A DNA stretch of 64,000 nucleotides from Utricularia gibba (lineage: Eukaryota > Streptophyta > Magnoliopsida > Lamiales > Lentibulariaceae). Below the pieces are notes generated by a model that saw only the letters and a list, made by a program, of their open reading frames with translations, was not told where the DNA came from and searched no databases. The stretch spans positions 1,612,001 through 1,676,000 of the forward strand of contig NEEC01000013.1 in the NCBI GenBank assembly GCA_002189035.1, read 5' to 3'. A program made the translations under genes and the position numbers. Shown piece by piece: positions 1 to 64,000 of this stretch; within the stretch, counting starts at the first letter, position 1; every line of letters begins with the position of its first letter.

Positions 1-779
1 TTCCCCTCAACCATCCAAAACCCCTTTAAAATGTCTTCTGCATCTCCCAAAACTTCTTACAGTCCATTTGCGCCCTAAACTCGGACCACACTAAGCCATG
101 ACAAACAATGCAATCACCATACAAAACCTTAAATCACCCAAAAAAATTGCCATTGATCGATCAGAAGGGTGCCGACATTTCTTTTTACTTTTTTCAAATA
201 AACAACGCACATACAAATAAAATCAATGGGGGTGGTGGGGGGAACAAACACCAAAGGGCAGTCCAGCGACAGAGAAACAGGGAATGAAGGATATTCAAAA
301 AGCAGCCAGTCCTCATAATAAAGAGCAAAAGGTGGGAATGAGCAGATAAAAAGAAGGAAATATTAAAAAGCGAGAAAAAAAAAGTATAATTTATTTATAT
401 AATAAATTAATTATTTATTTGTCCTCCTTTTCTTTTTAGCCCTTTGCATGTAAATCCGAGTCTCCCCTCTTTTGACGCCAACCTCATCAAGTTTCTATTT
501 TCTCGAAATTCGTATTACTTTTTTTTATTTCTACAAATAAATAAATAATCCAGTTTTTTGTTTTTTATTTCAACGGTAGATTTGATTATCAAAAAATTAT
601 TTTATATTAAATAACTCACGCATGCTAATCATGTGTTTATTACATAATTATATTTAATACTATAATATATATTTAAATAATTTTTTATTTAATACTATAT
701 TAATAATGATATAGTGAATTTAATTAATTTTATGATTATGAAATATAGGACTTGTTGTGTGTAAACAACTTTATAAAAT

Positions 780-1090
780 AATTCTGTTTAATTTTTTTAA
801 GATTCTAATATTTCATTGTTTTATAAATTTAAATTATGTAATTAACTTTAAAAATTATTAAATTTACCATTTTGTAATTAAATAAGATATTAATTCTAAA
901 AATTATAATATTCAATTTTTATCTGTATTAAAAATATATTTATATCATAATGATAAATTTTACAATATAATTTAATATATTAAATTTATACTATTTTACA
1001 AAATAGTTTTATAATTTTAAAATTGATTTTATTTATATGATCTTAAAATTAATTTTATTTTATATTAATCACGATTTCAAATTACCCGAA
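780..1090 (+). repeat. AT-rich dispersed repeat, copy 1
   Basis: This stretch and 2272-2630 share an ordered series of similar words: a start like TTCTGTTTAATTTTTTTAAG, then AAATTATGTAATTA, a block around AATTTTACAATATA, and an end like ATATGATCTTAAAATT. The order is the same in both, which random AT-richness does not readily give. No coding capacity or clear terminal repeats are visible. It is probably a fragment of a non-autonomous element or an old local duplication. Confidence 0.4.
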
Positions 1091-2271
1091 CGTTCCCATA
1101 ATATCAACTTTTTTAGTCTAAAAAAATTTTCTCTTATGAATACTTTTTTAAAATAATAATCTCTACAATATATATATATATATTTGTGTAAATAATCCTA
1201 CTTACATTTAGTTTGGATAAATTAAAATATTAGATTAAACGAAGGGTTGGATCTAGGGTTTCATGACCGGTTTATGGGAGACTGGTGATATTTTTGCACA
1301 AAATAATTAATTAATTTATTTGTCTTATAGATTAAAAATAAAAAAAATATGGAAAATTCTGAAAGCAGTCTAAAAAGCAACCCTGTGTCCTCTGGTCTCT
1401 CGCTCCTATTATTCCCTCGGCTTTTGTACCTTTTAAATCTGTCATTTTTGTTCTTATTTTTCCAGTCCCCCACTACATTTTTCTTTTTACTTTTCTTTTC
1501 TTTTCTTTCCTTTTTTTTATTTAATCAAAAGAGAACATAATCTTATTTCTAGGCGTGCTTCGGGATCGGTGAGATTTGTTTACTGAGACATCCATAATAT
1601 TTTAATATTTTCATTTTTTAAACAAAAATAATAATAATATGAAAATAAAAAGGAGTTTTTATTGATCCAATAAAAAGAAACACTCACCCCCTTTATTTAT
1701 ATTTTTCTTTTTGAAAAAAAAAATTACTATTCTTAAATGTTTCTTGATTTTTACCACTTGTGTTAATTATTTTGTTGACGTGGCTTCCTTCTTTCTTGAT
1801 ACAGTAAAGATTCTGGCATTCACCGCCTGGCTGATTTGGTACGGTTTTTTTACAGCAACTTTTTTACCAGGAAAATGGAAATGGAGAGAAGAGACAGGGT
1901 GATGAAGCCTCTCATCTGCGCTTCTTTCTTCACCTTCAACTTTTTATTGCCTGACACCGCCACAGTGATGCAAAGAAATTTACCTGGCGCTGGCTGCTCC
2001 AAGTTACCACCTTTCACGGAAGGGTAAAACTTTCTCCAAGAACATGGGCTGTTTTCAGACCCCAATAGACATACCACCCCGGCCCAGAAAATCAGCCCAA
2101 TAGAAATTAATTATGTTTAATAATAAAATTAATTTGAAAACCAATCTCGTACCAAATGTAAAGAATGAGGGGAATAGCGATAAAGTTGAATATCTAAGAG
2201 GGAGAGAATGTAAGATTAGAAAACTTATGAGACAATGGATGTGTCCTCTTTTATGAATTTTTTGAAGTTAT

Positions 2272-2630
2272 TCTATTTAATTTTTTAAGATTCCAATTTT
2301 TAATCATTCTTTAGTAAAATCACAAATTCAAATTATGTAATAAAAATTAGAAATTATTAAATTTCTTAAATATTTATTTTAGAAATTAAATTAAAGATTA
2401 ATTAAAATACTATTATTTTTTATCTATTCTAAAAATACTTTTTATATTATAATATTAAATTATATAAAAAGTTAATAAATTAAACTTTACAATATATTTT
2501 GTTATTTTATTGAATTTTATAATATAATTTTATATTATCAAACAACACAGTTTTACATAATTTCAATCTGACTATATTCATATAATCTCAAAATTGATTA
2601 TATTTTACATAATTTAAATAAAAAATTTAA
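2272..2630 (+). repeat. AT-rich dispersed repeat, copy 2
   Basis: Partner of 780-1090 in the same orientation, with the same ordered words (TTCTATTTAATTTTTTAAG, AAATTATGTAATA, TTTACAATATA, CATATAATCTCAAAATTG). Divergence is substantial and I could not compute an identity. No gene is present. Confidence 0.4.
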
Positions 2631-2782
2631 AAAACATAACATACCCAATATCTCACATTAGTTAAAAAAACATGATTAAATAGAAAAAAGTCTTATAATC
2701 TTATATAAAATATTTTTTGGAAAGAGAACCATTTTTTTTAAAAAAAGTGTTCCACAGAGATACAAGGCTAGCATGAGGGAAG

Positions 2783-4654
2783 TCATTTTGCCCAAAGTAT
2801 TTGTTCATCAATCTTTGTATTTGTCTCGTCATCAAGTCGTTTCCATGTCTTGATCATCTTGGGCGCACCCCATGAGAGCCGGCCTTTCTCGAGCTCCGTG
2901 AGAATGACTCGAGCTCGCCGTGATTTCGTGGCAGTGCCGTAGCCATGGTATCCGAAGCCTCCGCCATAGCAGAACCATAAGCCCTGTAGCCTCCCGCAGT
3001 AGTCGTTTTTATGATCATGGCCTATGAACACGGCCTTCAAGTCTGCCATGGAAACGAGGGTCTTGAGAACGCCTGAGTTTACCAGGGAACATGCAATGTA
3101 TTCTCGATATTCGCCCACGATGTCATACATGGGGAGTTGTCTCATCTCTGGGATCGGGATATGGAAGAAGACCAAGGAAGGTGGAGACGAAGGGATGTGG
3201 GGTTTTTCATCCGGGTTCAGATCCTCTTCCTGTCAATGCGTGACCTACAGGATGTTAAACATTCTGAAACTGGGGAGCAGATGGATGCAGGGAGATCAGA
3301 ACAATGGGGATGCATCAATGGCTGCTGTTAGTTTACCTGGAGTTTCTTGGAAGTCCGACGAAGCCAGTTGAGTTGGGATTCTTTGATCCAGTCGTAGGTC
3401 CGGACGCCATCAACGACTGCTCTATCTCCACTGTCTAGAAAATAGAGATTGATCACAGTTCTGTTAGCGTAGCTTGAACCTGGAGCACCGTTTACTTTCA
3501 GATTATAGTTTCCGAATCCATCCATCTTCATCTGCATATGCTCCTCGTTGGGGTCGGATGAATCCTCATCTGATGGAAATGTGCGTGATAAGGAGAAATC
3601 TAGGAGGGAGATGAATGACATGAGCTCTCCACGGGACATTGTGGATTCCTGGTCGTGGTTTCCTAGTATAGCAGACCATGGAATTCCTGATTTTATAACC
3701 GGCTGAAATGCTTGAAACATAGATTCTGCAGCATCTGTGGCGCTTGATCCAAATATGTTATCTCCTGGAGAGAGGAAACAATTCAAAATGCAATGGAAGG
3801 GAAGGAAAACAAAACAATGCCTGTACTTGTCACAACAAATGGAAACACAGAGATTCATTTGAGAATCAAAGTAGCATCCCACATTTCCCTATGTAGACAT
3901 TTTTTCATGTCAGCACTCATCAAACTGAGTAACAGAATCGGAGGCCAAAGAGATAACGTCATTTCTGATTTTATGAAAGCATTTCCAGTAGCATGGTGAG
4001 CTTCAGAAACAGGCACAACATTTTTACACAAACATGGCATCCAAATGAAGCAGACAGCTTAGTAAAAAGGCTAGCCTAAATCAATCGTTACAGCAGATTA
4101 CCAGGATTTGCATAAAGTGGAATTAACTAGCTTCTTCTTTATCCAAACTATGGAACCCAACTTGAAGCATAATTGAAGAGTAATAACAGAACAACAAGTA
4201 GAGTATAAAGTATAAAAAGGTTGGGTTCATTCTCGCTACCAGTAAAAGCAACAAAATCAGGGCTTTCCAGTTCGATCATCCTCTCGAGAAACCGCGTTGT
4301 GTTCAAGTCGGAGCAATGCTCAAATTCACTACTCAGCACGTCTCTGCAACGAGTCAACTTCCCATTCCCAAAATGCATATCGGCCACCTTCAACAACATC
4401 AATTATCAAACAAAGGAGAAATTCCCACAATTCACTGGCTTTGAATTGATCACCTGGAGAATTTTAAAGGTCCCATCGGAACGAAACCGAAGAGGGGTGG
4501 GCGCCGCTTTCTTGATTCTAACGATTCGATGATTGACAGTGAGTTTAGGTGAAATGAAGGAGTGAAGAAAAACCAGAAAAGCAAGAATGAAGCACAAGTA
4601 TGTGAAGGACTGGACCCATGTGCGAAACCCAGTTCTCATTGCTCTCAACTTCAT
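2783..4654 (-). CDS. Probable inactive purple acid phosphatase (PAP28/PAP29 type)
   Basis: Metallophosphoesterase of the single-domain PAP28/29/14 clade, probably secreted or membrane-anchored; family members are called 'inactive' because activity is unproven. Four exons (4454-4654, 4240-4387, 3337-3764, 2783-3229) join in phase with GT-AG introns into 407 codons, close to the family's usual length of about 390-400. A hydrophobic segment sits near residues 17-33, followed by FKILQ|VADMHFG spanning the first junction. Metal-ligand motifs appear in order: DMH, TGDNIFG, GNHDQES, FFHIPIPE and the late GHDHKND. The start is the only upstream ATG giving the hydrophobic leader. The gene is divergent from the E2 gene to its right, with 958 bp between starts. 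Confidence in family is high; which paralogue is uncertain. Confidence 0.93.
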
Positions 4655-5612
4655 GGCATTTCTTAGTTTCGCCTCATTTCAGCACTGACACGAACACCCA
4701 CTCTGGAGAAAAGAATGCCACTCATGGTTGACGATGATTCCTTAACCTGCTATTGGCCGTAGATCTTTTTCTTATAAATTAACATGGGCCATTGATCTTG
4801 TTAACCAGTTGGGCTGCCCTGAGGCCCATCCCCTCTCAAACATATATATTTTTATTTGATGAGAATTAATGTTTAGCATTATAATTAATTATTAATACAA
4901 CCCATGTTCTAATTTTACAAAATTAAAGAAAATCATTCTATATACATTGTTATTCTATCTCATTAGTAATTAATATGAGATTCATTTAAAGTTCTTACAA
5001 TTTTCTTTGGATCGGGGCCTTCCGCCCTTTTTGGAATCTTTGTTGAGGTTTGCTCTATCACTAATTACATTCTGTATTTTTATTTCATAATTTTTATATT
5101 TGATTTATAAATATGATATTTTGTCAATATTTATATAAATTTAATTATACAATTATACACAATTTTTTTAAATAATGCTTTTCATAAAATATGTATAAGT
5201 TTATCCTAACATCTAATTTTTGTGTAAATTAATTGTGTCTAAATTTTTCTAAATAAGTTGCAATTTCGAGTCATTAATATTCATTAATTAATATGTTCAA
5301 AAACTTGCATTTCCTTTTTTTCTGAGAGGATGCTTTTTCAGCTGCAGCCAGTAGGGCGATCGTAAGAGTTGAAGAAGTTGCGCGCCCTAATCTATTGTTG
5401 TAGCTTCAACGCAAGCTGATAGGTGAAGTATCTCCTTTTTAATGTTTCTAAAAATGATCTGTATATCAATTTTTCGTCATCCTCTTTGAGATCCGTTTCC
5501 TGTTGTGAGCGTGGAGATTTTTTTTTCCCGATTTTTTTAACACGGTTCGTAGGCGCCGTAGCTGATCATTTGGTGTTTCTTGAAGCTGTAGGCTAGAGCT
5601 ATCAAAGGCATT
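4655..5612. promoter_or_regulatory. Bidirectional intergenic region between PAP and E2-OGDH
   Basis: This 958 bp separates two start codons facing away from each other, so it must hold both promoters and both 5' UTRs. It is AT-rich in the middle, with more mixed composition next to each gene. I see no decisive motif that fixes a transcription start. Confidence 0.5.
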
Positions 5613-8589
5613 ATGTTGGGAGTTTTGAGGCGGAAGACCGGTTCCAGTGCATTGTCTTGGGCGGTACTTTTTTGTTTTGTAGATATGATGACGTTCTATT
5701 TGCAATGATTGGCACGGGTTTGGGGCCAAGGGGTGACGAGATGTGTGAGGGGTAAAAGATTTTTTCTTATAGGTCTTTGGGAAATCGTTCCGTAATCTGA
5801 GGCCTGCTGTGTGCGTAGATCGTCCATGCTCGTTTTCCGGAAAGGTAATTTTGGTTCCAGTTTCGTCTACCTGTTGGATTTTATCAATATTTTTTATACA
5901 TTTATGAAATCTTACGCTTTTGTACAATTTTAGACCCTTGTCAATGTACCACATAGGCCATTCTGTAAAAAAATTGCAGAGGTTGAGTGACATCTGTTGT
6001 TTTGCTCACTTGGCTGTTGTTGTTGACTTGGAAACTCTATCTTGTTTTGCTATCTTACTGCGGTCTTACACTTGATTATTTAATGATTAGGTCATACAAT
6101 CCTGTCACACCCATGTCACTGGTATTACTTCCTGCGTATTAGACTAACAGCTCCTTGAAATGGATTACATCATTGATATCAGATTCCTCCATTTCTAAGC
6201 AGGTCGCTGCATTACTTCAATCCCAAGCAGGTCTTGTTCTTTTTCTTGTTTTTCCTACCAAATGGTTCATGTAAATTTTGATAGTAATGTGTCTTCACCT
6301 CACATAAAGTTCACGTAATGTGTTATTTTCAGGGTTTCTGGGGTCATTCTTCAGCGAAATGTATATGGGATGTCAAGAGTACCTTTTAGTTCTGGCAGCG
6401 GTATGATTTTTCGAGTGCTGTTTTTTATGCATATTTTATCTGATATAGATGTTGTTTCATTTTATTGTTAAGTGAAAATATGTGCATTAAAAAATTTGTT
6501 ATGGTCTTGTCATAACATGTGCTCACTTCCTATTGAATCTCAAACAGAAGGTGATACTTTTGAAGCTGTTGTCCCTTATATGGGTGAATCTATATCTGAT
6601 GGAACATTAGCAACATTCTTGAAAAGTATGTCTTTCAAGCGTTCCCTCAATTAATCAATTCGAAAGTTATCAACCCAACGACTAGTGGTTGCTTTTCTTT
6701 TCACACTCTTTCTTATCTGACTGAGCAGAACCTGGAGATAGAGTTGAAGTGGATGAGCCAATTGCCCAGGTTGAAACGGATAAGGTACCAAAGTTACACA
6801 ATTGGTATTGAATGCGTACCGGAAGACATGTGAATTGCCCTTGCGGCTACTCCACTATTTTTTCCCTTCTCATTTAAAATGTGAATTTGCAAAAGAGAAT
6901 GCTATTGTTGTTATTTTTTTGTATTCATAATTAGTGATAGTGTCGGTTTTGTGGAGTTTAGTAATATGTGATTTTCCAACCGTTGAGTAATATTTTCTTG
7001 TAATCCCAGGTTACCATTGATGTCAATAGTCCTGAAGCAGGTGTTATACAAGAGGTAAGCCCAACCTTATGGGAAGCATGACTTCTATGTGCTCTTAGTC
7101 TGTGGAGCTGATTATTATTTTTTTTTCTTTTTTTCCCTTTCATGCACGTCCTTAGTTGCTAGCTAAGGAAGGGGATACAGTGGAACCTGGTACCAAGGTT
7201 GCTATCATATCAAAATCGGGTAAAGCTGCAACCCATGTTGCGCCATCGGATGAGAAGCCTTCTGAAAAGGCTCCTACACCATCACCATCTTCTGGAGAAA
7301 AAAAGGAAAAGCCCATCAAAGTTGAAGCCGCTTCTGTTGTGGAAAAGAGTAAGGGTAGTGCCCCTCCACCCAAGCCTGCAGCAGTAGAACCTCAGCTTCC
7401 CCCGAAAGATAGGGAAAGACGTGTATGTCTAAGATATCTGCTTGTCCTCTGGTGTAGGGACTATGCTGTATTATGACTTCTCACTCTACAACTGAAACAG
7501 GTACCCATGACAAGGCTCAGGAAACGTGTTGCAGTACGACTGAAAGATTCTCAGAACACATTTGCGCTGTTGACGACATTCAATGAAGTTGACATGTAAG
7601 TCCTCTGTAGTACTTGTTGGCAGTGGAACCGAAGATTCATGATGTTTTGATAGATTCTAGAAATACGTGTAGAACTAGCATATGATGGAGTCATATTGAT
7701 TCCATGATGCCTGCAACTTCCTTTGGATTACCGCTTCTGGGTTGCATAAAAAAGTAGCCACTTGATACAGGACAAACTTAATGAAACTTCGTTCTGATTA
7801 CAAAGACGCATTTCTTGAAAAACATGGTGTCAAGCTTGGTCTGATGTCAGGGTTTGTGAAGGTACACTCGTATTTACCTTTAATTTTTTTTCCCCTTTGA
7901 GTTTCCCACACTCCGTGTATTTGCTTCTCTGTTTGTAGGCTGCTATCAGCGCTTTACAGATGCAGCCAATAGTGAATGCCGTTATTGATGGTGATGACAT
8001 CATTTACAGAGACTATGTGGATATTAGCATAGCTGTTGGTACTCCCAAGGCAAGATTATCTCCCTTTCTTACATTCAAAATCATCCACATTCTTTGACAA
8101 CCAGTTCCTTTCCAGGGCCTCGTTGTACCTGTTCTTCGCAATGCTGAGAATATGAATTTCGCCGAGGTCGAGAAGTCAATAAACACTCTTGCTAAGAAGG
8201 CCAACGATGGTACCATATCCATTGATGAGATGGCTGGAGGAACATTCACCATATCAAATGGTGGCGTCTACGGAAGCCTGCTGAGTACTCCCATCATCAA
8301 TCCACCACAGGTTTACCATTTTCACCCACGAGATTATTTCATCAATTCAACTATTGGAGGTTTGCTTCTGCTGATTTTTAATTTGTGTGAACTGTAGTCT
8401 GCGATCCTGGGAATGCATTCAATAGTTAGCAGACCCATGGTTGTTGGGGGCAACATAGTCGCTCGGCCCATGATGAACCTGGCGCTGACATACGATCACC
8501 GGCTGATCGATGGAAGAGAAGCCGTCTTCTTCTTAAGAAGAATCAAAGATGTGGTCGAGGATCCCCGCAGGCTGCTGCTGGATGTGTAA
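5613..8589 (+). CDS. E2-OGDH: Dihydrolipoyllysine succinyltransferase, E2 of 2-oxoglutarate dehydrogenase (mitochondrial)
   Basis: Core acyltransferase of the mitochondrial 2-oxoglutarate dehydrogenase complex, moving succinyl from lipoate to CoA in the TCA cycle. Fourteen exons join in phase into 459 codons: 5613-5663, 5773-5844, 6091-6121, 6203-6230, 6333-6400, 6548-6625, 6729-6784, 7010-7054, 7156-7422, 7501-7595, 7771-7861, 7939-8049, 8116-8310, 8398-8589. Residues 1 to about 83 are a basic, Ser/Arg-rich presequence ending in RVPFSSGS. The lipoyl domain carries VETDK|VTIDV with the lipoyl-lysine at 128. A Pro/Lys-rich linker follows, with no obvious E3-binding domain, as expected for plant OGDH E2. 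The catalytic domain has [11 protein letters not shown] with His430 and Asp434. The intron after 8049 has a GC donor. The small exons 3-4 are inferred from phase only. Confidence 0.95.
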
Positions 8590-9652
8590 GAACGCCAGCT
8601 TTTCAGTTGGATTCCTTCACCCCGTCACGCCCATCCCAGAGCTCGGCGGTTGCGGCTGGTAAGAATAACACACCACAACACTGCAGGTTCTTGTAGCATT
8701 TGCTTCAGCCTTCTCCAGATTCCTTTGTTTGTCGAATGCCATCTGGAAAATTCATCCACAACCTTGCATTGGTGAGAGGATTGGTGATGCATGAGGCTTT
8801 TTTCGATTTGACGTTTTACAATGAATTTGATGTTCATGTTCATTTTATATGCAAGTAAGTAAATAGGGTACCATGGAGATAACTTGAAGGCATATGATTC
8901 TTGAATGAGCGTTGCTGCCGGAAAGCTACCGGCTGTTCCGGTGGCGAGGTTCTATTCCGGTGCGTTGCCATCATCCACCTGCAAGACGCGGAACCGGTGT
9001 TCCAAATCAGTTGCTTCTCGAAGAACGCTGGACTCCACCATTAGAGGAATCGGAAACCCTTCCGTTCCAATTTTTCAATCCCGACTCCGGCGGCTCACAG
9101 GCCTACTCCCTTTTGACTCAAATAATCCAGCTGAGATCTGAGTTGCCATTCCTGTGTCTCTGGGAACGACGCCTTTTTGTCGCCATTTCGGAACGAAGCG
9201 TTTCTGTTCCCGGTGGAGGATTGTTTCGGATGCAAATGCGCCGGCGATCGCTGGAGTGTGGGAACGACGTGACTCGGCGAGGAATCATGCGCCGACCGAA
9301 GATTGTGAAGAACAGCAGAAAGGGCTGCAGACTGTACGCGCCGGAGACGAGGAGCCCATTTCAGTTCCGTGATGATTGGCTCAAGCCGAGTGGTCGCCCG
9401 TTTTTGTGGCATCTCATCTTCTGCTGTTCTTCTTCTTCCTTGGAAACACACATGAGGTACCATATAGATCAGAAGAAGAAGACTATTGGAATTCATTGGA
9501 TTGCCTGATAAGCTCCAATGGCTATACAGGAAGAATACAGTGCCAGCTTCCACTTGCGGCTATTTTACAGGAAGAATCCAATCGAGCAGACGCATCAGAG
9601 ATGGGATCAAATGCTGAAAGTCATTTGCATGCCAGAGCAAATGGGAGACTGG
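8590..9652. other. GC-richer block between E2-OGDH and PCO; unassigned
   Basis: The first 300 bases should be the E2-OGDH 3' UTR. From about 8900 to 9500 base composition is clearly GC-richer than the surrounding spacers and several frames stay open on both strands, which often marks exonic DNA. A plus-strand ATG at 8905 opens 78 codons with a basic, Ser/Arg-rich, acid-poor start that resembles an organelle presequence, but I do not recognise the product and no convincing continuation exon was found. A minus-strand frame (9095-9553) is equally unrecognised. Part may be the PCO 3' UTR or an unrecognised small gene. Confidence 0.3.
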
Positions 9653-10405
9653 TTAAGAAGCAGAAACAACAATTTGAGGACCCATGTACTCGATTCCATC
9701 CATCTCTGATTCCTCGGGGGGATCTATCTCCTCGAGGTATCTGTGGCAGGCCAATTCTGCCATGCCCAAAAGAAAGAACTCAGCTTCAGTTTGGACATGG
9801 AAATCGAAGAAAAGGTTACTGAAGCAGCAGTTGAATATCTGAAACTAAGAAGATAAACCCTCTACCTGATTCCTCCTCAGTTTCTCTGTAGAAGGAACAA
9901 TCCCGGTTGGCATCTTTCGAGTACGGCGGCCCGATGATATCAAGAAAAGCACAAGGCGACAGCGCTCTAAATTCATGGATGTTCCCTCCCCATGTGGGGT
10001 ATAATACAGATGCGTCACTGGGAGCACTGAGTACCTTGTCGGCTTTAAGCTTTGCTAGTTTACCTGGTGAAGTTCCAACGACTAGATGAATCAAATCTAG
10101 GGTTGCCTTTTCTCATGCGAATCTCAAACAGTGCAGCTTACCCTCAGTCGGTGAAGGCAAAGACGAATCAGTCTTCTCTTGAACAGCAGCCCAGTCATAT
10201 GCCTTTACATGCATTTTTCCTATGAGAAGCTTGCTAAACACAGTCATTTCTGGGTGGTTATGAAGAGGTATCAGAGCGTTGGATGGAAGAAGGAAAAGAC
10301 ACATCTGCAGAGAACGGAAACAGATGTTCAAGCTACTAGAGATCTCGTGATCCCAATCTGAGACCTTCGGTTACCTCAAAGTTGTGGCATTTGTAAATCG
10401 TCGGT
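9653..10405 (-). CDS. PCO: Plant cysteine oxidase (N-terminal Cys dioxygenase), N-terminal exon not found
   Basis: Plant cysteine oxidases use O2 and iron to oxidise the exposed N-terminal Cys of ERF-VII factors, feeding them to the N-degron pathway as an oxygen sensor. Exons 9653-9756, 9866-10063 and 10142-10304 join in phase. A short upstream exon ends at 10375 with IYKCHNFE, matching the family motif just before MCLFLLPSNA; its left limit (about 10405) is a guess from an AG acceptor. Cupin iron ligands are visible in IPLHNHPEMTVFSKLL (two His) and GGNIHEF (third His). The C terminus YLEEIDPPEE...GPQIV is typical. About 80-100 N-terminal residues expected of the family are not seen between here and the DUF639 gene, so this is either truncated or has a distant or divergent first exon. 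Confidence 0.85.
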
Positions 10406-11076
10406 CTGGATAAGGATTGGATCCCAAGAAAACTATGGGCTTGAGGGGTTCAGAGAAGAAGGCAGCACGTGGAATGGAGAGAAAACAAGGGAGGATTTGA
10501 GAGGGGCAAAAAGCAGTATTTCATTTCTTTCTAATTCACTCGGCCCCATGAATTGTGCGAAAACATTAAAAAAAGGAAAAAAGCGCACCCTCCATTTCGT
10601 CGGAAAACTACTACTTTCGACGAGGCACCCTGGGCCCACACCTCATCCTTTCCTAATAAAGCATGCCCACGTGGCGTCTAATTAACCCCGTGGTTTTTTT
10701 ATTTAATCATTTTTAAATTCAACTTAATGAATAAATAAATATTTTTTTAAGAAACAACATGTACCCTTTGATTAGATGAATTAGAAATCTAAACATGTAT
10801 TAAGCATTGTGTGAGAAAAATTATTATATAATAATTTTTTAATTTAATATATGAGATAAAATGTACGAATTATGATTTTTATAAATGTCTCAACTTTGAT
10901 TATCCCCATTTGAGATAGGGTTTAATTAGGGCACCCACCACAGGGATATTTTCCAACACGAAATATCTTATTTCTAAAAAAAGAATGTATATTATATGTA
11001 TAAAGCAGTGCCATGTAAAGTAACTAACTATTCCTGTACGGCGTTACGACGAGGACGAGGAGAAAGACGATCCCGT
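10406..11076. other. Spacer between PCO and DUF639 gene
   Basis: The left half (to about 10680) is mixed composition and probably holds the PCO promoter or 5' UTR; the right half is AT-rich. The minus-strand frame at 10433-10639 does not resemble the missing PCO N terminus. The last bases belong to the 3' UTR of the DUF639 gene. Confidence 0.5.
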
Positions 11077-13846
11077 TCACTTGTCGCTCTCCACAACTTC
11101 TACCGCCATGACAGGGATGGAGTCCCACCATTCCCTCAGCCGCCGGCTCCCCTCCTCGCTCTGCAGCTTCTTCCCCAGCTTCGACGTCGTCAGGAAAAGG
11201 TACAGTGTGGCGCCCATCAGCACGAATTTGAAGGGAACCAGAGCAAGCGCAATGGCGCAGCATGTCGTCACCGCCATGACGGCGTTCGTGTGCTGCGACG
11301 ACGGACGAGACAATGCGATGATCATGGTTGTCACTGTAGCAAGAAGGGAGGGTGATTTTGTTACCTTGGGAGCTTTTGAAACCAGAATTGACCAAGCCTT
11401 GAGCAATGCTACGCTTGTTTTCTGCATTGCTTGGTGTGCGGTTTGGAGACCATGTTGGGCGGAGACGAGATTCTCGATGATCGTCGATTGATTCGATTCT
11501 TTGAGAATGACAACCTTTTCCAGCCTCTCTGGGATTCTCTTCCATCTCGCCAGCAACATGTTTGCCACCAGCCACATCAGGAGAGCAGATATGCCCTTCC
11601 CGATCCACTCCCTGGACAGCCAAGAAATCGCATCCTGATATGTCAAAACAGAAAACCGACGTCCGACCGGAACTTTCTTACCTGTAGATGATTACCAGTG
11701 CAGCAACAATCACATATGAAGTGACCAACGGCTGTTCCCACTTGAGAATTCTTTGAGCCCAGGGAACCACACCTCCCACTGGCCTCAGTAGCCCCTAGAG
11801 ATGAAGAGGAGCATATCAGATCATGTAAGATTTCATGTAAACAGAGAGGGAAGCTTGAGAAATGAACTGAAATGGCCTCCTTACAATGAGGATTTGGGCA
11901 CTTTCACCGATGCCTTCCTCCCTAAGCCCGTCTAAGGTGGCTTTAGCAATGCCCACTTCTTTAGCTTCCTCTCTGGATTGGTCCATGGCGCTCTCCAGGG
12001 AGGCGAGATTATCAGGCTGCTGGACGAGTACTTTCTCGCTGCTGATCTCTTTCATCTTCACAGGGACGCTCTGCTGTGAGACATTCAGGTTCCTGAGGAT
12101 GGAGCTAGCGCTACATGGCTGCCCTGTTGTAAAAGTTTTCAGACTCTCAGCAAGCTCTCGCAAAACATAGTCCCCTTTTGGCAACTCATCCATCAGAGCG
12201 AATATTAGGAAGCTCTTAGGTTCTGGAGGTGAAATTCTAAGCATTTCTCTGGCTGCATGAAGCCTTATGATCCCCAGTATAGTTCTTGCATGGATCTCCC
12301 ATACTTCCAATGGGGAACTCACTTTGAATTTCGAAAGAAACTTGTGTAGTAACATGATTTCCTTGATGAGAGCAAGCCAATGGTCGCGTCTCGTCGAGCT
12401 TGTTATCTCCGGGAACTCTAGTACAACACCTTCTTGCCTGAAACTAGTGAATCAGTAAACTTCTCCTTGCAATGGAGAAGACATAACAGAGCAATGCAAT
12501 AAAATCCCGGAATATACTCACAGCTGAGACGATTCGTAAACCACGGCTTTGTCGAAAAGAGGAGCACCCCATGGACCAGTTGCCGCTGGTTTTACACTCT
12601 GCTCAACGTCTTGTGAAAGATCAAGCTTAATGGCATCCTCGTAATGCAGAACTGCTGAGGCCTCAAAATAAATAGCATAATTTGTCAGCGTCAGCCTACC
12701 TAGAAGCAACAGATTCATCTTTCAGTCCTGAGAAGGGATGGTGAGTGATTCATAACAGAAAAAAAAACTGTAGAAATGGCACCATACCGGGCCAACTAGT
12801 TCCTCCAATATGACGGATTACTCTCTGGGAACTCAAAGTTCCCTCCACATGCAATATGAATTCATCGTCTGCTAAAACCACACCTTTTGGGATCTCTTGT
12901 TTTTGTAAATGCTTCACACATCTGGAAATATCAGGAGAAATTTAGTTACCTAGCATGAGCTTTTGATGCCAAAGGCCACAGCAAAGTAGAGATGTTGATA
13001 AACGAACCCCTGGATCTCCTTGAAAAATTTGTCATAACCAGGAAAATGAAGCCGATTCGCAGTCGGTGCGGTTAATGTCTCGAATGCAAATCTTCCATTC
13101 ACTGTGTCAGCTGCCACAGGGACAAGTTTTACTAACCAGAAAAACGCATCTTCGCCCACAGTTGGTTCTCGATCAACCTTTCAATGAAGGGGGAATACAT
13201 ATTACTATCTCACAAGGGTTATGTGACTTTAAAGTGAATAAGCATTGGAAGAAACTTGCTTACAAGAAGTGGTAAGATGTCCGAATAGAAGAGGGGAACC
13301 TCATCTTGAATCTGATTTTCAGTCACTAAAACTTTCTTTTCCTCTTTCTCTTTCGCAGCACACTCCTGGAGATTAAAGGGGAACCTGAGAATCATCATCA
13401 TAAACACGACAATCACATGAACTGAAATCGAGTTTCCCTGTTCCTACCGCGTGTGCTTCTTGTTCTGCAGAGGTTGGCATCTCCCACGCAAGCATCATGT
13501 CAAAGGTGATACGGCTAAAGGAAGCGTTGCTGATTGTTTCACCGATGGCGCCACACGCAACTGTGAGTGCTTTAGAGCTGCAAAACTCCACCAATTTCCG
13601 AGAATAATCGCTGGTCTCCGGCTCCCATACCCTCTCAAATTCCTCAACAAGAGAATCAAAGGAAGTATCGAGCTTTCTGCGAGAAATCACAATCCCTCAA
13701 TCCAAAAAATCATAAACGCGATTGATCATCATACGGGTTTGCAAAAACACGGAAGAAACTCCTGAAACGAACATTGGATGAGAGATTTACCGTGCGCATC
13801 TTCCAATGACGTCGTTGGCAAAGGTAGAGAGGTGCTTCTTCTCCAT
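11077..13846 (-). CDS. DUF639 family protein
   Basis: Plant-specific protein of unknown function (DUF639; Arabidopsis relatives include At1g48840 and At3g18350). The first exon (13791-13846) encodes MEKKHLSTFANDVIGRCA and joins in phase to 13448-13676 (KLDTSFDSLVEEFERVW, KLVEFCSSKAL, FDMMLAWEMP), then 13264-13365 (VPLFYSDILPLLV). Later exons carry VGEDAFFWLVKLVPV, ETLTAPTANRLHFPGYDKF, TNYAIYFEASAVLHYEDA and HARTILGIIRLHAAREMLR. The last exon (11077-11634) has hydrophobic segments (ISALLMWLVANMLLA; MAVTTCCAIALALVPFKFVL; MGATLYLFL), suggesting a membrane-associated C terminus. The middle exon borders (about 11816-13160) were not all resolved. No frame break was noticed. It is divergent from the MCTP gene. 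Confidence 0.9.
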
Positions 13847-14621
13847 TGTTTACACTTGAATACTTCAGCACAATTCAATTGAGTGACAGAATCATAAAAA
13901 CATTCCTCTTCTTCGCAGAGGGATCACAATGAACCGCTTGACACGCCGTGGTCTCATGTGCAGCCACGTGGAAGCCCTCTATCAACGTGGCAGTTGCTAA
14001 CGTTAGAAACCATACAGCTTCCATGAATGGGGAAAAAAGAATTGACGATGAGATATCAGAGAACATCGGAAGTGGAGATTTTTGTCCCAACCCATGTCGG
14101 GAAAACACGGAAAAGTGCATGAGGAAGCGACGAAAATGAAACAAACGAATGAATCTGGATTGCATCGTGGAACAATTGAAAGCAATTTTGGAGATGCCCT
14201 GTGTCTTCTTTGCGCTCCCTGCCGCTTTTGGGTAGCGGCCCGGTGGCTGTCGGCTGAGATTTCCGGCAATTTGCTGTAGCCGGGAATGACCTGAAACGCT
14301 CAATCAGAAATGTAGAAGACATCTGGTAATTTTTCTCTGGAAAAAATGTCCAATCTTGACTAACCCTAGGCCGTGTTTGCGTGCAAGAACAATGCCTCCA
14401 ATTGGCATTTCCCTCCTAACGGGTTACTGTTTTCGAAAAGGGGCGTGATGGGATCTTCATGACGAAGGAGTCGAAAAGCGAAAGCTAAAGGACGGCTGGT
14501 CGGTGGAATCCTCGTCAAAAGCGACCTCCTTTCAAAATGGCTCCAAGATCTTGCGATCAAGGCTACTGCTTTATCACTTCTTCTCCTTTCTTCAACCTCA
14601 AATCTCCATACTTACTTTCCG
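13847..14621. promoter_or_regulatory. Bidirectional promoter region, DUF639 / MCTP
   Basis: The two start codons are 775 bp apart and face outwards, so both promoters lie here. Composition is unusually mixed for a spacer in this window and several spurious frames stay open on both strands, none resembling a protein I know. Confidence 0.5.
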
Positions 14622-17528
14622 ATGGCCACCGTCCACAAGCTCACCGTCGAAGTCGCTGATGCTCGAAAACTCATGCCTAAAGATGGCTACGGCACCTCAA
14701 GTCCCTACGCGGTTCTTGAGTTTCACGGCCAACGTAAGAAGACCAAGACGGTGGTTCGAGACTTGAATCCCGTCTGGAACGAAATCCTGCAATTCGATGT
14801 CCGGAAAACTTCGGAGGTTTTCGGCGATGTACTCGAGATCACCGTTTTTCATGATCGAAGCGTCGGGCCGACTTCCCGGAATAATTTCCTCGGTCGGCTA
14901 CGACTGAGCTCCGGCCAATTTGTGAAGAAAGGTGAAGAAGCGTTGATATATTATCCACTGGAGAAGAGAAATTTCTTTTCATGGATCAGGGGTGATATTG
15001 GCCTAAAAATTTACTTTCAAGACGAGGCTGCAGCAGCACAGCCGTCTCCTCCGGAGGTTAACCCCGAACCAGCGCCGCCGGCGTCCAATGAGTCTTCCGA
15101 GAAGAATGAAGGGCCACCAACAGACGGTGAGAAGCCAAATGTGGAAGCAACAGACCAAGTTCAACAGGAGACTACGAATCCGGTATCCGAAGGTAATAGC
15201 ACAGAAGGTGAACGACTCAATGCTTCGCAAACATCAGGAATTGCACCGCCGCAAACCAACGGTTTAACTCAGCCAATAAGGCCTGTTACATCAGTGAGTA
15301 GCTTCATTTCCGGTAAGTTGGCCATTGAAAAATCTGCATTTGATCTTGTGGAGAAAATGTATTACCTCTTCATTCGTGTGGTGCAAGCTCGGGCTCTTCC
15401 CACTTCCGGTAGCCCTGTGGTGAAAATATCTGTTTCTGGCGCCCAGATTTTCTCCAATCCATCCCGGAGAACCGCGTTCTTTGATTGGGATCAGACGTTT
15501 GCTTTCCGTCGTGATTCCCCTGAATCCGAGGGCATTCTCGAAATTTCCGTTTGGGAGTCACCGGAAGCTGTTGAATTCTTCGGCGGCGTTTGCTTTGAGG
15601 TTGCTGAGATCCCATTGCGTGATCCACCTGATAGTCCCCTGGCACCGCAATGGTACCGCCTTGAAGGCGGTGGATCTCACTGTGGAGATCTGATGTTGGC
15701 TACTTGGATCGGAACTCAAGCTGATGAATCATTCCCGGAGGCATGGAAATCGGACACCACCGGAAATCGGTGCTCTGAATCGAAGGTGTACCAATCTCCG
15801 AAACTCTGGTACCTAAGGGCAACAGTCATTGAAGCTCAAGACATTTCAGTGAAACTTCCGCTGAAAAATTCCTCTTTTCATATTAAGGCTCAGTTGGGAT
15901 TTCAAGTTCAGAAGACAAAATCAGTTCCGATCACCACCGTTTCTCCGTCATGGAACGAGAGCTTGATGTTTGTCGCTGCGGAGCCTTTCAGGGAGCACGA
16001 TCTTTCATTCTTCTTGATCGAAAACAGGCCTACAAATGAGCGAGTCGTCGTTGGAGTATCTCGAGTGCCGTTAAACTCAATAGAACGGCGGGTGGATGAT
16101 CGGGAAGTTGCATCGCGGTGGTTTTTGGTGGAGGATCCAAACGAAGACAAGAAGATATACAGAGGAAGACTCCATACCCGTCTATTCTTCGACGGCGGTT
16201 ATCACGTGATGGATGAAGGCGCTAGCTTCTGCAGCGATTTTCGGCCGACGGCTAGGCAGCTCTGGCAACCGTCAATCGGAAGCATCGAACTTGGCCTCAT
16301 CGGTTGTAAGAATCTCCTCCCGATGAAATCGCTCACCGGAAATGGCTCCACGGACGCTTATGCCGTGGCGAAGTACGGCGGCAAGTGGGTACGTACCCGC
16401 ACAGTTTCCGATTGCCTGGAGCCGAAATGGAACGAGCAGTACACGTGGCGTGTGTACGATCCATCGACGGTATTAACGGTAGGGGTTTTTGATGACCGGG
16501 AAACATTCGGATCCGACGGTGATAAAGACTCCACGTGGCGAGATCTCAGTATGGGTAAGGTACGGATTCGTCTCTCTACTCTGGCCACCGGAAAGGTGTA
16601 CCGGAGCGTATTTCCGCTGCTTGTGATAACTCGGACGGGCTTGAAGAGGACCGGCGAGATAGAACTTGCCGTAAGATTCGCGCGTGAAACTCCGGCCCTG
16701 GATCACTTACACTTATACTCCCAGCCGTTTTTACCAACTATGCACCACTTGAAGCCTCTAGGCGTGGCGCAGCAAGAGGCTCTCAGGGCGGCGGCGACGA
16801 AGATCACCGCTGAACACTTATCACAGGCGGAGCCGCCCCTCCGTAGCGCCGTGGTGGCATGCATTCTCGACGCCGATTCTAACGTATTCAGCATGAGAAA
16901 GCTCCGGGCGAATTGGATGAGGATTTTAAGCGTCGCCTCCGGCCTGGTCACCGCCATGAAATGGGTAGGTGACACGCGATCGTGGAAGAATCCGACCTCG
17001 ACGGCGCTGGTGCACCTATTGCTCGTGATACTGATTTGCTTCCCCGATCTGATTCTCCCGACGGCAGCTTTCTACATCTTTAGCGTCGGCGCGTGGCACT
17101 ACCGCTCCCATCGGAGAAAATCGCTGCCGCAAATCGATCTGAAGCTGTCATTAGCGGAGATGGTCGACGGAGATGAATTGGACGAGGAATTCGACACGGT
17201 GCCGTGCAGTAGACCGGACGAAATCATACGCGTCCGATACGATAAACTGCGGATGATAGGGACACGTGTTCAGATCCTCCTGGGAGATATTGCATCTCTG
17301 TTGGAAAAATTTCAGGCGCTGGTGACGTGGCTGGACCCATATGCCGCCGGAATTTTTACCGGCATCTGCTTGCTGTCTGGGTTGCTGCTGTATCTGGTTC
17401 CGTGGAAGGCCGTGGCTACCGCCGCTGGGTTTTACTACCTGAGGCATCCGGTGTTCCGTCACCGGAAGCCCGCGGCGGCGGTTAATTTTTTCCGGAGGCT
17501 CCCTTCCCTCTCTGACCAGATCCTGTGA
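14622..17528 (+). CDS. Multiple C2 domain and transmembrane region protein (MCTP16-like)
   Basis: Intronless 968-residue protein of the plant MCTP family, ER-anchored tethers that bind plasma-membrane lipid in a Ca2+-responsive way and often sit at plasmodesmata. The first C2 domain starts at once (HKLTVEVADARKLMPKDG, then SSPYAVLEF and RDLNPVWNEILQF). After a Pro/Glu/Thr-rich linker (about 135-225) come three more C2 domains, at about 235-365 (MYYLFIRVVQARALP), 390-530 (WYLRATVIEAQDISVKLP) and 550-690 (GSIELGLIGCKNLLP, DAYAVAKYGGKWVRTR). The C-terminal PRT_C region holds two hydrophobic parts near 798-835 and 905-940, separated by a basic loop. The N terminus resembles MCTP16; QUIRKY is longer. 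Third-position GC is high relative to neighbours, as is common for intronless plant genes. Confidence 0.95.
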   Translation: MATVHKLTVEVADARKLMPKDGYGTSSPYAVLEFHGQRKKTKTVVRDLNPVWNEILQFDVRKTSEVFGDVLEITVFHDRSVGPTSRNNFLGRLRLSSGQFVKKGEEALIYYPLEKRNFFSWIRGDIGLKIYFQDEAAAAQPSPPEVNPEPAPPASNESSEKNEGPPTDGEKPNVEATDQVQQETTNPVSEGNSTEGERLNASQTSGIAPPQTNGLTQPIRPVTSVSSFISGKLAIEKSAFDLVEKMYYLFIRVVQARALPTSGSPVVKISVSGAQIFSNPSRRTAFFDWDQTFAFRRDSPESEGILEISVWESPEAVEFFGGVCFEVAEIPLRDPPDSPLAPQWYRLEGGGSHCGDLMLATWIGTQADESFPEAWKSDTTGNRCSESKVYQSPKLWYLRATVIEAQDISVKLPLKNSSFHIKAQLGFQVQKTKSVPITTVSPSWNESLMFVAAEPFREHDLSFFLIENRPTNERVVVGVSRVPLNSIERRVDDREVASRWFLVEDPNEDKKIYRGRLHTRLFFDGGYHVMDEGASFCSDFRPTARQLWQPSIGSIELGLIGCKNLLPMKSLTGNGSTDAYAVAKYGGKWVRTRTVSDCLEPKWNEQYTWRVYDPSTVLTVGVFDDRETFGSDGDKDSTWRDLSMGKVRIRLSTLATGKVYRSVFPLLVITRTGLKRTGEIELAVRFARETPALDHLHLYSQPFLPTMHHLKPLGVAQQEALRAAATKITAEHLSQAEPPLRSAVVACILDADSNVFSMRKLRANWMRILSVASGLVTAMKWVGDTRSWKNPTSTALVHLLLVILICFPDLILPTAAFYIFSVGAWHYRSHRRKSLPQIDLKLSLAEMVDGDELDEEFDTVPCSRPDEIIRVRYDKLRMIGTRVQILLGDIASLLEKFQALVTWLDPYAAGIFTGICLLSGLLLYLVPWKAVATAAGFYYLRHPVFRHRKPAAAVNFFRRLPSLSDQIL

Positions 17529-18454
17529 TCTTGAGAATTTCAAACGTATGTTCATGGAAATTTTTATGAAATTAAAGCTAGTTTTTTTGGAACCAAAAAT
17601 CAATTTCTATTATATTCATATTTTTTATAAATTAATTCAAGTATTAATTTTTTAAAAAATAATTATTAAATTATAATTTACTATCAATATATTTAAATCA
17701 TTATAATAATGTGAAATATAATTTAAAATATTTAATCATATTTAATAATATAAGTAATTTAGCTGATAAAAAAATATAAATAATTTACAAAGTATATTTT
17801 TTTTTGATTCAGAAAGTATAATTATTAATGAATATAGAGAAATATATTATTTTCTTATAAACATCATTTTATACTTTTTTTTTTATCATAATCACTTGTG
17901 AAATTGTCTTTTTCAAACATAATCTAAACATTCCATGGAATTCCGGTCATTTACAAATTTGACCACCTATAGTTTCTTTCTCACACACTCAAAAGAATAT
18001 ATTAAAAATTATATCATAAGATGACCAAATTCTAATGACCAGATTTTGTTCACCTAAGACACCTGGTACATCAGACAAGGGTGCCAGATTATGCCATGAT
18101 CGAGGTCGATCAATCGACTAGGCCCATTGTCCAGATCGGCGGTTCGACCGGGTTGTTGCGAGTGTGGGCCGTGCGGCCAGGAACAGGTTCTCAATCTGGA
18201 CCTCATTTCGTCTAGATTCGTTTTTTTAATTTTATGCAAAAGGACGGACAGGTGACCTAGTGAAGCAAACATCAATTATTGGGCCACTGGCCGACCAATT
18301 ATTTACCCATGTTATTTTTTAATAGGTTTAATCTTTATTTATGCATACTTTAATTGATATTTTTAAAGATAAAAAAGGGGAAATTGACGCAATAATGAAG
18401 AAAAAATAGCTGAAAAATCAAGAATTCTTTATTTATGATATCAGCCCCGCCTCA
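17529..18454. other. AT-rich spacer between MCTP and SAT
   Basis: Mostly A/T-rich DNA with the MCTP 3' UTR at the left. A GC-richer island at about 18060-18290 opens a 73-codon minus-strand frame that resembles nothing I know. The SAT promoter should lie in the right third. Confidence 0.5.
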
Positions 18455-19987
18455 TTGCCACCAGTTTGGTTTTTCACGCTACGCCGCATCCTATCTGAAA
18501 CGGCGTCGTCTTCTCTGATGCCGACCGGTGGAGTTCGCCACGCTTCCCCGCCGCCTCAGGGGTCTGAGGAAGAGGAGAAATGGCTGTGGTCTCAAATCGT
18601 ATCGGAGGCTCGATGCGACGCCGAGGCGGAGCCCGCTCTCGCCAGTTACCTATATTCCACGATCCTTTCCCACTCTTCACTCGAGCGCTCCCTCGCGTTT
18701 CACTTGGGGAACAAGCTCTGCTCCTCCACACTGCTCTCCACTCTTCTCTACGATATCTTCCTCGATGTATTCTCCAACGACGACGGACTCCGCTCCGCCA
18801 CGGTTGCCGATTTGCGTGCCGCGCGGGAACGCGATCCCGCCTGCGTTTCATTTTCTCATTGTCTTCTTAATTACAAGGGTTTCCTCGCTCTCCAGGTTTT
18901 TCCTTCATTAGAACTCAATTGAATCCTGAATTTCTGAAATTTTTGTTTCTTAAATTGAAAGCGTCCTGTTTAAAGAGGGCTTCGTTCTTCAGTTGAAGGC
19001 AGTATCTGAAAATCGAGCGTTTATTTACATTGCATCACGGATAGAGATGTTCCCTTCATGATGGTTACATGGTGTACAACATTTTCAATGCAAAAATCCT
19101 TCTTTTTTTGCTGCACAGTGGATTGAGTTGAGAATTCCGTGGGTTTTTGTTATCTTCTTCGTAGCTTCATCTAAACTTTCGTGTTTTGATATGAATTTGG
19201 CAAATGTGTGCTGCTGGTACATCTGTATCAGGGAAGTTCAGAATTGCTTCTGTATTTGTGCGGATTTGCAGGCTTCTTCTCTTCAAGGTTCTAAGATTTG
19301 AATCTTTGGATGAAGACTTTATGCGAATCTGAGGAATATTGACTTGATATCAAAACGTGACCATAATTGCTTCAAGTGCTTTTCTTTTTGCATTGTTTTC
19401 ATCTGTTGGTTGTAGTCATTTTCATGAGGCCTTGAGGAAAGCAGATTGCTCTTAGAGGTCATTTTCTTTGTGCCTAACTGATGAGTTGTTTTCAGGCGCA
19501 CAGAGTGGCTCACAATCTGTGGACTCAGTCTCGGAAGCCTCTAGCCCTTGCTCTTCAAGCACGGATCTCTGATGTCTTCGCTGTCGATATCCACCCCGCT
19601 GCGCAGTTCGGGAAAGGGATCCTCCTCGACCATGCCACCGGAGTTGTGGTTGGCGAGACGGCTGTGATCGGAAACAATGTATCCATACTCCACCATGTGA
19701 CGTTAGGTGGAACCGGAAAAGTTGGTGGTGATCGGCACCCCAAGATTGGTGACGGAGTGTTGATCGGAGCTGCAGCAACCATCTTGGGCAACATAAAAAT
19801 AGGGGAAGGGGCGAAGATCGGTGCCGGGTCAGTTGTCCTCATCGATGTGCCACCGCGAACCACCGCGGTGGGGAACCCGGCGAGATTGATCGGCGGGAAA
19901 CAGCAACCCAAAAGGCATGAAGACATCCCCGGCGAATCCATGGACCACACGTCTTTCATTTCTGAATGGTCAGATTACATAATATGA
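18455..19987 (+). CDS. SAT: Serine O-acetyltransferase
   Basis: Makes O-acetylserine from serine and acetyl-CoA, the committed step before cysteine, and pairs with O-acetylserine (thiol) lyase in the cysteine synthase complex. Two exons (18455-18895 and 19496-19987, GT-AG, phase 0) give 310 codons. The N-terminal helical domain has LASYLYSTILSHSSLERSL and DLRAARERDPAC. The catalytic left-handed beta-helix has DVFAVDIHPAA, LDHATGVVVGETAVIG, SILHHVTLGGTGK and the late GNPARLIGG. The C-terminal tail SFISEWSDYII is the peptide that docks into the lyase active site. Overall it is closest to the SERAT1;1/2 type. A second ATG at 18518 begins MPTGGVRHASPP, which looks like the cytosolic SERAT1;1 start; the upstream ATG would add 21 residues that could alter targeting. 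Confidence 0.95.
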
Positions 19988-22365
19988 CCCCAAAAGTGAA
20001 CTCAGATGCTCTCTTCCATCATCAAATGAAAACACGAATTTTCTTAGTATGATTTTAGTCGACGGAGAGCGAGCTCCGCCGTTAGCGGCATGTTCCTTCT
20101 CCGATCATCGGGGCAGCACTGCTACTTGTGTAATGTTGTTTCATTTTTTAGATGTTATAAAATCGTAATGACTTCAGTAAGGCGGTAGGGTTTTTACTCT
20201 TTGGAATGATGAAGAGGAGGAGCAGATCTGATAGTTTATCGCCTGCGATTCTTCTTCAATCGGGATCTGGAATCAGCGGTTTCACACTGCTGTGGCCTGT
20301 GGCTCCGCCGTGAACGGAATTGACCGGTTAAGGTGTCCTTTACGCTGTCGTTTCAGTTGTTCATGATCTGTCGGATCTGAAGCGAGGTATCTGGTGCAGA
20401 TTTTATCACATTCACGCGTTTCATTGACTGAATCACGACATCAGGACCGAGGACGTCGATCGCGCTTCTTGTTCGATCGATTTCGATCTGCAGACCTGAG
20501 GTTTCATGAGTCATTTGGAGCTTACTTAGTTCAATGACTTTGTTGGGTCGTCATATCTGAATTGAAGATTTCTTTCAATGATTATTTTTGTTTTGCAATG
20601 TGTTCTACGGAGATGAGTTTTCTTTTTACATTTTCAGATCCTTGAGATGGATTCTCCGGCGCTGTCTTGCACAAACAGTTCGATGCCCAGAATCCAACAC
20701 TAAACCCGGGGAACTCAACTGAGTGTGATTTTCCTGATTTGAGTTTGGCATGAGGTACTAGGAAACCGATATGGAATCACGACATAAACACCAAGGATTC
20801 CGATCCTTTTTGTTTTCAATCTCAATAGTGTCCTCAGCCATTTCTCCCTGTCGTGTAGAGCTAAAGGTGTTGGCTTCGTCATGGGTTGATTGCTGGAGAC
20901 TCCTCAGATCCTTCAGTTGGTGTCACCGCGCTGTAGTAAACGTCTTGATGCCTAGATTCCAGAAACAGAACCAGCAATGTGAAGGGAGAAAGCAAGACAT
21001 GTCAACGAGATGGACCGTCTGTTTCCCTATGCCCACTGGTAAGAGCTATACATTTAATCCGGATTGACCATAAAAGAAGTGGCTTTCAAAATTGATCTAT
21101 ATTGGTTCTTGAACCAGAGAATGGATACACAACAGCTGAAGATTTCTGCCAAATATTATCCTTCCATAGGTACAAAGTAGGAAGCCCACCAATTTATGAA
21201 TGCGGAATGCCTACTGTTGACTTCTATTAAGAATCATATATTGCCCCCTCTGGCGCAAAGCTCCATAGCCCGGAAACATGTATCGTAGTGGCATTGGTAG
21301 CTTCCCTTGAGTTACTAAATGTTTGACTTCATTTATTGCTCTTGAATGAGTTTTGCCTTTGCTATACTTCTTCCGGTGAAGCCATCAGATCTCCATATGG
21401 CGATTCCAGTTTGAAGGGTTACCACTTTCCAAGCCCATTTTCTTTTAATAATCTTACAACCTGTTGCTTTGCCTCCACGGGGCAAGACAGGTATGAAATT
21501 TGAAATGAGAAAATTGCAAAAATAATACCTCAAGTTTCAATCAATATAAATAGCATAATCCCAAGTTTGGAAATTGTAAAAAAGGCAACTCAAAATCCAA
21601 ATAATTTTCAAATTTTTTTAAAAATGAATCAAACATGAAAGATTAAGAATGCATCAAATACCTGGAAATAATAAGTTAAAAATGAAATGTTAAATATATA
21701 AAAAAAATATCAAACAATTTTCAAAATCGTTCAATAAAAATCTAAACATGATAGATTAAATATGTAATTTTATAAATTAGGGAGTAAATTGTTTATAAAA
21801 AATGTAAGTTGAAGAACATATGATGCAATTTTGAAATATGGGGATTAAACTATTTATACTAACTGTAACATGACACGTGTCACCGCCAAACTTCACCCGA
21901 AATGAAATAGACAATTTTAACCGGTGGATTGTTTCTTTGAATCTGGTATGCTTGCCCCTGAATGCATTCGAGTTGGGCCCTCGGTATGTTTAGATGAGCT
22001 AGAAAAGCTCAAAAGTGCAATACTGATGAGCCTTGCCCACACAGAAGCCCATAGGAATGACCTCCTGGGCTGCGCCTGTCCAATTTCATGCCCACAAGTC
22101 GGGACAGTAACCGCGCGATCTTCGGGCCGATTGGGTCTTGTCTCGTTGTCTCCTATGGGCTATTTCGTAACTTCAACCCGATGCTAAAAGACAATGAAAA
22201 CGGAATTTGCAGGAAAACAGGTGAAAAACGATCCTGCATCTTAATTAGACCCAATAAGTCGATATTCGTGTTTTTTTTTTAATTTTTAATTTTAATCGGG
22301 ATTTATATAGTCGATATAATTAATTAACTCATAGTAAAATGAGTAAGTTTTTAGTTTAGATTTGG
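19988..22365. other. Spacer between SAT and CCCH gene; possible long 3' UTR or non-coding transcript
   Basis: From 19988 to about 21450 composition stays mixed, unlike typical spacers here, but no frame longer than 98 codons is open and none resembles a protein. It may be a long SAT 3' UTR or a non-coding transcript; I cannot tell. About 21507-21868 is a dispersed repeat (listed separately). The right end should hold the CCCH gene promoter. Confidence 0.4.
21507..21868 (+). repeat. Dispersed repeat family A, copy 1
   Basis: This AT-rich stretch matches, over its whole length and in the same order, the reverse complement of 47376-47760. Shared words include GAGAAAATT, AACAATTTTCAAAAT, AATCTAAACATGATAGATTA against ATTTAAACATGAAGCCTTA, AATATGTAATTT, and the end TTTATACTAACTGTAA against TTTATATTGACTGTAA. 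No coding capacity is present. It is probably a non-autonomous transposable element or an LTR fragment. Confidence 0.6.
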
Positions 22366-25343
22366 ATGTGCATCGCCAATTGGCGGCAAATGCAAAACAC
22401 AACCCTAGATTCGTCGGATGGAGGGCTTACCGACCGACCCTGTGCACAGCGACGCCGCCCCATTCGCAGCCGTACCTGTGATGCGCTATTCAGGCTTCTT
22501 TCGCATTGTCGCTCTAATCTTGACCAGGTGCAATGTCAAGGTATGGTTTGGTTACTTCTCCATTGATAGAGTTGCTAAAAGTGTGGTTTTTATGATGATC
22601 AAGTGAGTAGACTGTAATGTTGATTTTAATTGTGAATAATTGGATTTATTTTTCAATTGAAGAAGGTGATGGTAATGATGCCGTGTTGCAACTGGGCAGC
22701 CGGGAGAAGGAATCGGTCGTTGTTGATGTTCTCGATGCAGGATGTTCTCTGGAAAGGTCTGCAGATTTAAGGGAGGCTGCTGGGGAATTAGTTCAGGCGG
22801 CGAGCACTGGTAAGAATTATGGGATTGGGAATTTTCGGGAGCTTAGTTTGGAGGGCAATGAAGCGGTGTTACCAGTTTCGGATCATGTGAACCTGCTAAA
22901 TGGCAATACATGTGAGGCTGCGCCGAAAAAAGCAGGTGAATTGGAGATACTGGTTGAGACCCTGACCAGAGATTGCGATCCTGAGACTCTCAAGTCTGAT
23001 GAAAATGCGTGCAGTATCCTTGATGTTCAGATGGATGAGTCTGGCACATTTCCAGCGGGCGATAACATGTTTATTGATGACTTTCCTGAAGTTCTTCGCA
23101 CTTTTATGGATATGGATGTGGTTGTCGAACCTTCAAACGGAGGAATCGAGGCTAATGGGGCAGGATCCGTGGCAGAGAACATACATTGTGACTATGAGCA
23201 GAAACTGAACATGAAGGAGAAAGAACTGGAGAAGCTCATGTGCATTTCAAGTGGGCCAGCATCTTCAAGTCACCCAAATTCTAATGTAGAAATTGAAGAA
23301 GGTGAAATATCAGGGGATATTGGGGATGGGAATTCACCAACTGGTTCATTATCTGAAGACGTGATTTTGGAAGGGGAGAGGCCTGGACACAATTTACCTT
23401 CTTCAGTGGATTATTTCGATGAAGTAAATGGCATGTGTAATGATCAAGCGGTAGGACATAGCAAACATGGCCTACTGGACGATCAAGAGGGTGTTGATGG
23501 TAAGAATGCAAATGTCAGAAGTGGTTCAGAGCAGAAGGAATATCCCTCTTTGATTGCCTCGAGTAATACTACCGAGGACATACAAGTAAGTTGTTATACA
23601 TCGCCACCTTCAAAAAAATCCAACTCTATCAAGAATATTCATGCTTGAAACATGCCACAAAATTTTTATACTGTGAACTGAAATTTAACTGCATATCATA
23701 CCTGCCTAACTGTTGAATGTGATTTGAAATTTTCAAAGGATGGCGATGCTAGAAAAAAGAAAAGAAAGCGTCCTTCTTTGGAGCAAAAGGCCAGGAAGAA
23801 GGTATGCCTTGTACGAAAGGACATGCCCCAAAACTGGGAAAACATACATAGAGGAATCCCAGCAGTATTACTTTAATTTTATTTTAATTATTTCACATAT
23901 TAAGTTTTGTATTCTTAATCATCAGAAAAAAGAAAGAATGAAAAGAGCACAAAAGAATAGGGAGTCTGGCGTTAAAAGATTGAAGTTGCTGCCAGTCATG
24001 AAGACAAAGGCAAAAGAAATTTGCCGTCACTATCAGAAAGGAAGATGCTCTGAGGTTATTTGAAACTCTTCATTGCTATATTGTGATTATTTAAATCTCT
24101 TTTCTATCGCTTCTGATGGTTCCCAGCACTGCATTTGATACCTCTCACGTGCTTTTACAGGGAGACAAGTGCAACTTCTCACATGACACCGTTCCTTTGA
24201 CCAAATCCAAGGTATGTTTAAACCATTTATTCATTTTAATGTAATATGTTGGATACATTTGCGGTGCCCCAGAAGGAAAACAATTTTTTTTATCCTTCAA
24301 TTTTTTTCTTTTTATGATCTTGCAGCCATGCTGTCATTTTGCTCGCAACTCTTGCATGAAAGGAGATGACTGTCCGTATGATCATGAGTTATCAAAGTAC
24401 CCATGCACAAATTATGCCACCAACGGTTTCTGCAGCAGAGGGGCCAACTGTTTATTTTCACATCAGGTAACACCTTGTATTTTTAACATTTTGTTTACCT
24501 TCCCTTCCTACCCGTTTGGTTGATCATTCGAATGGCTACTGATCATTTGCACATGTTTTGGCAACTTGTTTTTTAGAGTTCACTCCTGGCACCAGCAGTT
24601 GCCTCCCCTGAGTTGTCTGTTCCTCAAAAGTCGGCATTGGAGAAGGGGGATCCTCTATTATGTCAAACATTTCGGGCAAGAAAACTGATGGTAGCACTTC
24701 ATTTCATCAGAAATCTGCTGATGCGAAGGCTCCCCTCAGTACTCCTCCAAAGCTCTTATCGGCTACACCTCCGAAGGTGCCTTCCGGGGTTAGCTACCTT
24801 CGTAACAATGAGCTATTTTCCGGGGACAGACACAAGTTCAGACAAAATGGACTTCCTTTACGACCTAGTGATGCTCTTGGTTCCAGTGGCAAAACGGTCA
24901 CCGAGAATGCAATCAGCACCGTGGACAAGCTGGCTGAGACACACGTGAAGGTAGTTCCAAGGTTACCAAGGGGAATCAATTTCCTCTCCTTCACCAAGAA
25001 TTCTACCGACAATTTGAATCCTAAGGTACTCTCCAGCATGCTTCCTAGTAGCAATCAAGGAAAGGGAAAATCCGTTGGAACTCCAACTCCATCTTCGGCT
25101 GCAGCTACCCCGACACTACACAGGACTCCTCCAGAAGGTTCAGTGATCAAGCAGGGAAACAGTCCAAAGTCAAATGCAATAGTCCCTTCGAATCAACTTC
25201 CACAGACCATTGCAACTTCAACAGAGCTCCCTAGCACAAGTTTTTGCTCACCAATCTTGATGCAGAGAGCCATCCGTTCGACATTAGCATTCGCCGCAGA
25301 TTTAGAGGCTCCCAGGTCATCTCTTGGTCGCCACACTGGGTAA
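22366..25343 (+). CDS. CCCH zinc-finger protein (C3H65 / EMB1789 type), one apparent frame break
   Basis: Likely nuclear RNA-binding protein of the Arabidopsis C3H65 (EMBRYO DEFECTIVE 1789) type. Seven exons: 22366-22540, 22663-23585, 23739-23801, 23926-24054, 24161-24211, 24326-24466, 24577-25343. Exon 1 gives RRRPIRSRTCDALFRLLSHC, a family signature; ATG 22390 is an alternative start. Exon 2 is acidic and low complexity (EEGEISGD). Exons 3-4 are very basic (ARKKKRKRPS, VKRLKLLPV). Three CCCH fingers follow: CRHYQKGRC...CNFSH, CHFARNSCMKGDDCPYDH, CTNYATNGFCSRGANCLFSH. In the last exon the frame from the splice acceptor does not match the frame that carries ISGKKTDGSTSFHQK and the family end STLAFAADLEA; one missing base in the five-G run at 24645-24649 reconciles them and makes the exon sum divisible by three. 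Confidence 0.88.
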
Positions 25344-25879
25344 GAAAGCTTCAGAGGAATTAAGGGGAAGATGGTTGTATGTAAGTAGCCCCAAATGCTC
25401 TCTACAGACCCAACAGTTTGGGAACAAGAGGAGTTCCGGTTGGCAAGTCCTCAGAGGGCGGTTTTGTGGGTCCGTGATGCCAAGTGGCGTCGGCGGGTTG
25501 GCTTCCTCGCTTTGCTTCCTGCTGTAATTATTACAACACGTGGGAGCGAGTCGTCCGTGTCCGCCGTCCAAACCTGGTACCCTTATTTTCCAAAAAGGGG
25601 GAGAATGTGTTTAGTGATTATTTAAATTCTTTTTTTTTTCTGGAGATAATTTAGAGTTTAGTCTTTTTAGGAGGGCGTGGACTGACCCTTTGGGGTTCGG
25701 AAAGGCCTCGCTCGTCTCTCTCATGTCTCATATATCTCCACGTGTGCAGCCACGTCGCTCACAGATGGGCAGTGTGGCTTCACAGGCACCGTGCATCCCT
25801 CCTCAGTCTTCCCCACCCCGTGCCACTATACATATCCTTCTCTTTACCCAACTTGCAGACGCAGAAACCTTGAAGGGGG
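25344..25879. other. Spacer between CCCH gene and HSF gene
   Basis: Mixed composition. The left part holds the CCCH 3' UTR, possibly with an extra 3' exon (donor-like GGGTAAG at the stop, acceptor-like CTCTCTACAG near 25408). The right part should hold the HSF promoter and 5' UTR. I did not find an unambiguous cluster of inverted GAA heat-shock elements. Confidence 0.45.
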
Positions 25880-27143
25880 ATGGCAGGAGTGGGGGGAGCC
25901 TTCTGTGTGAAGCCTGAGTTCCTTGAAGAAGACGGCCGTGGGGCAGAAGGTGGAGGTGGTACCTGCGAGCGGCGGAGGCAGATGTGGTCCACGTTTTCGA
26001 TTGATGGACTGAAAGACAATGAGACGCTGCTGCAGCCGCCGCCGTTTCTGAAGAAGACGTTTGAGATGGTGGATGATCCCAGAACGGATTCGATTATATC
26101 GTGGAGTTCGTCGAAGACGAGCTTCGTTGTTTGGGATCCTCACGCGTTTTCTTCTGAGTTGCTGCCTAGATACTTCAAGCACAACAACTTCTCCAGCTTT
26201 GTTCGCCAGCTGAATACCTACGTAAGATTCCTGTCTACTGTTTTCCTGGGTTTTCAGTTGGGTTCACCTTCGTTGATTTTGGTGAAAGAATACTATCCCT
26301 GTGTTTATTCATGGTTTGTTCTTGATTTTTATGTCGGCACTTTTGCTGCTTCTTTGATGACAGGGGTTCAGGAAGATTGATTCAGAGAGATGGCAATTTT
26401 CCAATGAAGGCTTCCAGCAGGGGAAGAAACACTTGCTCAAGTATATCAAAAGAAGAAAGCAAAGCTCCCTGATTATGATGCAGCAGGGTGCTTCCAGGTC
26501 ATGGTTAGATTCCTCGAAACACGGAGTTGATGCAGAACTTGAAAAGTTGAGAATGGATCGTATTGCCTTACAGACAGAAGTTTTTAAGCTGAAGCAGAAC
26601 CAGGAAGCGATGCAGCACTGTGTGACGGGTATTGCGAAGCGTCTCCAGGAAACGGAAATGAAACAGAATCATATCCTTTTATTCATGATCAAGTACCTGA
26701 AAAATCCTTTGTTCTTACAAAGCTGGTTGGAAAAGAAGAGACCCGTCATGGATGGTGGAGGAATGACTAAGAAGAGAAGACTAGAAAGCTCATATGTGAG
26801 TGAACCAATGAAGCCTGATGATGACAACAGGCCTGGGGTTCAGGATCTGGCTACCATCCCATCAGAAACACACACGCTTTTCTCTTCATCCGACGAGCAG
26901 AATGGCGAGAATTCTTCAGAGATCACTAGTTTGGACTCTTGCTCGGAGAACTTCTTGTTGTGGGAGAAGCTGGTGGAAGATGGAATGATATTTGGCGAAG
27001 AAAGAGCAACAGCAGCAGACTCAGCCCAGCCAACTAATCCCTTTTCTGAGTTTGAGAAGCTTGATCCCTTGTGGGGTGATGAATATGGCAGTTCTTATGG
27101 AACCAACTTCTGGTCATCCAGCATCCATACCTTGGGATCATAG
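25880..27143 (+). CDS. Class A heat stress transcription factor
   Basis: DNA-binding activator of heat-shock genes. Two exons (25880-26221, 26364-27143) are split at the intron position conserved in all plant HSFs, inside the DNA-binding domain ([18 protein letters not shown]), giving 373 residues. The DNA-binding domain (about 52-150) starts [15 protein letters not shown] and has [20 protein letters not shown]. The HR-A/B coiled coil (about 165-235) has the long class A spacing ([20 protein letters not shown], then [19 protein letters not shown]). A basic cluster KKRRLE is a likely nuclear signal. Near the C terminus [16 protein letters not shown] looks like an AHA-type activator motif, aromatic and acidic. 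The subclass (A2/A6/A7/A9) is not settled. Confidence 0.93.
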
Positions 27144-27634
27144 CTTTTTTGGGGCATTTTCCTTCCAAGAAAACTAGTTTGCTTGTCTGGTAGTGTTATT
27201 GTACAGATCAGATAGGTTTTTTGTTTGCTTCAGTTCCTGCAGTGCATCAATGTTCCCTCCCAGGCCCCAACCCAGAAGGAAAAACTGATATGGTCTGTGG
27301 ATCCACTGGATTGGGGTGAAATTGCAACCAAATAGCCGGGCCCTTAAAAATGTGCCCTAATCACTTCGATCAAACGACATCGTACTCGTTGGACGGCGAA
27401 TTGTGCCGTTTACTAACGGCGTAAGGGTATAACCGCGAGTTCTTGACTAACGGCGTCTATCTTGTTTTTCCAACTTTTTAAGTTCCGTTTCTCCTATGGA
27501 AGGGTTTGCACATTCCCGCGCACTCACTTTCTTCAGCCGTAGCGCCTTTGTGACATTGAGGATGGAATCTGAGCAACCTGGTTCCGGGATTTCGGTTCTG
27601 AACCTGGATTTATGTTTTAGCCGTCTCCTGTTTG
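27144..27634. other. Spacer between HSF gene and IQM pseudogene
   Basis: The first 150-200 bases are probably the HSF 3' UTR. The remainder has mixed composition and no supported gene; any 5' end of the IQM relic here is too decayed to place. Confidence 0.5.
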
Positions 27635-28652
27635 CGAATTCGATGCTGCGGCGGTGAAGGTTCAGAAGGTGTATTAGAGCTACAGAACGCGAAGAGGCAT
27701 TGCGGATTTTTGTTGTTGTTATGGTTCGTTTTTATTGTGCGGATTTGGATAAGAGTGAAATAATTTTTTGCAGGCGGAAGGCCTTGGATTTTGCTAATTT
27801 GAAGAAAAGTTCCGTTTCCTTCTTCGTGAGAAGCAAGAGACCGCAGTTTCACATACTAGACCAGCAAACGCAAAAAAAACATAATGTTTTGTTGTCTGAA
27901 TTCTCTGAAGAGCTTCACTTGTTGAGTTGACGATTAATTAGCTTGAGGTTCAGCTCTTAAGAGCTTGGAAAGGGGCTATACAAGGATTATAAGGGGCAAA
28001 AATTGGTTCATCAACATTGGCTTGAAGCAGCAAAAGTTCTGGATCGGGCCAATTTTGCTTGTGTTTAGGTTCATGATCACGAGCTTCATTCTCCATAGAT
28101 AGATCCACATCATCGGTATGGGCACAATTTGCATTTCTACTGTTACATATGGTTCAAAAGTGAAAGTTCACAGCCCTTCTTTTAATGGTTAGCTTTGATT
28201 CTTAAGCTGCCTTTCTCTGAAACATAGTCTTCCGTGTGGCAAGATATATGCTTTTATGTAGGCTGGTTGTTGGGAGGTGGAAAAGAAGTGAGAAAGTGTT
28301 AAAGGTAAAACTTGCGACGTCCATGCATCAAGTAGTTGGGACCTTAGATATCTATTTGTTTTGAGCTCTATCTGCAACCTGGTGATCGAAACCAATGCAT
28401 CTTTTTTGAACAGAAAGCACGACAAGCGAAGGAGGTTGTAGATGAAAATGGAAAGCTCATTTTCAGACAGAGCAGGCAGTTGATCAATAGAGATGAAGGT
28501 TCAAAATGGATATTCGTTCTCGGCACAACCAAAACCCTGTATATTGGACACGGGAGGAAGGGTCTCTTCCAGCATTCCAGTTTCTAACCTGGAGCAACCA
28601 TAACTGCAGCTGGAAGATTGGTTGCTCAACATGGACTTGTCCAGGTTTTTGC
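27635..28652 (+). pseudogene. IQM-type calmodulin-binding protein pseudogene
   Basis: Remnants of an IQM family protein (IQ-motif, Ca2+-independent calmodulin binding) lie in order on the plus strand. An IQ-motif stretch reads AAVKVQKVY, a TAG stop, then SYRTRRGIAD near 27643-27705. Next come RRKALDFANLKKSSVSFF (about 27773-27826), ELGKGLYKDYKGQKLVHQHW (about 27961-28020), IDPHHRYGHNLHFY with WFKSESSQPFF followed by TAA (28099-28182), GGGKEV, and, after an acceptor near 28413, VVDENGKLIFRQS and WIFVLGTTKTLYIG. The conserved FQHSSFLAGGAT region reads FQHSSF, stop, PGATITAAGRLV. At least four in-frame stops and local indels rule out a working copy. Intron positions look partly retained, so this is a decayed duplicate rather than a retrocopy. 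Confidence 0.85.
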
Positions 28653-29419
28653 CTTCTATGCAACACTGATGGAACTTGTTCCTTCGCGTTTGCTCAAGTA
28701 CAAACTCTTTGAGAACTTTGCAGCAGTCTCTCAGCAGGCAGTATAGCTTCACAGTGGCCACTATCAAGTACAAATTCTTTGAGAAATTTGCTGTCGCTAT
28801 CTACAGAAATCACTCGCTGTCGCCATTTTTTGCTTTTCATCAAGCAATAATCTTGATGAACTAGGACAAGCTACTATCAGTTCTGGACAACCATAGCTGC
28901 ATGACAGTAAACCTATGCACAAATGGAGCCGCGGTGAGTTAGACAGCACTCTCTGGAGCTACATTTCCCAGCTTTTGGAACATGTCATCCCAAAGAGCTA
29001 ACGCACCTCCATTTCCAGTCTCTCCAAGACTTGTTCATATGATTCCCAGATGCATTGAAGCTTAAGGCTTGAAGTTCTGGTTGCCGGAGGCGGCAACAAC
29101 GGAAGAAATAGCAACAGAACTATACCCTTTGCACAAAATCTTTTTCAAGGTTAGTTTTTTATTCCCATCAGAATCTAAAATCATTTTTTTAAGTATAATC
29201 ATGCTTTTTTCCCTCCCAAAACCCACAAACCCGATCATCCACCACATATTATTTTTCGCAGGAATCAAACAGAATTCCCCAGCAGATTTTCTTAGAAGGA
29301 ACATGAGTTTCAGTAAAAGAGAAGCAGGTCACTACGGTGACCATCAGTCCAGAGATGGAAATTGGAATGAATCGACACAAGCAATCGAATCAAATCGACC
29401 CAAAACCCAAACTTGCCCT
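28653..29419. other. Spacer after IQM pseudogene
   Basis: This may include the C-terminal remnant of the IQM pseudogene, but nothing is clear enough to place. A short imperfect direct repeat is visible: the word CAAGTACAAA(C/T)TCTTTGAGAA recurs at about 28695 and 28765. The right end holds the 3' UTR of the DUF3511 gene. Confidence 0.4.
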
Positions 29420-29791
29420 TCACCTACGGCCGTAAACAACCTGGGAGTAAGCTTCCTTGATCCATCGGAGACTGTTCTTCAGCGATCGCTTCACATTACC
29501 TTCAACAGTGTAGGCTTTATACGATGCGACTCTCTTCTTCCTCTGAATCTCAGGATCAATGAATCCCCAGTTCCTCGAACTCGCCCCGTTGGTCGACCTC
29601 CCCTTCTTCAATTCCCAAGGCTGCGGCACCGCCACAATATCCAGTTGCTGCCCCGACGAAGCGTATGAGGTGCTGTAGCAACGTAGATCCTGAACCCTGC
29701 TCGGGTTCGCGCTGGGGAAATCCGCCACTGAAGACGAATTCTCAAGGTGGAAGCCGAATTTGTTGTACGACTGGGATCGGAATCGCTCCAT
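29420..29791 (-). CDS. DUF3511 domain protein
   Basis: Small plant-specific protein of unknown function, single exon, 123 residues. The N-terminal part (MERFRSQSYNKFGFH, then LRCYSTSYAS) is the usual variable Ser/Tyr-rich region. The C-terminal DUF3511 block is clear: NWGFIDPEIQRKKRVASYK, AYTVEGNVKRSLKNSLRWIK and the end YSQVVYGRR. It resembles Arabidopsis At5g11970 and At3g05725. It is basic overall with no signal peptide. Confidence 0.9.
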   Translation of the reverse strand: MERFRSQSYNKFGFHLENSSSVADFPSANPSRVQDLRCYSTSYASSGQQLDIVAVPQPWELKKGRSTNGASSRNWGFIDPEIQRKKRVASYKAYTVEGNVKRSLKNSLRWIKEAYSQVVYGRR

Positions 29792-31661
29792 CTCTGCCTC
29801 TTCTGCGGCGGAAGAGCTCTGAATTTAACGGGCAATCCCTTTGACTCCCTCCTCCGCCTGCCTGCTTCGTTGGAACACAACGACGCGGTTGGAGTTCCCG
29901 TCGGCTATCTTTGTTGACTTGTAGTGATAGGCGTCCTTCCTTCCTAACAGCAATTATCGTAATTCATTTTAATTAAAAAAACAAGAAAAATAAAATAAAA
30001 AACAATAACGATATTCAATGTTGACCAATCAGACAATCCCGAGTTTGACTGTTCAGTTGAAATATCTCCACCCTCCACGCCTACCAATTTCCTTTTAAAT
30101 GTGAAAAAGAAGCATAATTAATACTAATGTTTTTGCCTTTATGTACGGAAGACGACGTGTAATATGCTTACTTTCCAAAAGTAGCCCTTTATTATCCGAT
30201 CATTACATATCATGAATCTTTGCCTTTTCTGACCAATTCTTGTCTTTATTTTATTTTTTTGAACTGCATTTTTTTTAATTATTACAATTTTTTTGGGAAA
30301 AATATAATTAGGTCATTAAATGGTTCACCACCCTAAATTTAAAATTGTGTGCTACCCATTCCGGGTGTTGGCCACGAGTTGAACAAAGGAGGCCCCCTAC
30401 TCGTGCTTACTTATGGTGTGACCGGCGCATGCCGCGGGGCCCACCACGTGCGTACGAAGACCTCCGGCAGCCGCGGCACCAACCGGCGATCGGAGTGGGT
30501 TCCAACGGCATGGGTTGAGAAGGAGGAAGAGCATTGGGCACCGGGCCTCCGGCCCAGATCAAAGCACAAAATTTGATGGGCTTTGACGTCCATGGGTTGC
30601 CTACCGGAGCTTCGGCCCGATCGGTAGACGATGAAGGGAAGGTTTAAGGTTTCTCCTGTTCAAATCCACACCGTCAGATGATCTGCACGGTGGCTTCCAT
30701 GCAATTCTGCAATTGTGGTTTAGAGTTCGTTTCCTAATAGTTTTAACTAGTATAATTGAATATGTATATATTAAATTATATATACGATAATAAAAATATG
30801 AATATGTAAATAATATAGATATAATTAATTATTTCTTTATTTGTGTATATTGTTCATATGTTCAAAAAATGAATACATAAATGTTATATATACTAATCAA
30901 TCAAACAGTGATTTATGTGTAAATTTGGATATAAATCTTGTATATTATACTATCAAACATTTTATTACAAGACTCGGATTTTGTTTGGTTATAAAATCAT
31001 TTTTTTATTCTAAATATTTTTATAGAATTTTTTTCCAAAAATATAATTATTGATAAGTGGTTTGGTAGTTTTCGCTTTGGGCATTTGTGAGAATGACAAC
31101 ACATTCTGAAAACTTGGAATTTCAAATGTCTACGGGGCAAATGGGAAATTTTCTAAAGTTCGTGGGGGAAGTTGAAACTTGACAGTGGGGTTGTCGAAAT
31201 AAAAAAATAGAAATGAAGGGCCCAGGGGCAAATTGCCCATTTCGAACTTCCGAAGCGGTACTCCATTTACGCGTGTAGTTGGGAACTTCGAATTTGAGTT
31301 TGCAGACGGAATCTGACACCGTGCAACGGAGGTTTCGCGGAGGTGGTTCGGTTACCATAGGAACTCTCGTCTCTTGTTGTTCGTCAATTCCAATGTGTTT
31401 GACTTCCTGTAGAATTTTTTTTTATTTTGGTGGGGAGAGAGATGAATTCGAATTCTTGATTTGATCCAACATCATTCCGAATTCTGCGTTTACTTCTCGT
31501 ATCTCATGTCGGCCAGTGATCGGAGTTTTGCAAACCTTTAGATCAACAGGAGTGGGTTGACGGAATTTTCGGTTTTGAAATTGGCTCGGGTGTGATCCGG
31601 GAATGTTAATTGTTCTTTACTTTATGTAGCTTGAAAATTCTTTGATTGCCTTCTCCAGGAG
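29792..31661. other. Spacer between DUF3511 gene and PMI1-related gene
   Basis: About 29792-30340 is AT-rich and should hold the DUF3511 promoter. A compact GC-rich island at about 30350-30640 breaks the AT-rich background; it opens 60-75 codon frames on both strands but resembles no protein. About 30749-30958 is a MITE-like copy (listed separately). From about 31260 composition rises again and should include the 5' UTR of the PMI1-related gene. Confidence 0.45.
30749..30958 (-). mobile_element. MITE-like element, family B, copy 1
   Basis: The right part here (GATTTATGTGTAAATTTGGA, then TATAAATCTTGTATATTATAC and TATCAAAC) closely matches the reverse complement of the left part of the element at 42870-43153. 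It ends in TACTATCAAAC, the same terminal word; the left terminus is degraded. There is no coding capacity. Confidence 0.55.
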
Positions 31662-34600
31662 ATGATGTCGTACAAGGCAGATGGCGAAAAGAAGCCTGGT
31701 GCAAATGCGAAGCTTTTAAGAGATCTGGAAGCTATAAGCAGGGCTTTTAATCCTGACAAAACGTTGTCGAGGCTGGCTAGTTCAACAGCTAGTAGCCGAT
31801 CCAAGTCGATCGAAAAATCACTTATACCCCAGCAGCGAACAGTGAAGCAAGAGGAGTCTAAGCGGGGCTCTAGAGTTTCAGTTGAAAAGGATAAAAGATC
31901 ATCTATTTGGAGTTGGAGGGGTCTAAAGGCGTTGACACATATCAGAAACTTGCGGTTTAATTGCTGCTTTTCGCTTCTGGTTCATTCCATTGAGGGCTTA
32001 CCATCCTTTTTTAATGATGAATCCCTTTTTGTGCACTGGAAGAGACGAGACGGTAATCGGATGACACATTCTGTTAAGGTTTGTGATGGAGTCGCCAAGT
32101 TTGAGGAACAGTTGACTTTTTCTTGTTCTGTGTACGGCAGTAGGAGCGGTCCACACCATTCGGCCAAGTATGAAGCTAAACATTTCTTGTTGTATGCGTC
32201 TGTAGATGGTTCTCCTGAGCTTGATTTGGGAAAACATCGAATTGATTTAACAAGGCTGCTTCCTCTAACATTGGAAGACTTGGAGGAAGAGAAGGCTTCG
32301 GGAAATTGGACCACCAGTTTCAGGTTATCTGGAAAGGCAAGAGGTGCTATCCTGAGTGTAACTTTTGGTTATGTGGTAATTGATAACAATAGCAGCATTT
32401 GTTCTAGTGAACCCGACTATCTTAAAAATGTTCCTAGGATTCCAAGCTCTCATCAGAATAGAGAAAGCACAGTAACTTTTGACCAGTGGACGAGCTCTCA
32501 AGGAGCTAGTGCGTTACCAAGGTTGTGTATTTCTGACCAGTCTAATGAGGATCTGAATAGCCATGAACGTTTTCCAAACTCCAGGACGGAATTCTTTTAT
32601 TCCACGAATATGCTTCACCAGAAACAGGATGAAGAGACCGCTATTAATGGAGTTGGAAAAGAAGTGGAGGCCAAACATGTATCTTCACTTATGGGACTTC
32701 CAGAAATGAACATCTCCGAACAACAACAAGATGTTGAAGAACATAGTGTTGGCATTTGTGGAAAAGCTGATGCTCCTAAAGTAGATGAAGGGAGAGAAGA
32801 GTTTCTGAAGGGGCTTGTGAAAGGAGAGTTTTTTCCATCAGAGATATCACAAGTACAAAATAGTCTTGAGATTGGAACATCATGTGATTCAAAGATTGAT
32901 GAGATTGCATCTAAGAGTTCCACCTCTCTTCAAGTTGTTGACCAACCCACCGATCAGTCATTAAGTTACCCAGATGGCAAAGAGAAAGAATGGGACACGA
33001 CCTCGGAAGACCAAATAATGGAAGATTTGGAGGCGGCACTTTGGCTTAACTTAGATTTGGAGGAGGAAAGATTAGATTCTCATGATGTAAATGATTATCC
33101 GTATGCTGAAAGGCAGTCAGAGCTTGAATTTGATTATGAAAATTGCACAAATGGAAAATCACATAGCTTGGACGATTTGGATGATTCGGTAGCCAACGAT
33201 TTCTTGGAGATGTTGGGTCTAGATCACAGTCCATCTGGGAATTCTGAAAGTGAACCTGACTCTCCAAGAGAACGCTTGCTCAGGGAATTTGAAAAGGAGG
33301 CCCTTGACAGAGGTCTATTTAACTTTGGGATGGATGATGATCCATCAAAACTCCTTGATGACATCCCATTCGGATCTTGCTGGGGAAGTATGCCCGAGGA
33401 ACTCATTCATTCATCTTTTCTTGATGGCTCCACCGAGAGGCCACATATAGAGTCCGATCTGTTTGACATAAAGACTAGGGGTTCGGAGATGGCACACATG
33501 GAAACTGAAGCTTTGATGCGGGAGTGGGGAATAAATGAGGAGGTTTTTCAAGATTCACCTTCAACCAGTTGCAGTGGCTTTGGCAATTCTACTGAGAAAA
33601 CTTTTGAGGATCCTCCACAACTTCCACCCCTTGTGGATGGTTTGGGCCCTTTTGTTCGAACAAACAATGGTGGATTTATACGCTCGATGAATCCTGCCCT
33701 TTTCAGGAATTCCAAGGTAGGGGGAAGTCTAGTTATGCAGGCATCAAATCCTGTTGTGGTACCTTCAGAGATGGGCTCTAGCATATCAAACATACTCCAA
33801 GGTCTTGCATCTGTAGGGATTGAGAAGTTGTCTATGCAGGCTAAAAAACTAATGCCTCTCGAAGAGATAACTGGTAAAACAGTCCAACAATTTGCATGGG
33901 AAGGCACTCACACTATGGAGGGACCCGAGGGGTAGGCTATTAATATTTAATATTTGCGTGAAAGAATGACCGACTTTTTCATGTTTTCTTGATATTCGTT
34001 TTGGTTCTTTCTCATAAGTCTTTCCTTACTTCAGGCAAGATGTACCGCCTCAGGCCTCTGAGATTTTCCAAGAGACTAAGCAGAAAGGTCTGAAAGGAAA
34101 ATCTTCCACTCCCATACCAAAGGAATTTGATCCGAAACCCCTTAGAAAGGGTAAAAAGGAGTATCCGTCCTTGGAAGAGCTTGCTCCTCTAGCCATGGAT
34201 GAAATTGAAGCTCTTTCGATTGAGGGCTTGAGAATGCAGTGCGGTATGTCAGATGATGAAACATCTCCAAATGTGAGTTCACGGCCTGTTAGCGACCTTT
34301 CAGCATCTCTAGGACATAATGTTGATGTGCATGGATCGGTTGGTTTCCATGGTACTTGTGGAGTGCAATTGATGGATGTCGAAGATAACGGTGAAGATGT
34401 AGATGGATTGATGGCCCTATCTCTAACACTTGATCAATGGATGAGACTTGATTCTGGTGAAATTGATGATGCAGATCTTGCCAATGAGCACACCTCCAGG
34501 GTATTGGCAGCTCATCATGCTACCTCCCTGGACCAGTTTCGTGGGAGGTCAAAAGGGGAGCGGAGATCAGGCAGGAGCAGGAAGTGTGGCTTGTTAGGTA

Positions 34601-35085
34601 ATAACTTCACAATTGCTTTGATGGTACAGCTTCGTGACCCTCTCAGAGATTACGAGGCAGTTGGCTCACCAATGCTTGCTCTCATTCAAGTGGAGAGGCA
34701 GTTTGTTCCTCCTAAACCCAGGATCTACAGCACAGTTTCTGTCCTGAGCAACTCAATAAACGAAACAGAAACACAGGATGGTGCCAAGGACAAAGAGGCT
34801 GTTGAAATTCCAGAACAAGACGGGGTCTCCCAATTTAAGATAACTGAGGTGCAAGTTGCTGGCTTGAAGGTGGATGATGGTAAAAAGTTGTGGGGTTCTA
34901 AGAATCAGCAACAGTCCAGCTCTCGTTGGCTTCTGGCAAATGGAATGGGGAAGAAAACTAACAAGCATCCTCTATTGAAGTCGAAATTAGCTTCTACATC
35001 AGCGGCAGCAAAGCCTGCAAATACCTTGTGGAGCGTCTCTAATTGCATCCACCGGAAGGAGAGACTAGATGGAAGAAAACGCTAG
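31662..35085 (+). CDS. PMIR1: PLASTID MOVEMENT IMPAIRED 1-RELATED protein (NT-type C2)
   Basis: Relative of PMI1, which is needed for chloroplast and nuclear photorelocation; the close paralogue PMIR1 is longer. Two exons (31662-33931, 34035-35085) join GT-AG in phase into 1106 residues, near the length I recall for PMIR1. The N terminus has LLRDLEAISRAFNPDKTLSR. The NT-C2 domain (about 85-240) has WRGLKALTHIRNLRFNCCFS, then LVHSIEGLPSFFNDESLFVH and FLLYASVDGSPELDLGKHRI. A long acidic region holds FLEMLGLDHSPSG and ERLLREFEKEAL. The C-terminal conserved region has LEELAPLAMDEIEALSIEGL, LALSLTLDQWMRL-like sequence and NNFTIALMVQLRDPLRDYEA. A second Met follows the first at codon 2. The 3' end faces the NF-YA gene at close range. 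Confidence 0.95.
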
Positions 35086-35217
35086 TCCTGAATCTACATA
35101 TCACTGTGCCTAATGCAGCGGTTTGTTCACTGAAAAATTTACAGGGCGAGCTTACATTGTGTACATCAACGACAGACTATGACTTTATCACCAGATTAAC
35201 TTCCACCATTGAATAAC
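35086..35217. other. Convergent gap between PMIR1 and NF-YA
   Basis: Only about 132 bp separate the two stop codons, which face each other. Normal plant 3' UTRs are longer than this, so the two transcripts very probably overlap tail to tail. I see no single decisive poly(A) signal. Confidence 0.6.
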
Positions 35218-36310
35218 TCAATTACATTTGACATTAGAGAGAGCCAAGGATGAACTGCATGGATGGCAGGGCATTTCCCCGGGGACGCTGGAAGCATGAA
35301 TCACTTTCCCATTGTCAATTAATCCATTGCCTGCATCTTGCAAGGGGAGCTCCACATTCACCGTTAGTTGGTGCTCTGCAACAGGGACAATAGAACAGTA
35401 GCTATTCAGAGGAGGCTGCTGCTCTGTTGGCGGGGTCTGCTGCTTCTTTGTGCTGATGAAACGCCCGCCAGCCCCTCTAACTCTGCTGATAGCATGCCGA
35501 TGCCGTGACTCATGAAGGTAAGGCTGCATATGACGAGGTTGAACTTTCCTTCATTTCAAACCATGAAAGAGAGAAGACCACCTACCTTGGCCCTCTTCAC
35601 TAGCTTGCACCGAGCTTCATGCTTAGCCCGTGATTCCCTCCGTCGCAGAATCCCATGATACTGTTTGGCATTAACGTATATGGGCTCGTCATCGAGAAGT
35701 TTAGCTGGTAGAGGAATCCGACCGCAGGGAGCACCCATCATCTGCACCCATAACCACTCACTAGTTCCAGAGATCCATCCGCAGCTGATCTGTGGGGGTT
35801 TAAGAACGATCCCAGTTTGATGTGTTCGCGTTTTGAAAATCGAAAACCAACTGTCTATTTAACTGGTTATTGTGGAGCTCAAACATTCACATACACTCTG
35901 AACTCCAAAAATTTGAGAAGAAAACACGCACCCCATGAGGCTGGTATGCAGAGAGTAGCCGGTTTACGTAGTCGTCCATGAAAGCAGGCGGGAGCTGCAC
36001 CTGTGAAGCTCACATCTATGTGACAAGTGTACGCCACTGTGGGTGTCTTAATAGGTAAGTGGTCTGAGATTATTACACGTGAAGAGCGATCAATAACTGG
36101 GTATTAATCAGGACCTACTCCATTAAACCCTGACTAAGGAGCCATGAGGGACAGCCCAAATGATGAAAGTACAGGCGCTGCCCATTTTCATAATTCAGGA
36201 TCAGGAGGAGACTGATTCTACAGAAGAACAGGAGAGTGCCAGAAGGGTGATGTTACCGTCGGGAGTCTTATTCCAGCAGCCGCAGAATCATCCAGGGAGG
36301 TTTCCTTCAT
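35218..36310 (-). CDS. NF-YA: NF-YA, CCAAT-binding factor subunit A
   Basis: Subunit that gives the NF-Y trimer its CCAAT specificity. Four exons (36257-36310, 35932-36000, 35586-35741, 35218-35523) join in phase into 194 residues; the first exon ([18 protein letters not shown]) has an in-frame stop upstream but is the least certain. Exon 2 has [17 protein letters not shown]. The A1 helix for NF-YB/YC binding reads [20 protein letters not shown], and the linker [15 protein letters not shown] is longer in basic residues than usual. The A2 DNA-contact segment is [22 protein letters not shown], keeping the key His, Arg and Gly positions but with Ile-Ser and Val where Leu-Lys or Arg-Arg and Pro are common. 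A miR169-like complement lies in the last codons. Confidence 0.92.
35241..35261 (-). promoter_or_regulatory. Putative miR169 target site in NF-YA coding end
   Basis: The plus strand reads AGCCAAGGATGA here, identical to twelve consecutive bases of miR169 (positions 2-13), so the NF-YA mRNA is complementary to it. Pairing at the miRNA 3' part is weaker (one G:U and a few mismatches). miR169 normally targets NF-YA 3' UTRs; here the site falls about seven codons before the stop. Known: the miR169-NF-YA pair is conserved in plants. Inferred: that this site is functional. Confidence 0.65.
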
Positions 36311-39209
36311 ATCACGACCATGCTTTGATCAGACCCTTCATGTTTTTCAAACCCCAGACACCAGATTGGGCTTGATCTGGAGGAACAGTGCTTCCCTCCC
36401 ATGCAAGATCGTGCAACAGGGAAGGAAAGGTGGGAAAACAAAGTGGGTGCGGGGTGCTTTTATAGTGAGAGATCAGGGAGTGCTCGCCCGGAGAGAAACA
36501 AATTTCACAAGTGCTGGGAAACAGCTCCGCAAAAGAGTCAATGGAATCATGCAAGAATATATCCCTACGCCCATCTCCATAGATCATACCTTCATTTCCA
36601 TTTTTTTTCTAACATGAATGAACTCCACAAAGACTCGGATCAGCTTGAAGATTCAACGCGTTGAACCGACGATTTCTTACCCCCGCCCGCCAAACCCTAC
36701 GCCTACTCTTGATTAGGGTTTACAAGTTGGAATATATTTTGTGTGTGAATAATTATGAACGTATAACGCCAGGGACCAGCCTAATCTACTGTGGGGAAAA
36801 TATCAAAGAAATAAAGACTTTTTTGGTTCACATATTCGAGTTTAAAAAACCAAACATCATCAAATAAGACAAAAATTTACATCATTAAAAATAACAGAGA
36901 AACATAATAAAAGATGATACGAAAAATAAATATATTATAATGGTCGTAATTATGTTTTTCAAAACTCTTCTTTCTATTGAGTTTTTTTTTAATCGAGTCA
37001 GTTTTAGTTCTTTTTATAATTATTTTAATTAAATATACCAAACGTAATAATATTTTAAATATATATTTACATAACGATATAACAAACGCATTTTTAAATA
37101 TAAAAATATGAGACATTTATATACAAATATAAATAATTTATATGCATCATCAATTAAACTTTCCTACAACCTAAAAAAATTGGTTGAAATTTGATTGTAG
37201 TAAATGCAGTGATCCTTGTATTTATACATAGGATTCCTCAGCCCACTTCAACTGGGCCGTTGTCAAGGCTTTGGGCAATGGAAACGGACCATTTGGTTTC
37301 TCGGCCCATTAAATATGAATTCTGAATGTAGGATTAGGGGATAGAGTGACGGTATTCTACGTTGATTACGGATGAGGAAAAGGATATACTTAAATTGAAG
37401 AATACTAATAATCTTGTATTAAAGTTTTTATTCGGAGGAAGAGAATATAAAATCATAAAAGTTATATGTTCAAAATAGATAATATTATATAATGAAAAGA
37501 TAGGTCATGATATAGAGTCAAACTCGGGCCTATAACCGGTGTTGTAGAAAATTTCATTTGAGTTTTCATGAGTGCGGAAGAACCCAACCCAAGAAAATAT
37601 GTAATGACCTTAAATAAATCACACATAGGTTACTTTTGGATTGCTACAAGATGGGTAGGGGCTCAGAATTAGATGCCTTAAACTTATAGTATCATATAAG
37701 AAGATGTTGGATCATTACATTGAATTTTATACAAAAATAAATATTTCATTTTGGTATAAAATTATATTTTTAACATGATATAGACAAGTATTTATACTCG
37801 GACAATGTTTCTATGTGGAATGCGGTAATGGGGCCCACCATCGGTTCCAAGTCTACCACCTACATCAAATCAGCTGACCTTTAATTTGTGTGGTACTGCA
37901 CAAGTCCAGGCCATGGAGATCCACTTCTGAACCCCATTTTACGCAGAATTGGATGCTGGAGAGTTGACCCAATAGGAACCAGACCCCCGAGTTCTGTTCC
38001 AATTGTCAAATCTCATTGACAGGTGAGGCGACGTGTACCTGCCACCACCCACTTTGCCCCTTGCAACACATGCAATAAATGTGTGTGTGCACAGCACTGC
38101 TGCATCCCGTCACCGGAGCTGATGCTGATGATCGACGGTGGCTGTGTTTCAGCAGCCAAGAAATTCGTCAAGCTCGTGGGGGAATGGTTCTGCTTTTCAT
38201 CTCCATTGTGGATCTCTCCTGTTGGATTCTGCTCTTCTTTTGAGAGAAAGGAAGCACTCCCTGATCTGATCTTGCTCGAAAGATATGAGGAACTATTGGC
38301 GGATGGATCGTCACCCTTTTGGGTTTTGGTCTCTGCTGTGCTTGCACTGTTGAACCTGGATGGAGGTATTACCATATGCAATCCCACGTCTTTTTTAGTA
38401 ATACATTAGTATTTTAGAATGTTATCCATGTTATATTTGTTTTTTACATTTGATCGTCCAACCCATCATATATTTAATAACAATATGTTATCACCAAATT
38501 GAGTTTAATGGTGATATGAGATCATGTTAATAAAAAAAAACAAAAATATGCATTGAATTTAAATGATAAAATTTAGATCGAACTTTGATATGATCACTAT
38601 CTATAATCGTACAAAAAAAAACAAGTCTCAATATAATTAAAGATCAATTCAAATGGAAAGCGATTATTAGAATAAGTAATCATACATTAGGATTTGATAG
38701 GAAAATAATTGAATATATAACAAATTACAGATCAATATTAATCATTTAGAATTATTTTTTTCTAACATGATCTATATTTCTTATATAGTTAGATTTCATG
38801 TGTGTTCTAACGACCCATAATATCATTAATTTAAACATAAGGTACCGCTTGGAGTTGCTCTAAATGAATTGAAATCGTAGAGCACGCGACCCAAATCTTA
38901 TATTTGATGTATGGGCTGGTTGTCTCCCATCCGGACTGACAACTCTGGTTTCTTGCTGCCCTCGACCTTGCCTTTCACAGTGTCAATATACCCATACATA
39001 TACATGTCTGTACGGAAATAAATATTAATTTTCCCACATTATAAACACAAAAAAATATTAATATTACTATTTTCAAGGTTACCGCCTCCACTATGGAGTT
39101 TCTTGATCTTTAAAATCTTTTGGCCGCCCACATTCCCATTCCCATTCCCGTTCCCATTGGGTTTCCCCAACTTCTTCCTTCCGACTGAATTTGGTGAGTA
39201 TTCTCAAGG
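36311..39209. other. Long AT-rich spacer between NF-YA and BG1-like gene
   Basis: The first 300-400 bases should be NF-YA promoter or 5' UTR, possibly with 5' UTR introns. The rest is AT-rich. At about 38013-38409 two overlapping frames (124 codons minus, 128 codons plus) sit in a mixed-composition patch; neither resembles a known protein and they cannot both be real, so neither is called. Promoter of the BG1-like gene lies at the right end. Confidence 0.45.
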
Positions 39210-39920
39210 ATGGAGGTGCAGATTGGTCACCTGAAAAAGCCCTCCTTTTCTTCTTCTCTTCTCGACGCCGTCTACCGGTCCATCGATGAGCCGGAGGACA
39301 GCAAGCCGCCACTCCCGCGCTGCTGCTTCGAGCAAGAGCTCGACAGCCTCTGCCGGGACATTCGCGTCGAGAAATGGATTCAAACCCATTTCGCATCGAC
39401 CTTGCCGTCGCACAATCGCAAGCCACCCACCGCCGCCGGCCAACCCAGCGCGTTGAAAAAGGCGAGTGCCTGAGGTTGTTTCGTGTGAACATACACACGG
39501 TGATTCTTATTTTTCTTATTACGGTGAACAGGTGAAAGAGCCCAATTCGCCTTCTGCCAGAATCGTGAGCTTTCTCAACGCCATCTTCGCCCCCAGGAAC
39601 TCGAGAAAAGCTTCTGCAACTACAGCAGTCACGAAATCAAGATCAATGAAAGAAGATGCAACGACACCATCGCGACGATGCCTCAGAAAAAATTCATCTG
39701 TTTCATGCCGAGACAAACACGCCAAGTGGCGCTCCTTGAATAGATTTTGCGTCAACGTGGGGTTTCACAAACTTGGAGGAGAGTATGACGACAGAAGCAG
39801 CTGCAGCAGCTCCGAGCTTTTCGAGCTTGATTCCCTCCGCCGCGGCATGGCCCCAGCAGAACTCCGGTCTACCGAACCACCGCCGTCCTGAAAGGTTACC
39901 AAGAAACATTCATAGAATAG
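39210..39920 (+). CDS. BIG GRAIN 1-like protein, one apparent frame break
   Basis: BG1-like proteins are plasma-membrane-associated promoters of organ and grain growth linked to auxin transport. Exon 1 (39210-39461) has KKPSFSSSLLDAVYRSIDE, the family start, and RVEKWIQTHF. Exon 2 begins at 39532 with KEPNSPSARIVSFLNAIFAP, then SRSMKEDATTPSRRCL and SSCSSSELFELDSL. The intron (39462-39531) has a GC donor in the phase-0 reading. After ELFELDS the open frame runs to a stop at 39891 without the family tail, but the next frame continues TPVYRTTAVLKGYQETFIE and stops at 39918-39920, matching the family ending 'PVYxTT'. One missing base at the CCC run 39833-39835 joins them and gives 213 residues with consistent phase. 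Confidence 0.85.
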
Positions 39921-41340
39921 CCGCCGCTGCCATAGCAGCAAGTTTGCCATTTTGATTGAGCACCATCATATAAAAAGCTACTGATTTTCACAAGTACTCC
40001 AAGTGCATCATATGGAATTTTAAACCATTTGATTTTTCAACCCTAATTTGGCAGCAGTCATAAATCACTTTTCCATAATTGATTTTCAAACAAATTATTT
40101 TTAATGGTTAATAATTTTAATTTCCAGATGACATTCACATTTACTGAAATAATTCTAATAAATATTTTTATATTCAATTATAATATCTAATGGTCAGATT
40201 ATGCTTATCATATTTGTATTTTTGTTACCTTAAATAGATGAACTTTCCCTTCCAATGCCATTTTTAGTATGTATATGGTTGAATTTTAAAACTAAATATT
40301 ATTAATCATATTAAATTCAATCAAATAATTTTAAAAAATATTTCTTGATTTATTTTTTTTAAAAAATATAAATCATTTATATTTAATAATAAAAGTATTT
40401 ATTAAACATTTCATTTTAAAAATATAAACCCTAAACTGCACCAAACAATTAATATTTACCAAAATAACCCTTATTTCCTCCTAGGTCTTGGGAGCAATCT
40501 GGCGCAACATGGGCCTAGACATTTAGGCCCATCAAGATTCCCGTCCACGCGTTGGGCCCAAAGAGCTGCCTCCACAAAAATCTTCTCATTCCTTATACAC
40601 TACGAGGAGTAAAAGTAGTGTCTGTGACTTTCACTCCATGCACTCTTAAAAAAACCCAATAAAAAAATAATAATTCCAGAAAATAAAGATATTAATGTGG
40701 TCCCCACTGGCGCTTGGCATTGGCGATATCGAGATTCCTGTAGCCATATCGAGTCAAGGGTCCCATGCACTCCATACATGATACATCCATCATCATGATG
40801 GAAACCATGAGGGAGGAGAATTAAAAATATTTGAGTAATAAATAAATACTTTTTTTTTTATTTTGCTCGAATCGGGTCGGGTGGTCCGGGTATGAAAATA
40901 AAAATAATAAATGTGGTCGGGGTGACGTCATCCCATGGTGGGGGTGACATGGGATTTCTGTTACTGCAGTGATTGCTGGGTGTGGATTCAGAAATCAGAA
41001 TATTATTATAATACGTGAAAATGAAGAAGAAGAAGAAAAGCTTCTTCCATTAATTGTTCCACAGCAGGCATCTGATTCGCATTTACGTCTCTACCAGTTG
41101 GGGTGAATTTATTTTTAAATAATCAAGTATTGCTATTTTCCAGTTCCCACCAATGGAAATCGAACACGTGCGTTAACGGCGTTTAATCTCAATACAACAG
41201 TTTTGATGGGGGATGATGAAATGAAGCAATGTGGATGATTATCGCTTCTTTTTTTTGGAAGGGGAAGGAGGGTGAATCACATGAGAAAAACGGCAACCGG
41301 AGATGCATTTCTGACAGCTAACATCCTTACTACGCCGGCC
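39921..41340. other. AT-rich spacer between BG1-like and ELF4-like genes
   Basis: The BG1-like 3' UTR lies at the left and the ELF4-like 3' UTR at the right; both genes end here, so it is a convergent spacer. No frame resembles a protein. Base composition is AT-rich with a GC-richer patch at about 40480-40580. Confidence 0.55.
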
Positions 41341-41658
41341 TCAGCCGCTTGTGGCCGGGTTTAAGCGTCCGTCGCCGGGGTAGGAGTCTCCGTCGGCGTC
41401 GGAGGAAGCGTCGACGGATTTGGTGAAATTGTTGGAGAGATCGGCGTAGAGGTCGACGACTCGTCTGATGTTGTTGTTGAGCTCCCGAATCAGCCCCACG
41501 TTCCTGCTCAAATTATCTGGTCTCTTTGACTCGTGATTCTGGTTGATCTCGTTGATCAGAAGCCTGTTCTGGTCCAGAATGTTCTGCACCTGAGAGAAAC
41601 TCCGGTGGAAGCTCCGCAGCGTCTTTCCGTCCAAGGAGAACCCTTCGCCGCCGTCCAT
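41341..41658 (-). CDS. ELF4-like protein (EARLY FLOWERING 4-like 3/4 type)
   Basis: Small helical protein of the ELF4 family; ELF4 joins ELF3 and LUX in the evening complex of the circadian clock, while ELF4-like members are less well known. The coding exon gives 105 residues: MDGGEGFSLDGKTLRSF, then the DUF1313 helices FSQVQNILDQNRLLINEINQ, NHESKRPDNLSRNVGLIREL and NNNIRRVVDLYADLSNNF, with a Ser/Asp-rich tail. The exact core matches ELF4-L3/L4 rather than ELF4 itself. The start is the Met directly before the family N terminus; the frame stays open upstream into the 5' UTR only because of a spliced leader. A 5' UTR intron separates it from its first exon. Confidence 0.95.
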   Translation of the reverse strand: MDGGEGFSLDGKTLRSFHRSFSQVQNILDQNRLLINEINQNHESKRPDNLSRNVGLIRELNNNIRRVVDLYADLSNNFTKSVDASSDADGDSYPGDGRLNPATSG

Positions 41659-41704
41659 TGGGAAATCCCGATCCGCCAGAACCCACTCTCGCTGCTCCTC
41701 AAGA

Positions 41705-42567
41705 CTACACACAAGCAAACAATGAGGGGAATCTCATGACAGTACAGACACAGCCGGGTTCTAAGCAACCTCCCTCTTCCCCAAATTTACACTAAGGTCA
41801 GTGACTACTAGAGAGCACAAACAAAAGGTATTAATTAAAGTATGATTTCGCCCACCAAATCAGTCTCTCTTGGGGCCATATATAGTAACTCACACTATCC
41901 CGTACAAGCCACCAATGCATGAACACTATGCAACCCTAGACAGAGTCGATTCTGTTAAAAATGGTGTTATATGACTTCAGAACATTCGATCCTGAACTTC
42001 AAAGCAGCAGTGTGTCTTATCCAACTGACCCATGTGTTAGAATTCAATAAATCAACACATGGTTTCATGTGTAGGCTCCGGGAAGGATAAAGCATTTGGA
42101 AACAGTCGGAGACATGATATGATAAGGTTCTATGCATTCCCCTAAGGACAATTTTGTCGTATGCGAGACAAAGCTCTTTATCTTCATCCCCCCCTTTTTC
42201 TCCACCCCATAAACAACAAACAAGCATCCATCATTGCGCGAGAATGGATTGGAGTCTTCCAAGAGTTGGATTCCCCACCAATGGCGTTAATCATTTATTT
42301 ATTAGTGACTCCTATATTTTCTAGTTTCACATAAGGAGTACACCAGCTGAACTAACTTCGAGATTTGAGATTTGGGGAGGAAACTTCAACCATTTCTAAC
42401 CAAAAAAAAAAGGGGGGAGAGAGCTGAGCTCTGGGTACTGGAAAGACAAGGACCATTGGAAATACAAACGGGGGGAATCGAGTTCCAGTTCCAGATATAG
42501 AAACATGAGCAGATAAAGGAATGGAATAGAAATCAGAGATCAGAAACAGCAGTCGGAGAAGACGTAC
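41705..42567 (-). other. 5' UTR intron of the ELF4-like gene
   Basis: On the minus strand a good donor (CTTAAG|GTACGT at 42568/42567) and acceptor (TGTGTGTAG|TCTTGAGG at 41705/41704) bound 863 bp with no coding content. A leader intron here explains why the coding exon has an open frame upstream of its Met. The untranslated first exon would extend right of 42568. Transcript evidence is needed for the exact start. Confidence 0.6.
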
Positions 42568-42869
42568 CTTAAGGGAGAAGACCGAAGTGGGGTGAAAGGA
42601 GAGAGAAACGTGAAGATTTGATGGTCACTCTCGTGAGGTCTTGTGAGGAGCCGTAGACCGTTTCCTCATACTTATGCAGTACGCAATCCCCATTTTTTAT
42701 TCTTAGAAACTGCCAACCCTGTCTCAGGAAATACCATAAAATTTGGGGTGCATGCCCACTATTAGAAAAATTAGGGTTTGGAAAATCATAGCAAAACAAG
42801 CAACGACATCAACAACCCCTAAACTCAAAACCCACAATTCTGTGCATTATTTACATTTTTAATAGGGGT

Positions 42870-43153
42870 GTTTGATAGTATAATATATAAGATTTATATC
42901 CAAATTTACATATATAAATCATTTTTTATTAATTAACATATGTCAGTCTAATATGATTATAATTACATAATCATTTTTTGAGTATATTATTGATATACAC
43001 ATATGGATAAGAGTTGAGAGAGGAGGGCTAATTATAAACTATACTATTCACATATTTATATTCCTATTTTTTAATATCATGCGTTATATATAATTGAATA
43101 TATACATACTGAATTACATTATATTTAAACATACAAATATTTTACTATCAAAC
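42870..43153 (+). mobile_element. MITE-like element, family B, copy 2 (complete ends)
   Basis: About 284 bp, very AT-rich, bounded by the perfect 11-base inverted terminal pair GTTTGATAGTA and TACTATCAAAC. It has no coding capacity. Two relatives in this window (43720-43922 and, inverted, 30749-30958) share its ends or interior. Size, AT content and terminal inverted repeats fit a miniature inverted-repeat element; the superfamily and target-site duplication are not settled. Confidence 0.65.
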
Positions 43154-43719
43154 GACTTCTAAATATCAGTGTGTTAATAATTATATTGGTTTGATAGATA
43201 AATAATATAATCTATGTTTGATTTATGCAATAATTCTAATTAAATTTACCAAAACTTTTCTAAATATGCATGCGTTAACTAACTTAACTACCAAACGGTA
43301 ATGTGCGGGCACCAATTGGATTCGTTATTCTGAATTTCCAGATAATATATTTTTATATTAGAATAATGGCATAATTAAACTGCCCGTTCGAGGGAGCACG
43401 CAAATCAGGGCGTGGTCGCAACTTGGAGGCTTGGACAAAACCCGAACCACGCTGATTCGCTGTCGGAGTGGGCCCTATTCCCGGCACAACACGTCGTTCA
43501 ATAATGCAGATAGCGATATATTTTATGTTATTTTAATTATTTTCACGCACGCTTTCCCATAACTCATATTCATGACCATCCTACACCTATCATCATACAT
43601 ACTTTCTTTTAAAAAAAATTAAAAAATACTTAGATTATGTGGTGTATTAAATTAAATCAATTATTTAGACCGATTATGTATACTAGATAAATAATTAATA
43701 TGTTTGAAAGTACTATGAG

Positions 43720-43922
43720 GGTATTTGATTATATTGTTATATTATTCATATACTTATTTTTTAAGAATATGAATAATATACATAAATAGAAGAGTAATTA
43801 ATTATATCTATACAACTTAGATACTCAGATTTATATTTTTGAGTATTAAATTTTATTAAGAATTGAATATATACATACTCATTTATATTATGTTTAAATA
43901 TACTAATACCGTACTATCAAAC
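43720..43922 (+). mobile_element. MITE-like element, family B, copy 3 (shortened)
   Basis: The right half shares TTGAATATATACATACT, a TTTAAA(C/T)ATAC block and the terminal TACTATCAAACTAACTTC with the right end of copy 2 (TACTATCAAACGACTTC). The left end, GTATTTGATTATA, is a mutated form of the GTTTGATAGTA terminus. It is about 80 bp shorter than copy 2, so it carries an internal deletion. Confidence 0.55.
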
Positions 43923-44558
43923 TAACTTCATGATTGATAGCTATTTGAATATTTTAATAAATTTTATAAGATTAGTATAAATCAAATTTTGTGATGCAGT
44001 GCAACGTGTGGCATGAATGTGGAGTGGCCCGGATTTTTTACTAAGCGGGCCTTATTCCTTAACATGGGCCTCCGACATGATTGCTGGGTTTGTCCGCCCC
44101 CAAAAAACCCTAGTTATGGACGGAGAGGACGAAGTTTTTTCTTAACGATCCTCAATCTTCACAGTGCGCAACAGTGCTAGCTTCGTGCTGATGTGACCGA
44201 CGTCTTGAAAGCAGTTGCTTGATGGGATGGACGATTGCGTATGGGTTTGAAACATGGGACTGCAATCGGCTGCACTGGCTCTCTGGCCTAAAACTATTTC
44301 TAAAGATTTCAACACCATTGTTTTGTATCGTTTTGATTTTGGGTAACTGGGTTTTAGGTTCAAAGGTATTAGGTTTGAAACCCGGTTAACGACAAGGAAA
44401 TAAGGAGATCAAAGGAGTTACATTCCAAATTCCACCGCCCACTAGCAGCCAGTCTTCTGAGTTTGGTTCCCCCATGTTTCTGCAGAGTGAGTTCAAGCCA
44501 GCAGGAAAGAAAATGAGACCCTTTGTTAGAACAGAGTGCATCTGTTGTGGGTTGTAAC

Positions 44559-45704
44559 TTACCATTTTGGATTGAGGAAGAAATCATGCATGGAATTTGG
44601 GATCTGGGTTATTGTAGCTGGAGCTTTCTCACCCTCATCCTCTTTCACTCTCCATTCGTCAAGGAAGAGATGCATCACTTTCTTGGGCTGCTCTTCGTAC
44701 GTCTCATGTTTGAAGTAATCGAGCTTGTTGTGGCTCCCATCTGGTCATTTAGACTGTGGATTTTGTTCGTCCTAGTTTGGATGTCTGAAGAATTATTGGA
44801 GTTTTGTTGTTGCAGCTGAGACAGCGATGACCCGATCCCCGTTTTCCAATAAGATTCATTCGTCCCTGTCACAGTTCTCATCCCCCCTGAATTTGAGCTG
44901 CTCTCTGAGAAAAATGAATGCTCTTCGCTTCTATCACCATACTTGTTCCTGCGGACACTTCAAGAGAAATATCGTTATGTAATCGACAACGGTTTTGTAA
45001 AACTACTCGCATGTAAAGCCCGAGTTTTTTTTTTTTTTGCAAAAACAGTAGGATGATCAGCTGACCTGAAATCATTGGGAGGAGAACGAGTACTGGAATT
45101 GGAGTCCAGGAAAAAGTTGGTTGCGACCACCTCTTGAGCTCTGGAGTACGAGAACTCGGGGAAAAGCAGGTTGGATGAGTATGAATGCATCGCCGCCGAG
45201 GAGACGTGAACGGGATCCGCAGACGGAGGAGGCGCGTGGATGAAGACAAAGAAGAAAGAATTTCCACAGGCTTTCTTGAACGGTTTCTTCCTCTGTGCAT
45301 GTGCCTTTCACAGTACTTGGAATCAGGGTACGCTTCCTTCGAGCATCTCCATTTCTTACCGTCCGTTCTCCGACATCTTCCTGGTTCTGGGTCGATTTTC
45401 CTACCGAAACCCATATGAAAACTACCCCATCCAACTACAAAAGGAAAAGGAAAAAGAAAGAAGAAAACAGCATCAACTAAATGATGCATCAGAGAAGAAA
45501 ACAGGGGAAAAACAGGGTACCAATGTTGGGGTTCGGCTGGAGAAGAAACCTCGAAGAATCAAAGCTTCTTCTGATGTTGAAAAGGAGATCCGTTGGAATA
45601 GGCATCCCAGAAGTCAAGTACTTGTAAACGAGAGCTTGGTGTTCGAGTTCCTGCCATTGAGAAGCTGTGAAAGGGTAGCGTGTTCTTCCACTTCCGTTCA
45701 TCAT
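44559..45704 (-). CDS. GRF: Growth-regulating factor (GRF5-like), two apparent frame breaks
   Basis: Transcription factor promoting leaf cell proliferation with GIF partners. Exon 1 (45521-45704) starts [20 protein letters not shown] and holds the QLQ domain ([20 protein letters not shown]). Exon 2 (45066-45434) holds the WRC domain with its C3H ligands ([20 protein letters not shown], then [17 protein letters not shown]). Exon 3 (44559-44948) has [17 protein letters not shown], a Gln/Asn-rich run, and a late [19 protein letters not shown]. Two frame changes occur: between RKPVE and [20 protein letters not shown] (about 45231-45262), and after NKIHSLN before [13 protein letters not shown] (about 44742-44746). 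Each equals one missing base; with both allowed for, the exons sum to 314 codons plus stop in consistent phase. The start is the MM pair that the family begins with, not the upstream in-frame Met at 45836. Confidence 0.88.
45262..45282 (-). promoter_or_regulatory. miR396 target site in the GRF WRC exon
   Basis: On the minus strand the mRNA reads CGTTCAAGAAAGCCTGTGGA plus A, the exact conserved miR396 complement found in plant GRFs, with the usual single-base bulge. It encodes RSRKPVE, directly after the WRC domain. Known: miR396 restricts GRF activity in leaves. Its perfect conservation argues that the gene is, or very recently was, functional. Confidence 0.95.
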
Positions 45705-46450
45705 ACACCGCGAAAAGAAATGGAACAGAAAACAAAGTTTTCGTTTTTCCTTTTGGCCTTGGAGCAGGAACCAGAGAGCAGTGTAAATGAAGGAAGAGTT
45801 GCAGGGGGGTAAAGGTTTATGTCTGTCAGCAACCATTTAGTTCAGAATCTTCTCCACATTGATGGATAAGCACTGATGATGTTCATCTCATCCCACTAGC
45901 GCATTGGGATGTGCAGTGAAAAGTAAAATCAAACGGGGTAAAATCGGTCTGTTAAAACCACAGAAGGGAACTACAAGATAAAGGGGTGAAATTAGTGTGC
46001 AGTTCATCATCTGAGATGGGTTGAATAGGGTCCACTGCTCATGGAGTCTTTTCATTTTCAATCGTGTGGTTTCATTCCTTTTAGGGCTCACACAATCTTG
46101 CATATGGTCAAACCCCATTATCACTTCACCACAGCAGAACCTGGGAAGAGTCACTGAAGCCACATCCCATATACATTTTGTTCAAATATGAGATTTCTCT
46201 GCAAAGACTAATGATGTCTCTCGCCCTGTTTTCTCTTCTTGCAACACATGTGTGGTGTAACTAGAAAATCATGGTGTAGACATGAAGTAGTATGTTTGAA
46301 TCATGGCATATCTTTTGTTTTAAGACAGCCCCATGAAAAGAATTTTAAAAAACTGCGTCGAAAGACACCCTACAAATGTTTTGTTTATGTTCAGAGTCGA
46401 GCGAGGGGGGAGCCTGAAGTGTACTGTCCTTTCAGACGACTGCAGCTGCA

Positions 46451-46492
46451 CAGTCACAGACACACAGACAGACACACAGACACAGACACACT
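46451..46492. repeat. CA/GACA microsatellite
   Basis: An imperfect run of CACA and CAGA units, such as CACAGACACACAGACAGACA, about 42 bp. It makes the surrounding frames look open and rich in His, Thr and Asp, which is an artefact. Confidence 0.9.
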
Positions 46493-47375
46493 CTGTGAGG
46501 CGCACCTGCACCTGCTAGCTGGCACCTCGTCTCTGACTCAAATGGCGGAAATCCATAAAAAAGAAACACTACACAACAAACTCTAATCAACACTGAGTGT
46601 TCCTGTCGAGGAGGGTTTCGCAAGTGTTTAGGGTTCAAAACAAACGCTTATGAGGGTTTTTGAACACTTGAATGTCGAAAAAACAAACCCTGTTTTAAGG
46701 AATTTTGTAAAGAAAAAAACCCTCCTTCACTTTGCCTTCTTTTCATCTCAGGTTTGCTCAGTAGCAGACTGTGATCCAGGCGCTTTGAGCCTATTTCTCA
46801 TGTGGGTTTTCAGTCAAGATACTAAGAATTACTTTTTTAATGTCTCCCTTGGGACATCACATTTTCTTTTCCTACAAGAATCTGCACCACTCCATGCGCA
46901 CATCGCTCCACTGCTTTTGGTCAAGAATAAATGAAATGACATGATGGCATGTGATCACAAATCTGCAGGTGAATACAGATCTTTGATCTGCAGCTGTGGC
47001 ATCTTTCGCTTTACCTTTTTTCCCCTCCCATCAGTGAACACACATGCTGTCATTTTACTGATTCACAACAAATAACCGCAACAATAAAGACACCCATTCG
47101 CCTTTTTGAACTTAAATTACAATCTGAATCGATGTGGTTCCTGCTACAAGCCATAATAAAGTATGGAGACGGAAGGTTATCCTCTTGGTTTTGTAGTCAA
47201 TGACTGGTGTGGTGTGGATGGAGAAGAAAACATTCATTACCGAGCTGCCTGAGTCCCTGACTACTGGACACTGAACCTCAATGCTTCATTTTTTTCAGTT
47301 CCATCGGTTCTCTTGCTTTACACTCAACTTAATAAAAAAATTAAGGGGTGAAGTTTACAGGTGCAACATAAATTT

Positions 47376-47760
47376 ACAGTCAATATAAATATTCTAATTC
47401 TTAAATTTCAAAATTACATCATAAAAATTAACTTACATTTTTTTTTTGAATAGTTTACCTCCTGATTTATGAAATTACATATTTAAGGCTTCATGTTTAA
47501 ATCTTTAATAAACGATTTTGACAATTGTTTTAGTATTTTTTAATATATATTTAATCTTTCATTTTTAATTTATCATTTCTTGGTATTCATTGTATACTTA
47601 ATTTCTTATGTTTGGTTCATTTTTTAAAAATTTTGAAAATTGTTTGTGACTTCGTTAAATGGTTTTGACAACTTGATGTGTATTTTTTGCAATTTTGAGA
47701 CTTTAGTATCAAAATTTTTATACTGATTAAAACTTCAGGTGTCATTTTTGTAATTTTCTC
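47376..47760 (-). repeat. Dispersed repeat family A, copy 2 (inverted)
   Basis: The reverse complement of this stretch aligns by eye along its length with 21507-21868, with the same blocks in the same order. Small indels account for the 23 bp length difference. No coding capacity is present. Confidence 0.6.
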
Positions 47761-48591
47761 TAAAATTAGGTATTCCATAGATTACGTGAATATACATGAA
47801 ACTCAAATATACAATAAACATGTATCATGTTAAAAAAATTAAACACAACTAATTAGTTGTAATATGTAACTTATTATATAGTTGAATATGACATTTTTAA
47901 ATTCCAATATGATATTGTTTGTTCTAATAATTATGCGCAATACAAACCATGAGCATTTTAGAATTGTAAATGTCATGAAGTGAGGATGCAACAATTTGAT
48001 AACATTGTTCCAGGCAAGATCTAGACTGGTTCGAGGGGGTTTCAAGATCTAGATTCTCAGGAACCGAACTACGCCCCGAATGTAGGAGCGGGTTTGCTGT
48101 GGAAGTGTGAAGGTATGATCCAATTGGTCTCCCCGCCGGGCCGGTCCCGCCACAGTCAAGACAAACACCTCAAAAATGGGATGCAGTTGCCTTATAACCC
48201 AAATTACGAGCTGGTCGTTTCGCAGAAATGGAGGCAACGTTCCCTTATAACCCATCAAATTTCTCTGTTGGTAACAGGATGCCGTACTTGTAGATACCAT
48301 TTTCCTGTTCATTGAATGGGATGAAGCGGGTTTTCCGATTGACTCCCTGTCGGGTCGGTTTGACAGCCATGGCACCACGTGAAGCTTGTCTTCTTCACTG
48401 CTTGAATCCAATACAACCAAGTTCTGTGCTGGAAACTGTCTCGTCATGTTCACCTTTTTCGTTGACGTGAATGAGATGAGGCCTCTCGTTATCCATCACA
48501 TGCATTCGCAGCCATTCAAACTCTATCGACATATCCATATAAGCACGTACACATTGAAACAATCGATACAAAGTATTCTAGATCTTGAAGG

Positions 48592-48711
48592 TGTTGAAAT
48601 TAAGGATACAATAGATCGGACTTCTAAATGTTGAAGATGTTGAAATTAAGGATACAATATATCTGACTTCTAGATGTTGAAAGTGCTTAAATTAAGAATA
48701 CAATAAGTAGA
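48592..48711 (+). repeat. ~46 bp tandem repeat, about 2.5 units
   Basis: The block TGAAATTAAGGATACAATA, then GATCGGACTTCTAAATGTTG, recurs at a spacing of about 46 bp (starting near 48594 and 48640) with a diverged third partial unit near 48687 (TTAAATTAAGAATACAATA). No function is evident. Confidence 0.75.
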
Positions 48712-48998
48712 ATGAACATAAGTGAAATCGTACATAAAAAAACATGTATAACATTAGAAAAAAATAATTATATTCAATTCTTATTAATTTGTATTTTTTA
48801 TATAATTGATTATTTTAATTTTAAATTTCGATATGAAATTGTATGTTGTAATACAAGTACACTGGCTGGATTGTATTACAAACTCATCTTAAGGTTTAAA
48901 ATGTCGATAATGGCACAAGAAGACACCAATCGACTGCGCAAATTTGCAGCCCTTCTATAAATGTAGAGGCCTACAGCCCACTTGCGTTCTCCAAAACA

Positions 48999-49740
48999 TT
49001 GGAGATTGTGACGATGCTTCCTCGCTACTTCTTGCTGTTTTCCCTGCTATTGGTTGCCGCATGCAACGCCCTCGTGCAAGACTTCTGCGTCGCGGACTTG
49101 TCGTTGGCCGCTGGACCCGCCGGCTATCCTTGCAAGAAAACATCTTTGGTCACTTCCGACGACTTCGTTTACCAGGGCCTCGCCGTGGCCGGAAACACCA
49201 CAAACATAATCAAAGCAGTGGTGACTCCGGCTTTTGATGCTCAGTTCCCAGGCGTGAACGGCCTCGGATTGTCGATCGCCCGCCTGGACTTGGCGGCGGG
49301 GGTGTTATTCCACTGCACACTCACCCGGCGGCGTCGGAAATTCTGGTGGTGACAAAAGGTAGCATTCTCGCCGGATTCATATCGTCGTTCGAGAACAAGG
49401 TTCACATCAAGAAGTTGCACAAGGGTGATGTGATGGTACAACTACCTATTACATCACTTTGTAATAGAACAGCATGTACTGTTTTCTCCGAACGAGACAT
49501 GCATGAACTTATTTCATTTTCCCAACAGGTATTCCACAGGGACTGCTGCATTTTCAGATCAACGCCGGTGGGAATCCTGCGGTGGCGTTCGTGAGCTTCA
49601 GCGGACAGAATCCTGGGCTTCAGATAACGGACTTTGCACTTTTTCAGAATGATTTTCCGACCGATCTGTTGTCCAAAACTACGTTCTTGGACGTGCAACA
49701 GATCAAGAAGCTGAAAGGAGTGCTCGGAGGCACCAACTGA
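48999..49740 (+). CDS. Germin-like protein (ABP19 type), two apparent frame breaks
   Basis: Secreted cupin, often with Mn and in some members superoxide dismutase activity, in the cell wall. The signal peptide ([15 protein letters not shown]) precedes [20 protein letters not shown] with the two Cys of the family disulphide. Then [15 protein letters not shown] and [19 protein letters not shown]. The cupin metal box ([10 protein letters not shown]) is only read after allowing one missing G in the five-G run 49298-49302; the frame then gives [11 protein letters not shown] and [10 protein letters not shown]. An intron (49436-49528, GT-AG) follows. At 49534-49535 a second missing base (CC for CCC) separates VF from [20 protein letters not shown]. 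The end is [20 protein letters not shown]. With both bases allowed for, 216 codons result, the family's length. ATG 49014 is an alternative start. Confidence 0.88.
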
Positions 49741-51758
49741 TCTCATTTGCTTGTCCTCATCCGGCAGCTGCATTTCATTTTCTGTACTCCAAAGCATCGC
49801 CATTCTCTTCACAATAAATTCCCACATCCATTTCCAGCTTCCAAACTCGCTTACTCATCATTTCTCTATGGCCGACAGTTTTGGCCCAAATGAGCTTCAG
49901 CCCATTGGGCTTAAAATATATTACATTATTCAAAATTCCTAAAAATTTTGGAATTCGAAAATCGGAATTATATGATCGATATTTCATAGAAATTTTGTGA
50001 AAAAATAATATAATTTATTTTGAAATTCAATGTTCCAACATATTCAATGATTCAAAATCTAAAATTTTGGGTAACATCACACACCATGAGGGTCAAGTTT
50101 TTTTTGGAATTATTTTTTAAAAACATATTACTAATTATTTTCTTCTACTTCATCAAAATGGGTCATAATAATCCTTTATGAGTTATTTGGAAGACATTCA
50201 ATTTTACACAATAACCAGAAATCCGAAAATATGAGTGCATTTTGTCGTAAATGTTGTTTAAAAAATATTATTTATCACGTATTTTATAAAACATTCTATA
50301 ATTGAATTTATATGTAATATTATTAACACATTCATAATTAATTATTTATTATGTTATTAAAAAAAGAAAAGAATAATATCGTATTTTGCTATCATTGGAT
50401 TAACTAATCTTATTTTATATAAAAATTTGTATTTAATTATAAATAAAGAATTGAATAAGAAAGTTTAATGGGATATGACATTCCATAATGTGAAATATCA
50501 CTACCTACTCAACGCATGCTATTAAAATATGATATTTAATATAAAATTATTTTTCACATCCTGCCAAACTAAATATACTACGTTTCCATTTGAGTGAAAT
50601 TGTACCCCAATAATTTCCAAAAAATAAAAATCTTGAATTCGGGGTTAAATTGTTCCAAAACACTGAAATTTGGACAAAATTTTAAACCTTGATTTTATCT
50701 CAATATTTTAAATTCAATATTACTTTTTTTAGAAGTAATGTATGAAAAACAAATTCTATTATTTGTCACTATGATATTATTTATTTCGATCATTCAATTT
50801 TATATTTTTACGTTTTTTTTTATTTTTGGACATAAACTTCCAAGATGATTATCTATCTTGAAATTACCCTTAAACAAACATGCTTAACTTTGAAATTTCT
50901 ACTAATGATTCTTTATCGTGTTCGAAAAAATGCGTCATACAAAATTTATACAATCACTATATTTAATTTCATCATCTTCTTTGTTCGTAAAATGTGGTTT
51001 TGCTACCCTTCGAGACCTTTCAGTTATTTGGAATAACTTACAAGCCTTGTAAGAATTCTTGATCGGTCAGGAAGGCCATGGAAACACACGGAAGATCACA
51101 CAGCAGGGTGTTGGATCTTTCTTCACCCCAAATGTGTTCATTTTTTCTTGAATTAGGCATCCAAAACCTACACGCACAAAAAAAAGAAGATAGCTTGTTG
51201 TGTAAGCCATCGCTCTCGTACAATTACCATTTCACCCCTATCACACTCCCATCACCCATACCCCTCGCTCGTTTGTTTTTTGGTTTCATTCCATCACTTG
51301 CGGTGTTTCTAGAAGATGCTGTGGTTGGCGCCTTGGAAAGCGTGGGATGGGGAGATCGGAATTAATCTGGATTTATTTATATTCATAAAATAAATATCAT
51401 CTTTAATCAATTCTGTTATTAAACTGTATTATTTAAAATAAGAGAATTCCCAAAAACACCTTCACTGTCTCCATACAAAAGAAAGCCAGAATGAGGGCAA
51501 AACGGTCCTTTAACCTCCTTACTCTAATTATAAAAAAAATGGTGACAGGCGCCAAGTCAGGTCAATGATTTGATAAAGAATGCAGCCATTTGCTTCATTT
51601 TCATTTTTCTCAAATTCACACTCAGACATCCTTCTATTATTATTATTTTATTTTATTTTTATTTTTTTAATGCAACAGGGGTTTATAAAAAGGCTTCCAG
51701 TTCCCCTAAACCAGTTGCATAAACCAGGAAAAGCGGTTCTGAGAAAGAAAAAAAACAG
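49741..51758. other. AT-rich spacer between germin-like and RIPK-like genes
   Basis: Germin-like 3' UTR at left, RIPK-like promoter and 5' UTR at right. The centre is AT-rich. A patch near 50865-50930 weakly resembles 63380-63440 (both have a short stretch around CTTAACTTT and TTCGAAAAAA). No gene is supported; the 95-codon frame at 51078-51365 resembles nothing known. Confidence 0.5.
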
Positions 51759-53339
51759 ATGGCGCTGAAGAAGAAGAGAGGGAGATCGAAGTGGCAATTT
51801 TACGTCGGTGGCTGCTTCAAGTCGGAAGCCACAAATCCGAACCCGCAAAATAAACCCATTTCGCAGATCTCCTTCAGAGGGATCTCCATATCGGACATCA
51901 GCGGATCCACGTTCTTCGAGGAGCTTTCGGTTTCTCTAGCGGGTTCTGATTTGCACGTTTTCACGCTTCAGGAGCTGAAGATGATCACCCAGAGCTTTTC
52001 TTCCAGTAATTTTCTCGGCGAGGGTGGATTCGGTCCGGTTCATAAAGGCTTCATCGATGATCGCCTCCGACCCGGGCTGAAGGCTCAACCCGTCGCCGTC
52101 AAGCTTTTGGATCTCGCCGGCGGCCAAGGCCATAGAGAATGGCTGGTCAGTTTCTCTTTTTTTTCACGGATTTGACCTACCCTCTAAAATCCTTTCATTT
52201 TTCTGTAATTGTTTTACTGATTCGGGTTCTCCGGCAGGCGGAAGTGATGCTCCTCGGCCAGCTCCGGCATCCAAATCTGGTGAAATTGATAGGATACTGC
52301 TGCGAGGAAGAACACAGGCTGCTGGTTTACCAGTACATGCCTCGAGGAAGCCTGGAGAAGCAGCTCTTCCGCCGTAAGTCTGGTTTTGATTTGAACAGGC
52401 CAACACGTTGGTTGACTTTTGACAACTAATAATTAACTGCCCTTTGAAAAAGATTCAATTCCAATTAAGTAAACAATATATTATTATTATTTATTATTTT
52501 CCAGTTTCCTTGAATTTTGAGCCTTTTTTTATTGTTTTGAATAGGGTATGCGGCCTTGCCATGGAAAACCAGGTTGAAAATTGCAATTGGTGCAGCCAAG
52601 GGCCTGGCGTTTCTTCATGAATCGGAAAAGCCGGTCATCTACAGGGACTTCAAGGCCTCAAACATTCTTTTGGACTCGGTAATGCTGCTTGCTACTGATG
52701 CAGACAATGGAAAATGGAATTGATTGATAGGTTTGTTGTGCGTTCAGGACTTCACGGCGAAGCTTTCCGATTTCGGGCTCGCCACCGATGGGCCGGAGGG
52801 AGACGACACACATGTTTCGACGAGAGTTTTGGGGACTCATGGGTACGCCGCGCCGGAGTACCTCATGACGGGTAATCTTGAGAAATTGATATATCTAAAT
52901 GCAATGTATAGCATCCACCATTTGTATGATTGTTATATGACGTGGTCGGAAAACATGGTTATCAGGTCATTTGACGGCGGCGAGCGATGTGTATAGTTTC
53001 GGGGTGGTGCTTCTGGAGCTGCTAACCGGCCGGAAATCGTACGACAAAAGCCGGCCGAGTAGAGAGCAGAACTTGGTGGAATGGGCGAGGCCGATGTTGA
53101 AGAACCCAAATAAACTTGCACGCGTCATGGACCCTAGGCTCGAGGGACAGTACTCGGAGATCGGTGCGCAAAAGGCGGCGGAGCTGGCACATCAATGCCT
53201 TAGCCAACGCCCCAAGCTCCGGCCAACCATGCGTCAAGTGATCGACGTTTTAGAACCGTTGAAAGATCTCGACGACTTGCAAATCGGCACATTTGTGTTC
53301 TCCGTGTCAACTGACAGCGATTCACAGAGAGAATGTTGA
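51759..53339 (+). CDS. RIPK: Receptor-like cytoplasmic kinase, RIPK-like (PBL subfamily)
   Basis: Ser/Thr kinase of RLCK subfamily VII; Arabidopsis RIPK phosphorylates RIN4 in RPM1-mediated immunity. Five exons (51759-52145, 52238-52373, 52545-52678, 52748-52871, 52966-53339) join in phase into 384 residues. The N terminus has VGGCFKSE, with a Cys that could be acylated. [20 protein letters not shown] precedes the kinase domain. Visible motifs: GEGGFGPV (P-loop), AVKLLDLAG (Lys), [13 protein letters not shown] (catalytic loop, RD type), [13 protein letters not shown] and [18 protein letters not shown] (activation loop), and [16 protein letters not shown]. The C-terminal tail is about 50-60 residues shorter than the RIPK I recall, ending TDSDSQREC. 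No frame break is seen. It could instead be a close PBL paralogue. Confidence 0.93.
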
Positions 53340-54972
53340 GACCACCAAATCCCCCCAAACTAAACCAGCCGGGGATTCCGGCGGCCGGAGCACCTGAAGA
53401 CTCTGCAGCGAGCAACCATGCTGCATAAAAACAAATAATTGTTTGTTTTTTCTTCCTCGTATTATGGATTTAGACACTCCCTGTATCTAGATATCTTCTC
53501 ATAGCATGTAATACATGATACAGACAACACATACACACGATTTTACAGAAAAATTCGAGCACCCCACGAACCTATTGTAGGAAAAAAAAAGCCATTTCTG
53601 GGTTATTATCTGATCACCTACTTTGATTGGGTGTCAAGGTTACATCATCGCGCACTAGACGACTCGTCCCTTTCCATTGACGAGTGCCATGAATGAAGAC
53701 TTCCCCCACCGGTTCCCAACAACATACCGGAGCTACGTTACATACCAGTCCTGCTTTTGAATCAGATGGGATCGATCTCCAGTTTTCTTTATGAAATTTC
53801 AACGAACTGGGCTTCGCACAGTGACTTAGATGGATCATTTTTGCTCATCCCACCCAACTCCAATCCGATTCACAAAATCATATTAACTATCGAATGGATT
53901 ATAAGTACATGAATTTCAAGTATATAAAAAATATGAAACACATAATAAAATATTAGATCTTAACAATTACTATTTATTTATAAATTTATTATATATTTGA
54001 TTATTTTAATTTAAAATCTTGAGAATGATTGTTATAATATATGTGACATCATTTCAATTATATAAAAAATATAAAACACATAATAAAATATTAAATCTGA
54101 ACAATTAATACTTATTTATAAACTTATTATATATTTAATTATTTCAATTTCAAATCTCGTGGTATTTATTGTTGTAATATATGTGACATCTTGGAGTGTT
54201 TGGTTGAGGGACATGAGGTTCTTGATCTGAAATGGAAGGTCGATCCTTGCGGGTGGAAAGTTTCAGTGATTTGTTGGCCGAGATCACACTGGTGGTTGGG
54301 AATGGATTTTCGGAAACCAAACGCAGACAAATGAATAGATAGACGACACGAAAAAGATCTCCCACCGGACTTTCCTCTAGAAGAGTGACCGGAAATTCAA
54401 CTTCTAGAAGGTGGCGCAGTTCTTCACATTGGCTGTGTGTGCATGCAAAAAAAAAAAAAGAAAAACCCAGTATGACTTATAATGCAAGCCATTCATATTA
54501 TATAAATACTATTATTGTATGAAATATTTAAATGAGATATTTAAAAATTAATAATGGAAAGCAAATGATATTAATGTAATAATATGTATTATAATAAAAT
54601 GAAAATGTAATTTATTTCATTAATTTGTAAATACAATTAGTATAATAAAAAACATAACTTTTAATTCAAATAAAATTTAAATTAAATATTCATACTTATT
54701 TAATAAATTATTTGGATGAAGTTTAAAATATGAAAATGAAGAATGAAAATAAAATATATTATAAAAATATATGCATTATTTTATTTGGTGATGCACATGA
54801 TCTTGAATGATTTGGCTTTTCTTTGGAATCCATTTTCTTGAAGACGGGCTTTGAGTATAAAAGCCCATTAACTTTGCTTCTCGATTTAGGGTTCATATCT
54901 AAAATAAGAAAAACAGCTGAAGTTTTTAATCTTTTTAGAACGTGTCTACGGATCTCGGATCGGAGTGAATCG
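53340..54972. other. Spacer between RIPK-like and RBX1 genes
   Basis: RIPK-like 3' UTR at the left, RBX1 promoter and 5' UTR at the right. A 138 bp tandem duplication lies at about 53921-54196. The rest is AT-rich. A short A-run with CCCAGTATGACTT-like sequence near 54447 has no evident meaning. Confidence 0.5.
53921..54196 (+). repeat. 138 bp tandem duplication, two units
   Basis: TATAAAAAATATGAAACACA at 53923 recurs as TATAAAAAATATAAAACACA at 54061, and the rest of the unit follows in the same order (AATAAAATATTA, TTTATTATATATTTGATTA, then AATATATGTGACATC). The two units are very similar. No gene function is evident. Confidence 0.8.
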
Positions 54973-56100
<1,128 letters not shown>

Positions 56101-57550
56101 AGTCCTTCTGCAAAAACATTTGAAAAAACATGAATGCTGCTGATGATACGTCGCCCTACAAGGGCCAGTATCAATGTAATCAGTCTGTTCTAGTTTCTCT
56201 ACTTGACATTCTCGCTTTGTGCTATCTCATCTTTCGGAATCTACTGACTCGCTCAAGACTAGTATATTAGGTGTACTCAAAATTGCATGTTTCTTCCAAG
56301 AAGCCTTTGATTTGCAGACGAAATGCAAGAGGGCTAATGCCGCATGTGATACGGTCGAATGTGCAGGGAAGCCAACCTTTTGCACCCCTGAACAAGGCTG
56401 GAAAATGAGCGCCCTGAGCATGAACAGAAATCGAACCCAGTTACGTAACCGTAGTCGTTCTTCCACTTGCGAGCATTTATGCGGTTACGTCAGATTAGTT
56501 CAATCCTAATCTAACATGTTCCCATCAAATTTCGGGTTACGAGCAGATTAAAATTCGATTTTATAAGGCCTTGATTAGCATGATCCAAATAAAGTCCAAT
56601 CATTTAGCATTTTAAACCCTATTTTTATTTGGGCTTTAAGCCCATTGGACTTTGATCCTAAGCCCAATAAATTCAAGGACTCCAACTTTAGTATATAGAT
56701 CCAAACTCGATGTTTTGTAAGATTGGGTTATACCGACCCATGAGACTGATCCCAGGTTTTCATCTCTCGTTACACTCCTTTTCTTCATCTTTGAACACGC
56801 ATGTATTGATATAATATCCAGATGGGTAGTTTTGACTTTTGCTGCTATTTGACCTTGCAAGCCCAATAGAAAAGTCAAAGTTGCCCATGCTATTTCAAAA
56901 CTCATAACAGTAATTAATTAAAGAAAGAAATATAAATATATGATAAATATTAAATATTAAAATGTATGACAACATATATTTCAATTTTAAATCAAAATGA
57001 ATGTGTTAACTTAATTTGAATTTGAAGGGTGATATCTTAAATTCTGTTTAATTTTATTCTTTTTTTTGGGGGGGGGGTTTAATTCTATTTTTTGATAAAA
57101 TAAAAGACTATATTCTTTTAAAAAATATTCTTAGATTTCTATTTTTTTTTTAAGCATAGTTGGAGTTATTTTGGTAACATAACTGATGCGTAGCGTATTT
57201 TCAAAACAATAAATTATTGATATCTCGGAATATAGCCGTAGCTGACGTGTATGAAATCGGAGGCATCGATGTGAACATGAACGCCACGTATGATTCTGGA
57301 AGCCCTCCCGAGAACCCGCATCCCTATCCGTTTACGTGGGACCCACACCAACACGTTCAATTTCAGCGACAATATAAAAGAATTGTGAATTAAGTCGGTA
57401 TGTTTCCTTCCCCGTTGCTTCAGTGTGCGAACTCGGAATCTTTGCTTGAGAGGGACGATCGGAGCTTGTGGAGATCCTCTGTAGGGAGACTAGTCTTCGA
57501 AATCGGTTTACCCAGTGTTGTTTTTGGAGCTTTGGAATCTTCGATGCGCG
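56101..57550. other. Spacer between RBX1 and lipase genes
   Basis: RBX1 3' UTR at the left; from about 57240 the lipase promoter and 5' UTR. The centre is AT-rich with a G-run near 57067-57077. No gene is seen. Confidence 0.55.
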
Positions 57551-60500
57551 ATGCAAAGGGTTGTTGACAATGTTCTCGCGGTCGCTAAAGAGTACGTTTC
57601 ACTGTTGTATGTTTGTTTTCATTTGGTGGAATTGGTTTCTGTCTTCGATTATTGATTTTCAGGAAGACTTTTGTTTTGAATGATTGGTGGTGTAATATAA
57701 TAGGTCTGTGAAGACTTTCACTTATGAGTCTCTTAACAATGTTGTGAGATTCATAAACGGAGTGTCAGCGATGCTGCTGGCGATTCTGCCGGGAAAGTCT
57801 TCTGTTTTGGAAGGTATACATGGATGGGAGCTCAGACCGACTTTTCGTGGTCCTAGGTTTCCACGCTGGATGGAGAAGTAATCATCCCTTGTTAAAAATT
57901 TGTAGTGGCTTTCAGCTAGTATCATTTGCCAAAAAATTAACTGTGAAATATCCAATTTTGCACTTTTATCTGTAATGCATTCCATAGTGATGTCAATATG
58001 GCAACTCATAAATGATAGGCAGTGGGGTATCAGTGATTGCAGCTAACTTTGGCGACGTGTTTGTGCTATTAAGAGTTGCCAAATTGTGTTAATTTGCTAT
58101 AAATCTTGAGCAACCATGCTCTCTCTTGCTGTATGGTTATGTATATGGGTTGTGAAGTTTGTACTGTGTGGAGCTTCTCTAATATTTTCTCTATAATAAT
58201 CATCCTCAACGTTGTGCTTTTTTATACCACCTTGGTGATAGATGCAAACTTGTTTGTAGTTCTGTTATTTCATCTCTCTTTTTTTTTTCAGAATACTCCT
58301 TTCACCATGTTTTTTCTCGTCTATTGCAGCGGGGTTTCATCTTTCAATCAGTTTATTCATGATCTCTCTGTAGATTCTGAGACATATTCAACGGGAGAGT
58401 GCTCTTCTGAAGGGGACGAAAGTGACATCCATCCAGCCTCACCATTATCACAAAGTTCAAGACTCTCAAGGGATAGTAGCTTCAGTAAGAGGAACAGAGA
58501 TTGGATATATTGGACTAAACGCATATTATCATGGATTTTGTTTCCCATAAAAGTCCTTTTAGTCATTCCGCTGTACTTATATATGGCTTTTAAAGGCTGG
58601 GGAAGGTGGGGGAAACCTCATCACGTGAATTTGCATTCTCCTAGAAGATTGCAATCACTAAGGGACCATTTTATTCAGCGAGCCACTGATCGTAGACGTG
58701 GTGTTGTTGAGGTGTGTTTTCTTTTTCTTTTTCTTTTTTTTTCAATCTTGTGACAGTTGATATTTGAAAACTTTGGCTGTTTTCTGTGACCTCTTTATTA
58801 TTGAGATCCTTAGAAAGAAATAGTTGTCTATGGAATACTGCAAAAACAGAATTAAATGAGTTCATGCTCTCAGAGTGAGTGGTTACTTTTGTTTTTATTT
58901 TCCACAGGATTTATACATGGCGTTTGAAATGTTTATAGAGTCAACATTTGATATGGTTCGAAAGGCATCTCATAGTCTTTTAGCACCAGTAGAAACATTT
59001 AAAAGAGTGAATAGATGGTTCTTTTCTCGGAGTCACCATGAGGCTGCATCATCTGAAGCTGTAGTCACATTGGGCTCTGATCCTGCTCCTTCTGAAAGGG
59101 TAAAGCCTGTCAATAGTCCCCTGAACACAGATGCTCGAACGTGTGAAGACGTTATAACAGAGCTGGGGTAGGTACTTCCATTTCAGTTTTTGGTAATATA
59201 ATTTTTCCCATAGTCGCATGTCGACTGTTAGAGTTTGATTATTGCTATCTATGCTCATGGTTGATTGAATCATTCCTGCAAATCCCTTGAAGCTTTTCTG
59301 TACTGCAGCTATAAGTTGGCAAATTATTTTGGAACTGTATTTGTCTGACTTATTTCACTTTTATAAGGGTCCAACTATTCCACAGTTTTGGATTTAATTG
59401 GGGATCATTTGTTGTATGTGCTTATAACTTTTCAAAGAGTTTCCCTTAGTGATTAGTGTTTTAGTAAACTTGGAAGATCCACAATTTCTCTTTTCCGTTG
59501 CCTTTTTGTAGGTTTATATTGCACAGGAGTTTCATTTGATGTATGGCTTTTTCTATAACTGTTCTCTTACTTCAAGTTTGCTATTGCTAAGGTATCCGTT
59601 CAGGGATTTTCAGCTTTCTAACTGCACATATGTTAAAGTACATACAACCCATCTTTTCTCTCCAGGTACCCCTACGAAGCTATTCGTGTGGTGACAGCCG
59701 ATGGCTATGTACTTCTTCTTGAGAGAATACCTAGGTATGTATTGGTTGAAGAGAAGTTACTGAGTTCTGCTCTTCACTCTCGCAATTTTTGAGAGATGCA
59801 GTTGCATATTATGTCTTTTGAGCTGCGTTCAGGAGAGATTCAACAAAAGTTGTCTATCTGCAGCATGGAATATTAGATTCATCAATGGGGTGAGATGCTC
59901 ATTTTTCTTTCCATGTTAGACGCTCAATCACAAAATAGCAACTTATTTAATTCGGATGTATGCATGTATGAGTTAATTTATCTATTTTCTTTCATTTATT
60001 CATTCGACATCATGGCTAGTCTGTTTCAGATTGACATGACTTGAACACTTGTTCTCTGAGAATGTGTATTATAGCTGCACACATCAATCACTGTCACTAT
60101 CATCAGAGCTCCTGAAATTAAAAGTAGTTGTATGAAATGAATCATCCCACCTATATATCACTTGACGATCATGGATTTATGTTAATATCTGATTTTTTTC
60201 TAGTTGGGTGTCCAATGGAGTTGTTGGTTCTCCTGCCTTTGCTGCCTTTGATCAAGGTGGGTTCTTTCATTATCATATGCGAGCTTATCTGATGTATGAT
60301 AATATGTGATAGATGAATGGGTTCTGTGCAACAAACTCTTCTATGCCATTTGATATGTGATGCAACTGATACCATCTTTTCAGCACGCTAATGTCATTTC
60401 GATACAAAACAACTTTTCCATATTAGCTGAACAATATTTCCATTTCCATTTTTTGTGCTGTGTTTTCTGATTAACTCCAAATATGAGCATTAAACAGTGT

Positions 60501-62093
60501 CAACCAATAGGAAAAGTATGACTGAATGCACATGTTTAAATATACTATTTGGTTACATAGACTAATTCTATATGTCTGAACGTAAGTTATACCTCTGCAT
60601 CTGCTTCTGTGGAATCATTGAAATCATGTGTGAATTCTGTTTGAGGGGTCCGTAAATTTATGGTGGGAATATTGACCAATGGAATTTCTTTTCCTCGCCA
60701 TTTGCAGGATATGACGTCTTTCTTGGGAATTTTCGTGGGTTGGTTTCAAGGGAGCATACTGACAAAAATCTTACATCACGACAGTAAGTCTAAGTGCATT
60801 ATACCTATTAATCTGTTTGAAGATACTGGGAAAGTGACATACCTATTTCTTATCATTAGGGGAAATAATTGTGGGATCATTCTAGCGATGTCCGTATTGT
60901 CATCTATAAAAAAAAAAGATACAAATAATGGAGTTATTCGATTGTAGCCAGAAGTGAATGAGACAAGCTTAGTGATTGTCCATTGTACCTGTATCTATTC
61001 AAACAGTAATTTAATGTCAGGTTTCTGAGATGTATGATCTCTGCCATCCGTTTAGTTTAGTATTAACATGCTTTTGCTTCTCTTGTATTCTATGCATTTG
61101 TCTTAATTCCTTTAATCCGCTCATGTGCAGATACTGGTCGTATTCAATAAACGAGCATGGCACTCAAGATATACCAGCAATGGTTGAGAAGATTCATGAG
61201 ATTAAATCACTAGAACTGAAGTCTAAGCAGTTGGATTCTGATGAAGAGGGTAGCAGTGCTTCTCAGCCTTACAAAATTTGTGCTATTTGTCACAGTTTGG
61301 GGGGAGCTGCCGTGTTAATGTATGTTGTAACACGTCGGCTTGAAGTAACGCCCCACAGACTCTCCCGGCTGATCCTACTCTCACCGGCAGGTTTTCACAG
61401 TGACTCCACCTTCGTTTTCACTGCAGTGGAGTATCTTTTTCTCCTTCTGGCGCCTATCCTAGCACCAATCTTCCCTGCTTTCTACATCCCCACGAGGTTT
61501 TTCCGAATGCTTCTGAATAAGCTGGCTCGTGATTTCCATAACTTGCCGGCTGTTGGGGGCCTGGTCCAGACTCTGATGAGCTACTCCGTCGGCGGGACAG
61601 TTCCAACTGGGTAGGAGTCCTGGGTTTGCCACACTACAATATGAATGACATGCCGGGTGTCTCATTCCGGGTTGCGCTTCATCTGGCTCAGATGAAGCAT
61701 GCCAACAAGTTCAGAATGTTCGACTGTGGCAGCCCAGCTGCAAATGTGAGAACCTACGGCACAGCCGAGCCGTTAGACTTGGGACAGAACTATGGAGTGA
61801 TCGACATCCCGGTGGACCTGGTTGCAGGAAAGAAGGACAAGGTGATCAGGCCCTCCATGGTGAGGAAGCACTACAGACTGATGAAAGATGGAGGAGTGGA
61901 TGTGACTTACAGCGAGTTCGAGTATGCTCACCTGGACTTCACCTTCTCCCACCGCGAAGAACTCTTATCCTATGTCATATCCCGGCTCCTCCTCGTGGGT
62001 CCGTCGCAGAAGCAGTCTCTGAAACTGAGTCCCCTAAAGCTCAGAAGGAAGGACGCCCCTGAGAAGCCCAAGGTCAGTGGTGATGCTTTGTAA
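57551..62093 (+). CDS. Alpha/beta-hydrolase lipase (At1g73920/At1g18460 type), one apparent frame break
   Basis: Acid-lipase-like alpha/beta hydrolase with an ABHD-associated N-terminal lipase region; the substrate is unknown. Exons: 57551-57591, 57704-57877, 58330-58711, 58908-59167, 59666-59734, 59833-59889, 60204-60256, 60708-60783, 61131-62093. A membrane segment (ILSWILFPIKVLLVIPLYLY) follows a Ser-rich region. The lipase region has YPYEAIRVVTADGYVLLLER, VVYLQHGILDSS (oxyanion HG), YDVFLGNFRGL and the nucleophile elbow ICHSLGGAAVLMYV. After SYSVGG the open frame ends at a TAG, but the next frame reads DSSNWVGVLGLPHYNMNDMP and runs to the end; one missing G at 61594-61596 fits. Allowing it gives 691 codons in phase. 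The late catalytic Asp/His lie in VDLVAGKKDKVI and FEYAHLDFTF. Confidence 0.9.
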
Positions 62094-64000
62094 TAAAACA
62101 GGGACACCTAGTCACTGGGCTGCCCACTCCCACCAAGCCCTCGTTGGTGCTGTGGTTCTTACAAATATTTACAAAATTCATGTCATTACACACACACACA
62201 GGACTGTCAGATCAGGGCACGTTAGGTTACCCGAGCGACAGAAAACTAGGAGGGTGGTTATTGGTTGGTTTACCGATGTAATATTCAAAGCCCACAGGTC
62301 TCTCGTTCCTTTTCCCAACATGACGTGAAAAGGCGTCAGTGGGGAAATGACGCGGCCGAAAGTGATTTCTAGAACTCCGGCGGCCCCTACCGGTGGACCG
62401 GATCAGATCGCACCACCATCTTCGTCTCCGGTCATTTCTCACACTGTGTTTCACGTTGAAAACGCCAGACAAAGTACCCCTTTGCAAAAGACCCTTTAAG
62501 GAAAAGAAGAGCACAAGGTGGAAGGATGACCTTACAGGCCGAAAGCCACAAATGGTGCGGATCGCTTTTGACCGCCTTCCATTTTTCACTCCACCACAGC
62601 TTTATATTCTTAGTGGTTTCCGTGCTATTTTTCGAGTCAAATCATATTTTTACAATGTTTTGAATTATACTTATCATAAAATATTATGAAAAATGAAATT
62701 AATTGTAATTCTCAACAGCTTTTTCAAATCTACTGTAAATTATAGTTGATCTCTAACAATCAAGATCTTGAAATTATAGATCGCTTCATTAGTAACTCGT
62801 AGAATCTTGTGAAATTTTTTATGAAAGTTGTTGAAATGAATCCGAAAATTCAAAAATTTGGGATTGAATTCATCGTTTTAAAACATGGATCATCTATTCA
62901 AACTAATGTTGGTACATAATGTCTAGATTTAGTATTGGTTATAAACCCGAGGTGTAAAATGGTTTGGAAGACTTGCAGCATTGGTTGAGGTATACGATTC
63001 CCTTCCTAGGTCTTCAACAAAAAGATGCAATTTTATATTTTAGATTGAGTTCATATCGCATTGACATACGTGGGAATGAGATCCTTATAATACTTCTTGT
63101 ATCAGAATATTATTCACAAAGTAATGATTTATGTTTTATTGTTCACAATGCAATGATCTATGCAATTCTATATTCTGGATTGAGTTCATATTACGTTGAC
63201 ATATGTTGAGATGAGATTCTCGTACATCTAATTGTATCCAAATATTGTTCACAATGTAGTGATCTATATTCATTTTGCACGATATTATTTATTTTAAATA
63301 TTAAATTTCAATAGTTTTATATTTTCCTTATCATTGGTTTGTCTTTATAGAATGTCATGTTTTCTAAAAATTTCTACAAATAAAGCATGATTAACTTTAC
63401 ACTTACTATTAAGAATCTTCTACTATATTCGAAAAAAAAAAGAATTTTACGCCATCATTCTATTCAATCTCACACTTATTCCCGTCTTTCCCTTTATGTA
63501 ATTTGGGTAGGATGATTTTCTCCTTAGTGGGGCATCACATGCAAATGTAACCCGTTAGTGCAACTGCGTGACCAATTCTGACGCAATAAATACTTCTAAA
63601 AAGAATATGATTAAAATTCACAATTTGTTCGTTCAACTGTTGACTACAACCGCGTCACGTCCAGAAAAGAAAAAATCGAACGCATTAAATTTGGTGAATA
63701 GAATACGTAAATTATTGAATGCCGCACACTTTATTTCTCTTGGTTTCACATGCACCCCGGGCCCACCCCCTTTTTAAATGGTCATTTTTGTTATTAATTC
63801 CAGAATTCCAGCGTACGAAATTAAATTATTATTTCGAGCCAATAATATTGTAATAATTGCTATTGTAGTAATAACTGTCTCAGACACCCCCCTCACCATT
63901 CCTCGGATCCCTTCCGGGGAAAAAAAACGGAATTTCTAGACATTTGTATTGTAAGACTTAACGCTGTTTTTCAAATTTGACTATTTGTCCGTACGAGAAT
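62094..64000. other. Right-end spacer, no gene seen
   Basis: The lipase 3' UTR is at the left, including a short CA run near 62188. From about 62690 the DNA is AT-rich. A 135 bp imperfect tandem duplication lies at about 63022-63275. The plus-strand frames at 62964-63209 and 63568-63777 resemble no protein. Confidence 0.55.
63022..63275 (+). repeat. ~135 bp imperfect tandem duplication
   Basis: The series TGCAATTTTATATTTTAGAT, TGAGTTCATAT, TTGACATACGT, GAATGAGATCC, AATATTATTCACAAAGTAAT recurs about 135 bp later as TGCAATTCTATATTCTGGAT, TGAGTTCATAT, TTGACATATGT, GAGATGAGATTC, AATATTGTTCACAATGTAGT. Divergence is roughly one base in five to seven by eye, so it is an older duplication than the 138 bp one. 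Confidence 0.7.

What the first reader, a model, noticed from the sequence alone, without database searches (positions are those of the whole stretch)
24577..61650. Seven single-base deficits break five otherwise intact genes
In C3H65-like (GGGGG 24645-24649), BG1-like (CCC 39833-39835), GRF (about 44742-44746 and 45231-45262), germin-like (GGGGG 49298-49302; CC 49534-49535) and lipase (GGG 61594-61596), the conserved protein continues in the -1 frame. Every case equals one missing base, never an extra one, and most sit at or beside short C/G runs. Allowing each base makes exon sums divisible by three and restores family-typical lengths. Independent pseudogenes would show mixed lesions. The parsimonious reading is homopolymer under-calling in an uncorrected long-read assembly; automated annotation of this window would call these genes truncated or split.
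Basis: partly seen in the sequence, partly recalled or inferred. Interest (0 to 1): 0.75.

Follow-up and report, generated by a model that had tools for sequence, protein, structure and literature searches.

The report
Missing bases from sequencing, not mutations
Seven single missing letters that seem to break five plant genes here are almost certainly residual long-read sequencing errors found all over this genome assembly, not real gene damage, so the finding is useful for quality control but biologically ordinary.

Summary
In all five genes the conserved protein runs on in the -1 frame, and relatives confirm it. An intact GRF homeolog (C98) and a BG1 paralog (C414) read straight through. 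The germin reads full length against barley oxalate oxidase; the lipase tail aligns weakly to gastric lipase. The C3H65 shift is real, but its exact site is loose.

The window is not special. Among 59 GRAS and KCS genes from the same assembly (90 kb aligned coding) I found 20 supported frameshifts in 17 genes. Nineteen are missing bases, enriched at G/C runs (9/20 beside a run of 4 or more, against 11% background, p=1.6e-4), not at A/T runs, with one in-frame stop in all.

Where two contigs cover the same DNA (7.4 kb), the copies differ by one substitution and about ten indels. A real decayed pseudogene in this genome, the C3H65 homeolog, shows mixed lesions instead.

Best reading: residual one-base deletions at G/C runs in a long-read consensus. 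The organism is probably Utricularia gibba (PacBio, HGAP/Quiver), by inference. "Uncorrected" overstates it: about one shift per 4.5 kb of coding sequence suggests a polished consensus with leftover errors. Biological novelty: none.

The parts
22640..25345 (+). C3H65-like CCCH zinc-finger gene (several exons); last exon 24577-25345 broken by one missing base
   Evidence: zf-CCCH hits; frames; homeolog C142/C151
24640..24660 (+). C3H65 shift site, GGGGG run 24645-24649; true site only bounded to about 24640-24745
   Evidence: frame 0 to frame 2 switch; homeolog aligned to both parts
39210..39950 (+). BIG GRAIN1-like gene, C-terminus in the shifted frame
   Evidence: frames; paralog on C414
39830..39840 (+). 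BG1 shift site (CCC 39833-39835)
   Evidence: paralog carries both C-terminal motifs in one frame
44580..45720 (-). GRF transcription factor gene (QLQ, WRC, C-terminal exon)
   Evidence: Pfam QLQ and WRC; intact homeolog C98:2654554, L066
45231..45262 (-). GRF shift 1, just after WRC, about 45240; not at a homopolymer
   Evidence: DNA and protein alignment to L066
44728..44746 (-). GRF shift 2, before the [13 protein letters not shown] motif, about 44737
   Evidence: alignment to L066
49013..49740 (+). germin-like gene, two exons
   Evidence: Cupin_1 in three consecutive pieces; barley oxalate oxidase
49295..49303 (+). germin shift 1 (GGGGG), just before the HxH metal motif
49530..49537 (+). 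germin shift 2 (CC), start of exon 2
61130..62093 (+). last exon of the alpha/beta-hydrolase lipase gene (single copy in the genome)
   Evidence: two 99% hits in adjacent frames; gastric lipase
61592..61598 (+). lipase shift (GGG 61594-61596)
   Evidence: hits overlap by 4 nt in two frames; frames
25880..27143 (+). HSF gene, intact control in the same stretch
   Evidence: no shift against the C142 homeolog, 78% identity

Best explanation
The seven deficits are residual consensus errors of a long-read assembly: single bases, mostly G or C in short runs, dropped when the consensus was called. The five genes are most likely intact in the plant. Shown here: the lesions, their direction, the same pattern in other genes of this assembly, the link to G/C runs, and indel differences between contigs covering the same DNA. 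Inferred: that reads would show the longer runs, that the data are PacBio CLR polished with Quiver, and that the species is Utricularia gibba.
For: Survey of 59 GRAS and KCS genes: 20 shifts in 17 genes, 19 of type -1 (p=0.008 even against a 70:30 deletion bias), one in-frame stop in 90 kb; G/C runs of 4 or more near 9/20 sites against 11.3% background (p=1.6e-4), no excess at A/T runs. Contigs C151 and C142 share 3.3 kb with one difference, C5 versus C4; C316 and C412 share 4.1 kb with one substitution and nine to ten indels, C316 shorter each time, one of them breaking a GRAS gene. The window's lesion count fits the genome rate (3.8 expected, 7 seen, P=0.09). The lipase is single copy and otherwise well preserved. 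The C3H65 homeolog is a real pseudogene with shifts of both signs and stops. Published long-read assemblies show the same kind of gene-fragmenting homopolymer indels (PMC12007338; PMC7500977).
Against: No reads were available. Two of the seven sites are not at runs of three or more. C316 is a short contig, possibly poorer than the long ones, and several of its indels are longer than one base. The survey families are large and could include some real pseudogenes. The exact positions of survey shifts are known only to a few codons.
Confidence: 0.93

Rival explanations
1. The lesions are real loss-of-function deletions: recent pseudogenes or alleles of the sequenced plant.
For: Frames are truly broken in the assembly. 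The plant has many duplicated genes (homeologs on C98 and C142), so some loss is expected, and at least one homeolog is a real pseudogene.
Against: It would take seven independent, very recent, same-direction deletions in five genes of 37 kb, with almost no stops or larger lesions. The same -1 pattern occurs in 17 of 59 other genes. The lipase has no second copy.
Confidence: 0.04
2. Some frame changes are misread exon structure, with a small intron or alternative splice site joining the two frames.
For: In C3H65 the stretch between the two conserved parts is about 100 bases and poorly conserved, so a short intron is not strictly excluded there.
Against: In the germin and lipase genes the two frames meet within a few bases inside a conserved domain. 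The GRF homeolog reads both sites as continuous exons.
Confidence: 0.02
3. Heterozygous indel alleles collapsed into one contig.
For: Overlapping contigs differ mainly by indels, which two haplotypes could in principle give.
Against: Haplotypes normally differ by more substitutions than indels; here it is one substitution to about ten indels in 7.4 kb.
Confidence: 0.01

Closest known systems
Homopolymer-linked indel errors in long-read-only assemblies (PMC12007338, PMC7500977)
   Same: Single-base indels at runs that fragment genes, with the rest of each gene conserved and open.
   Different: Those papers concern mainly nanopore assemblies of small genomes. Here it is a 100-Mb plant assembly, nearly all errors are deletions, and they cluster at G/C runs.
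Decayed pseudogenes
   Same: Broken reading frames.
   Different: No mixed lesions, almost no stops, conserved frames on both sides. The C3H65 homeolog on C142 shows what real decay looks like in this genome.

Membership tests
Long-read consensus error | One direction of length error dominates | tested here: met
   7/7 in the window, 19/20 in the survey
Long-read consensus error | Enriched at homopolymers | tested here: met
   G/C runs of 4 or more: 9/20 vs 11.3%, p=1.6e-4; A/T runs not enriched
Long-read consensus error | Found genome-wide, not tied to one locus | tested here: met
   17 of 59 genes on many contigs
Long-read consensus error | Two assemblies of the same DNA disagree by indels, not substitutions | tested here: met
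   C151/C142 and C316/C412: about ten indels, one substitution in 7.4 kb
Long-read consensus error | Accurate reads support the longer run at these seven sites | not testable with these tools
   no reads on hand
Pseudogene | Mixed lesions: stops, insertions, larger deletions | tested here: not met
   only -1 shifts; frames open to natural stops
Pseudogene | Loss of protein constraint | tested here: inconclusive
   GRF 76% identical to its homeolog and germin motifs kept; no dN/dS computed

The most novel reading that the evidence does not exclude
The plant has a real mutational bias to lose single G/C bases from short runs, and many genes, these five included, carry very recent real frameshifts that it tolerates through duplication.
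Probability: 0.02. Interest if true: 0.6.

Novelty: not a real feature. Interest (0 to 1): 0.12.

Why it matters
It is a warning for users of this assembly. At about one shift per 4.5 kb of coding sequence, 17 of 59 surveyed genes look split or truncated, so gene-loss, family-size and pseudogene counts from it will be biased unless indels at G/C runs are checked against accurate reads. It is not a biological discovery.

Tried and rejected
A second contig covering the window itself was sought, for direct comparison at the seven sites; none was found. Extra stretches of the small contigs C151 and C316 were fetched to lengthen the duplicate comparison, but they do not run parallel to the long contigs there, so they add nothing. 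Pfam has no model for BG1 or for the C3H65 tail, so paralogs were used. Pfam matched the lipase tail only at E=0.25; PDB gastric lipase was used instead. An essential single-copy gene was tried: Prp8 PROCN is intact in one open frame, so it gives no lesion to argue from. HSP70 shows some adjacent split hits that look like shifts, not analysed further. Programmed frameshifting was dismissed by inference: seven unrelated sites in five unrelated genes, none in a family known for it.

Full report
What was checked. The window is G000:C375:1612001-1676000 of a 100-Mb, 516-contig plant assembly. Translating all frames around each site shows that in each of the five genes the conserved protein moves to the -1 frame, always as if one base were missing.

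Each gene against relatives. Germin-like: three pieces in three frames match consecutive parts of Cupin_1; the protein with X at the two sites aligns to barley oxalate oxidase over 189 residues; other germin genes of the genome cross both sites in one open frame. Lipase: the two halves overlap by 4 nt in two frames and the genome shows no other copy; the second half aligns to gastric lipase, weakly. GRF: an old homeolog on C98 reads intact across both sites, and its protein aligned to the window needs exactly two -1 shifts, about 45240 and 44737. BG1: a paralog on C414 has the two C-terminal motifs in one frame, while the window has them in two. C3H65: the shift is real, but the homeolog is decayed and the exact base is not fixed. 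The neighbouring HSF gene is intact in both copies, so the method does not invent shifts.

Is the window special? No. Sixty loci of two gene families with few introns, GRAS and KCS, were taken from the same genome and aligned with a frameshift-aware aligner to their best relatives. After dropping one duplicate locus, 59 genes and 89,970 aligned coding bases hold 20 shifts supported by at least two of three references: 19 missing-base, one extra-base, with a single in-frame stop. Runs of four or more G or C lie within 12 nt of 9/20 sites against 11.3% of background positions (p=1.6e-4); A/T runs show no excess. The window's roughly 17 kb of coding sequence would be expected to carry 3.8 shifts at this rate; 7 is not significantly more (P=0.09; the exon lengths used there are my approximate reading). 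The survey took the best-scoring loci, so its rate is probably an underestimate.

A replicate inside the assembly. Two short contigs repeat parts of long ones. C151 and C142 share 3.3 kb with one difference, CCCCC against CCCC. C316 and C412 share 4.1 kb with one substitution and nine to ten indels, the short contig lacking bases each time, including one that breaks a GRAS gene. Two haplotypes would show mostly substitutions.

What a real pseudogene looks like here. The C3H65 homeolog on C142 has stops and shifts of both signs. None of the five window genes looks like that.

Conclusion. The deficits are most likely residual single-base deletions in a long-read consensus. The assembly's size, its contig sizes (many around 3.4 Mb) and the gene density fit the PacBio HGAP/Quiver assembly of Utricularia gibba (contig N50 3.4 Mb in PMC5793159; genome size and gene number in PMC10663240). 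The species was not tested, and the original genome paper is not held. 'Uncorrected' is too strong; the rate is that of a polished consensus with leftover errors.

Noticed in passing
window 24001-27230 with C142:2012824-2015713; window 44559-47303 and 51758-55989 with C98:2654554-2728533: Homeologous blocks, probably from an old whole-genome duplication: GRF and a kinase on C98, C3H65 and HSF on C142.
   Followed up: partly
G000:C142:2012824-2015713 (L003), also contig C151: C3H65 homeolog is a real decayed pseudogene with mixed lesions, next to an intact HSF.
   Followed up: yes
G000:C451:3343449-3345088 and C496:432830-434478: Two HSP70 genes show adjacent overlapping hits that look frame-shifted, probably the same kind of error.
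   Followed up: no
L032:1510 and L033:1513 (oriented; C375:1927315-1928414 and C142:1758954-1760056): Two GRAS genes lose a base at the same homologous C run (CCCCC and CCCCCC before ACTTTCCG), as expected of a systematic run error.
   Followed up: partly
window 47340-47770 and 42840-43170: AT-rich dispersed repeats with many copies in the genome.
   Followed up: no
G000 contigs C1, C2, C505, C507: Contig lengths are round numbers (8,500,000; 6,192,500; 3,452,500; 642,500), as if contigs were cut at fixed bins.
   Followed up: no
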